From Spirosoma rhododendri (GTDB taxonomy: Bacteria > Bacteroidota > Bacteroidia > Cytophagales > Spirosomataceae), in contig NZ_CP051677.1 in the NCBI RefSeq assembly GCF_012849055.1, positions 1,936,501-2,000,500 on the forward strand: a stretch of DNA of 64,000 bases. The letters are read 5' to 3'. The notes below the pieces were generated by a model, which had not been told where the DNA came from, did no database searches, and was given only the letters and a program-made list of their open reading frames with translations. Of this stretch, positions 1 through 64,000 are shown piece after piece. The position numbers were made by a program, and so were the translations under genes. How positions within the stretch are numbered: position 1 is the first letter of the stretch; every line of letters begins with the position of its first letter.

Positions 1-1222
1 AAACCGACCCGTTTTGGCCGGCACCTAGCCGGTTGTTGGACAACTGCCGAAGTTTCCCGCCTTTTTTTTCGAAGGGCTTGTACGTGTTGAACAGCATATT
101 GGCCGACTTCATGAGCAGGTTTGGGGAGATGATAAACTGGTTGCTCGTAATGTCATAACAAGTTATCTCACTGTTGATCATCGAGCCGGCCGCCGGGGTG
201 TTTGCGTTGCTGTCCAGCGCATGGTACACCACATAGCGGTTACTTCGCTCAGCTACTACGGGCAGGGTTATACGCAGTTTCAACCCCTTTACCGTGCAAT
301 TTGTCAGATCAACCAATTCCGTAGAGGGCGATGTTGCGTTCGATGAGGTTAAGTCGAGATCGTTCCCTTCAAATCCGGCATTCAGTACCCGCAAAACCCG
401 CGAGAATGATTCAATGTTGGCGTGTATCTTGAGGTTGGTTGTGTACTGCACGCACAGAATGGCGGTTTCGTTCGTGCCCGTATTGGCCGACAGACGGGAT
501 ATATAGCCCTGGAAGTTGAGGTTATTGACGCCTAGCAAAACCATGGCCGGCTGGCGTTTCTCGTACGTCTGCAAAGACGTGCCGTTGATGCTTGTGACAC
601 CCATCGACCCGGCATCGGTAGGCAATGTCTGGAAAGGGCTGATAACGGTGTAATTGGTACCTGAGGGACTCAGGTTCGTCACGTAGCTCATAATCAAGGG
701 TGTATTGGCGCGAACCAGGCATTCGTGGATGTAGAATTCTTCGCTACGTACGTTCAGAATGCCAATCGAACCGAATCCGCCATTGGCTGATGGCTGATCC
801 GTCATTTCAAAATAGCATTGCCGGATACCACAGTTCAAACCGCCGTTGCTGGTCAGGGCAAAAAGAACGCCCGTCGTCGACCGATTGCCCCGGTCCGACG
901 TAATGAACGTAAAACCCTCGCAGCCCGATATCGAAGAGCCGCTGAAGTCAAACATCACACCGCCGGTGTTGCCCAATATGATGGTGTTCAGGTATGAGCC
1001 GCCGTCGCCTTTTAACCAAAGGCCATTCGTGTTGGTCAGATTAATAGGCCCTCCAATGAAGTAATACCCGGCCGGGAAAAAGATGGTAACCCGGTACCTG
1101 ACAGCAGAGTTATTGGCCAGGGTAAGGTTCTTTGCATAATCCACCGCTCTCTGTATGGCAGCCCGGTCATCCGTAGAACCGTCTCCCGTAGCTCCAAACT
1201 GAGCGTCCTTTACGTTAATCAT
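1..1222 (-). CDS. Pectate-lyase-fold (Pectate_lyase_3-like) protein, partial
   Basis: The frame is open on the minus strand from an ATG at 1222 to the left edge, so about 407 codons are present and the C-terminus is missing. The N-terminus (VKDAQFGATGDGSTDDRAAI) is the classic entry of the Pectate_lyase_3 / tail-spike right-handed beta-helix family, and the rest is rich in Asn, Gly and Ser turns as expected of a parallel beta-helix. No signal peptide is visible. It starts 37 nt after the stop of the GH71/99-like gene and is probably in its operon, so it may act on or bind extracellular polysaccharide. Substrate and enzymatic activity cannot be told from sequence; a structural beta-helix is equally possible. 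Confidence 0.75.
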   Translation of the reverse strand, partial: MINVKDAQFGATGDGSTDDRAAIQRAVDYAKNLTLANNSAVRYRVTIFFPAGYYFIGGPINLTNTNGLWLKGDGGSYLNTIILGNTGGVMFDFSGSSISGCEGFTFITSDRGNRSTTGVLFALTSNGGLNCGIRQCYFEMTDQPSANGGFGSIGILNVRSEEFYIHECLVRANTPLIMSYVTNLSPSGTNYTVISPFQTLPTDAGSMGVTSINGTSLQTYEKRQPAMVLLGVNNLNFQGYISRLSANTGTNETAILCVQYTTNLKIHANIESFSRVLRVLNAGFEGNDLDLTSSNATSPSTELVDLTNCTVKGLKLRITLPVVAERSNRYVVYHALDSNANTPAAGSMINSEITCYDITSNQFIISPNLLMKSANMLFNTYKPFEKKGGKLRQLSNNRLGAGQNGSV

Positions 1223-1259
1223 CGCTTACTGGTTTGTCGTATTTACGTTCTAAGTGTTA

Positions 1260-3077
1260 TCAACCCGAATACCGGTACTGGAAACGTCGGTCTGGCGCAC
1301 TATCACCATGCAAAAAGAATTCCGTTATGTCATTCAAGCGCTGAATATTGTCGGCCCAATGAAAATCAATGCGAAGCGTTTTGCCTGTTTGCTTCACCAC
1401 CGATTTCGGCAGGCCGATTTCTAGTTCATTAGCCGCATAGCGTAAGTTAGCTACTCCCACTTTACTCCACGACTTTCCATTCCAGCGACTGACCGACGTC
1501 GCATTACCATTTACCTGCTGGTTCAATAGCAAATCATAGCCAGACCAGCCAGTTTTGTCCGATTGATCTATGTCTATGAAAAGGAGCATCCAGTTTTTGC
1601 CCATTGACGATGTTAGCTTTTGACTGGTCCTAGCGTAGAAATAAATGTTCTTGGCATCATGAGTTACTTTGGTGCCTACAATATCGTTGCGCCCGGTAGT
1701 ATTGATATACCTGAGTTTATTGTCAGCCCCAGGCCAGTTTCGATGCATTGTATCGCCAACCGGATCAACGAAGTAAGGGGTTACAGTTTGCCATTCGTCA
1801 AACTTACCATCGATGATAATTGTGCGAGGGGGGCTGACCGGACTGGGAGCAGGTAGGCCTTTGAATCGGCGGATGTTGGCCACAAGCTGGTAGTAGTAGT
1901 TGTCGGAATAGCCGCCCTTCATCGGATCAATGTCGCGGTTATACTCCTCGTTATACAGGTCGATAAAGAAAGTCTGTCCCTGCTTGAGCGGTCTTCCCAG
2001 AAAGTTGGCCGCCTTTGTACGGGCAGATGGGCTGACCTTGTTTATATGCCTTTGAGCAACCCATTCGTTCCAGCCTGTGACAAAAACCACTTCGGGGTCA
2101 ACCTGAAGTGCTCTCTGCCATTGTTCATTGAAATATGTTCCCTGTCTGGTTTGCTGAGTAACTCCGAATCGGGCTGTTGGCTCCGTCTTGCCTTTCCGAA
2201 AGCTCTTGCCGATGTTGTTGTCGTAAGGGTGGCTGGCAACCGCCACCGGTATTTCCTCCGGAATCGAGGGATTTTTATCCCACCCATAATTTTGGGGTGT
2301 CCGGTCAAGCCACTGCCAGTGATGAGGTTCGTTCCGGGCATTGGTCCAGGCCCAGCTATAGCGCCACGTAAAGAAGTTGCGGATACTGGCGTCGGTCATT
2401 TCTCCCTCCTTACCTAATATGAGCGGTTTACCCTGCCAGCGGAACCACAGTTCCGAGTATAGATTTTTTGAATAAAACTCATTGTACAAGACTGCAACTG
2501 TATTGGGGCTCCGCGTATACGTTACGAAACAGATGTAGGGAGTGGGTATTCCCTGATGACGCATTTCTGATGATATTGAACACAGTTTATGAATTACTGG
2601 CGTATACGTATCCCCATTAGTTACGTCCAGAAAAAGGATATCGACACCTGCGATGGTCAACAATTGAAGGTTTCGACGTATAACCCAGGGGTCATCTGAC
2701 TTGAAATAGCCTACTTCTGGTTCGCCCCACCAATGCCAGGCGTTTTCCGGACCATACTGTGGGGCACTCGCGTTTTTCCGCAGTAGTGATGATATATCGT
2801 ACACCGCTTTATCGCCGTATTGTCCCTGAAGCAGAAAATAAAAAATTCCGACGTATTTGTTGGGCCGGAATGGGCCGGTTGAAGCCCTAGTGAGGAGAGA
2901 TCGTCCGGCACCATCGGTCGCCACCCAATCAGCACTAATAGGAGGGAGTATCGGTGATCCGGTGGGTAATAGCGTAGATTTAGAATTCGTTGACGTATCC
3001 GCAGGAAGCAACGTCGGCATAGCCAGAGCAAGATTAACCAAGAGAACTACGACCGTGAATAGTTTGGTTATTGACAT
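1260..3077 (-). CDS. Secreted glycoside hydrolase family 71/99-like protein with C-terminal carbohydrate-binding-like domain
   Basis: The protein is about 605 residues from the chosen ATG at 3077, which gives a clean signal peptide (MSITKLFTVVVLLVNLALA). The frame is open further up to 3245, but only with a TTG start and an unlikely extra segment. The central region has the motifs HWWGEPEVGYF, DDPWVIRRNLQLL, GVDILFLDVTNG and ELWFRWQGKPLIL, typical of the GH71/99-like TIM-barrel proteins of Bacteroidota. The last 170 or so residues (DGKFDEWQTV, then LLFIDIDQSDKTGWSGYD) look like a CBM9/DOMON-type beta-sandwich. It is probably exported and acts on glycans. It is transcribed with the beta-helix gene that follows 37 nt downstream and divergently from the adhesin at 3297. 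Confidence 0.7.
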   Translation of the reverse strand: MSITKLFTVVVLLVNLALAMPTLLPADTSTNSKSTLLPTGSPILPPISADWVATDGAGRSLLTRASTGPFRPNKYVGIFYFLLQGQYGDKAVYDISSLLRKNASAPQYGPENAWHWWGEPEVGYFKSDDPWVIRRNLQLLTIAGVDILFLDVTNGDTYTPVIHKLCSISSEMRHQGIPTPYICFVTYTRSPNTVAVLYNEFYSKNLYSELWFRWQGKPLILGKEGEMTDASIRNFFTWRYSWAWTNARNEPHHWQWLDRTPQNYGWDKNPSIPEEIPVAVASHPYDNNIGKSFRKGKTEPTARFGVTQQTRQGTYFNEQWQRALQVDPEVVFVTGWNEWVAQRHINKVSPSARTKAANFLGRPLKQGQTFFIDLYNEEYNRDIDPMKGGYSDNYYYQLVANIRRFKGLPAPSPVSPPRTIIIDGKFDEWQTVTPYFVDPVGDTMHRNWPGADNKLRYINTTGRNDIVGTKVTHDAKNIYFYARTSQKLTSSMGKNWMLLFIDIDQSDKTGWSGYDLLLNQQVNGNATSVSRWNGKSWSKVGVANLRYAANELEIGLPKSVVKQTGKTLRIDFHWADNIQRLNDITEFFLHGDSAPDRRFQYRYSG

Positions 3078-3271
3078 ATAAAGAGTTAACGGCTTTGCCT
3101 TAAATGGTGTTTTTATGGAATTTAACTTTGAGGTTAATTTAGGATCTGCATATGTAGATGTAAGAATTGTTATACCAATAAATAGCGGGTAAATCGCATT
3201 TCGAAGCTTAGATTGGCATGAACTGTGCGTAATTAATTGATACAAATTAAGTTTAGTCAGCAGTTTTGAAA

Positions 3272-3279
3272 TACTTTTG
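3272..3279 (+). promoter_or_regulatory. Bacteroidota -7 box (TACTTTTG)
   Basis: A perfect TAnnTTTG box lies 18 nt before the ATG at 3297. The -33 region is weak (GTTTAG instead of TTTG). It would give a very short leader for the adhesin gene. Confidence 0.5.
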
Positions 3280-3296
3280 ATAGATAAAATCTCATT

Positions 3297-4984
3297 ATGA
3301 ACCGACTGTTACTTACAATCACGGCAAGTCTGGTTGGCAGCTACGTTGCCGCTCAGACAAATTATGTATCAACGGCTCCTGCCGCATCCAGTCCGGGCTC
3401 CGACAACACGCTGGTAGGTGTTGGGGCTGGTAATCTGAACATGAGTGGAGCCAGTAATTTGTTCATAGGCCGTGGAACAGGCATCCAAAATATGGCCGGA
3501 ACACAAAACTCCTTTCTGGGCGCATTAGCTGGTAATCAAAATACGTCTGGTCAGAACAATGTATTCCTGGGCTACAGATCAGGATTTAACAACACAACAG
3601 GTAATAATAACCTCTTTTTAGGAACCGGTTCGGGGCTTAACAACCAGGTAGGATATAATAATACGTTCGGGGCTACAACTCCGGCTACTTTAATACTCGT
3701 GGTAATTACAATGCATTTTTCGGTAGCGGTTCTGGTTACGCTAATACTGAAGGAAGTAATAATACGTTCATGGGTGCGGATGCTGGCAGTGCAAACACGA
3801 GCGGAGTCAACAACACGTATATAGGTTCGTTGGCTGGTTCTGCTGGTAACACGGCGGCTCAGAATACATTCATCGGAGCTAGTTCTGGTTCAACAAACAC
3901 CGGAGCGGCAAATACCTTTATTGGTTATCAGGCTGGTCAGAATAACCAAGGAGGAGGATATAATGTATTCATCGGCTCATCAGCTGGTGGTAACAACACG
4001 TCAGGGATTGGAAATCTTTTCGTAGGTCAACAGTCTGGGCTGGGAAATACTACTGGAAGTTACAATCTGTTCATGGGAAACAGTAGTGGAAGTTCTACAG
4101 TAGGTGGCTCAGGAAACACCGCTATCGGCGACGGATCCTTATTGAGAAACTCTGCCGGCGTACGTAACACGGCTATCGGACAATATGCGGGTGTGGAAAG
4201 CAGAAGCGATGAGAATGTGTTTATTGGCTTTGCCGCAGACGTTACCCCATCTACGCCTAATCTTACCAATGCAACTGCTATAGGAGCCCGTGCCCGGGTA
4301 AGTCAAAGCAATAGCATTGTGTTAGGAGCAAATGCTAATGTTGGTATCGGTACATCGGCTCCCGCTAATAAACTCGAAATTACTCAGGGTACAGCTGGCA
4401 ACAGCGGCTTACGGTTCACTAATCTGACCTCTTCTGCATCGGCAGCAGTCGTGAATCAGACAAAATTTTTGACTGTCAATGCGCAGGGCGATGTAATCTT
4501 GGGTAGTTTGAATGGATCAGCTCGCCTAGGGGCTGAAGAAACGGCTGGAAGCTGGGCAGTTACTGGCGACAACATAGCCAACACAAATGCCGGTGGGGTG
4601 GTCATTGGGCCCGGGGTAAGCAAAACGCCTGTAGGATACCGCTTATTTGTCGCAGACGGCATTCTGACCGAAAAAGTAAAAGTTGCTGTGAAAAGCACCA
4701 ACGATTGGTCTGACCGGGTATTCGAATCAGGGTATCATCTGCGTAATCTCAACGAAGTGGAGATGTTCATTAACCGGGAGAAGCACCTGCCGGGCGTTCC
4801 TTCAGCAGTAGAGGTGGTGAAAGAAGGAGTTGATGTAGGGCAGATGCAGGCTAAGTTGCTGGAGAAGGTCGAGGAACTGACGCTCTACGTAATTGACCTC
4901 AAAAAAGAAAACGATGTGCTGAAAAAGAAAAGCAAGGAGTTAGAGCGTCGGATTGGTAAAGTACAGGCTGCTAAACGGAAATAA
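3297..4984 (+). CDS. Beta-roll repeat surface protein with coiled-coil tail (frameshifted)
   Basis: A signal peptide (MNRLLLTITASLVGSYVAAQ) is followed by more than a dozen repeats of about 18 residues with the pattern N-x-F-I-G-x-x-A-G-x-x-N-x-x-G, resembling YadA/Hep_Hag left-handed beta-rolls. Then come VGIGTSAPANKLEI, a conserved Bacteroidota tail module (DWSDRVFESGYHLRNL, INREKHLPGVPSAVEVV) and a C-terminal coiled coil (LLEKVEELTLYVIDLKKEN). The frame breaks at the G-run 3669-3672: the first frame runs into non-repeat residues, while the frame starting at 3671 continues the repeat exactly. Adding one G restores a single protein of about 562 residues. It is likely a trimeric adhesin or fibre-like surface protein. 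The break may be a sequencing error or slipped-strand phase variation. Confidence 0.75.
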
Positions 4985-4985
4985 C

Positions 4986-5518
4986 ATGCGCGTACTTCTA
5001 ACTATTATCGGATGCTGTCTTGTCTTGGCTACGTATGGCCAAGCTGCTAAACAGTCTCTGCGTATCCAGCTTGAATACAAAGGGGAGGGGATTTTTTAGA
5101 GGAAGCCATTGAAAGCGTTGAAACTACGAGTTTGATCAGTAAATCGGCTAACGTGGAATACCGGGCTGGCAAGACGGTTCAACTGCTTCCTGGTTTTGAG
5201 GCTAAGTCAGGAAGCGTGTTTCTTGCTACTGTTCGTCCTGTTTTCTCCGAAGGTGAAAAAACGTTGCATTTGTCGGCTTTTCCCAACCCGTTCGAGCACG
5301 TAACGACAATAGAATATTATCTCCCAGCAGAGGGGAAAGTTGATTTGTGGATCTTAAATGCTCAAGGAGTAAGAGTCCGCCAGTTAATTAAAGAACAGAG
5401 TCAGGCTGCGGGGATGCACAGAGTAGAATGGAACGCAGAAGATGCTGTGCCAGGCGTTTATTTGCCTGTTGTCGAAAGTAATCAGCAGCGAATGACTACC
5501 AAGCTAGTAAAGAAGTGA
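4986..5518 (+). CDS. Secreted protein with 3-coathanger stack motif and type IX secretion C-terminal domain (frameshifted)
   Basis: An ATG 1 nt after the adhesin stop opens a signal peptide (MRVLLTIIGCCLVLATYGQA) but the frame stops at 5097-5099. The downstream frame resumes as LEEAIESVETTSLISKS and carries a 3-coathanger stack motif (VEYRAGKTVQLLPGFEAKSG) and a Por-type sorting domain (SAFPNPFEHVTTIEYYL to the C-terminal TTKLVKK). Adding one T to the T6 run at 5092-5097 joins the two parts into about 177 residues. The protein should be exported by the Sec system and then the type IX system and anchored or released at the surface. It is coupled to the adhesin gene and probably functions with it. 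Confidence 0.75.
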
Positions 5519-5538
5519 GAAGTTAGTATCATATGTTG

Positions 5539-5571
5539 AAAAAGCCTGTATTCACAATGCAGGCTTTTTTT
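5539..5571 (+). terminator. Rho-independent terminator
   Basis: The stem AAAAAGCCTG / CAGGCTTTTT with a loop of about 11 nt is followed by a T-run, 20 nt after the stop of the sorting-domain protein gene. Confidence 0.85.
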
Positions 5572-5773
5572 ATTTACATGCACACGTATCTCTGTCTATA
5601 CTAAGCCATTGGATAGAATAAAGACCATGCTTTTCTATTATCATTGTACTTTGTAGTGCTATACGGTCCTTTATGCAGGATAATTTTAAGATTATGAAGA
5701 ACTCTTGGTATAACTAATGTACGCAGAGTTCGATAGCTGTTACTCGACGTTAAGTTGAATAAGCGAATAGATC

Positions 5774-7153
5774 ATGCGACATCGATATTCTGTACTGTTT
5801 TTTCCACTCCATGTCATCATAGACTTTATTAGTCTAAACGTAGGCTTTGTAGGCGGGTATTGGATCAAGTTTGGGAATATTGAACCGGTAAGCCGGTTCC
5901 CTTATGAGTCGCTCTGGATTGCCTTTAATCTGGTTTGGCTGGTTGAGATCGTTGTTTTTAAACCGTATATATTCCCACGCCAACTTTTCAAGCTGGATCA
6001 TTTACTGAAAAAGCTGGTATTATTGGTGGGCATTCATATGGCTGTTATTGCCATTTTCTGGGTAGCGGTTAAAGGCTTCTATTACTCGCGGGAACACCTT
6101 CTCATCACCTACGTCTTATTCATCACGCTGGCCTCACTGTTCCGGTTGGGCGGGCTACTCTTTCTGCGGGAATACCGAACCCGCGGGTACAATAATCGTC
6201 GATACGCTATTGCAGGCTACGGAAAGCTGGCCACTACAATTCGTGGCTTCTACGACGCCCACCCAGAAATGGGGTTTCACTTCTGTGGCTACTTCGATGA
6301 ACCAACGGCCGAAAACCAAGCTCACCTGACGGCCTCGTATGCCGAATTGCAACACCATATTCAGCGCAACGAGATCGACTGCGTATACTGTTGTATGCCC
6401 TACGTGGATAACGAACAGCTACGGGCGATCGTAGATTCGGCTGAGCCAGCCAACTACCAGGTCAAGTTACTAATTGATTTTCGGGGGTTCCTGGCTAAAG
6501 GAACGTCGATGGAATATCACGACTTCCTGCCTGTAATCAATGTTTCGTCCCAGATGCTGCTCGACTTTAGGATCAATGTCCTGAAGCGGGCGTTTGATGT
6601 GGCTTTCTCTACACTGGCTTTAGGATTTGGCTCACCACTGTTGTTGTTTGTGGCGGCTATGACGAGAGCGACGTCGAAGGGCCCCGTGTTGTATGCGCAG
6701 GAGCGAATTGGTCGGGGAGGGAAACCATTCACGATCTATAAGTTTCGGAGTATGTATATCAACTCCGAAAGTGCTGGCCCTTTGTTGTCAGCAGGTACGG
6801 GCGATAACCGGATTACACCCTGGGGTCGGTTTATGCGGCAGACACGACTCGATGAGTTACCGCAGTTTTACAACGTGCTTAAAGGCGATATGTCGGTTGT
6901 CGGGCCTCGGCCTGAACGGCAATTTTTTATCGATCAAATCGTTGAAGTAGCACCGGAATACAAAGATCTGTTCAATGTGAAACCGGGAATTACCTCAATC
7001 GGGCAGGTTAAATTCGGGTATGCTGCCAGTATTGAGGAGATGGTGGAGCGGCTCCGATACGACCTGCTTTATCCCAAGCGTCGGTCTTTTCTTTACGATA
7101 TGTGGATTATCGTGCTTACTGTACGGGTGATGGTACAGGGGCGTGGTAAATAA
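5774..7153 (+). CDS. Undecaprenyl-phosphate glucose phosphotransferase (WcaJ/PssY-type)
   Basis: This 459-residue integral membrane protein should start exopolysaccharide or capsule repeat units by moving a hexose-1-phosphate from a UDP-sugar to undecaprenyl phosphate on the inner membrane. It has four N-terminal hydrophobic segments (residues 10-125), a CoA-binding/Rossmann-like middle (RRYAIAGYGKLATTIRGFYD), one further membrane hairpin near residue 280, and the C-terminal bacterial sugar transferase domain with YAQERIGRGGKPFTIYKFRS, RQTRLDELPQFYNVL and GDMSVVGPRPE. Length and order match the family. It is followed 36 nt later by the Wzi-like gene, so the two probably form a polysaccharide unit. 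Confidence 0.92.
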   Translation: MRHRYSVLFFPLHVIIDFISLNVGFVGGYWIKFGNIEPVSRFPYESLWIAFNLVWLVEIVVFKPYIFPRQLFKLDHLLKKLVLLVGIHMAVIAIFWVAVKGFYYSREHLLITYVLFITLASLFRLGGLLFLREYRTRGYNNRRYAIAGYGKLATTIRGFYDAHPEMGFHFCGYFDEPTAENQAHLTASYAELQHHIQRNEIDCVYCCMPYVDNEQLRAIVDSAEPANYQVKLLIDFRGFLAKGTSMEYHDFLPVINVSSQMLLDFRINVLKRAFDVAFSTLALGFGSPLLLFVAAMTRATSKGPVLYAQERIGRGGKPFTIYKFRSMYINSESAGPLLSAGTGDNRITPWGRFMRQTRLDELPQFYNVLKGDMSVVGPRPERQFFIDQIVEVAPEYKDLFNVKPGITSIGQVKFGYAASIEEMVERLRYDLLYPKRRSFLYDMWIIVLTVRVMVQGRGK

Positions 7154-7189
7154 CAGGTATTGAAAACGTAGGCTGACTCTCTCCCTGTT

Positions 7190-8727
7190 ATGTACGTATT
7201 ACGTTCCGTTTCCCTGGTAATACTGGTCAGCTGCTTGTGTCTGGTGAGCGCCATGGGACAATCAGCCGTACGCGATAGCCGTTATCTGGTAGAAGTTGGC
7301 ACGCTTAGCGCTTCGGCCCAAACACCATTTTGGCTGAGGGCCAATCGATACGGTGTCGTGCCGCTGAAATCGCCATACGGGTGGGTGAATACAGGCATGT
7401 GGTCTGACTATCGGCCGGCTGACAGTTTGGGAAAACGACCTAAGGCTGACTGGGGCTATGGTGTCAATGCTGTGGTCAATGCCGGAGCAACTACGCAGGT
7501 GCTACTGCCTGAAGCGTACGTAAAAGGCAGGCTGGGTGCTCTTGAATTATACGTAGGCCGTCGGCGTGAAATTAACGGGCTGGTCGACACGTTGCTGACT
7601 ACCGGTGCCTATTCGTGGTCGGGGAATGCACTGCCCATTCCTAAGATCCAATTATCTCTCCCTACCTACACGCCTATTCCTTTTACAAAGGGTATTATCT
7701 CCGTTCTTGGGGCATATTCACACGGCTGGTTCGAAAATAGTGACCGATACATAAAAGGATCATACCTGCACCAGACTTACCTGTACGGCCGCCTGGGAAA
7801 ACCCACCTGGCGGTTTCGGTTATATGGCGGTTTTACCCATCAGGTGATCTGGGCGGGACATGCCGACCCACCTGGAATCATTCCGCCTTATTTGTCAGAT
7901 AATGGCAAGCTGCCATCAGCGTTCAAGTACTACCCGGCGGTGGTAATCGGCGAACGAGGCTTATTCAGCGCCGATGATCCGGATGTGACCAGCTTTGAGG
8001 CAAACCGGATTGGTAATCATTTGGGATCGGTTGACTTTGCCGCCGACGTAAATATTGCCCACTGGAACCTGTTCATGTACCGGCAGTTTATGTACGACGA
8101 CGGGTCGCTGTTTTATCTGACAAACATTCAGGACGGCCTGAACGGAATTCGATTGAAAAATCAAAAGACGCCAGATGGCGAAACGTTTTTTCTCAGACAG
8201 CTGACGTTGGAATATCTTTACACAGGAAGTCAGGGAGGAAACGAATTTGTGATCGATGATCCGTTACGGCGTGGTAACGACGACTACTTTAACCACGCTC
8301 AGTTCATCGACGGCTGGACTTACTTTGGACGCACGATTGGAAATCCATTCCTGACCCCAACGCTGGAAACGAACCCCAACTTACCTCATCGGCCGGGTAT
8401 TACGAACAATCGCGTCAGCGCCGGTCATTTTGGTTTGAGTGCATTGCTGTTTGGTTCTGTCGATGTCATCGCTAAACTATCGTACAGTGTTAACGCGGGC
8501 ACGTATCCAGCCCCATTTCTCAACAAACCCCGGCAGTTTTCAGGCTTCTTATCGGCGAATATACCGGTGAACGTATTTGGGGGACGACGCTGAGTGCAGC
8601 GGTAGCCGTAGATGCTGGGGGGGTGATACCAAACAGCGTAGGCGGATCGATCAGTCTACGAAAAACGGGCTTTCTCGGGAAACGATCAGCTGATTACACG
8701 AAATCGACCCCCTTTCGGTTACCTTAA
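7190..8727 (+). CDS. Capsule assembly Wzi-like outer-membrane beta-barrel protein (frameshifted)
   Basis: After a signal peptide (MYVLRSVSLVILVSCLCLVSAMGQ) the protein shows the Wzi family opening (YLVEVGTLSASAQTPFWLRA) and alternating beta-strand patterns of an outer-membrane barrel that binds or organises surface polysaccharide. The long frame stops at 8593, but one extra G in the run 8579-8583 restores VFGGTTLSAAVAVDAGGVIP and continues to a stop at 8725-8727, giving about 512 residues with a proper barrel end. It lies 36 nt after the glycosyl-1-phosphate transferase and likely works with it. Frameshift is probably a homopolymer miscall. Confidence 0.8.
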
Positions 8728-8836
8728 AAAGCCTGCTGATTGACAGAAGAAAAAATGTTTGTCGATAGAGCAGGATTAGATACGCAGTCCGTTCTACTTT
8801 TACGGCATCAGTCGAATCGAATTAGTGGGAATCAGT

Positions 8837-10087
8837 ATGGTGCAGACGCGTGGTTTGTGGAGTTGGGTAGTAAGTCTAGTAGTTGCCGGGCTGGTTGGAG
8901 CCTGCGGATCGAATACAGAAAAGCAGATAGCTAAGTCGGCTAATAATCTACGCAGCTGCGCCGACGAACAAAAGCTAAGTATGGCTCAACAGCAGGCGGT
9001 GCGTAAACAGATCAACGCCGATCAGAAATCAGAAGAAATAGAAGCCATTATTCGGCAGAAGGTACGCGAAGGGTTCAACGGCAATGTGCTGGTTGCGCAG
9101 AAAGGTATCGTACTTTATAAGAACTGCTTTGGGCTAGGGCACTTTGAGCGAGGGCAGCGCGATACGTTGGTCGATGACTCTAAATTTCAGCTGGCGTCGC
9201 TGTCTAAAACATTTACCGCCGTTGGGACGCTCAAACTTATCGAGATGGGTAAGCTAAGTCTCGATGATTCCATTCAGAAGTTTTACCCCGATTTTCCGTA
9301 CCACGGTATCTCCGTTCGCGAACTGCTGAGTCACCGCAGTGGGTTGCCCAATTACGCGTACTCGTTTGACGACAGTATGAAGGTCAACTTCTACAAGCGG
9401 GAGAAGCCGTACCCGACCAACGCAATGATTATGCACTGGTTTGCGACGGTGAAGCCAACACCACAGCGCTACAATATTCCGGGTCGGGGATTTAGTTACA
9501 GCAACACCAATTACATGGTGCTGGCGTCGATCATCGAAAAGGTCACGAAGCAGAGTTACGAGTCATATATCAACAAAACGATTCTGGAGCCGCTGGGAAT
9601 GCGCGAAACGTTCGTCGCAACCAGTCGTAACGAAGCGTTTAACCGCCACAAGACAGCGGGTTATCAGTGGAATCGGCGCATCCCGAAGGACTATTACGAT
9701 GATGTTGTTGGGGACAAAGGCATCTACTCAACCATTGGTGATCTGTTTCGCTGGTACCGGGCGTTGAACGGTAACTGTATTCTGCAAAAGAAGACCATGG
9801 CCGAAGCCTTTATCCCCCGGAGCTTCGAGCGGAAAAGCACCAAAAACTACGGCTACGGTTTCCGCATGATGCTCGACGCCAACGATCAGCCCGAATTTAT
9901 TTACCACTCTGGCTGGTGGAAAGGATATAACACCATGTTCTGGTTTAGCCCGAAAGATGAGTACGTTATCATCATGCTGGGCAACAAGTACAACAAGACG
10001 GTGTACCGCGTCAAGGAGCTGATCGAGGTGTTGCACGGTAAAGAAGCTGTACCGTCAGTGAACCAGGACGCCGAAGTTGAAATATGA
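8837..10087 (+). CDS. Serine hydrolase of the class C beta-lactamase / PBP4* family, lipoprotein
   Basis: From the ATG at 8837 the protein has a lipoprotein signal ending in LVGAC (Cys23), so it is anchored to a membrane in the periplasm or at the surface; a GTG at 8825 is a less likely start. The active-site motifs are all present: SLSK (Ser121, Lys124), YSN near residue 220 and HSGWWKG for the third box. The fold is that of penicillin-recognising hydrolases (beta-lactamases, D-aminopeptidases, esterases), but family membership does not fix the substrate. It stands alone 109 nt after the Wzi-like gene. Length (416) is normal for the family. Confidence 0.85.
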   Translation: MVQTRGLWSWVVSLVVAGLVGACGSNTEKQIAKSANNLRSCADEQKLSMAQQQAVRKQINADQKSEEIEAIIRQKVREGFNGNVLVAQKGIVLYKNCFGLGHFERGQRDTLVDDSKFQLASLSKTFTAVGTLKLIEMGKLSLDDSIQKFYPDFPYHGISVRELLSHRSGLPNYAYSFDDSMKVNFYKREKPYPTNAMIMHWFATVKPTPQRYNIPGRGFSYSNTNYMVLASIIEKVTKQSYESYINKTILEPLGMRETFVATSRNEAFNRHKTAGYQWNRRIPKDYYDDVVGDKGIYSTIGDLFRWYRALNGNCILQKKTMAEAFIPRSFERKSTKNYGYGFRMMLDANDQPEFIYHSGWWKGYNTMFWFSPKDEYVIIMLGNKYNKTVYRVKELIEVLHGKEAVPSVNQDAEVEI

Positions 10088-10151
10088 GTAGAGCGGCTGG
10101 ATGGCGTCGCTTTTTGTGCCGTTTAAACACTAACTCTTTGTGTACCGGCTC

Positions 10152-11063
10152 ATGCGTACTCTTTTGCTCACCTGTCTGTTTGCTATTGTGCTAACCACCC
10201 TACACGCTCAGGAAGTAATCAAACTGTGGCCCGACGGGCAGATTCCCAACGCTATCGCCGGTGTGCCCGACAACGAAAAGGCGGAAATGGGAGCCGATGG
10301 CATCGCCCGGATTAGTAATGTCTCGACACCGACGCTGACAGTCTACAAACCAGCTGGCAAACCGACTGGCAGTGCCGTGATGATCTGCCCTGGCGGTGGT
10401 TACGGTATTCTGGCATCGGGGCATGAAGGCGAAGACATTGCCCGCTGGCTCAACGGTATGGGTGTCACCGCGTTTGTGCTCAAATACCGCCTGCCGAACG
10501 AAAAGCTGATGACCAGCCAACAGGAGGTACCGCTGATGGACGCCATGCAGGCGATGACGCTGATCCGTCAGAAGGCAGGGCAGTACGGCATAGATACCGG
10601 CAGAATAGGCGTAATGGGGTTCTCGGCAGGGGGGCACCTGGCATCGACACTGGCGACGCACTACAACAAGGGACCGAAGGCCAATGAACAGGCAAAGCCC
10701 AACTTCGCCATTCTGATTTATCCGGTCATTACGTTCGGTGAGAACACCCACAGCGGGTCGAAAAACAACCTGCTTGGTAAACTAAGCACCTCGCCGGAGA
10801 TGGTGGCCTACTATTCCAATGAGTTGCAGGTTACCAGCCAGACTCCACCGACATTCCTCGTTCATTCGGAAGATGATAAAGCCGTCCCGGTTCAGAATAG
10901 TATTGATTTTTACCTCGCCTGTTTGAAAAACAACGTGCCAGCCGAGATGCACCTGTATCCGAAAGGCGGACACGGTTACGGGCTGCGGACGGCAAAATAT
11001 GGTTCGCTCAACACATGGCCCGATACCTGTAAAGCATGGCTGACAGCGCTGGGTGCGATATAA
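10152..11063 (+). CDS. Secreted alpha/beta hydrolase, acetyl-esterase (BD-FAE/Axe)-like
   Basis: The ATG at 10152 gives a 20-residue signal peptide ending in HAQ; a GTG at 10140 is also in frame. Visible elements are the oxyanion region CPGGGYGILA, the nucleophile elbow GFSAGGHLAS (Ser158), the acid in SEDDKAVPVQNS and the histidine in GGHGYG. WPDGQIPNA at the mature N-terminus is usual in Bacteroidota acetylxylan-esterase-like proteins. It probably removes acyl groups from sugars or xylan-like polymers outside the cytoplasm; exact substrate unknown. A strong terminator follows 18 nt downstream. Confidence 0.88.
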   Translation: MRTLLLTCLFAIVLTTLHAQEVIKLWPDGQIPNAIAGVPDNEKAEMGADGIARISNVSTPTLTVYKPAGKPTGSAVMICPGGGYGILASGHEGEDIARWLNGMGVTAFVLKYRLPNEKLMTSQQEVPLMDAMQAMTLIRQKAGQYGIDTGRIGVMGFSAGGHLASTLATHYNKGPKANEQAKPNFAILIYPVITFGENTHSGSKNNLLGKLSTSPEMVAYYSNELQVTSQTPPTFLVHSEDDKAVPVQNSIDFYLACLKNNVPAEMHLYPKGGHGYGLRTAKYGSLNTWPDTCKAWLTALGAI

Positions 11064-11081
11064 TACCAGACCTGTAAGCAG

Positions 11082-11125
11082 AAACGTGGCCCGTTGATCT
11101 TCGTAGATTGACGGGCCACGTTTTT
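11082..11125 (+). terminator. Rho-independent terminator
   Basis: The 13-bp stem AAACGTGGCCCGT / ACGGGCCACGTTT is followed by T5, 18 nt after the esterase stop. Confidence 0.9.
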
Positions 11126-11278
11126 CATAGCACATGCCTTGACCACGCGTTTTTACAGATTTCTGACCAGTAGAATGGTGTTATTTATAAGCAGTCTACA
11201 TAAATTTGCCATGTGCAATCAGCATAGATAGACGCTTGATCTGGTAGGCGTTTGTACTACTCCCCAGTTGCTCTGGTT

Positions 11279-12444
11279 ATGACGGCGAAGAAAGTTATTG
11301 GTAAACTGCATTTGTGGCTGGGGCTGGCATCCGGGCTTGTCGTATTCATCGTTGCGCTGACAGGCTGTTTGTACGCGTTTCAGGCCGAAATTCAGGATGC
11401 TACCCAGCCTTACCGGTTTGTAGAGGCTCAGCATAAGCCAATATTGCCCCCGTCGGTGCTGCGTTCAATTGCTGATCGTCAATTGCCCGGTAAGCAGGCC
11501 CACAGTGTAAACTACGCCGAAGCGGGCCGGTCGGTCACTGTCATCTATTATTCGCTGAGTGATACCTACTATTACGGCGTGTCGATCAACCCGTATACCG
11601 GGCAGGTGTTGAACGTTACTGACTATAACCAGACGTTTTTCCGGTGGGTACTCAACGGGCATTATTATCTCTGGTTACCACCAGCGATTGGTCAGCCCAT
11701 TGTCGCGACGGCGACGCTGGTATTTGTGCTATTACTGCTGTCGGGGCTTGTCTTGTGGTGGCCGAAAAACCGAAAAGCTGCGAATCAGCGATTTTCAGTC
11801 AAGTGGTCAGCGAAGTGGCGTCGGGTCAATTACGATCTGCATAATGTGTTCGGCTTTTACGTGCTGATCGTCGGTTTGGTACTGGGCCTGACCGGGCTTG
11901 TTTGGGGCTTTCAGTGGTTCGCCAAAGCAATGTACTGGTCGACATCGGGCGGTAAGGCACTGGCGATGTACGCCGAACCGCTATCCGACACCACGCGCAT
12001 GGGCATACAGCGCACACAACCCGCTACCGATTTGCTGTGGTCCCGGCTGATCCGGCAGCAGCCTGACCTGAAAAGCGTTGAAGTGCATTTTCCCGAGACA
12101 AATACCAGCTCGATTCTCATCAGTACCAATACCCTGCACGACAATACCTCGCGTACCGATTTCCGCTTCTACGATCAGCACACGCTGGCTGAGCAATCGG
12201 TCAGCCACCCATACGGGCGATACGAACAGGCATCGACCGCCGATAAAATTGCCCGTCTGAACTACGACATTCATACGGGGCGGTATGGGGGCTACCGGGT
12301 AAGTTGCTGATGTTTTTTGCCAGCCTGATTTGCGCCAGCCTGCCCATAACGGGTACCCTTATCTGGTGGGGACGGCGCTCGAAAACAAAACCTGTTCGGA
12401 CCAAAGCCGCCATTCGGCAACCGGCCTCCAAAGCTCTGGTGTAG
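11279..12444 (+). CDS. PepSY-associated transmembrane protein (frameshifted)
   Basis: The start at 11279 gives MTAKKVIGKLHLWLGLASGL, the typical first membrane helix of PepSY_TM proteins, followed by a periplasmic PepSY-like loop, WVLNGHYYLWL, two more helices (LVFVLLLLSGLVLWWPK, NVFGFYVLIVGLVLGLTGLV) and YDIHTG before the last helix. The frame stops early at 12310. Adding one G to the run 12287-12291 restores GGLPGKLLMFFASL and the expected fourth helix ending in GTLIWWGRR, with a stop at 12442-12444. The family is often linked to iron uptake or ferric reduction, but no TonB receptor is next to it here. Confidence 0.82.
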
Positions 12445-12491
12445 GGGCTATTTTGCATTGGACAACATACCAACACTGAACAGCCCGTCTG

Positions 12492-13397
12492 CTACTTTTC
12501 GTTGAGAATCAACGGCATAGTACCCCGACCTCCCATAATCACAATCTTGGCGTTTGGCGAAGCGGCTAGTTCACGTTGCGCTTTGATTTGCTCGTACTGA
12601 AGCTGCCGGTCGCTCAAGCCGGTCGACAGAATGCGCTGATAATCGGCAATACCCTGTGCTTCGACGCGCTTGCGTTCGGCCTCCTGACGCTCCTTCGCCA
12701 GCACGAACTGCATCTTTTGGGCGTCCTGCTCGGCATTGATTTTCGATTCGATCGTTTTCTTCACCGATGCGGGAAGGTCGATGTTACGGATCAGGAGTTG
12801 TTCCAGCAGCAGGCCCCGCTTGCGAAAATCTGACTCAATCGTTTTGTAGATCCGGCCCTGAAATTCATCGCGTCGGGTCGAGTATAAGGCGACGGCGTCG
12901 TAATACACGGCATTGTCGCGGATGCGGGTCCGCGTAATTGGCCGAACGATCTTATCCATGTAATCGGTACCAATCTCCTGATAAATGCGGGGGGCATCAG
13001 CCGGGATAACCCGGTACAGAACCGTCAGGTCGATAACGACTTCAAGCCCGTCGGCGGTGAGAACCCGGATGGCATCGTCGCCCACTTTCTGCCCCTCGTC
13101 GTTCGTTGCCGACATGGTGTAGTTCTGCGTCTTGGTATCGAACTCCGTCACATTGGCGAGCGGATTCACGAAGTTCAGGCCGGAGCTAAGCGCCCGATCG
13201 CTGACGTTGCCGAAAAGCGAAATGACGCCGACCTGACCCGCATCGATTTGCCGGACAGCGGCCGTCAGAAAACCCAGTATCAGCAGGACAAAACCGGTCA
13301 GTTTGACCGGACGGGAATAGCGCGAAAATGTCAGCGCGGGGGTATTGATTGCGAAACCGGCCAGCAGAAGAAGTAGACCGATGATGAGGAAAAACAT
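12492..13397 (-). CDS. SPFH-domain membrane protein (prohibitin/HflC-like)
   Basis: Two N-terminal hydrophobic segments (residues 1-20 and 33-50) are followed by an SPFH/Band 7 domain (QIDAGQVGVISLFGNV, GLNFVNPLANV, VLYRVIP, IESDFRKRGLLLEQLLIRNI) and a charged helical region (KINAEQDAQKMQFVLAKE). These proteins form large membrane assemblies that regulate FtsH-type proteolysis or membrane organisation. At 301 residues it has normal length. It is convergent with the PepSY gene, with 47 nt between stops, and no hflK or ftsH lies next to it. Confidence 0.88.
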   Translation of the reverse strand: MFFLIIGLLLLLAGFAINTPALTFSRYSRPVKLTGFVLLILGFLTAAVRQIDAGQVGVISLFGNVSDRALSSGLNFVNPLANVTEFDTKTQNYTMSATNDEGQKVGDDAIRVLTADGLEVVIDLTVLYRVIPADAPRIYQEIGTDYMDKIVRPITRTRIRDNAVYYDAVALYSTRRDEFQGRIYKTIESDFRKRGLLLEQLLIRNIDLPASVKKTIESKINAEQDAQKMQFVLAKERQEAERKRVEAQGIADYQRILSTGLSDRQLQYEQIKAQRELAASPNAKIVIMGGRGTMPLILNEK

Positions 13398-13546
13398 GGC
13401 GTTTAGATCGGAGCAAACGAAGCCAGCATTGGCTTATCGTGCGCTGAATGTACGCTGACAACTAAATCACTGCGACGGCCGTATACAGGAACGGCTGCCC
13501 TAATCCTGAAACGGTTACAGGGGTTGACAGACGACCGCCGAACACG

Positions 13547-13580
13547 AAAAAAGGCATCCGGTACACTACCAGATGCCTTT
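13547..13580 (-). terminator. Rho-independent terminator
   Basis: A hairpin of AAAGGCATC and its partner ATGCCTTT is followed, on the minus strand, by T6. It lies 30 nt downstream of the DUF1573 gene. Confidence 0.8.
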
Positions 13581-13609
13581 CGTAATCACACTATTAACCC
13601 TTCAGCGTG

Positions 13610-14059
13610 TTAGCGTGAAGTCTTAGTGCCTTTCTTCTTCGACTTGTCCATCGGGGTAGCCGTTGGTGCAGCCGCAGCAGTTTCTTTCTGCGTAACCACT
13701 TCGCCTTTGAGGTACAGCGTTGTCTGTCCCGATTCAGCGTTGCTCGTCACGGTTACCGACTTGGTAAACTGACCCGGGGTAGCGGCATTGTAGGTAGCCG
13801 ATACCGAACCTGTTTTGCCGGGCATTACGGGCTCCTTCGTCCAGCTCGGCTTCGTGCAGCCGCAGGAAGCAGCGGCATCATTGATGACAACCGGGTCCGT
13901 ACCGTTGTTCTTGAACTCGAATACGTAGGTAACAGGCTTGCCCTGCTCAACCTTGCCAAAATCATGCGTCTCTTTGGCAAACTTCATGGTGCCTTTCTGA
14001 CCATAGCTAACTGCAACAAAGGCAAATAAAGCTACGAAAAGTGAAAAAATGGTTTTCAT
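13610..14059 (-). CDS. DUF1573 domain protein, exported
   Basis: This 149-residue protein has a signal peptide (MKTIFSLFVALFAFVAVSYGQ) and one DUF1573 Ig-like domain with the usual ETHDFGKVEQGKPVTYVFEF and the conserved SCGCTKPSW. The C-terminus is a Lys/Ala/Thr-rich tail (KSKKKGTKTSR). Such proteins are abundant in the periplasm or surface of Bacteroidota; their role is unknown. It is monocistronic with its own terminator. Confidence 0.9.
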   Translation of the reverse strand: MKTIFSLFVALFAFVAVSYGQKGTMKFAKETHDFGKVEQGKPVTYVFEFKNNGTDPVVINDAAASCGCTKPSWTKEPVMPGKTGSVSATYNAATPGQFTKSVTVTSNAESGQTTLYLKGEVVTQKETAAAAPTATPMDKSKKKGTKTSR

Positions 14060-14303
14060 TAGACTGTACAGAATTATAGTTTGGTTAATCGAATTAGCTA
14101 CCTGATAAACGAAATATGCCGCAAAAGATTTGCCAAATTTTTACTGAATTTCGTTGTACAGACAAAGGAACGTAAAAAAATCGTTTTTTTGAAAGCTGGG
14201 TTGTTTTAGCTTACATTTACTTTCACCGGGCAGTCGCAATGTGCCTGTTCCGCGTGCTTCATCAGACAAACTATTGTTGTATCCTTCAACCCGTGGTCCT
14301 GCT

Positions 14304-16708
14304 GTGATAGCCAACGAAAAACTCCGCTCGACTGATATTCTCACTCGCGAAAAAATCCTATATGACTACCGAATGGCCAGTGAAAGCCGACAGGTAAGCT
14401 TATTGGGTCGGCGCGACGTTATGGGGGGGCGGGCTAAGTTCGGCATCTTTGGCGACGGAAAGGAACTGGCTCAGCTGGCTGCGGCCCGCGCATTTCGCCG
14501 GGGCGACTTCCGGTCGGGCTATTACCGGGATCAGACGTTTGTTGCTGCACTGGGCGAACTACGCTGGAGTGAATTCTTTGCCCAGCTCTATGCCCATGCT
14601 GATTTGACGGCTGAACCTAATACGGCCGGACGGTCAATGAACGGCCACTTTGCCACCCGCTGGGTCGACGATCAGGGGCTGTGGCGGAGTCAGACCGATC
14701 AGTATAATTCCGTTTGTGATATTGCGCCCACCGCCGGGCAGATTCCGCGCGCTGTGGGGCTGGCTTATGCGTCGAAGCTGTACCGGCAAAACCCGGCTCT
14801 GCACGACATGACTGGCTTTTCGCACGAGGGAAACGAAGTTGTGTTTGGAACCATCGGCGATGCGTCGACCTCGCAGGGGATGTTCTGGGAGACAATGAAC
14901 GCGGCTGGGGTGTTGCAGGTGCCGCTACTGATGTCGGTTTGGGACGATGGCTATGGTATTTCGGTGCCGGTAGAGTACCAGACGACGAAGGGCAGCATAT
15001 CGAAAGCGATGGCTGGCCTGCAACGCGACGCCGACGATAAAGGCATTGAGATAATGACCGTGAAAGGCTGGGACTACGTGGCCCTGCTCGAAACCTACGA
15101 ACAGGCGGCTCGTATCTGCCGGGAACAGCACGTGCCGGTACTAGTGCACGTTCAGGAATTGACCCAGCCACAGGGCCATTCGACTTCGGGTTCGCACGAA
15201 CGGTACAAGAGTAAAAAACGACTGGCCTGGGAAGCCGAGCATGATTGCAACCGCACCTTTCGGTCCTGGATTTTAACCAATGGTTACGCAACGGGTGATG
15301 AACTCGACGCTATCGACGCCGAAGCAAAACAGGTTGCCGGAGAGGCCCGCACATCAGCCTGGAATGCGTTTCAGGAGTCGATGAAGGCCGACATGAACGA
15401 AGCACTCGACTTATTACAGCGTGTAGCGCGGCACAACCCGAAATCGGCTGAGCTAATGGCCATTCGGGAGCAGTTGCGTAAAGAACACCTGCCCCTCCGT
15501 CGCGACGCGGTTAGTGCTGTTCGGAAAGCATTGCGCACGGTGCGGATGGATAAAGCGGCTGTGAAAGCGCCCCTGCAGGCATACCTCAAAACGATCGACG
15601 AGAAGGCGGAGGATATGTACCATTCGTTCCTGCTCAGTCAGTCGCCAGATTCACCCTTGCTCATCACCGGTACGCCTGCACAGTACACCGATGAGTCCCC
15701 GACGATCGACGGATATATGCTGATGCAGCGCTACTTCGATAACCTGTTTGGACGCGACGAGCGGGTGGTGGCGATGGGCGAAGACGTCGGTATGATCGGC
15801 GACGTGAATCAGGGCTTTGCTGGTCTACAGGAGAAATACGGTGAACTACGCATTACAGATACCGGTATTCGCGAAACGACAATCGTCGGGCAGGGTATTG
15901 GTATGGCGATGCGTGGCCTGCGCCCCATTGTCGAGATTCAGTATTTCGATTACATCTACTACGCGCTGGCGACGCTGACCGATGATCTGGCGACGCTGCA
16001 TTACCGCACGAAAGGTGGACAGAAGGCACCCCTGATTATCCGTACGCGTGGTCACCGGCTCGAAGGTATCTGGCATTCGGGTTCGCCGATGGGCGCTATG
16101 CTGGGCAGCCTGCGGGGTATTCACGTGCTGGTGCCGCGCAACATGACGCAGGCAGCAGGCTTCTACAACACGCTTGTCAAAGGCGACGATCCGGCTTTGG
16201 TTATCGAATGCCTGAACGGGTATCGGCTGAAAGAACGACTGCCCGATAACCTGAGCGAGTTCTGCCTGCCGCTTGGTGTCCCCGATGTGTTGCGTACGGG
16301 CACTGATCTGACGGTAGTTACCTACGGAGCCATGTGCCGCATTGTGCTGGAAGCCGCCACTCAGCTTGCCGAGATGGGTATTCAGGTGGAAGTGATCGAT
16401 GCACAGACGCTGCTGCCTTTCGATCGGCACCACTTGATTATGGAGTCGATCAAGAAGACGAACCGGGTTATTTTTGCGGACGAAGACGTTCCCGGTGGGG
16501 CGTCGGCCTACATGCTGCAACAGGTTGTCGACAAGCAGGATGCATACCGTTATCTGGATTCGCCCCCCCGCACCTTGTCGGCCAAAGCTCACCGCCCCCC
16601 TACGGTTCCGACGGGGACTATTTTTCCAAACCAAATGTTGACGACGTAATCGAAGCGGTTTATGCTCTCCTGAGCGAGAGTGACCCTGCCCGGTTTCCAG
16701 CAATTTAA
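14304..16708 (+). CDS. Branched-chain 2-oxoacid dehydrogenase E1, alpha-beta fusion (frameshifted)
   Basis: The protein fuses the E1 alpha and beta subunits of a thiamine-diphosphate 2-oxoacid dehydrogenase, which decarboxylates branched-chain 2-oxoacids and acylates E2. Alpha motifs: [20 protein letters not shown]-like [17 protein letters not shown]. Beta motifs from about residue 460: [58 protein letters not shown]. The GTG at 14304 ([13 protein letters not shown]) is preferred because upstream residues to a GTG at 14241 lack family equivalents. The long frame ends at 16649 in non-family residues; one extra C in the run 16595-16600 restores [20 protein letters not shown] and a stop at 16706-16708. 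Confidence 0.88.
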
Positions 16709-16709
16709 C

Positions 16710-16800
16710 AATGAGCGAATGAGTGAATGAGCAAATGAGTGAATAGCTAATCAACGCAGTAAAAAAATCACTCATTCGCTCATTCACTCATTCGCTCATT
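16710..16800 (+). repeat. Octamer-repeat hairpin, copy 1 (AATGAGYR units)
   Basis: Four octamers on the left (16710-16742) form a 33-bp inverted repeat with 16768-16800, one mismatch, 25-nt loop. It begins 2 nt after the E1 stop and ends 8 nt before the nuoI start. Confidence 0.9.
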
Positions 16801-16808
16801 CAACTCGA

Positions 16809-18392
16809 ATGGCGTATTTTCAGGATATAAAGCGGGGGATTCAGACGTCGGTTAAGGGGCTGAGCCTGACGCTGCGGCACCTGCGCAACGCGACCAAACG
16901 ACGGTCGGCGGTGGGGGTTGCCAGCGACAATTATTTCGATCTACAGACGGGGCTCGTTACGCTGGAATACCCGCACGAGCAACTGCCCATTCCCGACAAT
17001 GGCCGTTACCGGCTTCACAACGAAATCGACGATTGCATTGTCTGTGATAAATGCGCCAAAGTCTGTCCCGTCGACTGCATTACAATTGATGCCATCAAAG
17101 CAACGGAGGAAGTAGGACGGGCGTCTGACGGGTCACCGATCCGTCTGTATGCGGCTACGTTCGATATCGACATGGCAAAGTGCTGCTACTGCGGTCTGTG
17201 CACGGTCGTCTGCCCGACGGAGTGCCTGACGATGGACAAGAAGTTCGATTATAGCGAATTTGAATTGGGCAAGCTGACGTATCACTACGCGGACCTGACA
17301 CCAACCGAAGCCGACGAAAAGCGGGCGTTGTACGAGCAGTTTGTTCAGGAAAAAGAAGCGCAGAAAGCGGCTGCGGCAGCCGCGAAGAAAGCTGCCACGT
17401 CAGCGGAAACGCCCGCCGAACCAGCCAAACGCCCGGCGTTCCGCCCAACGGCAAAACCCGCTACCCCCGTTTCGCCGGACGAGAACTCAGCCGGTGGGGC
17501 TATCGAGCATCCGCTGACCGACGCGACGCCAACTGAGATGGAGCAGATCGCGCAGGGTGGATTGGAAACTACGAAAAAACCAACCTTCCAGCCGACTCGC
17601 AAACCGACGGTTCCGCCCGCCCCCATCGAACCCGACGCACAGGCTAACGTAACGGAAGAGGAAAAACCCGCGTCGGCACCAGCGGCCGCGAAACCGGCAT
17701 TCCGCCCGTCGATGAAACCCGCATCGGCGACACCACCGGCCGATAAGCCGGAAGGCATTGAGGTACCGGCTACCCCTGCGCCCAAACCGGCTGGCTTCCG
17801 ACCAACAATGAAACCAGCGGCTGCAACGTCGGCCGACGAGCCGAAGCAACCCGCTGATGAGGTAACTGATGCTCCGCAGGAGTCTGCAAAACCGAAGCCT
17901 GTCTTCCACCCGACAATGAAACCGGCGGCCGCTCCGCCTGCTGAGCCAGCAAGTGAGCCGGTAACCGACGCAGTACCGGAGGCCCCAAAGCCTAAGCCCG
18001 CGTTTCGGCCGACGATGAAGCCAGCGACTGTTCCGTCGGCAGATCAGGCTACTGATAATGACGCCGACAAGCCCGCCGTGCCGGTCGAGAAGAAACCTGC
18101 GTTTCGTCCAACGATGAAACCGAAGCCAGCGGGTGACGCGCTAACTGATGCGGCAGTGTCTCAAGACAAAACGCCGTCGGTTGATGAGGAAAAACCGGTT
18201 GCGCCAGCCGTAGCAAAGCCAGCGGGTTTTCGGCCCACGATGAAACCGGCTGTGCCGCCCACGGCTACGCCGGATGAACAGACTGTGCCGGAAACAAAAG
18301 CTGAACTCCCGGAAGAGCCGCCCAAAGCAAAACCGGCATTCCGCCCGACAATGAAGCCGAAGCCCAAACCTGACGAGGGCGAATCGGCCTAG
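16809..18392 (+). CDS. nuoI: NADH-quinone oxidoreductase subunit I-like ferredoxin with long repetitive C-terminal tail
   Basis: The first 180 residues are a NuoI-type protein: an N-terminal amphipathic stretch, then two 4Fe-4S motifs at Cys76-79-82-86 (CIVCDKCAKVCP) and Cys125-128-131-135 (CCYCGLCTVVCP), which pass electrons from NADH dehydrogenase toward quinone. Residues about 185-527 are a Lys/Pro/Ala/Thr-rich, probably disordered extension with nine variants of a PAFRPTMKP unit separated by acidic spacers (residues TPADEP-like). Usual NuoI is 150-220 residues, so the tail is exceptional. nuoJ follows 43 nt later. The reading frame is intact throughout the tail. Confidence 0.88.
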   Translation: MAYFQDIKRGIQTSVKGLSLTLRHLRNATKRRSAVGVASDNYFDLQTGLVTLEYPHEQLPIPDNGRYRLHNEIDDCIVCDKCAKVCPVDCITIDAIKATEEVGRASDGSPIRLYAATFDIDMAKCCYCGLCTVVCPTECLTMDKKFDYSEFELGKLTYHYADLTPTEADEKRALYEQFVQEKEAQKAAAAAAKKAATSAETPAEPAKRPAFRPTAKPATPVSPDENSAGGAIEHPLTDATPTEMEQIAQGGLETTKKPTFQPTRKPTVPPAPIEPDAQANVTEEEKPASAPAAAKPAFRPSMKPASATPPADKPEGIEVPATPAPKPAGFRPTMKPAAATSADEPKQPADEVTDAPQESAKPKPVFHPTMKPAAAPPAEPASEPVTDAVPEAPKPKPAFRPTMKPATVPSADQATDNDADKPAVPVEKKPAFRPTMKPKPAGDALTDAAVSQDKTPSVDEEKPVAPAVAKPAGFRPTMKPAVPPTATPDEQTVPETKAELPEEPPKAKPAFRPTMKPKPKPDEGESA

Positions 18393-18435
18393 CTTCCGGC
18401 GTCTTTCCCACGTCTATACTCTATCCTATAAAGTA

Positions 18436-18972
18436 GTGATTCAGCTCGCTTTCTACGGCTTTTCGGCGCTTACCCTCTTCGGTGCACTGGCTGTGTTGTT
18501 TACCCGCAACGTACTGTATGCCGCCTTTTTCCTGTTGCTCACCCTGCTGGGGGTTGCCGCGTTGTTTGTACTGGCAAGCGCCGACTTTCTGGCTATTGCC
18601 CAGATCATGATCTACGTCGGTGGGGTGCTGGTGCTGGTAATTTTCGGCGTGATGCTTACCCACAAAACCGAACCGGCAGCCTCCATCAGCAGCCAGACGG
18701 CGAACCGGATACCGTCGCTGAATCGGGTAGGGGCGGGTCTTGCGGGACTCGCCGTAGCGGGTGGGCTGTTCGTGGCGTTGTACACGCTGCTGGCACGGGC
18801 TAATTTTCCGTTGCTCAACGAGCCAGTAGGCTGGCAATCAACGATCAATACGATTGGTCGGCAGCTGATGACTGATTATGTCGTACCGTTTGAAATAGCG
18901 GGTGTGCTGTTATTGGCTGCGCTGGTTGGGGCAACATACCTTGCCGCTCGCGGGCAGGCGGCTAATCAATAG
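18436..18972 (+). CDS. nuoJ: NADH-quinone oxidoreductase subunit J
   Basis: A 178-residue membrane protein with five hydrophobic segments and the family signatures LFTRNVLYAAFFLLLTLLGV, LAIAQIMIYVGGVLVLVIFG and PFEIAGVLLLAALVGATYLA, part of the proton-pumping arm of complex I. The start is GTG at 18436. nuoK and later subunits do not follow: the next gene is on the other strand and overlaps the nuoJ stop by 7 nt, so the remaining complex I genes must lie elsewhere. Confidence 0.9.
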   Translation: MIQLAFYGFSALTLFGALAVLFTRNVLYAAFFLLLTLLGVAALFVLASADFLAIAQIMIYVGGVLVLVIFGVMLTHKTEPAASISSQTANRIPSLNRVGAGLAGLAVAGGLFVALYTLLARANFPLLNEPVGWQSTINTIGRQLMTDYVVPFEIAGVLLLAALVGATYLAARGQAANQ

Positions 18973-19796
18973 TCGCCACCAGCACCACCGCCACCGAAGC
19001 TGCCTCCGCCGAAACCGCCAAAACCACCACCCCCTCCTCCGCCGAAGCCGCCCCCACCGCTTGAGCCACCCCAGCCTGAATAAGTCGACGTTGGGAAAAA
19101 GACCGGTGGGAAGAAGCCGCCACCCCGGTTGCGATTGCTGCCGCCACCACCCCGGTTACGGTTGGCGAAAATGATGAAGATAATTACGCCGATAACGATC
19201 AGTACGAAGATGCCGCCCAGTCCGCCGTCGTCATCCGAGGAGCGTGGATCGGCTTTGTACTCGCCCTGCGCCCGTTGAATAATTTCGGTCGTTGCCGCAT
19301 CCAGACCATCGAAATAGCGCTGCTCTTTAAAGGCCGGAACAATGTCGTTGGAAATGATACGCTTGGCGATAGCGTCGGGAATGGCACCTTCCAGCCCGTA
19401 GCCCGTGGCAATATACACCTTGCGGGTCTGCGTAGCCCAGGCCAGTACCAGCCCGTTATTTTTCTGGCTTTGCCCAACGCCCCACTTCCGGCCTACCTGA
19501 AACGCAAAGTCGCCGATGGGGTATGGCTCCGTGCTTTTTACGATAACGATTGTGATCTGCGTTGAGGTAGAATCGTTGTAGGCATCCAGTTTTTGCTCCA
19601 GCCGGGCGCGTTCCTGCGCGCTGAGTGCTCCCGCGAAGTCGTTGACCAGGCGGGGCGGGTTCGGGCGGGCCGGAATAACGGAATCGGCAGTCGACCCAGT
19701 CTGCGCGTAGCCAGCCAATGCCAGCAGTGCCAGACTGACCAGCAGCAGGCTACCACGGAGTAAGCGGAGGAATGAAGAATACGGACGGACGTTCAC
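18966..19796 (-). CDS. TPM-domain protein with glycine-rich C-terminus (YgcG-like)
   Basis: Signal peptide (about residues 1-31), then a TPM_phosphatase domain (RLVNDFAGALSAQERARLE, QITIVIVKSTEPYPIGDFA, NNGLVLAWATQTRKVYIATG), one transmembrane helix (FVLIVIGVIIFIIFA) and a tail of Gly-rich runs ending GGGGAGGDY. TPM proteins are membrane-anchored with a globular extracytoplasmic domain. It is the last gene of a lemA-TPM-TPM operon, 7 nt after the previous stop. Confidence 0.9.
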   Translation of the reverse strand: MNVRPYSSFLRLLRGSLLLVSLALLALAGYAQTGSTADSVIPARPNPPRLVNDFAGALSAQERARLEQKLDAYNDSTSTQITIVIVKSTEPYPIGDFAFQVGRKWGVGQSQKNNGLVLAWATQTRKVYIATGYGLEGAIPDAIAKRIISNDIVPAFKEQRYFDGLDAATTEIIQRAQGEYKADPRSSDDDGGLGGIFVLIVIGVIIFIIFANRNRGGGGSNRNRGGGFFPPVFFPTSTYSGWGGSSGGGGFGGGGGGGFGGFGGGSFGGGGAGGDY

Positions 19797-19803
19797 GGTA
19801 GGG

Positions 19804-20238
19804 CTAACTAAACGAAATATCGTCGGGGAGTTCGTTGGTATCGGTGGCCCCGTCGTACGGAAAATACTGTTTCAGCTGCTGACCGGCCCGGCCGATACCC
19901 TGCCGGAGCCCTTCCACGTATTGCGCTTTGGCGAAATAACCGCGCATCAGGTCTTTAGTGCTCACCCAGAAGTCGGCGGGAACCTGCCGGTTAATACCCT
20001 CATCGCCGACGACGGCAAACTTACGGTCTTCGTGTGCCAGGTAAAAAAGGACGCCGTTGCGCAGCCTGGTTTCATGCATACCCAACCGATGAAACACCTC
20101 AATAGCTCGCTGCACCGGATCTGGTGATGAACAGTGCGCTTCGATATGGACGCGGATTTCGCCCGACGTTGCCAGCTCGGCCTGCCGGATGGCATCGATA
20201 AGTTGTTCCTGTTCGGCGGGAGTGAAAGGCGTGGTCAT
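19804..20238 (-). CDS. TPM-domain protein
   Basis: A 144-residue cytosolic-looking TPM protein with FTPAEQEQLIDAIRQAELATSGEIRVHIEAHC, FHRLGMHETRLRNGVLFYLAHEDRKFAVVGDEGIN and a short acidic end. The ATG at 20238 is preferred over 20250, because the latter directly abuts the hairpin at 20251-20293 and leaves no room for ribosome binding. It lies between lemA and the larger TPM gene, a gene order seen in many Bacteroidota. Confidence 0.85.
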   Translation of the reverse strand: MTTPFTPAEQEQLIDAIRQAELATSGEIRVHIEAHCSSPDPVQRAIEVFHRLGMHETRLRNGVLFYLAHEDRKFAVVGDEGINRQVPADFWVSTKDLMRGYFAKAQYVEGLRQGIGRAGQQLKQYFPYDGATDTNELPDDISFS

Positions 20239-20250
20239 GGGCGAAGGCAT

Positions 20251-20293
20251 AAAACCGTCCGGACCAGCGCTGAGTGGCTATCCGGACGGTTTT
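20251..20293 (-). terminator. Hairpin after lemA (terminator or attenuator)
   Basis: A perfect 13-bp stem (AAAACCGTCCGGA / TCCGGACGGTTTT) follows the lemA stop by 5 nt on the minus strand and precedes the TPM gene, ending in T4. It may reduce expression of the two TPM genes relative to lemA. Confidence 0.75.
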
Positions 20294-20298
20294 CTAAC

Positions 20299-20880
20299 TT
20301 AAAACTGAACCGAAGGGGCGTTCTGTGCTGCCTGCGAAGCCTCGAAAAAGCCTTTCACCGGGAAGCCAAACACACCCGCGAAGATGTTGTTCGGAAACGA
20401 CCGGACCGACTGATTGTAGGTTCGAACGGCTCCATTGAAATCGTTACGCGACACCGCAATGCGGTTTTCCGTGCCTTCCAGCTGTGCCTGCAATTCCGAG
20501 AAATTCTGCGTGGCTTTCAGGTTCGGGTAGTTTTCTGCTACCGCGAGCAGCCGCGACAGCGAGCCGCTGAGCTGATCCTGAGCGGCCTGAAACTTCTGCA
20601 CGTTTTCGGGCGTCAGCTGATCGGCCGTCAGATTGATCGAGGTAGCTTTCGAGCGGGCTTCCTGCACGGCCACGAGCGTACCTTTCTCAAAATTAGCGGC
20701 CCCTTTCACGGTGTTGACCAGGTTCGGAATCAGGTCGGACCGGCGCTGATACTGCGTTTGTACCTGCGACCATTTTTCCTGTACGTTGGTATCACTGGTG
20801 ACCAGGCCGTTGTACGAACTACAGCCATACATGCCCAGAATGAGGGCAATGACAATCACGATAATGAGCGACTTTGACAT
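20299..20880 (-). CDS. lemA: LemA family protein
   Basis: A 193-residue protein with an N-terminal hydrophobic segment (IIVIVIALILGMYGCSSYN, a possible lipobox at Cys20) and the LemA helical domain: LVTSDTNVQEKWSQVQTQYQ, RRSDLIPNLVNTVKGAANFE, LLAVAENYPNLKATQNFSEL, and NRIAVSRNDFNGAVRTYN. LemA proteins are membrane-anchored helical bundles of unknown biochemical role, often linked with TPM or metalloprotease genes, as here with two TPM genes downstream. Confidence 0.92.
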   Translation of the reverse strand: MSKSLIIVIVIALILGMYGCSSYNGLVTSDTNVQEKWSQVQTQYQRRSDLIPNLVNTVKGAANFEKGTLVAVQEARSKATSINLTADQLTPENVQKFQAAQDQLSGSLSRLLAVAENYPNLKATQNFSELQAQLEGTENRIAVSRNDFNGAVRTYNQSVRSFPNNIFAGVFGFPVKGFFEASQAAQNAPSVQF

Positions 20881-20955
20881 GACGTGTGTAGATGAAATCT
20901 TTTTTGTTGGTGATAAAATTGGGTAAAACTGTGGATAAGTTCAGCAGAATCTACG

Positions 20956-22419
20956 TCAGCGGTTGAATTTGGCGTCTGTCCACCGTTCGGGCCTGATGAT
21001 CGGCATGGGGTAGTTGTCGCCGGGGTACACGCCGTAGCGTTCCAACTCAGCATTCGACAGTTCGTACAGTTTATGAATCCGGTTGGCGGGAACGTCGGCT
21101 AGTTCGGGAAGCCAGTGTTTCACATAAGCCCCCTGTTCATCGTAGCGCGTGGCCTGCGACAAAATGTTGAAGTACCGGTCTTCGCGCGGGTCATTGCCAA
21201 CACCGGCCACGTAGTTCCAGTTGCCCCAGTTGCTGCACGGGTCGTAGTCGATGAGCTGACTCTCGAAATAAGCCGCGCCCCACGTCCAGTCGATGCCGAG
21301 ATCTTTGACCAGAAAGCTGCCCACGTTCTGCCGCCCCCGGTTCGACATAAAGCCGGTGGCGTTCAGTTCGCGCATGTTCGCGTCGATAAACGGAATGCCC
21401 GTTTCGCCCATCGCCCAGCGCAAAAACAAATCGTGGTCACGACGCCAGCGTTTGGTAATGTCGTTTCGAATACCGCTGATTTTGAAGATTCGGTTGCCGA
21501 AGCGCAAGGCCACAAACCGGAAGAAATCCCGCCAGATAAGCTCGAAGATCAGCCAATAGGTCGAGTCGTTTTCGACGCGCTCGGCTTCGTAGCGTCTGAT
21601 TTCGTGGTAGATGAACCGGGGCGACAGGCAACCCAGCGCCAGCCAGGCCGAGAACTTCGATGAGTACCCTTCGCCCAGCAGGCCGTTACGTGTTTCCTTG
21701 TATGTTTTCAGCTGATCGCTGCCCCACAGGTAATGCTCCAGCCGGCCGATACCCGCTGTCTCACCACCGTGAAATGGCAACACAGCCCGCGTGTCAGACT
21801 GCTCGACACGACTGATTTCTTCGGCGGTATAGCCAAGGTCGGTCAGCGTTGGTAGTGCACCTGCTTCCTGACCTGACAGCATCGAAACCTGCTTGGGTGT
21901 AGGGGTAATCTCCCGAACTGACGCGTACTTTTCAACTTCCTTGCGAAACTGGGTGAATACATTCGGTAGCTTGGAAACCGCAAAAGGCAGGTCGCGCACG
22001 TGGTATAGCGTCGATTGCCAGATCAGGTCGAGATCAATATTCAGCGGTTTCAGTCGCTTGCTCAATTCCGATTCCAGGTCGGTTTCTTCCTGCGTGACTT
22101 CCTTGCTCGCGTAAATGGCGTCGGCACCGATTTCCTGCGCCAGCCGGGCCAGCGTCAGTGCCGGATTGCCAACGCGAATCAGCAAATCGCCCCCACGGCT
22201 GCGTAGTGATTGCCGCAGATCAGCCAGCGATTCCAGCAGGAAATTCGCCTGAAAAACACCCATTTTCCGGAAGCCGATCGACCCCAGCTCCGTAAACCAG
22301 TCTGTGTCGATCACAAAAACGGGCAGCACCGTTTCGGCGTCGGTCAGCGCGCGGGAAAAACCTTCGTTGTCGTGCAGGCGAAGGTCGTTTCGAAACCAGT
22401 AAACAATTTTTTTAGGCAT
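20956..22419 (-). CDS. Cryptochrome/photolyase, DASH type
   Basis: A 487-residue flavoprotein from the ATG at 22419 (MPKKIVYWFRNDLRLHDNEG); the frame is open to 22440 but that adds seven non-family residues. It has an N-terminal photolyase Rossmann domain and the FAD-binding domain with GEGYSSKFSAWLALGCLSPR, ELIWRDFFRF, TGIPFIDANMRELNATGFMSNRGRQNVGSF and WTWGAAYFESQLIDYDPCSNWGNW. DASH proteins repair cyclobutane dimers in single-stranded DNA using blue light. It is downstream of the DUF547 gene in the same direction. Confidence 0.92.
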   Translation of the reverse strand: MPKKIVYWFRNDLRLHDNEGFSRALTDAETVLPVFVIDTDWFTELGSIGFRKMGVFQANFLLESLADLRQSLRSRGGDLLIRVGNPALTLARLAQEIGADAIYASKEVTQEETDLESELSKRLKPLNIDLDLIWQSTLYHVRDLPFAVSKLPNVFTQFRKEVEKYASVREITPTPKQVSMLSGQEAGALPTLTDLGYTAEEISRVEQSDTRAVLPFHGGETAGIGRLEHYLWGSDQLKTYKETRNGLLGEGYSSKFSAWLALGCLSPRFIYHEIRRYEAERVENDSTYWLIFELIWRDFFRFVALRFGNRIFKISGIRNDITKRWRRDHDLFLRWAMGETGIPFIDANMRELNATGFMSNRGRQNVGSFLVKDLGIDWTWGAAYFESQLIDYDPCSNWGNWNYVAGVGNDPREDRYFNILSQATRYDEQGAYVKHWLPELADVPANRIHKLYELSNAELERYGVYPGDNYPMPIIRPERWTDAKFNR

Positions 22420-22527
22420 ACATAACCGTGTCCAACCCATCTGGACCCTGCTCTATGAACAGCCGTCGGATGTTATTGTTTGTCCGCCTGACACCCGAAT
22501 TGGATTGGCGTAAGGGCCGTGGTTGGC

Positions 22528-23280
22528 TCACTGCTCGTTAAGCCGCCAGTCGTAGTCCAGATAAGAAACGGGCGTGTCGGCGTTGATTTTTGTTTGGGAG
22601 TATCGGTTCACCCAATAAACGACCGACCGGCTGTTTTTCTCAAAATCACGGTTGTACCAGTCAAACAGCTTCGACAAACTGGCGCGGCCGGGCGTTACGG
22701 CGTTCTTCGTCGGGTCGTTCAGAAAGCCAACGCCCTGTTCGTTAAGTTGCCCGGCAAGCCGGGCCGGGGTGTAGGCTTCGTTGCGCAGACGGGGGCAGGA
22801 GCGGGCGGCACACACCAGCGCGAAATGAATACGGGGTTCGGTAAACTGCTTGCGTAATGTGCCGTGCTCAATATTGTCGAGGCTCATTTTCTGGCCGCCA
22901 ATCGTGAAAAACTTCTCGGTCCACGGCGTGTTAACAAACGGAATCTGAACCGCTGGGCCGATGTCTTTGATACTTTTCAACGGATAGTGGTTCAGGATCA
23001 GCCGTACTGTAAACGCATTGTACGCATTGATCCAGTACGCCATTTTTTCATTGACCGACCAGCTTGCGGCCGGTGGCGTACGGCTCAGTAAATCGAGGTA
23101 TTGGTTGAGGAGTGCTTCGTCGCGCTTCAGCCCCTTGTAGTCAACTAATCCCCGTCCGTCGACGTGTTTCTTCAGCAAACCGTCCCAGATTGCGTGGCTG
23201 GGTGGCGAGCCGGCCTGTGCAAGCAGTGGCAAGATCATAAACAGAAGAATGAGCAGGCGGGGCAACATAAACAAGCGCAT
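22528..23280 (-). CDS. DUF547 domain protein, exported
   Basis: A 250-residue protein with a signal peptide (cleavage after LLAQA) and the DUF547 core: GLVDYKGL, NEKMAYWINAYNAFTVRLIL, SLDNIEHGTLRKQF, IHFALVCAARSCPRLRNEAY. The conserved Cys and His hint at an enzyme with a papain-like arrangement, but no function is established. It is divergent from the SDR gene at 23313 with 32 nt between starts and is followed by the photolyase. Confidence 0.9.
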   Translation of the reverse strand: MRLFMLPRLLILLFMILPLLAQAGSPPSHAIWDGLLKKHVDGRGLVDYKGLKRDEALLNQYLDLLSRTPPAASWSVNEKMAYWINAYNAFTVRLILNHYPLKSIKDIGPAVQIPFVNTPWTEKFFTIGGQKMSLDNIEHGTLRKQFTEPRIHFALVCAARSCPRLRNEAYTPARLAGQLNEQGVGFLNDPTKNAVTPGRASLSKLFDWYNRDFEKNSRSVVYWVNRYSQTKINADTPVSYLDYDWRLNEQ

Positions 23281-23312
23281 CGGGTCAATTTTGGCTTAAA
23301 ACTACACACTAC

Positions 23313-24101
23313 ATGAATCTCGATTTAACAAACAGAACGGCATTGGTCTGCGGCAGCACACAGGGTATTGGCCGCGCGTCGGCGGTAGAACTGGCAAAAC
23401 TGGGAGCTAATGTGGTGCTGATGGCCCGCAATGAGGAAACGCTGCAACAAACGCTACAGACACTCGACACCGGCAGCGGTCAGACCCACCAGTACCTTGT
23501 CGCCGACTTCAGTCAGCCGGGTGCCGTTGCTGAAGTCATACAGCGTTATCTGGCGAATGGTGGCGAGATACAGGTACTTATCAACAACACGGGTGGCCCG
23601 GCGGGTGGCCCGTTAGTCGATGCAACGGCGGATGCGTTTGTGCAGACGTTCCAGGCTCATTTGCTGAACAATCAGGCACTGGTGCAGGCCGTATTGCCGG
23701 GTATGAAGCGAGTGGGCTACGGGCGCATCATAAACATCATCAGCACATCGGTCAAGCAGCCGATTGTGGGGCTGGGGGTGTCGAACACAATTCGGGGGGC
23801 GGTGGCACAGTGGAGCAAAACGCTGTCGCTGGAGATTGCCCGGTCTGGCGTTACTGTCAACAATGTGCTGCCCGGCTACACGCAGACGGCCCGGCTGACG
23901 TCGGTGATTCGTATGCAGGCGGAAAACAGTGGGCAATCGGAAAAGGAGGTAGCTGAAAAAATGCAGCGCGACATACCAACCGGGCGGTTCGTAACAGCGG
24001 AAGAAGTCGCTGCGGCCGTAGCGTTTCTGTGCACACCAGCCGCAGCATCGATCAATGGCATCAACGTACCCGTCGACGGCGGACGAACGGGCAGTCTGTA
24101 A
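23313..24101 (+). CDS. SDR family oxidoreductase lacking the catalytic Tyr-Lys pair
   Basis: A 262-residue Rossmann protein with the cofactor loop CGSTQGIGRASAVELAKLG, LINNTGGPAGGP in place of NNAG, and the C-terminal LPGYTQTARL and PVDGGRTGSL. The usual Tyr-x-x-x-Lys is replaced by Ser-Asn-Thr-Ile-Arg (in GVSNTIRGAVAQWSKTL). A Tyr-less group of SDRs with this SN-x-x-R pattern is widespread, so it is probably a real subfamily and not a damaged gene, but its reaction is uncertain. The stop is 1 nt from the convergent response-regulator stop. Confidence 0.85.
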   Translation: MNLDLTNRTALVCGSTQGIGRASAVELAKLGANVVLMARNEETLQQTLQTLDTGSGQTHQYLVADFSQPGAVAEVIQRYLANGGEIQVLINNTGGPAGGPLVDATADAFVQTFQAHLLNNQALVQAVLPGMKRVGYGRIINIISTSVKQPIVGLGVSNTIRGAVAQWSKTLSLEIARSGVTVNNVLPGYTQTARLTSVIRMQAENSGQSEKEVAEKMQRDIPTGRFVTAEEVAAAVAFLCTPAAASINGINVPVDGGRTGSL

Positions 24102-24102
24102 G

Positions 24103-24771
24103 CTAGACGAGGTTGTTGCGGAAGGCATAGGCGACCATACCCGCCGTATTTTTGGTGCCCGTTTTTTCCAGAATACGCAGGCGGTGGCCTTCGACCGTGC
24201 GGGGGCTAAGGAAAACCTTTTCGCTGATTTCGTTGGTCGACAGGCCGTCGCAAAGCAGTGACAGTACTTCCTTTTCCCGATCCGACAGCAAAATCTTACT
24301 GTTGTAAAACGCGCTGGTCGGCTTCGTCGGGCTGTTGGATTTGCTGGTCATTCGGCGAAGCATGGCGCGCGACACGAAATCGTTCAGATACACGCCATCG
24401 TCCATCACTTTGCGAATGGCTTTCTCTACTTCGTCGGCGTCGGCGTCTTTCAGTAGGTAGCCGCTGACGCCTTTTTCGAGCAGGTGGAGCACCATACGAT
24501 CTTCGTCGTGCATGGTCAGTATGATGATTTTCACCAGCGGGTATGTCTCCCGAAAATAATCGGCGGTAGCGGTGCCATCCATCACGGGCATCTGCAAATC
24601 GAGCAGCACGACATCTGGCATTTTGCGGGCCGCCCGGTCGATAAGTTCCTGGCCATTGGCGGCTTCCAGCACCAGTTCAAAATCCTGAATCTGGCCTAGC
24701 AGGGTTGCCATGCCCACTCGGAAAAGTGTATGATCGTCGCAGAGAGCAAGTCGAATTTTTCGCATCAGCAT
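24103..24771 (-). CDS. NarL/FixJ-type response regulator
   Basis: A 222-residue regulator: receiver domain with LCDDH, phosphoacceptor Asp in VVLLDLQMPVMDG, Thr in ILTMHDED and Lys in GYLLKDADADEV, then a LuxR-type helix-turn-helix (LSDREKEVLSLLCDGLSTNE, SPRTVEGHRLRILEKTGTKN). It should be phosphorylated by the histidine kinase encoded just upstream (84 nt gap). Starts at 24771 or 24765 are both possible. A TACTTTTG box at 24836-24843 suggests it can also be transcribed on its own. Confidence 0.95.
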   Translation of the reverse strand: MLMRKIRLALCDDHTLFRVGMATLLGQIQDFELVLEAANGQELIDRAARKMPDVVLLDLQMPVMDGTATADYFRETYPLVKIIILTMHDEDRMVLHLLEKGVSGYLLKDADADEVEKAIRKVMDDGVYLNDFVSRAMLRRMTSKSNSPTKPTSAFYNSKILLSDREKEVLSLLCDGLSTNEISEKVFLSPRTVEGHRLRILEKTGTKNTAGMVAYAFRNNLV

Positions 24772-24835
24772 AACGGTTAGACGGGAAGGGGAAATACGCT
24801 AACGCGTTAGTCGCACTACGGACGGCAAACGCAAA

Positions 24836-24843
24836 CAAAAGTA
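24836..24843 (-). promoter_or_regulatory. Bacteroidota -7 box (TACTTTTG) before the response regulator
   Basis: A perfect TAnnTTTG box in the kinase-regulator gap, about 65 nt before the start codon. No clear TTG at -33. Confidence 0.35.
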
Positions 24844-24855
24844 ACGACTTTCCCC

Positions 24856-25707
24856 TTAGTTTGTCAGCGTTGCCAGCAGCGGATCGTTCAGATTTACCTG
24901 CGCGTGAATTCGTGAGCCCCGACCCGGTGCCACGTCGAACGTAACATGCCCAGCTACGACATTCAGCCGGCTTTCGATGTTACGCAGGCCCAGCCCGGCC
25001 TTTTTGTCCTCCATAATCGCGTCGAAATCGAACCCAATGCCATCGTCCAGTATCGACATGCGGGCTTCGTGGTCAACGCAGTATAGCTGAATCGTGATGA
25101 GTTGGGCGCGGGCGTGGCGGATGGCGTTGTTGAGCAGCTCCTGCGCGATGCGGTAAAACGTGAGTTGCAGGGCGGGCGGTAAGTGGTCGACCGGGCCGGG
25201 GCAGTCGAGAACCACGCGTAGTTCATCGGTCGTGGCCCGGTCGGCCAGTTCGTCGAGGGCTGCCAGCAGACCAAACCGTTGCAGAACCGTCGGGACGAGG
25301 TCGCGGCTTATACGCCGGACGTTGGTCATCGTTTCATCGAGCATATCGCGGGTTTTCACGAACTGTTCCTGCCGGTTTGCCGCGTCATCGAGCTGCCGAT
25401 TCAGCTGGTTGAGGCTCATCTTCGTCACCGACAGCATGGTGCCGATGCTATCGTGCAGGTCTTCGGCGAGTCGTTGCCGCTCGGCTTCCTGCCCGCGAAA
25501 CGTAGCGGCCATTAACTCAAGCCGGTGCTGTTCCTGAATTTCCTTGAGCGCCAGTTGTTGCTTTGCCTGCTTCTGCTGGTAGTAGGCAACGAAAACAATA
25601 ATGAACACCGCCATGCTCAGCAAAACGGCTGAACCGACAGCAACTGTCAGACCAGTGCTCATTAGCAACATCGCAGTAGCGTGGTAGGAAGAATAGAAAT
25701 GATGCAC
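24856..25707 (-). CDS. Membrane sensor histidine kinase (HisKA_3 type)
   Basis: A 283-residue kinase with one long N-terminal membrane segment (about residues 17-43), a coiled linker (QQKQAKQQLALKEIQEQHRL), a HisKA_3 box with the phosphorylated His85 in LAEDLHDSIG, and HATPase motifs ELLNNAIRHA, ILDDGIGFD and AGLGLRNIESRLN. There is no separate sensor domain, so input may come from the neighbouring membrane protein. An internal Met at residue 16 is an alternative start. It lies between the regulator and the 7-TM-like gene, all on the minus strand. Confidence 0.93.
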   Translation of the reverse strand: MHHFYSSYHATAMLLMSTGLTVAVGSAVLLSMAVFIIVFVAYYQQKQAKQQLALKEIQEQHRLELMAATFRGQEAERQRLAEDLHDSIGTMLSVTKMSLNQLNRQLDDAANRQEQFVKTRDMLDETMTNVRRISRDLVPTVLQRFGLLAALDELADRATTDELRVVLDCPGPVDHLPPALQLTFYRIAQELLNNAIRHARAQLITIQLYCVDHEARMSILDDGIGFDFDAIMEDKKAGLGLRNIESRLNVVAGHVTFDVAPGRGSRIHAQVNLNDPLLATLTN

Positions 25708-25767
25708 TGGCTACCGAAGGTTAATCACTTGGCCCAAAAGTGAGTCGGTACTTACTGAATAGTAAAC

Positions 25768-26439
25768 TTACGCCAAACGTTGATCGTACTTGCTGTGCCA
25801 GAGCCCAATAGCTGATAGTACAGCGAAAGCAATAAACAGAATTTGGTTGGAATTCCAGTACTGGTCAAAGACCGCAGCGGGAACCTTATCCATTCCCTGA
25901 TACCAGTATTCACTGAACAAGACGATGAAGAACGTGCCTGCTGAGTAGAGAAGCAAACTTGACGAAAACCAGAACAGTGTATGATGCATGATATTAACAG
26001 CATTCATATCTGTAAGTAGCCGATTGAAATACAGAAGTGTAAGTATTATGGCATACACTCTGAATATTGACAGGTCAATGTCAGAAACTGCATAGCTTTT
26101 ATAAAAATAAATTAACAGTAGGGTGCACAAGATACCTCCTATAATTATGATTTTCCGTTCATATGATTTATCAATAGCGTAGTAGAAAATTAAACCACAG
26201 AATATAGTCTCAAAAATAGAGTCGAGATTTTGTAAGAATAGATTATTTGTCTTCGATAAAGCTAATGACAACGAATAGGTTTCTTTAAAAAAGAATAAAG
26301 TAAAGAACAGTACAATTAGGCGACTTGCGTTTGTTAAATGTCGATATCTGATTAAACCGACAATTATGGGGAGACCACAACTTAAATGAGCAATAAAGTC
26401 GAGTGGATATTTTGCAAAAAAAGTTAATAGTCTCTCCAT
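25768..26439 (-). CDS. Multi-pass (about seven-TM) membrane protein of unknown function
   Basis: A 223-residue protein with six to seven hydrophobic helices (for example FIAHLSCGLPIIVGLI, LIVLFFTLFFF, TIFCGLIFYYAID, IIIIGGILCTLLLIYFY, LFWFSSSLLLYSAGTFFIVL, ILFIAFAVLSAIGLW). I recall this family as commonly sitting next to NarL-type two-component genes in Bacteroidota, as here (60 nt before the kinase); this is memory, not a search. It may be the sensory membrane partner of the kinase, which lacks a sensor domain. The DNA is clearly more AT-rich than its neighbours. Confidence 0.75.
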   Translation of the reverse strand: MERLLTFFAKYPLDFIAHLSCGLPIIVGLIRYRHLTNASRLIVLFFTLFFFKETYSLSLALSKTNNLFLQNLDSIFETIFCGLIFYYAIDKSYERKIIIIGGILCTLLLIYFYKSYAVSDIDLSIFRVYAIILTLLYFNRLLTDMNAVNIMHHTLFWFSSSLLLYSAGTFFIVLFSEYWYQGMDKVPAAVFDQYWNSNQILFIAFAVLSAIGLWHSKYDQRLA

Positions 26440-26462
26440 GATATTGTAATGTTATGACACTA

Positions 26463-26855
26463 CTATTGGCCACAATGCTGAGGACAAGTGTAGCCACTAC
26501 CTAGCGTCGAATCATCGTCATCTGGATCGTCCTTGAGGCCGGTTTGTGCCGAACGAGCAGTTATGTCGCGTCCGCGCTCATCGACGGCCGTCAGCAATAC
26601 GCGGGGCTTTAGCGAACCCGATTCGTCAGGGGTTCCGGTGCCGTCTTCCCGGCGCTTTGCCTGATGGATGCGCAAACCTACGCAACCGGGCTTGTTGAGC
26701 AATTGCATTACCTGATCGAGACCGAAGAACTCCGATCGGACGCACTCGTCGTCTTTGATGCCCATCTCCCGCTTGCGGGCACGGTACGTGTCGGTCATTG
26801 CGTCGCTCTCTGCTTTTTTGAGAAAACGGCCTGCGTCTTTCGTGAAGGTATTCAT
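26463..26855 (-). CDS. Small protein with GCVGLRI motif and C-terminal CPQHCGQ, unknown function
   Basis: A 130-residue protein without signal peptide or membrane segment. Visible features are a charged N-terminal helix, the motif FFGLDQVMQLLNKPGCVGLRI (split here as FFGLDQVMQLL and GCVGLRI, residues 43-62), a beta-rich middle (PRVLLTAVDERGRDI), an acidic run (DDPDDDD, 109-115) and a C-terminal Cys pair in TCPQHCGQ. The GCVG-type core followed by a Cys-rich tail recurs, in my memory, in small Bacteroidota proteins encoded before 7-TM and kinase genes. It starts the block that continues with the 7-TM-like gene 23 nt downstream. Confidence 0.7.
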   Translation of the reverse strand: MNTFTKDAGRFLKKAESDAMTDTYRARKREMGIKDDECVRSEFFGLDQVMQLLNKPGCVGLRIHQAKRREDGTGTPDESGSLKPRVLLTAVDERGRDITARSAQTGLKDDPDDDDSTLGSGYTCPQHCGQ

Positions 26856-26886
26856 AGTGGGGAATAGATGAGTTAGTCAAGGCGGG

Positions 26887-26916
26887 CAAACTAGTAAGAA
26901 ACTCATCGTTTCTCAA
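26887..26916 (-). promoter_or_regulatory. Possible Bacteroidota promoter for the small protein / 7-TM / two-component block
   Basis: On the minus strand TTG (26916-26914) is followed after 19 nt by CTAGTTTG (26894-26887), close to TTG-N19-TAnnTTTG. It would begin transcription about 25-30 nt before the start at 26855. Confidence 0.4.
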
Positions 26917-27008
26917 CCGGGTCTGCGCCATACGACCTTTCGATAAATCTAACCACCCCTAATCACGTAGAACTACGCGGCAAAGTACGGGCTTACACTG
27001 ATCCGGTT

Positions 27009-27104
27009 TTATAACTCAGAAGACGGGTTTATGCGCTCGCGAAGGGAGTCGGCAAGGCCTACTTTTGCCCAGAGTAGTTCGTCTACTGTCTTGTTTTTCA
27101 TCAT
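27009..27104 (-). CDS. Possible 31-residue peptide, unknown
   Basis: A short frame on the minus strand reads MMKNKTVDELLWAKVGLADS and continues to a TAA at 27009-27011. It looks like a single amphipathic helix with acidic and basic residues and no signal peptide. It is upstream of the small-protein / 7-TM / kinase block and downstream of the 27119-27151 hairpin. Nothing else occupies the stretch. It could be a leader or small regulatory peptide, or chance. Confidence 0.3.
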   Translation of the reverse strand: MMKNKTVDELLWAKVGLADSLRERINPSSEL

Positions 27105-27118
27105 AGGTTAGGTAACAG

Positions 27119-27151
27119 AAAGCGCCGGGGTGATTGCCCCGGCGCTTTTTT
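27119..27151. terminator. GC-rich terminator hairpin
   Basis: AAAGCGCCGGGG pairs with CCCCGGCGCTTT across a 6-nt loop. The T-run is longer on the plus side (T6), shorter on the minus side, so it may act both ways. It lies 27 nt downstream of the rfbA stop. Confidence 0.75.
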
Positions 27152-27177
27152 ATCGACATACGTATCGGCGGAAAGCC

Positions 27178-28038
<861 letters not shown>

Positions 28039-28045
28039 CTTGTTT

Positions 28046-28126
28046 TAAAGAGTGAAAGAGTAAAAGAGCGAAAGAGCGAAGGCGCCGGATGGGCACTCTT
28101 TCACTCTTTCGCTCTTTCGCTCTTTA
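28046..28126 (-). repeat. Octamer-repeat hairpin, copy 2 (AAAGAGYG units)
   Basis: Left arm 28046-28078 and right arm 28095-28126 are each four octamers and pair imperfectly (differences are transitions). The right arm includes the rfbB stop codon at 28124-28126, and the other end is 8 nt from the rfbA start. Confidence 0.85.
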
Positions 28127-29200
28127 TCGATTTGTGTACATGCCTTTGTAGTAGGTCTGGTAGGCGCCGGAGGTGACGTTGTCGAGCCACTCCTGATTGG
28201 CGAGGAACCAGTCTACGGTTTTTTCGAGACCTTCTTCAAACTGAAGCGATGGTTCCCAGCCCAGTTCGGTCATGATCTTGTTGGCGTCGATGGCGTAGCG
28301 CAGGTCGTGCCCGGCGCGGTCGGTTACGTAGGTAATCAGCTGCGCCGACGTGCCTTCGGGGCGACCCAGCTTGCGGTCCATCGTGGCGCAGAGCAGATGT
28401 ACGAGGTCGATGTTTTTCCACTCGTTGAAGCCGCCGATGTTGTAGGTTTCGCCCAGCACACCTTTGTGGAATACCGTATCGATAGCCCGCGCGTGATCGA
28501 CTACGAACAGCCAGTCGCGCACGTTTTCGCCTTTGCCGTAGACGGGCAGGGGCTTGTTCGTCTGAATGTTGTGAATCATCAGCGGAATCAGCTTCTCAGG
28601 GAAGTGATTCGGGCCGTAGTTATTCGAGCAGTTCGACAGTACGACCGGCATTTTGTACGTATTGCCGTAGGCCCGTACGAAGTGATCCGAAGCCGCTTTC
28701 GATGCTGAGTATGGCGATTGTGGATCGTACGACGTCGTTTCAAGAAAAAACTCGTCGGGGTTGTGCAGCGAACCGTACACCTCGTCGGTCGAAACGTGGT
28801 AGAACCGCTTTCCTTCGAAGGCGTGCGCGCCCCCGGCCGTCTCGCTGTTTTGCCAGCTGTTCTTGGCCGCGTTGAGCAGATTAACCGTACCGACAACGTT
28901 GGTCAGCACAAACGACATGGGGTCGGTGATTGACCGGTCGACGTGCGATTCGGCTGCGAGATGGATGACGCCGTCGAACGGGATTTCGGCAAACATGTCC
29001 TCCAGAAACTTCGCGTCGGTAATATCGCCTTTCACGAACGTATAGTTCGGAGCATCCTCGATGTCTGCCAGATTGGCCAGATTGCCGGCGTAGGTCAGCT
29101 TGTCGAGGTTATAAATTTGATACTCCGGGTACTTGGTAACGAAAAGCCGGACAACGTGCGATCCGATAAAGCCGGCCCCGCCGGTAATCAATAGTTTCAT
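28124..29200 (-). CDS. rfbB: dTDP-glucose 4,6-dehydratase
   Basis: From the ATG at 29200 (MKLLITGGAGFIGSHVVRLF) the protein is 358 residues, normal for the family; the frame is open to 29251 but that adds unrelated residues. It has the NAD-binding glycine motif, STDEVYG, the YSASKAASDHFVRAY catalytic Tyr-Lys and NNYGPNHFPEKLIPL. It converts dTDP-glucose to dTDP-4-keto-6-deoxyglucose for deoxysugar synthesis. It lies between galE and rfbA. Confidence 0.97.
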   Translation of the reverse strand: MKLLITGGAGFIGSHVVRLFVTKYPEYQIYNLDKLTYAGNLANLADIEDAPNYTFVKGDITDAKFLEDMFAEIPFDGVIHLAAESHVDRSITDPMSFVLTNVVGTVNLLNAAKNSWQNSETAGGAHAFEGKRFYHVSTDEVYGSLHNPDEFFLETTSYDPQSPYSASKAASDHFVRAYGNTYKMPVVLSNCSNNYGPNHFPEKLIPLMIHNIQTNKPLPVYGKGENVRDWLFVVDHARAIDTVFHKGVLGETYNIGGFNEWKNIDLVHLLCATMDRKLGRPEGTSAQLITYVTDRAGHDLRYAIDANKIMTELGWEPSLQFEEGLEKTVDWFLANQEWLDNVTSGAYQTYYKGMYTNR

Positions 29201-29250
29201 GGTTTTCTGCTTGTACGGTTGTAGCGTATTCTCATTACCGGTTGGTTGCA

Positions 29251-30300
29251 CTAGGATGCTGCAACTTTAGCACCAATTTTCTGCTGCCAGCGCCAGGCAT
29301 CGCGCAGAGCCTCGGCCAGCGAGTGGGTTGTGTGCCAGTTCAGTACACGATTCGACTTCGATACGTCGGCATAAACCTGCTCGACGTCGCCGGGTCGGCG
29401 CGGGCCGATGCTGTAGTTGACCGATACGCCGGTCGCTTCCTCAAATGTTTTGATGACGTTCAGGACGGTTTCGCCCCGCCCGGTGCCGATGTTGATAATG
29501 TCATAACTGGCGTCGGCGTTGGTTTCGCTGAGTTTGCGCAGTGCCTGCACGTGAGCCTCGGCTAGGTCAACGACGTGGATATAATCGCGGACACAGGTAC
29601 CGTCGGGCGTGTTATAGTCATCGCCATAAACGGTCAGGCTGGCGCGCATACCGGCGGCTGTCTGCGTAATGAACGGAACCAGATTGGCGGGTACGCCCAG
29701 CGGTAATTCGCCAATTTCGGCCGAGGGATGTGCCCCAATCGGGTTGAAGTACCGCAGAGCCAGTGCCTTGATCGGCAGATTGGCCCGAACGGCATCCCGG
29801 ATCATATCTTCCCCGATCGCTTTGGTGTTGCCGTAGGGCGACTGTGCCGGTAGCCGGGGCGTTTCTTCCGTAACGGGCAGGTGTTCGGGCTGCCCGTAGA
29901 CCGTACACGACGACGAAAATACCAGGTTGTGTACCTTGTATTCATTCATCAGATCGAGCAGTAGCAGCAGCGAACCGAGGTTGTTCTGATAATAGTCCAG
30001 CGGTTTGGCCACCGATTCACCAACGGCTTTGTAGGCCGCGAAATGAATGACGCCGGTGAGGGCTTCCCGCTCGAAAATGGCCTGCATGGCCGCCCGATCG
30101 TTGCAGTTGGCCTGGTAGAAAGGAACGTCGCGGCCCAGAATAGCGCGAAGCCCGTTCAGTACCGAAGCTAACGAGTTAGAGAGATCATCAACAATAACTG
30201 GTTCAAAACCAGCTTCAACTAGTGCAACGACGGTATGCGAGCCAATAAAGCCTGCGCCACCCGTTACCAAAATCTTCGGAGAATGTGTTGCGGAAGTCAA
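29251..30300 (-). CDS. galE: UDP-glucose 4-epimerase
   Basis: A 349-residue SDR epimerase: ILVTGGAGFIGSHTVVALVE, VIHFAAYKAVGESV, SSSCTVYGQPEHLPV, YGNTKAIGEDM (catalytic Tyr-Lys) and YFNPIGAHPSAEIGE. The start appears to be TTG at 30300, as no ATG lies upstream in frame close by. It supplies UDP-galactose for surface polysaccharide and opens the sugar-nucleotide operon. A TACTTTTG box lies 55 nt upstream. Confidence 0.95.
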   Translation of the reverse strand: MTSATHSPKILVTGGAGFIGSHTVVALVEAGFEPVIVDDLSNSLASVLNGLRAILGRDVPFYQANCNDRAAMQAIFEREALTGVIHFAAYKAVGESVAKPLDYYQNNLGSLLLLLDLMNEYKVHNLVFSSSCTVYGQPEHLPVTEETPRLPAQSPYGNTKAIGEDMIRDAVRANLPIKALALRYFNPIGAHPSAEIGELPLGVPANLVPFITQTAAGMRASLTVYGDDYNTPDGTCVRDYIHVVDLAEAHVQALRKLSETNADASYDIINIGTGRGETVLNVIKTFEEATGVSVNYSIGPRRPGDVEQVYADVSKSNRVLNWHTTHSLAEALRDAWRWQQKIGAKVAAS

Positions 30301-30354
30301 GCGTTGAGGTTGATTTTTAGTGTTATTTCGGGAAAACAGGACCGTTTAACCCGA

Positions 30355-30362
30355 CAAAAGTA
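30355..30362 (-). promoter_or_regulatory. Bacteroidota -7 box (TACTTTTG) for galE-rfbB-rfbA
   Basis: A perfect TAnnTTTG box on the minus strand with TTTTCG about 18 nt upstream as a weak -33 element. It lies in the 128-nt divergent gap between galE and the SirB1-like gene. Confidence 0.5.
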
Positions 30363-30428
30363 GTATATTCAGCAGGTTTACGAAAAGAGTTTTTACCGGC
30401 CATCGGTAAGACGCGACAACGAAAGGTG

Positions 30429-31304
30429 ATGAACGACAACGAATTGAAAGCCCTTATTTCCCTGCTCGACGATGAAGATCAGGAGGTCGTTGAGCATGTA
30501 GAAAAGCAGATTCGGCAGATCGGCGGCTCCATGATTCCGCTGTTGGAAACCGAGTGGGAAGGTAGCTTTAACCCGGCCCTGCAAAAGCGCATTGAAGAAC
30601 TGATTCACAACCTGCAATACGAATCGGTACTCGACCGGATGCGCGACTGGAAAAATGGGGGCGGCATGGATTTGCTCGAAGGGCTCTGGATTGTGGCGAC
30701 CTACCAGTACCCCGACCTGTCGCTCGACAAGCTAAGGCAGGACATCGAGCAGCTTTTTTACGATGTCTGGGTCGATTTTAAAGACGACATGCATCCCGAC
30801 GAGCGGGTGCGGGCACTGAACCACGCGTTTTTTACGAAGCTCAAATTTGCCCCCAACACCAAGCATTTTCATTCGCCAGCCAACTCCATGATTAATCAGG
30901 TGATGGAGTCGCGCCGGGGTAATCCGATCACGCTCTGTATTTTGTACATGTTGATTGCCAACCGGTTGAAACTGCCCATCTACGGGGTTAACCTGCCCAA
31001 CCTGTTTGTGCTGACCTACAAGGATAATAACGTGGTTCAGTTTTACATCAACGTCTTTAACCGGGGGCTGATTTTTTCCCGCAAAGACATCGATCAGTAT
31101 ATCGACCAACTGAATCTGAAACAGCTTAGCACGTTTTATCAACCCTGTACCAACGCCGATATTGTTCGGCGGGTATTGCGGAATCTGGTGCTGGCCTTTG
31201 AAAAGACTGGTGATGTCGAGCGAGTAAGTGAGGTTGAGCGTATCTTGGAGATGGTGCAGGACGAGGGTGATGGCCTGCCGCTATCAGACTACACGCAGCG
31301 GTAA
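30429..31304 (+). CDS. SirB1-like transglutaminase-fold protein
   Basis: A 291-residue protein with an acidic N-terminal helical (HEAT-like) part and the SirB1/Transglut_core2 domain: LNHAFFTKLKFAPNTKHFHS, NSMINQVMESRRGNPITLCI, LPIYGVNLPNLFVLTY. The usual catalytic Cys is represented by PITLCILY. ATG at 30429 is favoured over GTG at 30426. Function unknown in this family; homologues occur throughout Bacteroidota. A large repeat block follows. Confidence 0.85.
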   Translation: MNDNELKALISLLDDEDQEVVEHVEKQIRQIGGSMIPLLETEWEGSFNPALQKRIEELIHNLQYESVLDRMRDWKNGGGMDLLEGLWIVATYQYPDLSLDKLRQDIEQLFYDVWVDFKDDMHPDERVRALNHAFFTKLKFAPNTKHFHSPANSMINQVMESRRGNPITLCILYMLIANRLKLPIYGVNLPNLFVLTYKDNNVVQFYINVFNRGLIFSRKDIDQYIDQLNLKQLSTFYQPCTNADIVRRVLRNLVLAFEKTGDVERVSEVERILEMVQDEGDGLPLSDYTQR

Positions 31305-31327
31305 TGAAGAGTAAGAATCAATTTGGG

Positions 31328-31641
31328 AACCCCTAAATCCCCTGAGAGGTTGTTTGGGGAATTGTTTTTGTCATCCCGACGCCAGGAGGGATCCGCTCCG
31401 GCGGCCCGGTTCGCTGGGAGCAAGAAAAATTGCCTACTACCAAAGATCCCTCCTGACGTCGGGATGACAAAAACGGCCATTTTGACGCGGGTAATGCTTC
31501 CCCAAACAACCTCTGAAGGGGACTTTGCCAATCAGTGAGCAAAGTCCCCTTCAGGGGATTTAGGGGTTTGGGGAATCTTTTCTGTCATCCCTCCTGTCGT
31601 TGAGATGACAGAAAAGATTCCCCAAACAACCTCTCACGAGG
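31328..31641. repeat. Composite palindromic repeat block between convergent genes
   Basis: The 384-nt space between the SirB1-like and PPTase stops contains no gene but at least three nested repeats: (a) four copies of a CCCCAAACAACCTCT-like motif in both orientations (31343-31361, 31499-31515, 31566-31575, 31618-31634); (b) a 29-bp inverted pair centred on TCATCCCGACGYCAGGAGG (31365-31393 and 31445-31473, one mismatch); (c) a 15-bp hairpin ATCTTTTCTGTCATC / GATGACAGAAAAGAT (31576-31618). It folds on both strands and is likely also a transcription stop. Confidence 0.85.
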
Positions 31642-31688
31642 ACGAAGTAAGACTAACCTTCCGAAGATTCAGCCACAAATAGTCGACC

Positions 31689-32336
31689 TCAGTACGCTAC
31701 GGCCAGCAGCCCTGGACCAATCGGGAAGCAGCAGATGGTAAGCGTTTCTGTATGGGCGGGCAGGCGCACATGACCGATAAGCTGCGTAGCACCGTCGTCG
31801 AACGGGTCGATCAGCAGGTGCTCGCGGAATGTGAGCTGCCGTTTACCGTAGAGTTTATACAGACTTTCCTTGGCGCACCAATACACTGCCAATCGGGCGG
31901 GTATTCCGGCCGCGTGGGCAATCTCGTCGGCTGAGAGCGTACGCGGCACGACGCGCTGAAACTGATCCCGAATCGGTTCAATATCGATGCCGACCGGCCG
32001 GGACTGATGCACGACAGCCGCAGCCCAGCCGGTTGTGTGCGACAGTGAAATCGACCAGGGCAGGTTGCGCAGGTGCGGTTTGCCGTATTCGTCCTTGTAC
32101 AAGCCCGCATATACGCCCCCCAACTGTTCGACCAGCTGCCGCACGGCTACCCGGCAGGCCAGCCACTCGGTACGTTGCGCCGGGTGCCGGATCAGGGCTA
32201 GGTCATCCAGTTCAGGTTGCGTCAGGGGAAGCCCGGTTCGCAGCGTTGGCTCGTCGGCGAGGATAGGCAGTAGCAGGGCCTGGCAACCGGGTGAAATGGC
32301 GAGCAACTGAGCGGAGAGAAGGTGAGCAGCGGACAT
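31689..32336 (-). CDS. 4'-phosphopantetheinyl transferase superfamily protein
   Basis: A 215-residue Sfp-type enzyme that transfers phosphopantetheine from CoA to carrier proteins. Key motifs: GKPHL, SLSHT, VGIDIEP (metal-binding Asp/Glu near 118-120) and WCAKESLYKLYGKRQL. It is divergent from the WD40 gene with 44 nt between starts, so the two promoters must overlap. No PKS or NRPS genes are present in the window, so its carrier protein is unknown. Confidence 0.92.
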   Translation of the reverse strand: MSAAHLLSAQLLAISPGCQALLLPILADEPTLRTGLPLTQPELDDLALIRHPAQRTEWLACRVAVRQLVEQLGGVYAGLYKDEYGKPHLRNLPWSISLSHTTGWAAAVVHQSRPVGIDIEPIRDQFQRVVPRTLSADEIAHAAGIPARLAVYWCAKESLYKLYGKRQLTFREHLLIDPFDDGATQLIGHVRLPAHTETLTICCFPIGPGLLAVAY

Positions 32337-32380
32337 AGGGCGTGTTGGGCCGGCTGGCTTTTGTTTGCGACCTTTGCGAG

Positions 32381-33277
32381 GTGATAGTAACTAAAATCGA
32401 TACGTTCGGCGGGCACCGTGACTGCGTCTATGCACTTGCGCCCGGCACCGATCCCGGCACGTTTTTTTCGGCTGGGGGCGATGGGCAGGTCGTGCGCTGG
32501 CAACTGGGCAAACCCGATCAGGGCGAACTACTGGCAAAGGTACCTGCTTCGGTTTATTCCGTCACGTTGCAACCCGATACGTCTTTGCTCTGGATCGGTC
32601 AGAACTACGACGGCGTTCATCTGATTGACACACTGCGGAAAGAAGCGGTGGGTTCATTAAATATAACCACGTCAGCAATTTTCGCCCTTGATTTTTACAA
32701 AAACGACGCCTTTGTGGCGCTTGGTGATGGCGTCGTCGTCGTAATTGATACCGAAAATCGGGCTGTTCGACGGCATCTCAAAGCATCCGATCAGGCGGCT
32801 CGTTGCTTGGCAATCAATCCCGTCGAACGCGAACTGGCCGTTGGGTACAGCGACAACAGCGTCCGTATTTTTGATCTGACGACGTTGGATCTGAATCGGG
32901 TCATTCCGGCGCATACCAACTCTGTTTTTGCGCTGACCTACTCGCCCGATTACCGCTACCTGCTCACTGGTAGCCGCGACGCCCACCTGAAAGTATGGGA
33001 TGTTGAAAAGGGCTATGCACTGCATCAGGACATCGTCGCGCATTTGTTCACTATCAACCGCATCGCCTACTCCCCCGATGGTCGCCTGATCGCGACGGGG
33101 AGCATGGATAAGTCGGTCAAGCTGTGGGATGCCGAGACGTTCCGGCTCCTGAAAGTGGTCGACCGGGCGCGCCATGCCGGGCACGGAACGTCGGTCAACA
33201 GCGTGTGCTGGCTCGATAATCAGACGTTACTATCGGCCAGCGACGACCGGACGATTTCGGTCTGGAATGTGCAGTGA
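32381..33277 (+). CDS. WD40-repeat beta-propeller protein
   Basis: Translated from GTG at 32381 (MIVTKIDTFGGHRDCVYAL) it has about 298 residues and seven WD40-like blades, the last three well conserved (AHTNSVFALTYSPDYRYLLT, DAHLKVWDV, HLFTINRIAYSPDGRLIATG, DKSVKLWDAE, DRTISVWNVQ). A frame open to 32342 adds residues without repeat character. A GACCTTTG box 5 nt before the start with TTG 21 nt further up resembles a promoter giving a nearly leaderless mRNA. Probably a protein-interaction scaffold; partner unknown. Confidence 0.88.
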   Translation: MIVTKIDTFGGHRDCVYALAPGTDPGTFFSAGGDGQVVRWQLGKPDQGELLAKVPASVYSVTLQPDTSLLWIGQNYDGVHLIDTLRKEAVGSLNITTSAIFALDFYKNDAFVALGDGVVVVIDTENRAVRRHLKASDQAARCLAINPVERELAVGYSDNSVRIFDLTTLDLNRVIPAHTNSVFALTYSPDYRYLLTGSRDAHLKVWDVEKGYALHQDIVAHLFTINRIAYSPDGRLIATGSMDKSVKLWDAETFRLLKVVDRARHAGHGTSVNSVCWLDNQTLLSASDDRTISVWNVQ

Positions 33278-33397
33278 TTTACTCGCTTGCGACCGTATAG
33301 GTACATTTAAATCGTTGTGGTTTGATAAATCACTAGATTGGCTGTTATTTCACCCATTCCGTACTAAACGAGCTTTACCCAAACGTCCGGTCTCTGT

Positions 33398-34360
33398 ATG
33401 AAAATTACACCAATCGAAATTCGCCAGCACACTTTCGAGAAAGTAATGCGCGGCTATAAACCCGAAGATGTCGATGCCTTTTTAGTCTCGCTGTCGCAGG
33501 AGTGGGAGCGGGTTAGTATGGACGTCAAGATGCTGAAGATGCAGCTTGAACTGGCCGAGAAAGAGTTGGGTAAGCTGAAAGAGGTGGAGATGACACTGTT
33601 TCGTACGCTGAAAACGGCCGAAGATACCAGTCATCAGATCACCGACCAGGCCAACAAAGCGGCTGAACAGTACATGGGCGAGTCGAAACAGAAAGCGGAT
33701 GACCTGCTGGCCGACGCCCGCAAACGGTCGGCCCTAATGATTCAGGATGCCGAAAACCAGTCACGCTTTCTGAAAGATAATATCCTGAACGACCTGAAAT
33801 CGCTGGAGCATGATTTCAAGGCGCTGGAGAAATACAAGGAAAATCTGGGCGTTCAGATTCGCGATCTGGCCGGTAAAGCCATCGACAGCGTCGACCGGTT
33901 TGAAAAGAAATTTGCCCGGCAAAACCTGCTGGGTAAAATTGACGAAGTATCGACCCAGATTACCGACGAACTGAAACAGGCCGACAGTGTCGGTAAACCC
34001 GACTACGAAGCGCCGGCTCCTGTAGCTGCTGCCCCAGCACCCGAACCTGCCCCGCAGCAATCGACTCCGGCAACGGAGCTACCCCCGCTGATGGAGCGCG
34101 AAACGTTCGTGCCGGAAGCCATTCCCGCTACCGACATCCCGGCGACACCCGCTGCCCCAGCGCCCGAACCGGCTCCATTGGCGCAGGCCGACGACCACAC
34201 AACCCGGCAAATTCCGACCGACGTTGAAGTTGGTCAGGTACCCCAGTCGACCGTTGCTGAAGTAACCACACCCGAACCACAACCGACAGAACAAAGACCT
34301 GCTCCTGTAACGGAACCAGAACAACCGCGCCGGGGAGGCTCGTTTTTCGATCAGATTTAA
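33398..34360 (+). CDS. DivIVA-domain protein
   Basis: A 320-residue protein opening with the DivIVA crossover motif (MKITPIEIRQHTFEKVMRGY, then KPEDVDAFLVSLSQEWERV), a long coiled coil to about residue 195, and a Pro/Ala/Glu-rich disordered tail ending RRGGSFFDQI. DivIVA-type proteins recognise curved membrane and organise pole or division proteins. The tail has clear low-complexity composition with repeated PAPEPAP units. folB follows 23 nt later, so the two are likely cotranscribed. Confidence 0.92.
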   Translation: MKITPIEIRQHTFEKVMRGYKPEDVDAFLVSLSQEWERVSMDVKMLKMQLELAEKELGKLKEVEMTLFRTLKTAEDTSHQITDQANKAAEQYMGESKQKADDLLADARKRSALMIQDAENQSRFLKDNILNDLKSLEHDFKALEKYKENLGVQIRDLAGKAIDSVDRFEKKFARQNLLGKIDEVSTQITDELKQADSVGKPDYEAPAPVAAAPAPEPAPQQSTPATELPPLMERETFVPEAIPATDIPATPAAPAPEPAPLAQADDHTTRQIPTDVEVGQVPQSTVAEVTTPEPQPTEQRPAPVTEPEQPRRGGSFFDQI

Positions 34361-34383
34361 GCTGCCTGACAACGGCACCACGT

Positions 34384-34734
34384 ATGGGAACCATTGCGCT
34401 CGAAGGGCTGGAGTTTTTTTCGTACCACGGGTACTACGACGAGGAGCAGAAAATTGGCAATAAATATTCGGTGGACATTGTTGTGACGGCCGATTTTGCC
34501 GAAGCTGCCCAGCGCGACCGGCTCAGCGCAACCGTCAACTACGAGCATCTGTACCAGATCACGAAAGACGTAATGCAACAGCCCGCCCGACTGCTTGAGC
34601 ATGTAGCCCACAGCATCATCCAGGGTATTCGGCAGCAGTACCCCGGCCTGGCATCGGTCGAGGTCAGCGTCTCGAAATTCAACCCGCCGATTGGGGGCGT
34701 TTGTCACCGCGCCCGGATCACGCTTAACGGCTAA
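34384..34734 (+). CDS. folB: Dihydroneopterin aldolase
   Basis: A 116-residue folate-synthesis enzyme with the signature MGTIALEGLEFFSYHGYYDE, catalytic Glu in HGYYDEEQKIGN, VNYEHLYQITKDVM, LLEHVAHSI and NPPIGGVCHRARI (Lys replaced by the family variant). Converts 7,8-dihydroneopterin to 6-hydroxymethyl-dihydropterin. It lies after the DivIVA gene and ends at a perfect bidirectional terminator. Confidence 0.95.
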   Translation: MGTIALEGLEFFSYHGYYDEEQKIGNKYSVDIVVTADFAEAAQRDRLSATVNYEHLYQITKDVMQQPARLLEHVAHSIIQGIRQQYPGLASVEVSVSKFNPPIGGVCHRARITLNG

Positions 34735-34738
34735 ACAT

Positions 34739-34792
34739 AGTTACAAACTCAAAAAGGCGAACCGTTCGGTTCGCCTTTTTGAGTTTGTAACT
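34739..34792. terminator. Perfect bidirectional terminator
   Basis: Arms 34739-34763 and 34768-34792 are perfect 25-bp complements with a 4-nt loop, with A5/T5 blocks inside the stem on both strands. It ends folB and ytxJ, which converge here. Confidence 0.95.
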
Positions 34793-34798
34793 ACTGAA

Positions 34799-35128
34799 CT
34801 ATACCGCCTGCTGTAAACCAGAAAACGAAATAGCCATGTGCGATGCGTCGTAGATGCACTCGCCGTTGCGGATTAGCAGTATCTGGGGGGATTCGTGCTC
34901 AATCCCGAACTCCTGCTCAATCTGCTTCGAAATTGGGCGGTTAGCCAGCAGATCCAGATAGTAAGGCTTAACGCCCAGCTGGTCGCTCCAGTTGCGTTCC
35001 ATACGGCTCAGTGCCATCGCGCTGATCGAACAGGTCGTGCTGTGCTTAAAAATCAGCACAGGCTGTTTGGCCGATTCTTCCTTTATATCGTTGAGTTGCG
35101 CGTCACTCGTTAGCTTGTTCCAGTTCAT
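34799..35128 (-). CDS. ytxJ: Bacillithiol-system redox protein YtxJ
   Basis: A 109-residue thioredoxin-fold protein from the ATG at 35128 (MNWNKLTSDAQLNDIKEESA). Motifs: PVLIFKHSTTCSISAMALSR with a single active-site Cys (CSIS), YYLDLLANRPIS, and the cis-Pro region ESPQILLI. YtxJ proteins are monothiol bacilliredoxin-like enzymes that remove bacillithiol from proteins. The frame is open to 35305 but that is not family sequence. It points to a bacillithiol-using organism. Confidence 0.92.
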   Translation of the reverse strand: MNWNKLTSDAQLNDIKEESAKQPVLIFKHSTTCSISAMALSRMERNWSDQLGVKPYYLDLLANRPISKQIEQEFGIEHESPQILLIRNGECIYDASHMAISFSGLQQAV

Positions 35129-35287
35129 TGTAGCAACATAGGTACTTAAGTACTGTTGACGTAAAATCAATTCTGACCTTGAAAAGTTCGTGTGTGCTGC
35201 GGGTTCGGCCACGCCGTTTGACGGTAGCCTGCTTCCGCGTCTGTTTAAGCGCACATGCGTAGTTTTGCAGTTGTTAACGACGAATAC

Positions 35288-36550
35288 ATGGGTCTGGTTG
35301 CACAACTATATTCAACGGGAATTCGACTGTACCCGGCCGTGCTGCGGCTGGCTGCTCCGTTTCACGCCAAAGCCCGTCGGTGGCTGGCGGGGCAGCATAA
35401 CCTGCTCGATACCATAGCCGACAAACTGGGCAGCGATGCCGATACTCGCCCGATTGTCTGGTTTCATGCGGCATCGCTGGGTGAGTTCGAGCAGGGGCGT
35501 CCCGTCATGGAAGCGTTTCGGGCGGCTTACCCGCAGCACCGCATCCTGCTGACGTTTTTTTCACCATCGGGCTACGACGTGCGCAAGGACTACGACGGTG
35601 CCGACTACGTGTTTTACCTGCCGATCGATACTCCCGCCAACGCGCGTCGGTTTGTTCAACTGGTGAAGCCGGAGCTGGTGTTTTTTATCAAATACGAGTT
35701 CTGGGCCAACTACCTGCGCGAACTGCACCGGGCAAACGTTCCGGTCGTGTCGTTCTCCGCCATCTTCCGTTCCGACCAACTGTTTTTCAAGCCGTACGGC
35801 GAATTTTACCGGCAGATGCTTCGGCAATTCAATCACTTACTGGTTCAGAATCAGGAGTCAGTCGATTTACTGCGGAGCATCGGTATCACGAATGTAACGC
35901 TGGCTGGAGACACGCGTTTCGACCGGGTGGCGCAGACCGTTGCAACGATACGGGATATCCCGATTGCCAATGCGTTCAAGGCCGGGCAGCCGCTGCTGGT
36001 GGTGGGCAGTGCGTGGCCGCTGGATATGGACGTGCTGATTCCGTTTATCAACCAGTTCGACAAACCGCTGAAAGTCATCGTAGCTCCCCACGAAATCGAC
36101 GGTAACACAATTGCCGACTGGCAAAAACGGCTGACCCGCCCGTCTGTACGGTTTTCGCAGACAAACGAGATTGACGTGTTACGGGCCGACATCCTGTTTA
36201 TCGACAACGTCGGGATGCTGTCGTCGCTGTATCAGTACGGTGAGTTTGCGTTCATTGGTGGGGCGTTCCGCGAGGGGTTGCACAACATCCTGGAAGCGGC
36301 CACTTTCGGCATGCCCATTTTCTTTGGTCCCGTTTACGACAAGTTTCAGGAAGCCGTCGACCTCGTTCAGGAAGGCGGTGCCTTCCCGGTCAGTACTACC
36401 GAAGAACTACAAACGACTTTCGCGCAACAGTATAACAATCGCCAAAAAGCCGCCCAAATCACCCGCTTGTACGTGCAGCGGAACATCGGCGCAACCGCGC
36501 GGGTTATGGACGTAGCAGCGAAAATAAAGAGCGAAAGAGCGAACGAATGA
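35288..36550 (+). CDS. waaA: 3-deoxy-D-manno-octulosonic acid (Kdo) transferase
   Basis: A 420-residue GT-B glycosyltransferase (MGLVAQLYSTGIRLYPAVLR). It has the N-terminal membrane-associated helix, the catalytic Glu motif HAASLGEFEQGRPV, TFFSPSGYDVRK, KYEFWANYLRELH, VLAGDTRFDR-like TLAGDTRFDRV, and FIGGAFREGLHNILEAATFG. It adds Kdo to lipid A precursors. The last residues (KIKSERANE) are encoded within an octamer hairpin that overlaps the stop codon. Confidence 0.95.
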   Translation: MGLVAQLYSTGIRLYPAVLRLAAPFHAKARRWLAGQHNLLDTIADKLGSDADTRPIVWFHAASLGEFEQGRPVMEAFRAAYPQHRILLTFFSPSGYDVRKDYDGADYVFYLPIDTPANARRFVQLVKPELVFFIKYEFWANYLRELHRANVPVVSFSAIFRSDQLFFKPYGEFYRQMLRQFNHLLVQNQESVDLLRSIGITNVTLAGDTRFDRVAQTVATIRDIPIANAFKAGQPLLVVGSAWPLDMDVLIPFINQFDKPLKVIVAPHEIDGNTIADWQKRLTRPSVRFSQTNEIDVLRADILFIDNVGMLSSLYQYGEFAFIGGAFREGLHNILEAATFGMPIFFGPVYDKFQEAVDLVQEGGAFPVSTTEELQTTFAQQYNNRQKAAQITRLYVQRNIGATARVMDVAAKIKSERANE

Positions 36551-36640
36551 AAGAGCGAAATGTCGGCTCAAGCATTCTGGACGGCTTTCACTTATTCGCT
36601 CTTTCAATTCCATTGCGGCACTCCTTCATTCTTTCACTCG
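36527..36640 (+). repeat. Octamer-repeat region, copy 3 (AAAGAGCG units, degenerate)
   Basis: AAAGAGCG octamers at 36527-36560 oppose TCGCTCTTTC-type units at 36595-36605 and TTCTTTCACTCG at 36629-36640. Pairing is weaker than in the other copies. It covers the waaA stop codon and runs to 2 nt before the rsgA start. Confidence 0.7.
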
Positions 36641-36641
36641 T

Positions 36642-37570
36642 TTGTCAAACACCGGTTTAATTCTCCGCTCAACAGGTTCCTGGTACGACGTTCGCAACGC
36701 CGACGGTCATATCTATCAGGGGCGGCTGAAGGGTAAATTCAAGATCAAGGGGCTCAAAGTAACTAACCCGATTGCGGTGGGCGACCGGGTGACGTATGAG
36801 GTTGAAGATGAGGTCGAAAATACGGTCATCATCACCGATATTCTCCCCCGCGACAACTATATCGTCCGGCAGTCGGTACACAAAACGGCGCACGGCCACA
36901 TGCTGGCGACCAACCTCGATCAGGCTGTCTTACTGGCTACGCTGACGCTCCCCCGCACCTCGCTCGGCTTCATCGACCGCTTTCTGGTATCGGCCGAGTC
37001 GTTCCGCATTCCAACGGCAATCGTGTTCAACAAAACAGACGTGCTGAACGAAGAAGGACTGGCCTACCAGCAGGAAATCATGGACATGTACGAGCAGATC
37101 GGCTACACCTGTCTGGCGACGTCGGCTATCGAAGGCGAGGGTGTCGACGCGTTCCGGAATTTGCTCGACCATAAAGTAACGTTGCTATCGGGGCATTCGG
37201 GGTGGGGAAATCGTCGCTCGTCAACGCCATTTCGCCGGATCTGAACCTTCGTACTAACGAGATTTCGACCTTCGCCAACAAGGGTGTTCACACGACGACC
37301 TTCGCCGAAATGTTTGAACTCGCTCCTGACACCTACATCATCGACACGCCGGGCATTAAAGAGCTTGGGTTGATCGACACGTCGAAGGAAGAAATCGGGC
37401 ACTATTTTCCCGAAATGCGCGAGCGGCTGAATCAATGCCGCTTTCACAACTGCCTGCACATCAATGAGCCGGGTTGCGCCGTGAAAGATGCAGTGGGGGA
37501 GGGCGAAATCGCCGAAAGCCGCTACATGAGCTACCTCAGCATGATGGAAGGGGGCGACAACCGCCGGTAA
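36642..37570 (+). CDS. rsgA: Ribosome small subunit GTPase RsgA (frameshifted)
   Basis: The protein has the N-terminal OB domain (GLILRSTGSWYDVRN, RLKGKFKIKGLKVTNPIAVG), the circularly permuted GTPase motifs (FNKTDVLN, LATSAIEGEGVD, GHSGVGKSSLVNAISPDLN, DTPGIKELGL) and a Zn-binding end (CRFHNCLHINEPGC). RsgA matures the 30S subunit. The start seems to be TTG at 36642. The frame is cut in the P-loop at 37199-37202 (four Gs); a fifth G gives the perfect GHSGVGKSS. As RsgA is highly conserved, a sequence error is the likeliest cause. Confidence 0.92.
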
Positions 37571-37577
37571 TGGCTTC

Positions 37578-37646
37578 TGGACAGGATTACGGGATTGACA
37601 GGATTTCGTCTTGCACTGTATCCTGTCAATCCCGTAATCCTGTCCA
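37578..37646. repeat. Perfect 27-bp inverted repeat
   Basis: Arms 37578-37604 and 37620-37646 match 27 of 27 with a 15-nt loop. The unit contains ACAGGATTACGGGATTGACA. It lies between the convergent rsgA and cystathionine beta-synthase genes and probably works as a terminator as well as a repeat. Confidence 0.92.
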
Positions 37647-37655
37647 AACTCCTTT

Positions 37656-39038
37656 TTAATTGGTCATAGCCGCCAGTAAATCGGCCTGGGTGATGATGTG
37701 TACCTGTTCGCGTTCGTCTCGAACGAGCAGTGCCTTGTTGTCACGGTCAATAAGCGACGACAGGGCGTCGATGGTGTTGTCGAGACCGACGAATTTGAAT
37801 GGCTTGTCCATCACCTCACTGACCGGGTGATCTTTTACCGCCGGGTCGTCGATGAGCCGGTTCAAAACAGTCGAATCGGTTAGGCTACCGACGATTTGAT
37901 TGGTTTCGTCGGTCACCGGAATTTGCGAGATACCGTAGCGGTTGAGTACCTGAATCGCCTGACTGATCGACACGCCCGAACCGATAGTGGTCAACGTGTC
38001 ACCCGCATTTCCGTTTTTGTGTCGGATGATGTCGCGGGCGGTTTTGAACGCACGGTCTTCCAGAAAGCCGTGGTCCTTCATCCAGGTGTCGTTGTAGATT
38101 TTGGCGAGGTAGCGCGTGCCGTGATCAGGTAGCAGAATCACCAGCACATCATCGTCGGTGAGGTGGTCTTTGGCCCATTCGAGCGCACCATGCACCGCTG
38201 TACCGCACGACCAGCCAACAAACAACCCTTCTTCCCGCGACAACCTCCGGGCCATAATGGCCGCATCCTTGTCCGTGACCTTGATAAACTGGTCAATGAC
38301 GTCGAAATCGACGTTCTGCGGCAGAATGTCTTCACCGATGCCTTCCGTCAGGTACGGATAAATTTCGCCGGGATCGAAAATGCCGGTTTCCTTATACTTC
38401 TTGAACACCGAACCGTAGGTATCCAGCCCCAGCGTGAACAGGTTTGGGTTCTGCTCTTTCAGGAATTTCGACGTGCCGCTAATCGTCCCACCTGTCCCGA
38501 CGCTAGCCGCAAAATGCGTAATTTTTCCGTCGGTATCGCGCCAGATTTCGGGGCCAGTGCTATCATAATGGGCTTCTCTGTTCGACGGGTTATCGTATTG
38601 GTTGGGGTAGATCGAGTTTGGAATGTCGCGGTTCAGCTTACGGGCCACCGAGTAGTATGAGCGCGGGTCGTCGGGGGCGACGTTCGTCGGACAAACAACC
38701 ACTTCGGCACCCACCGCCCGCAGAATGTCGATCTTCTCCTTCGACTGCTTGTCGGCCATCGTGAAGATGCATTTGTAGCCCTTCGCAATGGCCGTCAGTG
38801 CCAGCCCGAAGCCGGTGTTGCCGCTCGTTCCCTCGATGATGGTACCGCCGGATTTAAGCTCGCCCCGCTTTTCAGCGTCTTCGATCATTCGAATCGCGAT
38901 GCGGTCTTTCACCGAGTTGCCGGGATTGAAATACTCGACTTTCGCCAGAATCGTGCCCCGAATGCCTTTCGTAACGTGGTTCAGTTTCACCAGCGGAGTG
39001 TTTCCGATGGTGTCGACAATGGAGTTATAAAAGTTCAT
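37656..39038 (-). CDS. Cystathionine beta-synthase with C-terminal CBS pair
   Basis: A 460-residue PLP enzyme: VDTIGNTPLVKLN, PLP-binding Lys in PGNSVKDRIAIRMI, EGTSGNTGFGLALTA, SVGTGGTISGTSKFL, and a CBS-domain pair (about residues 335-460: TTIGSGVSISQAIQVLNRYG, IDDPAVKDHPVSEVMDKPF). It condenses serine or O-acetylserine with a thiol compound in sulfur amino acid metabolism. Its ATG is only 2 nt downstream of the TOPRIM-like gene, so it may be cotranscribed with that pair. Confidence 0.92.
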   Translation of the reverse strand: MNFYNSIVDTIGNTPLVKLNHVTKGIRGTILAKVEYFNPGNSVKDRIAIRMIEDAEKRGELKSGGTIIEGTSGNTGFGLALTAIAKGYKCIFTMADKQSKEKIDILRAVGAEVVVCPTNVAPDDPRSYYSVARKLNRDIPNSIYPNQYDNPSNREAHYDSTGPEIWRDTDGKITHFAASVGTGGTISGTSKFLKEQNPNLFTLGLDTYGSVFKKYKETGIFDPGEIYPYLTEGIGEDILPQNVDFDVIDQFIKVTDKDAAIMARRLSREEGLFVGWSCGTAVHGALEWAKDHLTDDDVLVILLPDHGTRYLAKIYNDTWMKDHGFLEDRAFKTARDIIRHKNGNAGDTLTTIGSGVSISQAIQVLNRYGISQIPVTDETNQIVGSLTDSTVLNRLIDDPAVKDHPVSEVMDKPFKFVGLDNTIDALSSLIDRDNKALLVRDEREQVHIITQADLLAAMTN

Positions 39039-39040
39039 GG

Positions 39041-39619
39041 TTATTCAGTTTTGCTGTACGCCTGCAAAAACTGAACGACCTGATTGTGGAAGTGTTTGAA
39101 ACTGTCGACTCGTTGATATAGCCAATCTACGTCTAAATGATCGAGCAGTGCATTAGCGAGTACGAGCTGCGTTTCCACCACTTTGCTATCACCGTAAATT
39201 GTGGTTTTGGCATCACGACGCGGATTAGATTCCAAGAGCGACTGCTTGCCCGGCTCTTCCTGATGTCGTTTGATATACCAGAGCCAGTGTTCAATGCATT
39301 GAACCGGTAGCATCAATACCACGGGTTGATGGGCAGCACAGGCACGGTCAAGCACAGCACGTCTACCATCTATAGTTTGCTTGTGAGGAGAGTCTACGTC
39401 GCGAGTGACAAACAGAATATCAAGACGAGATTTTACTTTTTGAGCCAGCGCCAACGGAAGTAGATTGTCGACCTGATCGCGGTTTCTGGCACGTATTTGA
39501 TGCCGGAAATCATCGTCTTCTAAAAAGACGCCCGGATACTGGTGAGTTAGGTACCGCGAAAGAAAGTTACGGTGTGCTTCGTCTTCACCGAAAAATCCGT
39601 AGATCAGTATGTCGCTCAT
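39041..39619 (-). CDS. TOPRIM-like (DUF4276-type) partner of an AAA ATPase
   Basis: A 192-residue protein with TOPRIM-like hallmarks: acidic residues in IYGFFGEDEAHRNFLSRYLT (Glu12, Glu14) and an Asp-x-Asp in LFVTRDVDSPHK (Asp74, Asp76). It resembles the small TOPRIM-type nuclease partners of OLD-like ATPases by layout, but I cannot assign it to a named family with certainty. Its start overlaps the ATPase stop by 4 nt (39616-39619), indicating translational coupling. Likely a nuclease effector. Confidence 0.65.
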   Translation of the reverse strand: MSDILIYGFFGEDEAHRNFLSRYLTHQYPGVFLEDDDFRHQIRARNRDQVDNLLPLALAQKVKSRLDILFVTRDVDSPHKQTIDGRRAVLDRACAAHQPVVLMLPVQCIEHWLWYIKRHQEEPGKQSLLESNPRRDAKTTIYGDSKVVETQLVLANALLDHLDVDWLYQRVDSFKHFHNQVVQFLQAYSKTE

Positions 39620-40722
39620 TTGGGAACTCCTCCCAAAAAACCGACTGTCCAGGCATCGCCTAATGAATCTGTGTAGTGATGCGGTTCAATACCCAATTCT
39701 TTGCTCTTTTCTGCTTCCGGCTCGATAACGTCACGTTGTAGATTCTTCACATGCGTAGCACCTTCGTCGTCTTTATCGAAAATAAATACTGATTCCGGCA
39801 TGTCTTTAAACATATCGACAACGATTGGGCTATGCGTCGTCATGATAACCTGCACGTCTTTCTCCTCAGCCAGTCGAAAGATGAACTGAATGACTTCGAA
39901 GATACGCCGGGGGTGAATACCTTTCTCTGGTTCTTCTAATAGCAGTAATTTGGGTGGGTTAGGCTGATTGATGATACAAAGAAGCGCAATGAAATAAAGC
40001 GTGCCTTCTGATAATTCGTCTGCCCAGTAAATTATATTCTGTCGACCGTCAGTTAAACCAATTCGCTTAAATGTCTTGTCGCCAAATTGTTTGACTAGCT
40101 CTTCTGTTGACTCTACGTTTTGGAAATTGATCTCTGTAAACTCTGGCACGCACTTCGCCAAGTCTGCTTTGATTTGGGCAAACGTGCCGGGATATTCGTC
40201 ACGAATTCGGTCGAAGAAAGCAATCAAATTAGATGCATCTGTCGCTACTTCCAGAGATCCACGTCCAACAGGACTAGGTTTGTCTAATTTGTTAGGGTCC
40301 GGCTTATATATATATCCTATTCTGAAGAATTTGTCCATCTTTCCATTGAGTGCAGGAAACTCCATGTGCCGCATCTCAGAGTCTATGGCATCACTCAGAC
40401 CATAGTAGAATTTATATCCTTCACCCCACGTATTTCTAGTGAAAGCGTAGTTTATATGCGTGAAAGTCCCTTCTAGATTTTCAAACGGTTTGTCATCGAA
40501 AGAGAGTTTCAAGTATATTTTATTGATAGAATTTTTGTTAAAATTATCGGATACTTCTATTGATTCTCCTCTAATCAAATTATTACATACTGCTAGCGCC
40601 TTCAGAAAATTTGTCTTCCCTGAATTATTAGGACCGATCAACAGGTTGACCTTTTGAAGTTCTAACTCAACGTCTTTCAGGCTTTTGAAATTCTGGATGG
40701 AAACGCGCTTGAGCATGGTCAT
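39616..40722 (-). CDS. AAA family ATPase (OLD/AAA_15-21-like)
   Basis: A 368-residue ABC-type ATPase: Walker A GPNNSGKT (residues 30-37), signature LSEGT (237-241), Walker B LLLLEEPEKGIHP (258-270) and an H-loop His297 in MTTHSPIVVDMF. No C-terminal TOPRIM domain is fused; instead a TOPRIM-like protein is encoded downstream with a 4-nt overlap. The gene is clearly AT-richer than its neighbours, which suggests acquisition. The arrangement matches two-gene ATPase plus nuclease antiphage or anti-plasmid cassettes, but function is inferred. Confidence 0.8.
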   Translation of the reverse strand: MTMLKRVSIQNFKSLKDVELELQKVNLLIGPNNSGKTNFLKALAVCNNLIRGESIEVSDNFNKNSINKIYLKLSFDDKPFENLEGTFTHINYAFTRNTWGEGYKFYYGLSDAIDSEMRHMEFPALNGKMDKFFRIGYIYKPDPNKLDKPSPVGRGSLEVATDASNLIAFFDRIRDEYPGTFAQIKADLAKCVPEFTEINFQNVESTEELVKQFGDKTFKRIGLTDGRQNIIYWADELSEGTLYFIALLCIINQPNPPKLLLLEEPEKGIHPRRIFEVIQFIFRLAEEKDVQVIMTTHSPIVVDMFKDMPESVFIFDKDDEGATHVKNLQRDVIEPEAEKSKELGIEPHHYTDSLGDAWTVGFLGGVPK

Positions 40723-40754
40723 GGCGGGTGATGCGTGGGGGTAAGTTACGCAAA

Positions 40755-42419
40755 TTACTTGCCCATCTCGATGGCCCGCATCAGCACCGTGTTGTCGGGG
40801 TTGATGACGACGGTAGCGGGGCGGGTACCGGCGGGGACGGTAAAGGTCTGCGTTTGCTTGTTCATCGTCAGGCGGGGGGAGCGGGCAATCTCCCGGCCCG
40901 ATGCGTCGCGAAAGCTGAACACGAGCGGGATGGTGAAGAAACCCGTTCGCTGCGCCTGCCGAACGTCGATCACAACGGACTGCTTACCAGCATCGTAGTT
41001 CGAACCCCAGACCACTTCGGGGTAGCCCGGCTGATTGAGCCATTGCTGGAAAAACGCCCCCAGTTTCCGGCCGGACGTCTGCTCTATGATCGCGACGAGG
41101 TCGCTGGTGCGGGCGTTGCGGTTTTGGTAGGCGGCATAGTAGGCACGGATGCCTTTCCAGAACAGGTCGTCGCCGAGTTCGCAGCGGAGCATATGCAATA
41201 CCCAGCCGCCTTTCTGGTATGAGTTGGGGTTGAGCAGGTCGTTCAGATTGGTCGCCGTGGAGTCGATGACCGTGCCTTTGGGTTTGGCGGCCGTGAAGCG
41301 GAAAATCTGACCTTTGTTCTGGTTCAGCACCGCGTTGAGCGTGTCTTTACCGTACGCATGTTCGAGGTACAGGGCCGAAAAATACGTGGCAAATCCCTCG
41401 CTGAGCCACAGTTGCGACCAGTCGGCTTCGGTGGCGGAGTTGCCAAACCACTGGTGTGCGATTTCGTGCGCCAGCAACGCTTCCACGTCGGAGTCCGGCC
41501 GGCCGACAATCACTTTCTCGTTGTAGAAAATGCAGCTCGCGTTCTCCATCCCGCCAAACACCGTTGTCGACTCGACGTTCGCCAGTTTTTCATACGAATA
41601 CGGACCGATCTGATTCGAGAAGTATTCCAGAATCGCCTTCGCCGGGCGGTAGTCCACAAACCCTTTCTGACTGTCGCGGGGGTAGAGCCAGCTTTGCACC
41701 GGCACACCCGCCACCGCTCCGACTTCATCGACATCAAACCGGGCGGCACCGATCACCATGACTTTCGTCGGGATGGGCGTGCTTTCCTGCCAGCGCGTCA
41801 GCTTACGCGGGGTTTTGCCCGGCACCGGCGTCTCGCTGATGAATTTTCCATTGGCAATGACGCGGTACTCGGCCGGGGCGTTGACCGTGAACGAACAGGT
41901 TGCTTTATCGGCGAGGTAGTCGACGACGGGGAGGTAGTGCCGCGCGTTATTGGGCCAGTTGTCGCCGAAAAAGGTGCGGTCGCCGAATTTGTTGCGGCTG
42001 ATGATAAGGCCCCGCTCCGGAATGCCCGCGTACTGAATCGTCAGTTCGGTGGGCTGGTTGGGCGCGGCCGGGAGATTGACAAACACCCGGTCGTTGCGTT
42101 GGCTGAATGGAGCAGCTTTGCCGTTAGCCAGCGTCACGCGCCGGACGCGCATCCCCGTTGCGTCGGGGCGGGTCGAGTCGGCTTTCTGGCTGATGAGGTC
42201 GAACCAGACCGTTTGCCGATCGTCGGCGCGGGTGAAGCGGATCCTGGTCTCGCCACTAATTCGGTTGGTCGAATCGCTGAGCGTTAGCGAGAAATCGTAA
42301 TTCAGCACGTCGACACCCGGTTGGGCGTAACGGGCGGCATAGCCAGCCGTTCGTTGGGCGTGACTGTGCAGAGAAAAGAGAACGAGGAAAAGAGCGAACG
42401 TTGAGTGTAAACGGGTCAT
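40755..42419 (-). CDS. M1 family metallopeptidase
   Basis: A 554-residue secreted aminopeptidase-like protein with signal peptide (LFLVLFSLHSHAQ), the GxMEN motif (FGGMENASCIFYNE), the zinc motif HEIAHQWFG near residue 317 and the third ligand 18 residues on in LWLSEGFATY. The C-terminal helical part is present (GALGDDLFWKG-like LGDDLFWKGIRAYY). It is 554 residues, within the range of short bacterial M1 enzymes. Its ATG overlaps the stop of the upstream ABC permease gene by 1 nt. Confidence 0.92.
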   Translation of the reverse strand: MTRLHSTFALFLVLFSLHSHAQRTAGYAARYAQPGVDVLNYDFSLTLSDSTNRISGETRIRFTRADDRQTVWFDLISQKADSTRPDATGMRVRRVTLANGKAAPFSQRNDRVFVNLPAAPNQPTELTIQYAGIPERGLIISRNKFGDRTFFGDNWPNNARHYLPVVDYLADKATCSFTVNAPAEYRVIANGKFISETPVPGKTPRKLTRWQESTPIPTKVMVIGAARFDVDEVGAVAGVPVQSWLYPRDSQKGFVDYRPAKAILEYFSNQIGPYSYEKLANVESTTVFGGMENASCIFYNEKVIVGRPDSDVEALLAHEIAHQWFGNSATEADWSQLWLSEGFATYFSALYLEHAYGKDTLNAVLNQNKGQIFRFTAAKPKGTVIDSTATNLNDLLNPNSYQKGGWVLHMLRCELGDDLFWKGIRAYYAAYQNRNARTSDLVAIIEQTSGRKLGAFFQQWLNQPGYPEVVWGSNYDAGKQSVVIDVRQAQRTGFFTIPLVFSFRDASGREIARSPRLTMNKQTQTFTVPAGTRPATVVINPDNTVLMRAIEMGK

Positions 42420-43636
42420 TAATCTTCAGCCAGGGTACGGGAAATATTCATGCGATAGACGCCGATGGCGGGGAGGGCAGCGGCCAGCAGACCGATCAGC
42501 ACGGCCACGCCCAGCAGGCCCCACTCTTCGGGCAGGATGCCAAACGCGGCCAGATTGTAGTGGTATTCGGAGGAGACGCTGCTCGAAAACAGCCACAGCC
42601 CGACGCGGCTTAGCACGATGCCGAGTACGAAGCCCAACAGGGCCAGCACTAGCCCTTCGAGTAGCAGCATCCCGAACAACTGCGCTCGTGTGGCACCCAT
42701 CGATAGCATCAGGGCCATTTCATAGCGTCGTTCTTTCAACGAATTGTAGAGCGACACGAATACGCTGATGCCCGAAATGAGCATGATTACGATGGCCAGC
42801 CCGCGCAGTGTTTCGACGCCCACGCCGAGCAGCGAAAACAGCCGGTTGATCTCGATGTTAGGCAGGGCTGCCTGTAGTTTCGAGTTGCTGTTGATACCCC
42901 GCGCCAACATCATCCCCAGTGGGTTGCGAAACTTGATCAGCATGCTGGTAATCTCGCGCGGTGCTTCGTCGTGTTCCTCGCCGGCCTCGTGCGCTTCGCC
43001 CTCATGATGCTCACCCTCGTGGTGGTCGTGAATGGCCCAGATGCTCGACACGGGGGTTAAAATCAACTGGTCGGTAACGGTGTTGGTGGCATTGAGCACT
43101 CCAACGACTTTGTACTTGGTATCGGCATGCACCTCACCTTCGGCATCCAGCCCGTGCGAACCGGAGAACGTATCGCCTAGCTTCAGCCCTGCAACCTGCG
43201 CCACGCGGGGTCCAATCACCACGTCGAGGTCCTGCTGAAACAACCGCCCCTGCGCGACCGTAGCTCCGAAATGATCGAGGTACTTTTTGTTGGTTCCGAC
43301 GATGCGAAACGAGCGGTAATTGTCTCCCATCGACAGCGGAATCGCCGTTTTGATCATCGGGTTGCGGGTCAGCTTTTCGGCTTCTTCGAGGGGGATGTTG
43401 CCCGTCGGCGAGTCGATCTGGTAAATGCTCGACAGGATCAGTTGCAGTGGGCTACCCTTCGCACCCAGCACCATGTCGATGCCTTTGATGTTCTTGCGAA
43501 ACTGGTCGTCGAGCTGTTTGTTGAGCAGCAGCAGCAGTGAGATAATTGTGATGCCGAAGGTCATCAGCAGACCGCTCAGAAAACTGCTTAGCGGTTTATC
43601 TTTCAGGTTGCTCCAGCTAATTCGGAAGAGGTTCAT
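42419..43636 (-). CDS. ABC transporter permease (FtsX/MacB-like) with His-Glu-rich loop
   Basis: A 405-residue permease with an N-terminal helix (LSSFLSGLLMTFGITIISLL), a large extracytoplasmic MacB_PCD-like domain and three C-terminal helices (IVIMLISGISVFVSLYNSLK, LFGMLLLEGLVLALLGFVLG, LLGVAVLIGLLAAALPAIG). The periplasmic domain has an insertion very rich in His and Glu (IHDHHEGEHHEGEAHEAGEE, residues 205-225), possibly metal-binding. Its ATPase partner is not next to it. It overlaps the M1 peptidase gene downstream by 1 nt. Confidence 0.88.
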   Translation of the reverse strand: MNLFRISWSNLKDKPLSSFLSGLLMTFGITIISLLLLLNKQLDDQFRKNIKGIDMVLGAKGSPLQLILSSIYQIDSPTGNIPLEEAEKLTRNPMIKTAIPLSMGDNYRSFRIVGTNKKYLDHFGATVAQGRLFQQDLDVVIGPRVAQVAGLKLGDTFSGSHGLDAEGEVHADTKYKVVGVLNATNTVTDQLILTPVSSIWAIHDHHEGEHHEGEAHEAGEEHDEAPREITSMLIKFRNPLGMMLARGINSNSKLQAALPNIEINRLFSLLGVGVETLRGLAIVIMLISGISVFVSLYNSLKERRYEMALMLSMGATRAQLFGMLLLEGLVLALLGFVLGIVLSRVGLWLFSSSVSSEYHYNLAAFGILPEEWGLLGVAVLIGLLAAALPAIGVYRMNISRTLAED

Positions 43637-43713
43637 GACTGGTATCGGCGTGGGGCCGGTTCAGGATTGCGGTTGTATCGAAGAAATGCCCTGCAACCTA
43701 CCAAATTGCAACG

Positions 43714-44151
43714 CTACTGCAAAGACAGGTGAAAATGGTGGCTCGTGATGTTGAACCCCTTATTCAGGTACAGCCGGTGCGCATCGTAGCGGGCGGGGTT
43801 CTGCCCCGAATCCAGCGAAACCGTCTGGCAACCCGCCTGCCGGGCCTGCTCAACAATGAAGTCAAGCAACGCGCTGGCGTAGCCTTTTCCCCGACCTTCC
43901 GGCAGCGTCGACAGGTCGTCGATATAAAGCGTCTTGCCGCTGTGCAGCAGGTGCATGATGCGGTAGCCAACCGCTGCCGGTGCCTCGGTGTTGTCGCCTA
44001 GGTCAACGAACGCCAGCATATAGCGGTCTTCGGTCTGTTGAAAGCGAATCTGTTTCAGCGCCTGTTCGGGCGAAAACTGCGGACGCAGGGCCAATACGGC
44101 GGGTAGGCACCGGCGAATCTGCTCGTCGGTTTGGGCAATCGCAATGGTCAT
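43714..44151 (-). CDS. GNAT family N-acetyltransferase
   Basis: A 145-residue acetyltransferase with the GNAT pyrophosphate-binding motif LPEGRGKGYASALLDFIV (R/Q-x-x-G-x-G/A) and an N-terminal FSPEQALKQIRFQQTEDRYML. Substrate unknown. Its start overlaps the hemC stop by 4 nt, so it is translationally coupled to hemC. Confidence 0.88.
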   Translation of the reverse strand: MTIAIAQTDEQIRRCLPAVLALRPQFSPEQALKQIRFQQTEDRYMLAFVDLGDNTEAPAAVGYRIMHLLHSGKTLYIDDLSTLPEGRGKGYASALLDFIVEQARQAGCQTVSLDSGQNPARYDAHRLYLNKGFNITSHHFHLSLQ

Positions 44152-45071
44152 AGCTGAGCGCGGATGTTGGTCAGGATGGTATCGCCACCACGCGTCAGGA
44201 TGCTTTCAGCCAGCGCATGACCCAGGGCCGGGGCTTCCGACTGCGGCCCATCAAAGGTGTCGCGCAGCATCTCCGAGCCATCGAGACTAACCAGCCCACC
44301 CGTCAGGCTAACCTGCCCGGCGTTCCATTGCGCCAGCGCAAACGACGGGATGCTGCAACCGCCTTCCAGCCGATTCAGAAACGACCGTTCAGCCAGCAGG
44401 CAGGCTTCGGTCCGCTCGTGGTTGACCAGCCGACGGATGGTCGCCAGCTTGTCGGGGTCGAGTGAGTCGGAGGCTTCGATGGCGATACTGCCCTGCCCCA
44501 CGGCGGGGGTAAACTCCGACAGTGGCAAGCGTTCAACGATCAGGTCGTCGTAGCCCATACGGTGCACACCGGCGTAGGCCAGCAGCAGCGCGTCGCACTG
44601 CCCTTCGTCCAGCTTCCGAATGCGCGTTTGCAGGTTGCCCCGCATATCGACGGTAGTCAGGTGCGGGCAATAGTGTTTGAGCAGGGCAATGCGCCGGGTT
44701 GAGGAGGTGCCGATGACGAACGGATGTCCGCTCGTAAGCGAAAGATCTTTGTTGCGGCTGACGAGCACGTCGTTGGCCACTTCGCGTTCGGTGAAAGCGA
44801 TGATGCTCAGGCCGGGTGGCAGGCTCGACGGCAGATCTTTAGCACTATGCACGGCAATATCGACGCGGCCGTCGTAGAGTTGGTCTTCCAACTCCTGCGT
44901 AAAGACGCCTTTCGAGCCGATTTTCGACAGCGACCGGTCGAGAACCAGATCACCTTTTGTTTCAATCAGCACCAGTTCCGACGTGACGTCGTCGGCCTGT
45001 AATCGGGCCTGTATATGTTCAGCCTGCCAGAGGGCAAGGCGGCTGGATCGGGTAGCAATTCGGATATGCAT
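44148..45071 (-). CDS. hemC: Hydroxymethylbilane synthase (porphobilinogen deaminase)
   Basis: A 307-residue haem-pathway enzyme from the ATG at 45071 (MHIRIATRSSRLALWQAEHI). It has KDLPSSLPPGLSI, the Asp-Val-like DVLVSRN, GTSSTRRIALL, RGNLQTRIRKLDEG and the dipyrromethane-binding Cys in EGGCSIPSFA. The frame is open to 45281 but that sequence is not HemC. A TACCTTTG box ends 8 nt before the ATG, so the mRNA should be almost leaderless. Confidence 0.96.
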   Translation of the reverse strand: MHIRIATRSSRLALWQAEHIQARLQADDVTSELVLIETKGDLVLDRSLSKIGSKGVFTQELEDQLYDGRVDIAVHSAKDLPSSLPPGLSIIAFTEREVANDVLVSRNKDLSLTSGHPFVIGTSSTRRIALLKHYCPHLTTVDMRGNLQTRIRKLDEGQCDALLLAYAGVHRMGYDDLIVERLPLSEFTPAVGQGSIAIEASDSLDPDKLATIRRLVNHERTEACLLAERSFLNRLEGGCSIPSFALAQWNAGQVSLTGGLVSLDGSEMLRDTFDGPQSEAPALGHALAESILTRGGDTILTNIRAQL

Positions 45072-45079
45072 AATGCCTG

Positions 45080-45087
45080 CAAAGGTA
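45080..45087 (-). promoter_or_regulatory. Bacteroidota -7 box (TACCTTTG) for hemC
   Basis: A perfect TAnnTTTG box 8 nt upstream of the hemC ATG on the minus strand. No good TTG at -33. Confidence 0.45.
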
Positions 45088-45375
45088 CGGCCTAATTCAC
45101 ACCGAAACAGGCTTTTGCGACTGCTCGTACCATTGCAGCATGGGGTGGGGAATCGGTGCAACAGATTTCCCGATTTACACGGGTTGTAATTCCCCACCTG
45201 ATTTGTTGAATACGTACTGACAAAGTAGCAAAAACGGCTTAATCCGGCCAAAAAGGCATGTTTAGCTGTTTTCTGAAGCACTCTTATGCCAGAATGGCGC
45301 GCAAAACCAGCCGATTATGGGGTAGGCACGAGGTTTGTACATTGTGTATTACTTGAATAGTAAACAACAAATCCT
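45088..45375. other. Divergent intergenic region hemC / hsp20
   Basis: Apart from the hemC box nothing with clear function is seen: no repeat family member and no clear promoter for the Hsp20 gene beyond TTTG near 45331. Confidence 0.5.
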
Positions 45376-45783
45376 ATGAAAGCAATTGAGAACGTATTTC
45401 AGGGGACCGGCGGCCAACTGGACCTGCTCAACACCCTCCATGGTGGATCGAGTCAGGCTACATTTAATGTCGAGAAGGAAGAAAATAAACTGGTCGTATG
45501 TCTGAAGTCGCCCGGTGTCGGACCGGAGGCATTCAACGTACTGGTTGAGGGCAATAAGCTGGTGCTTTACACACTGCTGACGAGCCGGGCTCAATCAGCC
45601 GAAGACGACCAAGAAATTCAAAAATTGGCCGTGCCCATGTTTATGCGCGTTCTTGATATCCCTGTCTTCGTTGACAGTGACCAGATCGATGCGGTATACG
45701 AACATGGCCGGGTGACGGTTACGCTGCCCTTCAAAGATGAAGAACATCTGCACCGGCGCATCGACATCAAAAACCTTTTTTAG
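45376..45783 (+). CDS. Hsp20/alpha-crystallin-like small heat shock protein
   Basis: A 135-residue protein with a small N-terminal part and an alpha-crystallin domain (ATFNVEKEENKLVVCLKSPG, GPEAFNVLVEGNKLVLYTLL, IPVFVDSDQIDAVYEHGRVT, TLPFKDEEH). The usual C-terminal I-x-I motif is replaced by RRIDIKNLF. It should bind unfolded proteins. It is monocistronic with a terminator at 45839. Confidence 0.88.
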   Translation: MKAIENVFQGTGGQLDLLNTLHGGSSQATFNVEKEENKLVVCLKSPGVGPEAFNVLVEGNKLVLYTLLTSRAQSAEDDQEIQKLAVPMFMRVLDIPVFVDSDQIDAVYEHGRVTVTLPFKDEEHLHRRIDIKNLF

Positions 45784-45838
45784 TAGCCCCGCTTCCCCAT
45801 CCAGGACTGGCAACGGTCCTGTAACCCATAGATCGATT

Positions 45839-45869
45839 GAGGTCGTTTCCACGGAAACGGCCTTTTTTT
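45839..45869 (+). terminator. Rho-independent terminator
   Basis: AGGTCGTTTCC pairs with GGAAACGGCCT, followed by T7, 56 nt after the Hsp20 stop. Confidence 0.85.
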
Positions 45870-45957
45870 GTGTTTGGAAAATAGCCCTCCCTCACCGGGG
45901 AGAGATATCGTCGTAATCGCGTAAATGGCTGATTGTCAGTCAACAGAAACTTTTTTA

Positions 45958-45976
45958 GAACTTTTCTAAGAAGTTC
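45958..45976. other. Palindrome in the nrdB upstream region
   Basis: GAACTT and AAGTTC flank a 7-nt centre about 80 nt before the nrdB promoter. This may be an operator, but no known factor site was recognised. The rest of the 370-nt gap holds only the hsp20 terminator and the nrdB promoter. Confidence 0.3.
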
Positions 45977-46054
45977 AGGAGCGGTAATTTAGGCAACGTA
46001 CTGATAACGATTAGGTTAGCGGTTTCGGCTACAAGTCATGTTTGTTACCTGACC

Positions 46055-46084
46055 TTGCGTAAGCAGTCTGAACGGCTAAATTTG
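46055..46084 (+). promoter_or_regulatory. Bacteroidota promoter for nrdB
   Basis: TTG at 46055-46057, exactly 19 nt spacer, then TAAATTTG at 46077-46084: a full match to the Bacteroidota consensus. Transcription should start near 46090, about 60 nt before the ATG. Confidence 0.8.
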
Positions 46085-46153
46085 TCTGAACGCTTTTGAC
46101 GACCGGCCATTCCACGGGTTGGCTTCTACATACTATCTATCGTAAACTATATC

Positions 46154-47200
46154 ATGCAACAACAGGAGACTATCGAGCCGATCTTGCAGGAAGATCCGAA
46201 CCGTTTCGTGCTCTTCCCGATCAAACACTGGGACATCTGGGAATTCTATAAAACACACGAAGCTTCGTTCTGGACAGCCGAAGAAATCGATCTAGGTCAG
46301 GACCTCAAAGACTGGAACAACCTGAACGACGGTGAGCGCCACTTCATCTCGCACATCCTGGCATTCTTTGCCGCGTCGGACGGTATTGTCAACGAAAATC
46401 TGGCCGTCAATTTTCTGTCGGAAGTGCAGTACGCCGAAGCGAAATGCTTCTACGGCTTTCAGGTGATGATGGAAAACATCCACTCGGAAACGTACTCGCT
46501 GCTGATCGACACGTACATCAAAGATTCTGTTGAGAAAGATCGGTTGCTGAACGCCGTAGACACCATCCCCTGTGTGCAGAAAAAAGCCGAGTGGGCGCTG
46601 CGCTGGATCGAAAACGGGACGTTTGCCGAACGGCTGATCGCTTTCGCGGCCGTAGAAGGTATCTTCTTCTCCGGTTCGTTCTGCTCGATTTTCTGGCTGA
46701 AAAAGCGCGGTTTGATGCCGGGTCTGACGTTCTCTAACGAGCTGATCTCGCGCGACGAGGGCCTGCACCGCGACTTCGCCTGTATGCTCTACACCGACCA
46801 CATCAAAAACAAGATGCCGGAGTCGCAGGTGTACGACATCATCCGCAATGCCGTCGAAATCGAGCAGGAGTTTGTTGCGGATGCCTTGCCTGTATCGCTC
46901 ATTGGCATGAATGCCGAACTGATGAAGCAGTACATCGCCTTTGTTGCCGACCACCTGCTGGTGACGCTGGGGTTGAAGAAAATTTACAACGTTTCGAACC
47001 CCTTCGATTTCATGGATATGATTTCGCTACAGGGCAAAACCAACTTCTTCGAGAAGCGCGTGGGTGAGTATCAGCGTGGTGAAGTAATGGCCAAGTTCCG
47101 CGCCATGAAAGCCGCTTCGGAGAATCCGCAGGACGCCGAGAACCCGGCACCTGTTGTGAATGAGGAACCAAAAGGCTTCGTCATGGACGCGGATTTTTAA
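46154..47200 (+). CDS. nrdB: Ribonucleoside-diphosphate reductase small subunit, class I
   Basis: A 348-residue R2 protein with the di-iron and radical motifs [20 protein letters not shown] (Tyr in FYGFQ, Glu and His in ENIHSE), SLLIDTYI, and the second ligand set in FIGDALP-like FVADALPV, and [16 protein letters not shown]. It makes deoxynucleotides with the R1 partner, which is not encoded next to it. The C-terminus ([11 protein letters not shown]) is the R1-binding tail. The promoter is a perfect Bacteroidota one. Confidence 0.95.
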
Positions 47201-47225
47201 ATTTCTCTCATCTTAACCAGTTAGT

Positions 47226-47492
47226 ATGAATTTCATCATATCTGCTCATGCGATGCAACGCTCTACCGAGCGTGGGATACCGCGAGAGATGATTGAAGAG
47301 ATACTTAGCAACCCTGACAAGATTATAGATGATGAGTCTGGGGAGGATGGCCAAAAAGTTTATCAATCACTTTTTACTTTCTCCAATGAAAAGACTTATT
47401 TAGTTCAAGTTTTCGTTAACGTCAGCAGTGAACCATTAGTGGTGAAGACGACGTACCGGACTTCGAAACTGAATAAGTACTATGAAAGTTAA
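47226..47492 (+). CDS. DUF4258 domain protein
   Basis: An 88-residue protein with the DUF4258 opening FIISAHAMQRSTERGIPREM and the RelE-like beta-sheet part (KTYLVQVFVNV, PLVVKTTYRTSKLNKYY). DUF4258 proteins resemble RelE/ParE toxins. It overlaps the DUF2283 gene by 11 nt, a pairing often seen and suspected to be a toxin-antitoxin-like module. The DNA is AT-richer than its surroundings. Confidence 0.85.
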   Translation: MNFIISAHAMQRSTERGIPREMIEEILSNPDKIIDDESGEDGQKVYQSLFTFSNEKTYLVQVFVNVSSEPLVVKTTYRTSKLNKYYES

Positions 47493-47676
47493 ATATGATC
47501 GAGAAGTCGATATTCTTTATATTCGGCTGACTGACAAGGCGATAGATGAAAGTAATGAGGACTATCCCGGAACAATCATCGATTATGACACCGATGGAAT
47601 GGTTGTCGGTATAGAGGTCATGAACGCATCAAAGCGAATGGCTAAACCTGATTCTGTTGAGCTGGAAATTGCTTGA
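47482..47676 (+). CDS. DUF2283 domain protein
   Basis: A 64-residue protein (KVKYDREVDILYIRLTDKAI, then TIIDYDTDGMVVGIEVMNAS) typical of DUF2283. It is the likely partner of the upstream DUF4258 protein, with an 11-nt gene overlap, and may neutralise or modulate it. A terminator and a repeat follow. Confidence 0.88.
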   Translation: MKVKYDREVDILYIRLTDKAIDESNEDYPGTIIDYDTDGMVVGIEVMNASKRMAKPDSVELEIA

Positions 47677-47696
47677 TCTGTACCGACTGATTAATA

Positions 47697-47734
47697 AAAG
47701 CGGGCCTGCTATCTTTTGATGGCAGGCCCGCTTT
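47697..47734 (+). terminator. Rho-independent terminator
   Basis: AAAGCGGGCCTGC pairs perfectly with GCAGGCCCGCTTT across a 12-nt loop, 20 nt after the DUF2283 stop. Confidence 0.88.
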
Positions 47735-47761
47735 GGTTCGGGACAGTTGAACTGGATGATC

Positions 47762-47858
47762 TGTCCCCGACAGCATCTTGCTGTCGAAGCTGCGCCAGCG
47801 GCTAACCGGGCCGATGTACTCAGCCTACGGCTCCGACAGCTGGAAGCTGTCGGGGACA
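47762..47858. repeat. CGACAGC palindrome repeat, copy A
   Basis: Arms 47762-47789 and 47831-47858 (TGTCCCCGACAGC and its complement) form an inverted repeat with several mismatches, and each arm is itself a CGACAGC/GCTGTCG hairpin. Same family as 59770-59870. It lies between convergent DUF2283 and M48 genes. Confidence 0.85.
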
Positions 47859-47864
47859 ACATGA

Positions 47865-49343
47865 TCATCGCGCAATCACTTTCACGAGGGTGCCCCGGCT
47901 TACTTTATCGCCTGACTTCATGCTGTTGAGCGTACCAAGCTCTTCAATGCGGCTGGCGGGCATTCTCATCGCCACCATCGTTTCCTGGAACGTTGCGTCG
48001 CGGGGGGCCGTCTGAATGCGTACCCGCTCGGGTTTGCGGTTTAGCTTGTCGGAGTCGGTTAGGCTGCGGAAGCCGCCCGCTACACGCTGAAACGTATCGA
48101 ACGACGACTGAAAATTAGCCGCTGTCGACAGGCCGTGCAGTGCGTAGATCGAGTTGCCGTACTGAATCAGCCACGTGCCGATTTGCAGGGTGTTGGCGGC
48201 CGTTTGTTGTTGTTGCTGCTGCGGCTGGCCCTGCTGTTGCTGGGGTTGTTGCTGCGAGATGAGCACGTAAGCCGGGTTACCGTTGATCGTGGTGCGGTTA
48301 TTTTCCAGCACCTTCAGATTCAGTTCTTTTACCAGATTCTGCGCGGCTTCGTCCAGCGAATTGCCTTTGGCGCCCATCAGAATCATGGCTAGTTTACCTT
48401 CTTTCGGCCCCATCTGAAACTGCTCGGGGGAGTTCTGGTGCTGCCAGCCGTTGGGCACCGGAAACTGAAACCGGAGTTCGGGGTGGTAGAACATGTTGTT
48501 CTCGACAAAGCCCTGCTTCGGGTCCTCGCCATAGATAATCCCGTCGATCATCCGCATATATTCGTTGCGGTCAACCTGGTAAGTAGCCGGGTTAGCTGCC
48601 TGGTACGCCTTTGCCATCTCATGTACCTTCGTATACCGATTGCCGGGGTCGGGGTGGGTCGATAGCATATTGGGAACGGCCTGTCCGCTTTTATCGGAGA
48701 TGCGCTTGATCGTCGCGAAGAAATTGGCCATTTCGTGGGCGTCGTACCCGATTTTGCTGGAATACTCGACGCCAATTTTGTCGGATTCTGACTCGTGCGC
48801 CCGGCTGTAACCCAGCAATGCCAGTTGCAGTCCCTGCGAAGCCAGATCGGTGAGTTGTCCCGTCTTATCGAGCAATACTGAACCGGCTAGTACACCGACG
48901 GTGCCGAATAACTGCGACGTTTGCTGCCGGGCGGAGTGGCGGGCGGTGATGTGCCCAATTTCGTGACCCAGCACTCCGGCAAACTCCGCTTCGTTGTTGA
49001 AGTGGGCCATGATACCCCGCGTGAAATACACGTAGCCACCTGGCACGGCAAAGGCGTTGACGACGGGCGAATCGACGATGTAGAACTGGTAGGGAAGGTC
49101 GGGGCGGTGCGAAATACGGGCCATCGCCTTGCCTTTCTCGTTGATAAAGGCGTTCAGCTTTTGGTCTTCATACAGGCCCATGCTCGAAACAACACTGGGG
49201 TGCGACTGCTGGCCGAGGGCGATTTCCTGCTCTTTCGACATCAGAATAACTTCCCGTTTGCCCGTAACGGGATTGCGGGAGCAGGCCGACAGCAGCGACA
49301 AAACGATAAGCGAAAGAAAGGGCGTGCGGAAACGGTGTATCAT
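47865..49343 (-). CDS. M48 family metalloprotease lipoprotein
   Basis: A 492-residue lipoprotein (LLSACSRNP) with the zinc motif HEIGH near residues 125-129 in FAGVLGHEIGHITARHSARQ and the later ligand region YSRAHESESDKIGVEYSSKI, followed by tetratricopeptide-like linker and a C-terminal domain. A Gln-rich stretch (QQQPQQQQGQPQQQQ, around residue 378) links the parts. It belongs with BepA/LoiP-like outer-membrane quality-control proteases. Confidence 0.92.
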   Translation of the reverse strand: MIHRFRTPFLSLIVLSLLSACSRNPVTGKREVILMSKEQEIALGQQSHPSVVSSMGLYEDQKLNAFINEKGKAMARISHRPDLPYQFYIVDSPVVNAFAVPGGYVYFTRGIMAHFNNEAEFAGVLGHEIGHITARHSARQQTSQLFGTVGVLAGSVLLDKTGQLTDLASQGLQLALLGYSRAHESESDKIGVEYSSKIGYDAHEMANFFATIKRISDKSGQAVPNMLSTHPDPGNRYTKVHEMAKAYQAANPATYQVDRNEYMRMIDGIIYGEDPKQGFVENNMFYHPELRFQFPVPNGWQHQNSPEQFQMGPKEGKLAMILMGAKGNSLDEAAQNLVKELNLKVLENNRTTINGNPAYVLISQQQPQQQQGQPQQQQQQTAANTLQIGTWLIQYGNSIYALHGLSTAANFQSSFDTFQRVAGGFRSLTDSDKLNRKPERVRIQTAPRDATFQETMVAMRMPASRIEELGTLNSMKSGDKVSRGTLVKVIAR

Positions 49344-49484
49344 CGATCAAATGAAGATAGGATGGGTAATTAAAACAGTATTAAAGGAGGAAAGCCAATT
49401 TTCGACCGCTTTGTTTATCGGGGTCTGCCCGTAGCACTTGTCCGGCTGGTGCGGTGGCAGGCAACGAAGACCGGTCGTTCCGTG

Positions 49485-49492
49485 TATTTTTG
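49485..49492 (+). promoter_or_regulatory. Bacteroidota -7 box (TATTTTTG)
   Basis: Perfect TAnnTTTG 16 nt before the ATG at 49509. No clear TTG at -33, so only moderate support. Confidence 0.4.
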
Positions 49493-49508
49493 GGGAAATC
49501 CTCTGTTG

Positions 49509-50978
49509 ATGCCTGTTCGCTTCTTCACCGACCGGTTGCCGTACTGGCTGATCGGGCCGTTTTTACTGTTGTTTGCTGCTGCGGCTTATCACCGCGCTAC
49601 CGACTTCGACGATGCCTGGTTTGCCGAACAGGCTTACTTTCTGCTGCGCGACGGAGTAGTTCGGTCGGAGTTTTTCCGGGGAATTAACCACTGGGAAGAA
49701 CGCATCTATGTTTTTCACAAGCTCTACATCTACCTGCTGGCGGGCTGGACGGGTCTGTTTGGGTTCTCGGCTCCGGCGGTCGAATCGCTGGGTACGGCGG
49801 GGGCGGTGCTCAACGTCGCTGGGTTGTATGCACTGACCCGTCGCGGTGTCATGCCGGGGGCTAATGTCAGTCGACCGGCTCTGCTGGGCTGGACGGTGCT
49901 GCTGTACGTATCCTGCGGACTGGTGCTGCGCTACGGCTTTGTAGCCCGGCCCGAAACGATGAACGCGGCCTTTGGGCTATGGGGCTATTATTTCCTCAGT
50001 ACCAGCGCAACGGAAACCGATCGACCGGATGTACGACTGATCCTGGCGGCCATTTTCGCCGGGCTGGCCGCACTGACACACCTGAACGGGCTGATGTACG
50101 GGCTGGCAGGGCTGACGTGGCTAGCCTGGCAACGGCGGTGGCGTATTGGCGTCGTGTATGGGCTGGTCTGGGCGATTGTCTGCGCGTTCTACTTTACCGA
50201 CGTGCTGCTCGACAACCAATGGGCACGGCTGGCGGAGCAGTTTCGATACGACCCGGCTACACGGCATCTGTTCGGCTGGGTGGCTAAACTCAACACGCTG
50301 ATCTCATTCCACCAAATGCTGTTTCACAATCAGGTCGAAACCGCCATTACGCTGATGGCCATATTTGTGGGCTGGTTTAGCTGGCAGTACGACCGGCAAA
50401 GTCGTCCGCTAGTGGTGTATCTGCTGGCGTCGATGGTCTGGATGTGGCTGCTGACGCGGGGTAGCAGCAAATACTACATGCTGCTGATTCTGCCATTCGT
50501 GTGTCTGCTGGCGGGCCGGGCGGTGGTAGTTTCGGCTAGTCGGTGGCCCCGCTGGGGGCAGGTGCTGGGCGTGGTAATCACCGTGCTCTGGCTAGGGTCG
50601 GGTCTGCTGGAAGGCGGGTTGCTGCTACTCGAAAACGAGGCACCCATCGTCCACGAGCGGACGGCGGCATTGGCCCGACGGATGGGTAAGCCGGGTAGTA
50701 CGGTGATTGCTCCGCTTGACTTTTTCTTCGATCAGATCGGGCATTACCGCATCCACAGCCTGAGCTACTACTACCTGCTCAATCAGCACGAGTACGTCGG
50801 GAAACTGTCGCTGTCGCAGTTCTTCGATCTTGCTGCCCGCGAACACGCGGCTTATGTCATCACCGACCCAAAGCTGAACATGGCCTACGATATTCCCAAC
50901 ACAGCCCCCGCTCGTATCGGCCGCTACCACCGCATTTTTCAGGACGACTGGAACAGCATTTACCGGCTGGAGAAGTAA
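49509..50978 (+). CDS. GT39-like (PMT/ArnT) membrane glycosyltransferase
   Basis: A 489-residue multi-pass membrane protein with the GT-C loop FDDAWFAEQAYFLLRDGVVR (Asp-Asp/Glu catalytic region), INHWEERIYVFHKLYIYLL and about ten further helices. Start at the ATG 49509 is preferred over 49449, which adds non-membrane residues. It likely transfers sugars from polyprenyl-phosphate donors to an extracytoplasmic acceptor; substrate unknown. Confidence 0.85.
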   Translation: MPVRFFTDRLPYWLIGPFLLLFAAAAYHRATDFDDAWFAEQAYFLLRDGVVRSEFFRGINHWEERIYVFHKLYIYLLAGWTGLFGFSAPAVESLGTAGAVLNVAGLYALTRRGVMPGANVSRPALLGWTVLLYVSCGLVLRYGFVARPETMNAAFGLWGYYFLSTSATETDRPDVRLILAAIFAGLAALTHLNGLMYGLAGLTWLAWQRRWRIGVVYGLVWAIVCAFYFTDVLLDNQWARLAEQFRYDPATRHLFGWVAKLNTLISFHQMLFHNQVETAITLMAIFVGWFSWQYDRQSRPLVVYLLASMVWMWLLTRGSSKYYMLLILPFVCLLAGRAVVVSASRWPRWGQVLGVVITVLWLGSGLLEGGLLLLENEAPIVHERTAALARRMGKPGSTVIAPLDFFFDQIGHYRIHSLSYYYLLNQHEYVGKLSLSQFFDLAAREHAAYVITDPKLNMAYDIPNTAPARIGRYHRIFQDDWNSIYRLEK

Positions 50979-50984
50979 GGTTTT

Positions 50985-51070
50985 CGGTTTTCAGTGTACG
51001 GTTTACGGGTGATACCGCCATTTCGTACGTGATATTGAGGGGAAACTCCCTCGCAGTGTGCGCCGAAAAC
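50985..51070. repeat. Weak inverted repeat between convergent genes
   Basis: GGTTTTCGGTTTTCAG-like sequence at 50985-51000 has a partial partner (GCCGAAAACTGCAAACC) at 51061-51077. Pairing is imperfect. Confidence 0.35.
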
Positions 51071-51077
51071 TGCAAAC

Positions 51078-51533
51078 CTAAAGCTCCTCCAACACCTGCC
51101 AGACGAGGTCGGATTCGTACCCTTTGCTGAGCGCGTAGCGGACGAGCTTCTGTTTTACGACCAGCGGATTATCGTCGCGCAGAGATTGTCGTTTTTTATC
51201 GAGCAAATCAGTCAGCGTGGTGCGGTAATCGTCGGGCTCAATTTCCTTCATCGCCTGTTCCAGATTGTACCCGGTGATACCACGCTGCTGAAGGTGCTGT
51301 TTGATTTTGCGTTTACCCCAGCCTTTTACCCGAAACTTGCCGCCTGCAAACGATTTAGCGAAACGCTCCTCATTGAGGTAATTTTGCTGAATCAGCTCAG
51401 CAATTACCTCTTCCGCATCGTCGCCCAACACGCCCCACTCCTTCAACCGATCACGCACTTCCTGCTGCGTGCGTTCCTGGTACGCGCAGAACATAGCCGC
51501 TTTTCGGAGTGCATCTTTCAGGTAATCGGTCAT
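51078..51533 (-). CDS. recX: Regulatory protein RecX
   Basis: A 151-residue protein of three-helix RecX repeats: KAAMFCAYQERTQQEVRDRL, LIQQNYLNEERFAKSFAGGK, GWGKRKIKQHLQQRGI. RecX limits RecA filament growth. It follows an epimerase gene by 3 nt on the minus strand and is probably cotranscribed with it; recA is not in the window. Confidence 0.9.
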   Translation of the reverse strand: MTDYLKDALRKAAMFCAYQERTQQEVRDRLKEWGVLGDDAEEVIAELIQQNYLNEERFAKSFAGGKFRVKGWGKRKIKQHLQQRGITGYNLEQAMKEIEPDDYRTTLTDLLDKKRQSLRDDNPLVVKQKLVRYALSKGYESDLVWQVLEEL

Positions 51534-51536
51534 GGA

Positions 51537-52448
51537 TTAAGCGAGCAGGTTTTTCAACGCCAGATTCAGGTCAGCGTATTGATAGGTAAATGACGTTTCG
51601 TCGGCAATGCGCTTGTTGATAACGTAGTTGCCGCCCAGCACGGTGATCGCCATTTCGCCAAACAACAGTTTCAGCGCGAAGGCCGGTACGTTGGGCAGAA
51701 TCAGCGGACGGTGCAACACGTCGGCGATGGCTTTCGTCAGATCCTGATTGGTCGCTGGCATCGGGGCCGTGGCGTTGTAGGCACCCGACCACGAACTGTC
51801 TGTCAGCGCCTGTATGTACATTCGGCAAATATCGTCAATATGAATCCAGGAAATATACTGCTGCCCCGACCCCAGCGGTGCGCCCGCCCCGAGCCGGATC
51901 GGCTGCGCTATTTTGGGTAATGCACCGCCGTTGGGCGACAGCACCACGCCGGTGCGCAGCTTGACTGTTCGAATACCCAATGCCGCGATCTGGTCCTCCG
52001 ATTTTTCCCAGGCGCGGGTTACCGTTGCCAGAAAGTCGGTGCCGCCGGGCGTAGTTTCCGTGATCGGCCGGTCGCCGGTATCGCCCCCATAATAGCCAAT
52101 GGCCGATGAGCCGGCAAACGCTTCGACGTGGTGCTCATGGGTAGCCAGGGCTTTCGCCAACAACTCGGTCGACTGCGTGCGGCTGCCAAGTATTTCGTCT
52201 TTACGCTCATCCGTCCAGCGACCATCGGCAATACCAGCTCCGGCCAGATGGATGATGTAATCGGCGGTTTGAATCGCCTTGGGGTCGATCTGCCCCTTTT
52301 TGATGTCCCACTGATAGACGGTGACGCCCGAAACGGGTTTATTCTCCCGACTTAAATAAGATACCTGATAGCCTTGCTGATGCAGGAGCTGGGTCAAACG
52401 GGTGCCGATACTTCCTGTTCCCCCGGTCAGTAATACAGTTTTGGCCAT
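51537..52448 (-). CDS. TIGR01777-type epimerase (SulA-like NAD-dependent epimerase)
   Basis: A 303-residue extended SDR: VLLTGGTGSIGTRLTQLL, IIHLAGAGIADGRWTDERK, SSAIGYYGGDTG, GVVLSPNGGALPK and PFAL-like NVPAFALKLLFGE with a C-terminal DUF1731-like end (FTYQYADLNLALKNLL). Reaction unknown. recX follows 3 nt later. Confidence 0.92.
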   Translation of the reverse strand: MAKTVLLTGGTGSIGTRLTQLLHQQGYQVSYLSRENKPVSGVTVYQWDIKKGQIDPKAIQTADYIIHLAGAGIADGRWTDERKDEILGSRTQSTELLAKALATHEHHVEAFAGSSAIGYYGGDTGDRPITETTPGGTDFLATVTRAWEKSEDQIAALGIRTVKLRTGVVLSPNGGALPKIAQPIRLGAGAPLGSGQQYISWIHIDDICRMYIQALTDSSWSGAYNATAPMPATNQDLTKAIADVLHRPLILPNVPAFALKLLFGEMAITVLGGNYVINKRIADETSFTYQYADLNLALKNLLA

Positions 52449-52505
52449 GATAGGTGGTGTGTTTGTACTCCCTTGTATAACGCACCGGACCGAACGGGGG
52501 TTTTG

Positions 52506-52794
52506 CTAAAGCGAGGAATGACGTCGACTATCGAGAATATTCAGAATAATAACCTGCCGTTCGGCGACTGCGTAATAAACCACATTGTATGGTTGTATGG
52601 GCAGCTTACGAACGGAGGGTAGCGTGTCCAGACGGCGACCGATGAAAGGACTTTTCTCTAGAATTCGCAGCTTGGCATTGATTGTATCCGTGAACGCATC
52701 AGCCTTGTCGAAGCCATACACATCAAGTAGATAGATAGCTGTCTGGCGGTAGTTTTCCCTGCGCGTCTTCAGTCCACACTATCGCGTAATCCAT
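52506..52794 (-). CDS. RelE/ParE-type toxin (frameshifted)
   Basis: From the ATG at 52794 the frame reads MDYAIVWTEDA, then hits a stop; the rest of the ParE fold lies one frame over (ENYRQTAIYLLDVYGFDKAD, LRILEKSPFIGRRLD, IQPYNVVYYAVAERQVIILN, ILDSRRHSSL). Removing one base in the run 52753-52759 (TTTTCCC on plus) gives the continuous ParE sequence AQENYRQ. It is the only frameshift in the window fixed by deletion. The start overlaps the antitoxin stop by 16 nt. Confidence 0.8.
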
Positions 52795-53018
52795 TGTTTC
52801 GCCTGTTTGGCTACGTCGTTATGTGATGTGAGCAGGCCAGATGAAATTGTCGCCAGTATCTTCTCCAATTGCGCCTGTAACTCCGGAGATTCGGCGAGAA
52901 TACTTGTCCTCTGACCGACGAATTCGCTCACCGTCAACAACAGATCCTGCACGTCCTGCGGATCATCAAGCCGGTCAATTTGCTGGTGTAGCAGAGATTT
53001 CAATTCATCAGTAGCCAT
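52779..53018 (-). CDS. Antitoxin-like protein paired with ParE toxin
   Basis: A 79-residue acidic protein (MATDELKSLLHQQIDRLDDP, then FVGQRTSILAESPELQAQLE) that precedes the ParE gene and overlaps it by 16 nt. Its helical, acidic character and position fit an antitoxin; no DNA-binding domain is obvious. Confidence 0.7.
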   Translation of the reverse strand: MATDELKSLLHQQIDRLDDPQDVQDLLLTVSEFVGQRTSILAESPELQAQLEKILATISSGLLTSHNDVAKQAKQWITR

Positions 53019-53054
53019 GTTGCGATCGTTTTTGATGAAACTACGAAAAAACGG

Positions 53055-53609
53055 TCAGACGACCCACTCCTTAGGTAACCCCAGTTGGCGGGCGTAGTGG
53101 GCGGGGGCTGCGTAGTGTACCCAGCTTAACAGCTTGTTGATGTCGTCGGCAAATTCGAGGTGGTAGTCGGGGTCGAGTTTGGCTACTTTTTTTAGTGCCA
53201 TCTCCGTGCGTTTGGCGATGTACTGAGCCGCTTTCTCCGTGCGATGATTGTACTTGTGCAGCAGATGGGCGTGATGGTCGTAGAACGTGTTGAGCATGAA
53301 CAGCATCAGCTCTACCTCGCCGTATTTGTCTTTTGTTACCTTCAAATGACGGGTGATGTAACCGCTGACGGTTCGCATATCCATCATCACCCAACCTGCC
53401 GTATCCTGATGCAGGTTAGCCGTCCGGCGGATGAAGTCCCGGATCAGATCGCGTCGTTCGTCAATCGTTTGTCCGTTTTCAACCAGTTCGAACTGTAGCT
53501 TTTCGGTCAGCGTGGCATCTTTGGCAACCAGCCGAAGCAGGAGTTTATCCTTTTCCGTAGTAGGCATCCGAACGATAGCTTTCTTCAAATCAGCGTCAAG
53601 AGCGGGCAT
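53055..53609 (-). CDS. Conserved hypothetical, 184 residues
   Basis: A helical, charged protein (MPALDADLKKAIVRMPTTEK, LFMLNTFYDHHAHLLHKYNH) without recognised domain or signal peptide. It is separated from rimK upstream by an octamer hairpin and is followed 36 nt later by the toxin-antitoxin pair. I do not recognise the family. Confidence 0.7.
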   Translation of the reverse strand: MPALDADLKKAIVRMPTTEKDKLLLRLVAKDATLTEKLQFELVENGQTIDERRDLIRDFIRRTANLHQDTAGWVMMDMRTVSGYITRHLKVTKDKYGEVELMLFMLNTFYDHHAHLLHKYNHRTEKAAQYIAKRTEMALKKVAKLDPDYHLEFADDINKLLSWVHYAAPAHYARQLGLPKEWVV

Positions 53610-53616
53610 AGGAGTG

Positions 53617-53693
53617 ATTGAATGGGAGAATGATTGAGTGATTGAATCGGCCTGACAAAATTATTCAATCACTCAATCATTCTATCATTCAAT
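53617..53693 (-). repeat. Octamer-repeat hairpin, copy 4 (ATTGARTG units)
   Basis: Arms 53617-53647 and 53663-53693 pair over 31 bp with 2 mismatches and a 15-nt loop. It abuts the rimK stop codon (53693-53695) and ends 8 nt from the next start (53609). Confidence 0.9.
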
Positions 53694-54601
53694 TAAACCC
53701 CCACCATGTCGCTTTCGTCGCCGAGGATTTTTTCTTCGATGTAGGCGATGATGTGCCCGGCGACGTTGATGCCGGTGGCTAGTTCGATGCCTTCCAGACC
53801 GGGCGATGAGTTGACTTCGAGTACCAGCGGACCCCGGTCGGAGGGGAGCATGTCGACACCGGCGACTTTGAGGCCCAGCGCCCGGCTCGCGTTAATAGCG
53901 GTTTGTTCTTCCTGTTCCGTCAGGATAACGGGAATGGCATTGCCACCCCGGTGCAGGTTCGAGCGAAACTCGCCGTCGATACCCTGCCGACGCATTGCTC
54001 CGACGACTTTGCCGCCTACCACAAACGCCCGGATGTCGGACCCCCGCGCTTCGGCGATAAACTCCTGCACCAGCACGTGTTTTTTCAGACCGTAAAACGC
54101 TTCGATGGTCGAGCGGGCGGCTTTGGCGGTTTCAGCCAGCACAACGCCGATTCCCTGCGTACCTTCCAGTAGTTTGATAACCACCGGTGGCCCGCCGACC
54201 AACTCGATCAGGCGATTGACATTACCGTTTTTAGGGTGGTTGGCGATAACCGTTTTGGGCAGACCAACCCCCGCTTTCGACAGCACCTGCAAGCTGCGCA
54301 GCTTGTTACGCGCCCGCATGATGGCCTGCGATTTGGCCGTTGTAAAGACTTTCATCATCTCAAACTGCCGGACCACGGCGCAACCGTAGTCGGTTACCGA
54401 CGCACCAATGCGGGGGATGATCGCGTCGAACTGGTCAAGCTCCTGCCCGTCGAGGAGCACCGTCGGGCGGCCCCCTTCGATCATGACGTGGCAGTTGAGA
54501 TGATTGACAATGACGCCTTCGTGGTTGCGTTCCCTGACTGCCGTCAGCAGCCGCTGCGTCGAATACAGGTCGGGATTTGTTGATAAAATAGCAATGCGCA
54601 T
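53693..54601 (-). CDS. rimK: RimK family alpha-L-glutamate ligase
   Basis: A 302-residue ATP-grasp enzyme from the ATG at 54601 ([20 protein letters not shown]); the frame is open to 54817 but that part is not RimK. Motifs: [56 protein letters not shown]. RimK adds Glu to ribosomal protein S6 or related targets. It is followed, with 64 nt, by its typical partner, a Zn protease-like protein. Confidence 0.95.
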
Positions 54602-54665
54602 ACAGCGATCAGTTGTCGGAAGTGAGCAGGTGGTGAGCCATGTAGTTCTATCGGACAGCGTTTTG

Positions 54666-55121
54666 CTATGGGTTAGGCAGTGTCGGCGACTGACCGAGTT
54701 TAGCCTGATAAGAAAGGTCTTTTTGAGACACGTCGACGATGAATCGGTTACGCAGAATCTTACGACCCAGCAGGATCGGGTAACGCATTTGCTCGCGGTC
54801 GGCCAGCGTAAATTCAACCCGGATCGTGCGGTCGAACAGTTTCAGGCGTGTTTTGATGACGTAGCGCAGTTCTGATACGCCAAACGAGTTGCGAATCATA
54901 CGCTGACTGAACTGACTGCTGTAAAACGGCCGGGACTCCTGTCCGGTTTCGCCGATAAGCCAGAATCGTAGCTTCTGCCCGTTTTTTGTCCGTACCAGCC
55001 GCACATCTTTGCAGTGCAGCGCCGATGTGTAAGCACCCGTATCAACTTTAGCGTACGCATCAAACAGGCCAAGATCGGGTAAATCAATCCGGTCTGTCAT
55101 ACCGATGATCTGCTTGGCCAT
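54666..55121 (-). CDS. RimB-like ATP-dependent Zn protease (PF05618-type)
   Basis: A 151-residue retropepsin-like protein: [35 protein letters not shown] (Asp-Thr-Gly active site), [24 protein letters not shown]. It is typically encoded with rimK and trims or regulates poly-glutamate tails; the catalytic Asp-Thr-Gly is present. It is upstream of rimK on the same strand. Confidence 0.9.
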
Positions 55122-55129
55122 TTTTTGAC

Positions 55130-55242
55130 GTTGTAAAGTTGGATAGTTTTAGAGTTGGATAGTCATAGAGTTGTTGCCGCCGGTATTGGATGCGGTAGTC
55201 CCGGCGGGGAACCGCAACTTTATAACCCTACAACTTTACAAC
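55130..55242 (-). repeat. Degenerate inverted repeat
   Basis: GTTGTAAAGTT at 55130-55140 pairs with AACTTTACAAC at 55232-55242, with GTTGGATAG-like units inside and a CCGCCGG/CCGGCGG core. It lies between holB (upstream, minus) and the RimB-like gene. Confidence 0.6.
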
Positions 55243-55250
55243 TCTGAAAC

Positions 55251-56378
55251 TCACTTTATAATCCGGGTGAAGGTAAGCGAAAGGTCGAGAAGAACCATCT
55301 TGGCGCGGGCGTTGCGTTCGAGGTGATAAGCGGCCTCGTTGAGGTCGGCAACGATACGCTCGATGTGGCTGGTATTTAGCACTTTGGCGAAATTCTTGAC
55401 GAACGACATCTCGTCGTCGGGCAGGCGCAGCAGGGCCCCCGCCCCCTGTTGCCACAGAAACAGGTCGCGGCACAGGCGGATGCTGTAGTCGAACAACCCT
55501 TTCTGTTTTTCTTTGCTGAATCCGTCGAACTGATCGGCCTGTTTGACCAGCTTGGCCAGATCCTGCCGGTAGCAGTCGCGCATCCATTCGGCAAACCAGG
55601 CGTGTTCGCTGTCGGTACCTTCCTGCGTACTCAGGTGCAGGGCTTCGGCCATATTGCCGTCGGCCAGATAAGCGACACGGCGGGCGGTGGTTTCGTCGAG
55701 GTTGAGGTGTTGCCGAAGGTGTGTGGCTACATCGTCATCCGAAAAGGCCGGAACACCCACCCGCTGCGTACGCGACAGAATCGTGATGAGCAGCTTGTCG
55801 GGCTGATTGGTCACGAGCAGAAAAAGCGTTTGTGCGGGCGGTTCTTCGAGCACCTTCAGCAGCGCATTGGCCGATGTGGTGTTCATCAGTTCCGGTAGCC
55901 AGATCAGCATGATCTTGTACGGCCCCTCGTAGGCTTTCAGCGATAGTTTCTGCAAGATCGAGCGCGCTTCTTCGGCCGAAATGTTGCCCTGCTTATTGTC
56001 GGCACCGATCGTTTCGAGCCAGTCGGGCAGGGTGCGGTAGGGTTGCGTGAGCAGGAACTTGCGGAAGTCGGTCAGGTACGCTTCCGACGTTTTGCCTTTG
56101 CTCAGGTTCGCCACCGGAAATACAAGGTGTAGGTCGGGATGAACGAGCTTCTGAATTTTCACGCAGGACGCACACCGTCCGCACGAATCAGCCGTCGGCG
56201 TACCAGACCCCTGCTTGTCTTCGCAGTTGACGTACTGCGCCAGGGCTAGCGCCAGGGCTAAATTGGCACCACCGGTTGGGCCGTCGAACAGGAGCGCGTG
56301 GGCCAGATGGTTTGTCTGCACCGCCCGCACCAGCAGTTGCCGGACGGCGTCCTGCCCTACAATGTCGGAGAATTGCAT
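55251..56378 (-). CDS. holB: DNA polymerase III subunit delta'
   Basis: A 375-residue clamp-loader protein: FSDIVGQDAVRQLLVRAV, GPTGGANLALALALAQYVNC (an altered, non-hydrolysing P-loop), zinc-binding Cys set in CEDKQGSGTPTADSCGRCAS to CVKIQKL, and the AAA core EARSILQKLSLKAYEGPYKI, ANALLKVLEEPPAQTLFLLV. Normal length. It is in a minus-strand run with the GlmU-like gene upstream. Confidence 0.92.
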   Translation of the reverse strand: MQFSDIVGQDAVRQLLVRAVQTNHLAHALLFDGPTGGANLALALALAQYVNCEDKQGSGTPTADSCGRCASCVKIQKLVHPDLHLVFPVANLSKGKTSEAYLTDFRKFLLTQPYRTLPDWLETIGADNKQGNISAEEARSILQKLSLKAYEGPYKIMLIWLPELMNTTSANALLKVLEEPPAQTLFLLVTNQPDKLLITILSRTQRVGVPAFSDDDVATHLRQHLNLDETTARRVAYLADGNMAEALHLSTQEGTDSEHAWFAEWMRDCYRQDLAKLVKQADQFDGFSKEKQKGLFDYSIRLCRDLFLWQQGAGALLRLPDDEMSFVKNFAKVLNTSHIERIVADLNEAAYHLERNARAKMVLLDLSLTFTRIIK

Positions 56379-56396
56379 GATTGCTTCGCTGGTTCA

Positions 56397-56466
56397 ACGT
56401 TTGATGGCCAGCGTGTAAGGTTTAGGCGGGAAAAGGCACCCGGAAAAACCTTAAACATCAAACGTT
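56397..56466 (-). repeat. Degenerate inverted repeat
   Basis: AACGTTTGATG (56397-56407) pairs with CATCAAACGTT (56456-56466), with a weaker inner pair around AAGGTTTAGG. It lies between the GlmU-like gene and holB. Confidence 0.65.
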
Positions 56467-56476
56467 AAACCTAAAA

Positions 56477-57688
56477 CTAGAAAGAAAACAACGGTTCGGG
56501 GGGAAGGCTGTGGCTTTGGTCAAAGATAGCCCGCAAAATGTTTTTTTCGACCTCATCGAACGGGCGATTCCGCCGACCAAACGCTTCGGCCGCGACTTGT
56601 AGCGCCTTGTCAATTCGGTAGGTAGCGAAACCGTCGGCGGCACCACCCCACGAGAACGATGGAATGTGTTTGTACTGAAAACCGCCACCAAAAACGTTGA
56701 CGCTGACGCCCACCACTGTGCCCGTGTTGAACATGGTGCTGATGCCCGCCTTGGTGTAATCGCCCATGGTCAGCCCACAAAAGGCCCGGCCTGTATCTTC
56801 CAGCTGACGCGTGCCGTAGTGGTAAATCTTGACGTTGCTGTAGTCGTTCTTCAGGTTTGAATTGTTGACGTTAGCACCCAGATTACACCATTCGCCGATG
56901 ACCGAGTTGCCCAGAAAACCGTCGTGGCCTTTGTTGCTGTAGCCGAAGAATACCGAGTTGCCGATTTCCCCGCCTACTTTGCAATATGGGCCAATTGTGG
57001 TGTTGGCCCGCATCTTACCGCCCCAGTTTACGGTTGAGCCTTCGCCCAGCGAAAACGGGCCAATCACGATACTGCCTTCGCTGATCGTCGCGTTTTTGCC
57101 GATGTAAATGGGACCACCTTCCGCATTCAGAATAGCCGCCCGAATTGTGGCACCGGGTTCGACGAATAAGTTTTCGGGCGCGTAAACGCGGGTAAACACA
57201 TCGGTGATCGGCTCCGACTGACGCCCTTCGGTTATGCGACTGAAATCAGCGCGGATCTGATCGCCGTTTTCCACGAAAATATCCCACAGATGCCGCAATA
57301 CGGTCAGCGGCCCGGCGAACGTTTGCCACTGATACGAGTCGGTCGTTTCCGGCGACTGAACCAGTTTATGGGGCGTCCGAACGGCCAGTACCAGCCCGTC
57401 GCTGTCGCGCAGCCCGTGGCCCGGTGCCAGCGTGTCGAGTGCTTCAACAAGGGCTGAATCCGGGCAAACGGCTCCATTGACATACAGGTTATCATCCGAC
57501 AGCTGAACCGGAAATTTGATGCTTAAGTAGTCCTGCGTGAGAAAAGACGGTTCTTTTTGCAAGCAGCCAGCCCACTTTTCAGCCAGCGTCTGTATGCCCA
57601 TTCGAATACCCGCCACCGGCCGCGTAAAGGTCAGCGGAAGCAGCGATGTACGTAGGGCAGGATCGTCGAATAAAATCAGATTAGCCAT
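56477..57688 (-). CDS. GlmU-like sugar nucleotidyltransferase/LbH acyltransferase
   Basis: A 403-residue protein: N-terminal nucleotidyltransferase-like fold (LILFDDPALRTSLLPLTFTR, PVAGIRMGIQTLAEKW), then a left-handed beta-helix of hexapeptide repeats (GPIYIGKNATISEGSIVIGP, KMRANTTIGPYCKVGGEIGN). It resembles a Bacteroidota GlmU-family protein involved in sugar-nucleotide metabolism, but exact substrates are unclear. It is divergent from the alpha-barrel gene. Confidence 0.85.
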   Translation of the reverse strand: MANLILFDDPALRTSLLPLTFTRPVAGIRMGIQTLAEKWAGCLQKEPSFLTQDYLSIKFPVQLSDDNLYVNGAVCPDSALVEALDTLAPGHGLRDSDGLVLAVRTPHKLVQSPETTDSYQWQTFAGPLTVLRHLWDIFVENGDQIRADFSRITEGRQSEPITDVFTRVYAPENLFVEPGATIRAAILNAEGGPIYIGKNATISEGSIVIGPFSLGEGSTVNWGGKMRANTTIGPYCKVGGEIGNSVFFGYSNKGHDGFLGNSVIGEWCNLGANVNNSNLKNDYSNVKIYHYGTRQLEDTGRAFCGLTMGDYTKAGISTMFNTGTVVGVSVNVFGGGFQYKHIPSFSWGGAADGFATYRIDKALQVAAEAFGRRNRPFDEVEKNILRAIFDQSHSLPPEPLFSF

Positions 57689-57757
57689 TGGCGTGACAGA
57701 AAATCAGGGTGTAAATATCCGACCTTTATCCAGAAAAAGTAATCTCTTTGTTACCAA

Positions 57758-58810
57758 ATGCACAGGCGTTCCCCCGACGACATTCTCCATAAAATAGCCC
57801 GGCTGCAACAGCCTGACGGGTTATTTCCGTCGATCCGGCGCAACGGTGGGCTGGCTTATGAGCGGGTTGACACCAACGTTTTCTTTACGGCCGTTACGGT
57901 ATTTACGCTGCAACAGCTGAAACCGATGTTGCCGCCGGATTCCTGCGGTGTCGTCGATAAAATTGCGCAGCAGGCCGTCGGGGCTTATCCGCTGTTCAGG
58001 AACAAAGATGGGCTGGATACGTATAATTTCTGGCCAACCAGCCCGTCCCGCCACTTCCCCAACGGTCATCTGTTCGGGCGCTTCGACCATTTCCGCATTC
58101 CCGATGACATCGATGATACGGCAATGGTGTATTTGACGACGCAGCCGACGCCGGAAACACTGACATGGTTCAAGGACAAGTTGGCGCAGCATGCCAACGG
58201 GGCTACCATCTGGATTCGAAACACCTACCCGGAGTATGTGTCGTTGCGGGCGTATTCGACCTGGTTTGGGAAAACGATGCCTATCGATTTCGACGCCTGT
58301 GCTCTCAGTAATCTGCTGTACTGTATGTATTACTACGAACTACCCCGTAACCAGCACGACACCGATTCGCTGGCGTATCTGCGCAACATCGTGCAGTCGG
58401 GGCAGTACTTACGAAATCCTTTTGGCTGCGCTCCGCACTACGCGCGTCCATCGTTGATTGCGTATCATCTGAGTCGGCTGATGGCGGCATTCGCTATCCC
58501 CGAACTGGAGCCGATTCGCACGCAACTCATTACCGACGCCCGGCAACTACTGGAACGGGCCACCAACCGGCTCGAACAGATTCTTTTATCGACAACGCTG
58601 CTACGCCTGGGCGAACGCACCCCGCTAATTGACCTGAACGAGATTGAAGCCGATTTTGCTGATTTTCATTTCTTCATCGCCGGGCTGCTGACGGCTTACG
58701 AAACGCCCTTGCTCCGCCGATGGGCGCACCACCCAATCACCCAGATGCGCTGGTACTGCGACGCGCACTGCTGGGCGTTGGTTTTGGAATATAGCGTGCT
58801 GTACGTGTAG
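57758..58810 (+). CDS. Predicted alpha/alpha-toroid protein with DxDD motif, unknown function
   Basis: A 350-residue protein with repeated helical segments typical of (alpha/alpha)6 barrels, including LQQPDGLFPSIRRNGGLAYE and the striking motif PDDIDDTAMVYL (DIDD at residues 117-120), identical in form to the DxDD acid of class II terpene cyclases. A second domain is absent. I recall similar hypothetical proteins in Bacteroidota but no described function. It is transcribed away from the GlmU-like gene. Confidence 0.7.
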   Translation: MHRRSPDDILHKIARLQQPDGLFPSIRRNGGLAYERVDTNVFFTAVTVFTLQQLKPMLPPDSCGVVDKIAQQAVGAYPLFRNKDGLDTYNFWPTSPSRHFPNGHLFGRFDHFRIPDDIDDTAMVYLTTQPTPETLTWFKDKLAQHANGATIWIRNTYPEYVSLRAYSTWFGKTMPIDFDACALSNLLYCMYYYELPRNQHDTDSLAYLRNIVQSGQYLRNPFGCAPHYARPSLIAYHLSRLMAAFAIPELEPIRTQLITDARQLLERATNRLEQILLSTTLLRLGERTPLIDLNEIEADFADFHFFIAGLLTAYETPLLRRWAHHPITQMRWYCDAHCWALVLEYSVLYV

Positions 58811-58822
58811 CCTAGCGCGTCT

Positions 58823-58863
58823 ATGTAGCCTGGACCGCACCGGCGGACCGGTCCAGGCTACAT
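58823..58863. repeat. Perfect 15-bp inverted repeat
   Basis: ATGTAGCCTGGACCG pairs with CGGTCCAGGCTACAT over 15 bp with an 11-nt loop, between the convergent alpha-barrel and SDR genes. Confidence 0.85.
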
Positions 58864-58917
58864 GTACACGTCAGAATACTCTTTAACCTGCATATTTTCA
58901 GGTGAATAATTTTCTCC

Positions 58918-59682
58918 TCACAAGCTCATACCGCCGTCAACGAAGATGGTCTGCCCGGTGATGTATCGGCCGGCTTCGGAGCAAAGCAGGAGAGCCATGG
59001 GTGCGCAGTCGACCGGGTCGCCTTCGTCTTCGAGCGGGATGGTCATGCGTTGGCTGATGGCCTCATCGACCGGGGGCGTGGGTTCGCCGGTGCGGGCCGT
59101 GTCGATAACGCCCGGCGACAGATTATTGATGGTTACGCCTTTACTGGCCAGTTGCAACGCCAGATTTTTGACGGTATTGGCCATGGCCGCTTTCGTGCCC
59201 GCATACACAACCATCGTTGGGTGGGGCTTTTCTTCCTGTACGCTGCCGATCGTCAACACGCGTCCCCAGCCGCGTTCGACCATGGCGGGCGTGGAGAGCT
59301 GCATCAGTTGCAGATTCGCTTTCCAGTTGGCCGTAACCTGCTCATCGAACTCGTCGGGGGTAGCTTCTGCCCACAGTTTAGGCAGTTGTACCGACGCGTT
59401 CAGCACCAGAATATCGATCGTTCCAAACGCATCGACTGCCGCCCTGAACAGCTTGTCGGCCGCGTCGGGTTCTGACAGGTCAGCCTGTATGCTATCAGAT
59501 TTCACGTCCAGTGCCCGTACCTGGTCGGCAACTGCTTCCGCTTTGTCTGAGTTGGCGTGGTAGTGAATCAGTACGTTGGCACCAAATTCTGCCAGACCCA
59601 GTGCGATGGCCGCGCCAATGCCCTGACTCGACCCCGTTACCAGCGCATTTTTCCCCGATAGGTTTAGCAGATCCTTAATCAT
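58918..59682 (-). CDS. SDR family oxidoreductase
   Basis: A 254-residue classical SDR: ALVTGSSQGIGAAIALGLAE, LVLNASVQLP, TIGSVQEEKP, catalytic Tyr-Lys in VVYAGTKAAM, INNLSPGVIDTARTGE and ITGQTIFVDGGM. It probably reduces or oxidises a small substrate with NAD(P)H; no specificity can be assigned. It is upstream of a repeat and the ChaN-like gene reads toward it. Confidence 0.92.
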   Translation of the reverse strand: MIKDLLNLSGKNALVTGSSQGIGAAIALGLAEFGANVLIHYHANSDKAEAVADQVRALDVKSDSIQADLSEPDAADKLFRAAVDAFGTIDILVLNASVQLPKLWAEATPDEFDEQVTANWKANLQLMQLSTPAMVERGWGRVLTIGSVQEEKPHPTMVVYAGTKAAMANTVKNLALQLASKGVTINNLSPGVIDTARTGEPTPPVDEAISQRMTIPLEDEGDPVDCAPMALLLCSEAGRYITGQTIFVDGGMSL

Positions 59683-59769
59683 AGCGGTTGTATTAATCGT
59701 TTTTTAATCGACTAGACAACCGGTTCCGGGTCGTAAATGTTAGTGTCTGATCCGCTATGCGCGAATACA

Positions 59770-59870
59770 TTGTCCCCGACTGCTTCTAGCTGTCGGAGCC
59801 GTTAGGCTAAATGGCCGGATTCCCATTAGCCGCTATCACGACTCCGACAGCTAGAAGCTGTCGGGGACAA
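59770..59870 (-). repeat. CGACAGC palindrome repeat, copy B
   Basis: Arms 59770-59798 and 59842-59870 pair over 29 bp with one mismatch, each arm also forming a hairpin (AGCTTCTAGCT-type core). Same family as 47762-47858. It lies between the ChaN-like and SDR genes. Confidence 0.9.
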
Positions 59871-59893
59871 CCTGATCAATCAGTTCATCCAGC

Positions 59894-60811
59894 TTAATAT
59901 GTCTTGGTCATATCGGCGGGAATCGCGATGACAAAATCCGCCAGTTGACTCAGTTTCGTATCATCGTCGACTTTGGGGTTATCGGGGTCTGCCACATCGA
60001 CTGACGAAATTGTCAGAATCTTCAGTGAGGGACCGGCCATGTCGCGCAGGTAGCCAACAATACCGTCGAAGTTTTTGGAGTGGTAATCGCCGTTGATATG
60101 GAGCAGGGTTTGGCCCGGCTTGCGGTTTTGGAGAATAAAATACGCCATCGTGGCATCCTTGATAGCCTGTGCACGGGCGAAGTTTGCCGCCATGTCGGTA
60201 CTGCCGCCGTGCGGATTTGGCGCACCGCTGCTGCCGTGGTTCGAGTCGCCCATCATGGCCATCATTGCTTTGTAGCCGGGTCGTGTCAGGTCGACGGTTA
60301 GCGGCAGGGGAGCCAGTAACTGTTTCGCGCTGGCGGGGATGGTGTCCAGTGCGGATAGGCCACGCCGGGCAACCAAACTGGCGTATTTACGCGGAACATT
60401 GGTCGCGATAAACGGGAGTTTTTGCTCGCGGGCCAGTGTGGTCAGTGGTTTGTAATCGGTGTCGTAATTGGGCCATAGCCGGGCCTGAGCGGCAAACTCC
60501 TTATCACTGCTACGGCCCTGCACGTAGTCGGTCAGAGCGGTTTGCGTGTCGGTTTCAAACATCTCGGCACCCAGTACCAGTTGCCCTTTCTTCTGCTCGG
60601 CCAGGTCTTTAGCCAGTTGTAGTTCGAGCCAGTGACAGATCGGGTTGTTATGCAATTCACCGAACAGAACCACGTCGGCATCGGCAGCCCGGCGCAGCAA
60701 CTGATCGTACGAAACCGCTTTGGTCTTCGCGTCGTAAAGGCGATAGGCGGGCTTATCGGGCCGGAAGGAAAGGGCCAGCAAGCCAAACAGGAGCAGCAGA
60801 GTGGGGCGCAT
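59894..60811 (-). CDS. ChaN-like haem-binding lipoprotein-type protein (DUF399)
   Basis: A 305-residue exported protein (MRPTLLLLFGLLALS) with the ChaN/DUF399 core: DADVVLFGELHNNPICHWLE, QLVLGAEMFETDTQTALTDY, KLPFIATNVPRKYASLVARR and a His-containing end (HINGDYHSKNFDGIVGYL). ChaN-family proteins bind haem. The frame is open to 61042 but that is not family sequence. It is divergent from the kinase gene. Confidence 0.88.
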   Translation of the reverse strand: MRPTLLLLFGLLALSFRPDKPAYRLYDAKTKAVSYDQLLRRAADADVVLFGELHNNPICHWLELQLAKDLAEQKKGQLVLGAEMFETDTQTALTDYVQGRSSDKEFAAQARLWPNYDTDYKPLTTLAREQKLPFIATNVPRKYASLVARRGLSALDTIPASAKQLLAPLPLTVDLTRPGYKAMMAMMGDSNHGSSGAPNPHGGSTDMAANFARAQAIKDATMAYFILQNRKPGQTLLHINGDYHSKNFDGIVGYLRDMAGPSLKILTISSVDVADPDNPKVDDDTKLSQLADFVIAIPADMTKTY

Positions 60812-60952
60812 AACTGATAAACGAAAACGGCTTTCTACCGGACGTTGACAAACCGCTAATAGTTCGCTAACCAATTGTTCCGTTTTGGGTTTTCGTAGAG
60901 ACGCGAACGAACTGGTGTCCCGGCCGTTGCGCGCCAGCAAATTCATACAACC

Positions 60953-62347
60953 ATGCTTGAACAACTTCGACAGTTTCCGGCCTTCGCCACTATCCCCGAT
61001 GAACAGCTTCAGTGGCTGGTCGACAATGGGGAAGAAAAGCACATTGATGCCGGAACCGTGCTGGCGAAGCCCGGCGAATCAATCGACCAGTTGGTGTTGC
61101 TGCTCGACGGACGGATTGTGATCGATACGGGACAGAACGGACCCGACGATGACATCGTCACCTACGAACCGCACAGTATCATGGGCGTGCTGCCTTACTC
61201 GCGCATGACCAGCACCCCCAACCGAATGCTGGTCGAAAAAACGTCGCATATTCTGCAAGTTCACCGCGACAAGCTGCGGGACATGGCCTGTCTGCATTAC
61301 GAACTTACCGAGGTACTGGTGCAGCAGATGACCAACCGGGTACGGAGTTTTACGCGCTACACGCAGCAGGAAGACAAAATGGCGTCGCTGGGTCGCTTAT
61401 CGGCGGGACTGGCGCACGAACTGAATAATCCGGTGGCGGCCATTGTCCGATCGGCCGAGACGATGAAGGCTCATTTGCGGGCCACGCCCGACGCTTTCAA
61501 GCAAATCATGCACCTGCAACTGCCCGACGAAAAAGTCGACACGGTGAATGAGTTGCTGTTCAAAAAACTTGATCAGAAAGCGCCCCAGCTCAGTTTGCTG
61601 GAACGCAGCAGCCGCGAAGACGACTTGGCTGACTGGCTCGACGATTATGGGGCCGATACGGGTAGTCTGGACCTCGTCGGGCCGCTCATTGACTTCAATT
61701 TCACAACCGACGATCTGAACTGGATGCTCGATCAGGTTGGGCCGGATAACATTGGCGGGGTAACCAACTGGGTTGTCAATAACCTGGTTACGCAATCGCT
61801 GGTACGTGATATCAGCGATGCGTCGGAGCGAATCGGTACGCTGGTCGGGTCGATTAAGAACTACACCCACATGGACCGGGGCGCAGGCAAAACGACGGTC
61901 GATCTGGGCGAAGGTATTCGCAGTACGCTGACGTTGCTGGACCACAAGGTTAAGGGCAGTAATGTCTCGGTCAGGCTCAATCTGGCCGACGATCTGCCCG
62001 TAGTCTGCGGCTGGCCGGGCGAACTGAATCAGGTGTGGACCAACCTGATCGACAACGCTGTCGACGCTATGCCCGATGGGGGTGAGCTGACCATCTCCAG
62101 CGAAGTCGAGCATCATAGCGATGGCCTTACCTTCGTGCTGACGAAGATCGCCGACACCGGCACTGGTATTCCCGACGATATTCGCGACTCAATCTTCGAC
62201 CCTTTCTTCACGACAAAGGAAATCGGCAAGGGCACCGGACTTGGGCTCGACATCGTGCAGGGTATCGTCAGTCATCACAATGGCTCAATAAAAGTTGATT
62301 CCCAACCCGGCCACACCGAGTTTAGTGTTTGCTTACCAGTTGGTTGA
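60953..62347 (+). CDS. Sensor histidine kinase with N-terminal cyclic-nucleotide-binding domain
   Basis: A 464-residue soluble kinase: a CNB domain ([40 protein letters not shown], residues 1-115), HisKA with phosphorylated His155 in [16 protein letters not shown], and HATPase motifs [26 protein letters not shown] and [11 protein letters not shown]. No membrane segments. It precedes a receiver-flavoreductase fusion with an octamer hairpin between, which suggests that the two form a phosphorelay. Confidence 0.92.
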
Positions 62348-62354
62348 ATGATTA

Positions 62355-62434
62355 AATGATTGAGTGATTGAATGTGTTGCTCAAATTATCGCGACGGCGA
62401 ATCATTTATTCTACCATTCAATCACTCAATCATT
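62355..62434 (+). repeat. Octamer-repeat hairpin, copy 5 (ATTGARTG units)
   Basis: A perfect 20-bp core (62355-62374 and 62415-62434) with weaker flanks, 40-nt loop. It starts at the kinase stop codon (62345-62347) and ends 13 nt before the next start. Its core is shared with copy 4. Confidence 0.88.
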
Positions 62435-62447
62435 CTACCATTATCCC

Positions 62448-64000
62448 ATGCGTCTCCCTATCATTGTTTCCATCGACGACGATCCGCAGGTGTTGCAGGC
62501 AATTCAGCACGATCTGCGGCAGAAGTACCGTAAGCAGTACCGGGTGCTGGCGACAACCTCGGCGACTGAAGCACTTGAGTCGCTAAGCGAGTTGAAGAAG
62601 AAAGGGGAGGAGGTGGCCCTGTTTCTGTCGGATCAGCGGATGCCGCAGATGACGGGTGTCGCTTTTCTGGCTCAGGCCCGCAAGATTTTCCCGAACGCCA
62701 AACGCGCGCTGCTGACGGCGTACTCCGACATCGACGCGGCTGTGCGGGCGATCAACGAAGTACAGCTCGATTACTACATTGCAAAGCCGTGGGACCCGCC
62801 CGAAGAAAAGCTGTATCCCATTCTCGACGACCTGCTCAGCGACTGGCAGTCGAACTATCGCCCGGCTTTCGAGGGGTTAAAACTTATCGGCTATCAGTTT
62901 TCGCCCCAATCGCATGCGTTGAAAGATTTTCTGGCGGGCAACCTGTTTCCGTACCAATGGCTCGACATCGAAAACGACCCGCAGGCGCAGGCGTTGCTCG
63001 ACCTGCACCAGTTGAGCCTGTCGGATTTGCCGGTCGTGGTACTGGGCGACGGAACGGCATTGCCAAAACCAGCGCTGAGTGAAGTCGGCGAAAAGTTGGG
63101 GCTGAAACCAACGGCCAACGAAAGTTTGTACGACCTGGCCATCATCGGTGCCGGACCGGCCGGGCTGGCGGCTGCCGTCTATGGCGGGTCGGAAGGGTTG
63201 AAAACGATTCTGATCGACAAACGAGCACCGGGTGGACAGGCCGGAACGAGTTCGCGCATTGAAAACTACCTGGGCTTCCCGAACGGCCTGAGCGGGGCCG
63301 ATCTGACGCGCCGGGCCATTACGCAGGCGCAGCGGTTCGGTGTCGAATTTCTGGCTCCGCAGGAAGTAGTATCCATCCATTCGGAGGGCCAGTACAAGCA
63401 CATCCGCATGGCCGACGATACCGAAGTGGTGGCGCGGGCCATCGTGCTCAGTACGGGTGTGTCGTACCGAAAACTGGAAAACGAAAGCCTTGATAAATTC
63501 ACCGGAGCGGGTGTCTACTACGGAGCCGCGACAACCGAAGCAATCGCGTTCAAGGGCAAGCCGGTGTACGTCGTTGGGGGCGGTAATTCGGCGGGGCAGG
63601 GGGCTATGTATCTTTCCCGGACGGCGTCGGATGTGTACATCTGTGTACGTTGCCCCGATCTGTCAGAAACCATGTCGCAATACCTGATCGATCAGATCGG
63701 CGGTACGGCAAATATCCACGTGCTGGGCTGTACGGAGGTCGTCTCGGCAACGGGCGAGGAGCGGCTGGAGTGCGTAGCGCTGGAGAATATGGATACGCAC
63801 GAGCGACGAACGGAACCGGCGAGTGGTGTTTTTATCTTCATCGGTGCCAAACCGCTAACCGACTGGATTGAGATGGACATCATCAAAGATCCGAAGGGCT
63901 TTATCGCTACCGGCCGCGACATGGGTAAGTATGCCGAGTACAAGCGCGTCTGGAAACAGAGCCGCGAACCCTTCGTGCTGGAAACCTGTAGCCCCGGCAT
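62448..64000 (+). CDS. Response-regulator / thioredoxin-reductase-like flavoprotein fusion, partial
   Basis: The frame is open from the ATG at 62448 to the right edge (517 codons seen). Residues 1-130 are a receiver domain (DDDP at 10-13, phosphoacceptor Asp62 in LFLSDQRMPQMTG, Lys113 in IAKPW), 130-215 a thioredoxin/glutaredoxin-like fold without CxxC, and the rest a TrxR-like FAD/NAD(P)H domain (IIGAGPAGLAAAVYGGSEGL, PGGQAGTSSRIENYLGFP, VYVVGGGNSAGQGAMYLSRT). The TrxR CxxC is absent (GVYYGAATTEA at that place), so classical disulfide reduction is unlikely. Regulated by the kinase upstream. Confidence 0.9.
   Translation, partial: MRLPIIVSIDDDPQVLQAIQHDLRQKYRKQYRVLATTSATEALESLSELKKKGEEVALFLSDQRMPQMTGVAFLAQARKIFPNAKRALLTAYSDIDAAVRAINEVQLDYYIAKPWDPPEEKLYPILDDLLSDWQSNYRPAFEGLKLIGYQFSPQSHALKDFLAGNLFPYQWLDIENDPQAQALLDLHQLSLSDLPVVVLGDGTALPKPALSEVGEKLGLKPTANESLYDLAIIGAGPAGLAAAVYGGSEGLKTILIDKRAPGGQAGTSSRIENYLGFPNGLSGADLTRRAITQAQRFGVEFLAPQEVVSIHSEGQYKHIRMADDTEVVARAIVLSTGVSYRKLENESLDKFTGAGVYYGAATTEAIAFKGKPVYVVGGGNSAGQGAMYLSRTASDVYICVRCPDLSETMSQYLIDQIGGTANIHVLGCTEVVSATGEERLECVALENMDTHERRTEPASGVFIFIGAKPLTDWIEMDIIKDPKGFIATGRDMGKYAEYKRVWKQSREPFVLETCSPG

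What the first reader, a model, noticed from the sequence alone, without database searches (positions are those of the whole stretch)
16710..62434. Octamer-repeat hairpins tied to stop codons between co-directional genes
Five intergenic elements (16710-16800, 28046-28126, 36527-36640, 53617-53693, 62355-62434) are made of purine-rich octamers (AATGAGYG, AAAGAGYG, ATTGARTG) arranged as inverted repeats. All five sit between two genes read in the same direction, and all touch or overlap the stop codon of the upstream gene and end 2-13 nt before the next start. Strand of the genes differs (three plus, two minus), so this is a positional rule relative to transcription. Three different sequence variants obeying one architecture suggest a mobile or selected intercistronic RNA element acting in mRNA stability, partial termination or translational insulation.
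Basis: partly seen in the sequence, partly recalled or inferred. Interest (0 to 1): 0.75.

Follow-up and report, generated by a model that had tools for sequence, protein, structure and literature searches.

The report
Stop-codon hairpin elements with octamer arms
Between neighbouring genes of this bacterium sit dozens of look-alike DNA hairpins built of eight-letter repeats, mostly right at a gene's stop codon, and they look like stripped-down copies of a little-known kind of element that elsewhere carries a small protein gene of unknown job.

Summary
The five hairpins are real and belong to a large family: 52 arm-loop-arm hairpins in 2.0 Mb of the host chromosome, an estimated 130 or so genome-wide. 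The rule is "at a stop codon", not "between co-directional genes": 40 co-directional, 10 convergent, 1 divergent pair; 50 of 60 flanking stops lie within 3 nt of, or inside, an arm. AAAGAG- and ATTGAATG-type arms share a loop core (GGCTGACGC) in both orientations, so they look like one dispersed family. Such arms also flank genes of the 23S-rRNA-IVP/four-helix-bundle family (PF05635), in this genome, its genus and, by record title, nine phyla. At one conserved junction two IVP subfamilies carry two arm classes; arm and protein sequence vary together (Mantel r 0.66, 0 of 2000 permutations); one species keeps only an IVP remnant. Best reading: the hairpins are IVP-less members of an intercistronic element family, an mRNA counterpart of rRNA intervening sequences. 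Movement was not observed; RNase III release is inferred. A nuclease-fold family (PF13366) shows similar architecture. Nine paper searches listed no description of this.

The parts
16710..16800 (+). Element 1: 33-nt purine arm of AATGAGYG octamers, 25-nt loop, complementary arm (32 of 33 matched)
   Evidence: z -11.8
28046..28126 (-). Element 2: AAAGAGYG arms (31 nt, 27 matched without gaps), 19-nt loop; supplies the TAA stop of the rmlB-like gene; 7 nt before the rmlA-like ATG
   Evidence: (z -9.3); loop like that of C1:1449349
36527..36640 (+). Element 3: degenerate AAAGAGCG/AATGAAAG arrays, best stem 21 nt (18 matched); Kdo-transferase ORF reads 26 nt into the 5' array
   Evidence: (z -1.9)
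53617..53693 (-). Element 4: ATTGARTG arms (31 nt, 29 matched), 15-nt loop with promoter-like TAATTTTG (by eye); begins in the RimK TAA stop
   Evidence: (z -9.8)
62355..62434 (+). Element 5: ATTGAGTG arms (20 of 20 matched), 40-nt loop; the kinase TGA stop (62345-62347) lies in the outer part of the array
   Evidence: (z -6.7)
28124..29251 (-). Upstream gene, GDP-mannose 4,6-dehydratase/epimerase family (rmlB-like)
27178..28038 (-). Downstream gene, nucleotidyl transferase (rmlA-like)
35255..36550 (+). Upstream gene, Kdo transferase family
36642..37244 (+). Downstream gene, RsgA (TTG start; ORF short, possibly frameshifted)
53693..54817 (-). Upstream gene, RimK-like ATP-grasp
60953..62347 (+). 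Upstream gene, histidine kinase-like

Best explanation
The hairpins are IVP-less (non-autonomous) members of a family of dispersed elements that settle at translation stop codons, mostly in short intercistronic gaps. The fuller form is: stop codon - tandem 7-8-mer arm (often an arm-loop-arm hairpin) - gene for a 23S-rRNA-IVP-type four-helix-bundle protein - complementary arm - next start codon. Shown: shared arms, shared loop core, stop anchoring, arm-protein co-variation, a remnant intermediate, empty stop/start junctions in relatives, a protein under purifying selection. Inferred: that they spread as selfish DNA (copying or gene conversion between copies, in either orientation); that the transcript's hairpin is cut by RNase III, as shown for rRNA intervening sequences, so that insertion between cistrons or in tolerant rRNA loops does little harm; and that IVP acts on its own arms.
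For: Pattern 673 hits vs 3 control. 52 hairpins in 2.0 Mb, median stem 31 bp, 92.7% complementary. Loop core at 8/9 or better in 21 of 52 vs 0.2 by shuffling, with both arm types (the motif was chosen after looking at the loops). Loop-pair similarity 71 of 1225 vs 5.3 expected, including window 28046 with C1:1449349 (some of it is octamer sequence left in the loops). Stop distance 3 nt or less in 50 of 60; leftover gap median 8.5 vs 99 nt. IVP gene with such arms in this genome; inverted flanks at score 16 or more in 40 of 76 IVP loci vs 6 of 293 control ORFs; of the 25 of these with both neighbours co-directional, 22 have the arm within -20 to +15 nt of the upstream stop. Arm class goes with IVP subfamily at the same site. 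Remnant in L283. Two IVP copies with like arms at two junctions of one genome (L280, L295). dN/dS median 0.08 in 20 usable of 101 pairs. Empty junctions: 3 of 26 at YqeY-CvpA, 8 of 28 at CvpA-RlmN.
Against: No transposition caught in the act; no clear target-site duplication (weak excess at 2-3 nt). This genome has only two PF05635 genes, one with octamer arms, and none was seen with AAAGAG arms. Co-variation of arm and protein shows that they travel together, not that one recognises the other; host relatedness was not controlled. In 6 of 76 IVP loci both neighbours run against the IVP gene and in 20 they differ from each other (crude ORF calls), so transcription of the IVP with the operon is not universal. 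10 of 76 loci show no inverted flanks by this measure (z below 1). At rmlB-rmlA 30 of 30 loci have a 60-123-nt spacer and 23 of 30 a clear hairpin, none empty: this looks like selection or a hot spot. At two sites arms flank an old promoter-like core (by eye), odd for simple insertion. None of the window's own five loops has the core at 8/9. Own arms pair only moderately better than arms of other elements (0.93 vs 0.86; own partner best in 13 of 45).
Confidence: 0.6

Rival explanations
1. Selected RNA elements: intercistronic hairpins that stabilise the upstream mRNA 3' end or uncouple translation, kept by selection while their sequence drifts.
For: Position conserved across the genus with no empty rmlB-rmlA junction in 30 loci; four of five window hairpins strongly stable as RNA; complementarity kept while units change.
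Against: Loop core has no strand bias (10/10); convergent pairs carry them too; several junctions lack them in relatives; copy families and IVP cargo need dispersal.
Confidence: 0.2
2. In-situ neutral evolution: slippage makes octamer arrays and template switching copies them into inverted arms; no mobile element needed.
For: Arms flank conserved promoter-like cores at two sites while arms differ between species (by eye); arms fill the gap between coding regions; a loop looks inverted between L216 and L217 (by eye).
Against: Same units and loop core at unlinked loci; arm type goes with an IVP gene.
Confidence: 0.12
3. Bidirectional transcription terminators.
For: Long hairpins of all families together are concentrated in convergent gaps (105 of 219 vs 153 of 957 co-directional).
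Against: Octamer hairpins are not concentrated in convergent gaps (10 of 51); the five window elements have no T tract after the stem (by eye); neither element in 16000-29500 is in the terminator-like list (whose loop limit of 8 makes this weak); they sit inside likely operons.
Confidence: 0.05
4. REP/BIME-type repeats moved by a RAYT.
For: Short palindromes near gene ends; one Y1_Tnp protein in the genome.
Against: GTAG at an outer end in only 2 of 52; median stem 31 bp of octamers; in the sampled 2.0 Mb the Y1_Tnp gene (C1:971581) has no octamer hairpin within about 18 kb.
Confidence: 0.03

Closest known systems
Intervening sequences (IVS) of bacterial 23S/16S rRNA with an IVP/S23 ORF
   Same: Four-helix-bundle ORF between inverted repeats that form a stem (PMC4990558: 28-bp stem around an S23p ORF, RNase III release)
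   Different: Here between protein genes at stop codons, arms are 7-8-mer arrays whose unit changes, and nearly all copies in this genome have no ORF
REP/BIME repeats and RAYT (GTAG and CGTC families, PMC3733652 passages)
   Same: Dispersed palindromes, often downstream of coding regions, presumed non-autonomous
   Different: GTAG end in only 2 of 52, long octamer stems, no linked RAYT; partner gene is IVP
MITEs (recalled)
   Same: Short inverted-repeat elements without ORF beside a fuller ORF-bearing form
   Different: No transposase known, no clear target-site duplication
Intergenic heptamer arrays (TAACTGA repeats of Beggiatoaceae, PMC4679880)
   Same: Short tandem repeats near start and stop codons, with stops in all frames
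   Different: Direct repeats, most near start codons; no IVP link (the words four helix and intervening do not occur)
DGR accessory protein Avd
   Same: PF05635 resembles Avd (PMC10053308 passage)
   Different: No reverse transcriptase domain PF00078 found in this genome

Membership tests
rRNA intervening sequence (IVS) | lies within a 16S or 23S rRNA gene | tested here: not met
   The five window elements lie between protein ORFs and so does the L002 IVP; no Rfam family, rRNA included, reaches gathering score in the window
rRNA intervening sequence (IVS) | ORF of the IVP/S23 family between complementary arms | tested here: met
   For fuller members only: PF05635 E 2.8e-13 at L002, PDB 2rld E 7.9e-16, arms; the five window hairpins have no such ORF
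rRNA intervening sequence (IVS) | cut out by RNase III | not testable with these tools
   Shown in vitro for the Coxiella IVS (PMC4990558); inferred here
REP/RAYT | GTAG at one end | tested here: not met
   2 of 52 within 8 nt outside or 4 nt inside an outer end
REP/RAYT | RAYT gene flanked by the repeats | tested here: not met
   The single Y1_Tnp match is not near octamer hairpins
MITE | terminal inverted repeats shared with an autonomous element | tested here: inconclusive
   Arms shared with IVP elements, but IVP is no known transposase
MITE | target-site duplication | tested here: inconclusive
   At the ends: 2 nt 8 of 52 vs 3.3 by chance, 3 nt 3 vs 0.8, 4 nt 1 vs 0.2; no consistent duplication
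Intrinsic terminator | GC-rich stem, short loop, T tract | tested here: not met
   Window sequences; no call at the two elements in 16000-29500; the other 47 hairpins were not tested for a T tract
Diversity-generating retroelement | reverse transcriptase with Avd | tested here: not met
   No PF00078 match in the genome

The most novel reading that the evidence does not exclude
A widespread class of intercistronic mobile elements exists whose mobility partner is the IVP four-helix-bundle protein (or, in a sister class, a PD-(D/E)XK_3 protein). It recognises its own tandem 7-8-mer arms, targets stop/start junctions of operons, and relies on RNase III cutting the transcript so that operons tolerate it. 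Old hairpins are overwritten by new families, giving conserved position with changing sequence.
Probability: 0.35. Interest if true: 0.9.

Novelty: new variant of a known kind. Interest (0 to 1): 0.77.

Why it matters
PMC4990558 says that S23/IVP proteins have no known function and that the role and origin of rRNA intervening sequences remain unclear, mobility being one theory. Finding the same protein family with matching inverted arms between protein genes, in nine phyla by record title, makes the question testable outside rRNA, with dozens of hairpins in this genome. It also offers a plainer reading of IVP genes reported inside cas loci (PMC3936711; IVP is also in a figure key of PMC10910872): insertion at an operon junction rather than a CRISPR role; I did not test this. 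Conserved position with changing sequence is itself an unusual pattern.

Tried and rejected
Reverse-transcriptase or DGR mobilisation: no PF00078 in the genome. RAYT: one unlinked Y1_Tnp, GTAG ends in 2 of 52. Known RNA family: none at gathering score in the window. Target-site duplication: weak excess only. Sense-strand RNA motif in the loop: no strand bias. Nine of ten allowed paper searches listed no paper on IVP genes with octamer arms between genes; one search listed 15 of 714 and one search listed 12 of 161, and only openly licensed papers are held. Gene calls in the 2.0 Mb come from my own simple caller: stops are firm, starts rough, some genes missed; 10,000 bases there read N. Neighbour directions of the 76 IVP loci come from a cruder longest-ORF rule.
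Full report
1. Observation. Each is an array of purine-rich octamers, a loop, and the reverse complement of the array. Folded as RNA in the sense of the genes they give z-scores of -11.8, -9.3, -1.9, -9.8 and -6.7; the third (36527-36640) is degenerate. Stops lie in or at the array in four of five; at the first, only an alternative frame ends at the arm, while the E1 ORF ends 60 nt earlier. Next starts follow after 1-13 nt.

2. Scale. The window lies in an unnamed 6.05-Mb genome; the closest named IVP loci are a Spirosomataceae MAG and Fibrisoma. The pattern GAWDGARYGAWDGARYGAWDGA with up to 2 mismatches hits 673 times, against 3 for the reversed pattern. I took C1:1-2,000,000, called genes with a simple coding-score program and clustered octamer hits at up to 3 mismatches: 61 clusters, 52 of the form arm-loop-arm. 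The other 9, with hits on one strand only (several a single hit at 3 mismatches), were dropped from the counts. Median stem 31 bp, 92.7% matched, 14 of 52 perfect, median loop 21.5 nt. Of the 673 genome-wide hits, 261 fall in the sample, which suggests about 130 hairpins genome-wide; an estimate.

3. Positional rule. Of 51 hairpins with both neighbours called, 40 lie between co-directional, 10 between convergent and 1 between divergent genes. Divergent gaps are 16% of pairs and 24% of intergenic bases (binomial p 0.0016 and 1e-5). Of 60 flanking stop codons, 50 lie within 3 nt of, or inside, the element and 55 within -30 to +15 nt. What remains of the gap after removing the element has a median of 8.5 nt, against 99 nt in co-directional gaps without elements (all). 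In the 10 co-directional cases with 20 nt or more left over, the element is nearer the stop in 7 and nearer the start in 3. So the anchor is the stop codon, not co-direction. ORFs read at most 26 nt into the element; its purine arm has stops in all frames.

4. One family. Many loops share a core, GGCTGACGC: at least 8 of 9 positions in 21 of 52, against 0.2 expected by shuffling (the motif was picked after seeing the loops). It occurs with AAAGAGYG and ATTGAATG arms. Among co-directional cases at 7/9 or better with a clear direction it lies sense 10 times and antisense 10 times. Loop pairs scoring 10 or more number 71 of 1225, against 5.3 expected; unlinked examples are window 28046 with C1:1449349, and C1:244852 with C1:760791 (octamer bits left in loops contribute). 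Of the five window loops none has the core at 8/9 and one has 7/9. Hairpins with GTTTAAGG-type arms carry a similar loop (by eye).

5. The fuller form. PF05635 (23S rRNA IVP, four-helix bundle) has two matches in the genome. L002 lies between two co-directional genes: stop, octamer hairpin with AGCTGACGC in the loop, IVP ORF, octamer arm, next ATG. The second, L001, has an in-frame stop and is flanked by GTTTGAGG-type repeats. A scan of one genome for each of 84,980 species with the L002 protein found 182 relatives; the best 80 loci were kept. Four had too little usable flank. In the other 76 the best inverted match between 220-nt flanks has a median score of 16.75, against 8.5 for 293 control ORFs from the same loci; 40 of 76 against 6 of 293 reach 16; 52 of 76 exceed z 5 and 10 are below z 1. 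By record title (phylum names mine) the 40 come from nine phyla: Bacteroidota, Sumerlaeota, Bipolaricaulota, Chloroflexota, Acidobacteriota, Calditrichota, Nitrospirota, Pseudomonadota, Planctomycetota. By crude ORF of 76 have both neighbours in the IVP direction, 6 both against it, 20 mixed and 4 unknown; of 25 same-direction loci at score 16 or more, 22 have the arm within -20 to +15 nt of the upstream stop and 15 within 20 nt of the next start. Testing only periods 7 and 8 in the downstream flank, period 8 fits better in 86 and 7 in 23 of 109; median self-match 0.63 against 0.41 shuffled, 29 of 109 against 0 reach 0.7.

6. Arms and protein belong together. At the junction of L002, 30 loci of the genus were read: 6 carry IVP subfamily I (75% or more identical to L002, itself included) with ATTGAATG-class arms, 7 carry another subfamily (44-49%) with AAAGAG/AATGAG-class arms (classes by eye), 1 (L283) keeps only the C-terminal remnant of the second kind between hairpins, 15 have other spacers without IVP, 1 (L291) was not resolved. 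L033 reads the same as L274; Fibrisoma L034 is a further subfamily-I-like case (71%). Over 29 elements of the genus, arm 4-mer similarity tracks protein identity (r 0.66, 0 of 2000 permutations, also when stratified by site; site 1 n=13 r 0.67, site 2 n=16 r 0.76); over 78 loci of many phyla r is 0.21, 0 of 2000 (7 of 116 rows dropped first for short protein or flank; host relatedness not controlled). This shows that arm and gene travel as a unit, not yet that one recognises the other. IVP dN/dS has a median of 0.08 in 20 of 101 pairs; the other 81 had dS missing, 0.1 or less, or 2 or more.

7. Turnover at fixed places. Clear hairpin means score 10 or more. At YqeY-CvpA 19 of 26 relatives have one, with different units; three have only 20 nt, with an overlapping stop and start by eye. 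At CvpA-RlmN 8 of 24 scored have one (4 of 28 with gaps over 400 nt not scored), and 8 of 28 are overlapping or 5 nt apart. At rmlB-rmlA, all 30 loci taken (of 36 genomes searched) have a 60-123-nt spacer and 23 a clear hairpin; units differ between species. At RimK, 21 of 29 have one, and many loops keep a promoter-like TAAYTTTG/TAACTTAG core, as does the divergent PdxJ-YqeY gap (by eye, promoter motif recalled; YqeY, CvpA, RlmN and PdxJ are my names, not from a call). In L310 an AAAGAG hairpin seems nested in the ends of an older AATGAG one (by eye). Conserved place with changing sequence fits repeated overwriting of old copies, but also selection for some hairpin.

8. A sister class. PF13366 (PD-(D/E)XK_3, GxxExxY) was checked because I recalled such repeats near these genes. 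29 of 36 genomes of the genus have it. Of 30 loci, 3 failed my frame check; of the other 27 (one, L390, has a stop inside), 20 have inverted flanks at score 16 or more and 25 exceed z 3 against shuffles, with units such as ACAGGATT, CACGGAGA and CGCAAAGA (by eye). The host has one at C1:83293 (L369).

9. Mechanism. Most likely these are dispersed, largely selfish elements, tolerated because a hairpin between cistrons, like one in a spare rRNA loop, can be cut by RNase III without loss of either product. RNase III cutting was shown in vitro for the Coxiella IVS (PMC4990558; abstract, introduction and passages seen) and is inferred here. Lack of strand bias and of a reverse transcriptase domain point to DNA-level spread, perhaps gene conversion between copies. 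What IVP does is open.

10. Literature. IVS as mobile elements is an old, unproven idea (PMC4990558). PMC11270868 (passages) reports IVP ORFs in rRNA insertions of CPR bacteria. PMC3936711 (passages) reports 18 IVP genes in cas loci, one between Cmr3 and Cmr2 genes; an operon-junction insertion would explain this, which I did not test. PMC4679880 (abstract, one section, passages) describes heptamer arrays near starts and stops without IVP. PMC3733652 (passages) describes GTAG/CGTC REPs. My nine searches listed no account of the present elements.

Noticed in passing
C1:1-2,000,000 of the host (L113-L212): Long hairpins of any sequence (score 16 or more) occur in 105 of 219 convergent, 153 of 957 co-directional and 8 of 190 divergent gaps scanned, against 1 of 600 coding controls; 43 of the 266 are octamer hairpins, several other repeat families are among the rest.
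   Followed up: partly
L364-L393; own copy L369 (C1:83293-83640): PF13366 (PD-(D/E)XK_3, GxxExxY) genes often have inverted tandem-repeat flanks, like IVP genes.
   Followed up: partly
window 14241-16708: E1-dehydrogenase ORF stops at 16649 while another frame continues to the octamer element; possible frameshift.
   Followed up: no
window 36642-37570: RsgA ORF is short (200 aa, 36642-37244) and overlaps a further ORF 37202-37570; possible frameshift.
   Followed up: no
L255-L257: At CvpA-RlmN three species carry a gap of about 600-700 nt with what looks like an ORF (a Uma2-type nuclease from memory, not tested); L257 also has an octamer-like hairpin beside it.
   Followed up: no
L216, L217: Loop sequence of the hairpin after the same gene looks inverted between two species, as expected for recombination between inverted arms (by eye).
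   Followed up: no
L001 (C1:4903004-4903318): Second IVP gene of the host has an in-frame TAG and is flanked by another repeat type (GTTTGAGG-like); similar units also form stand-alone hairpins.
   Followed up: partly
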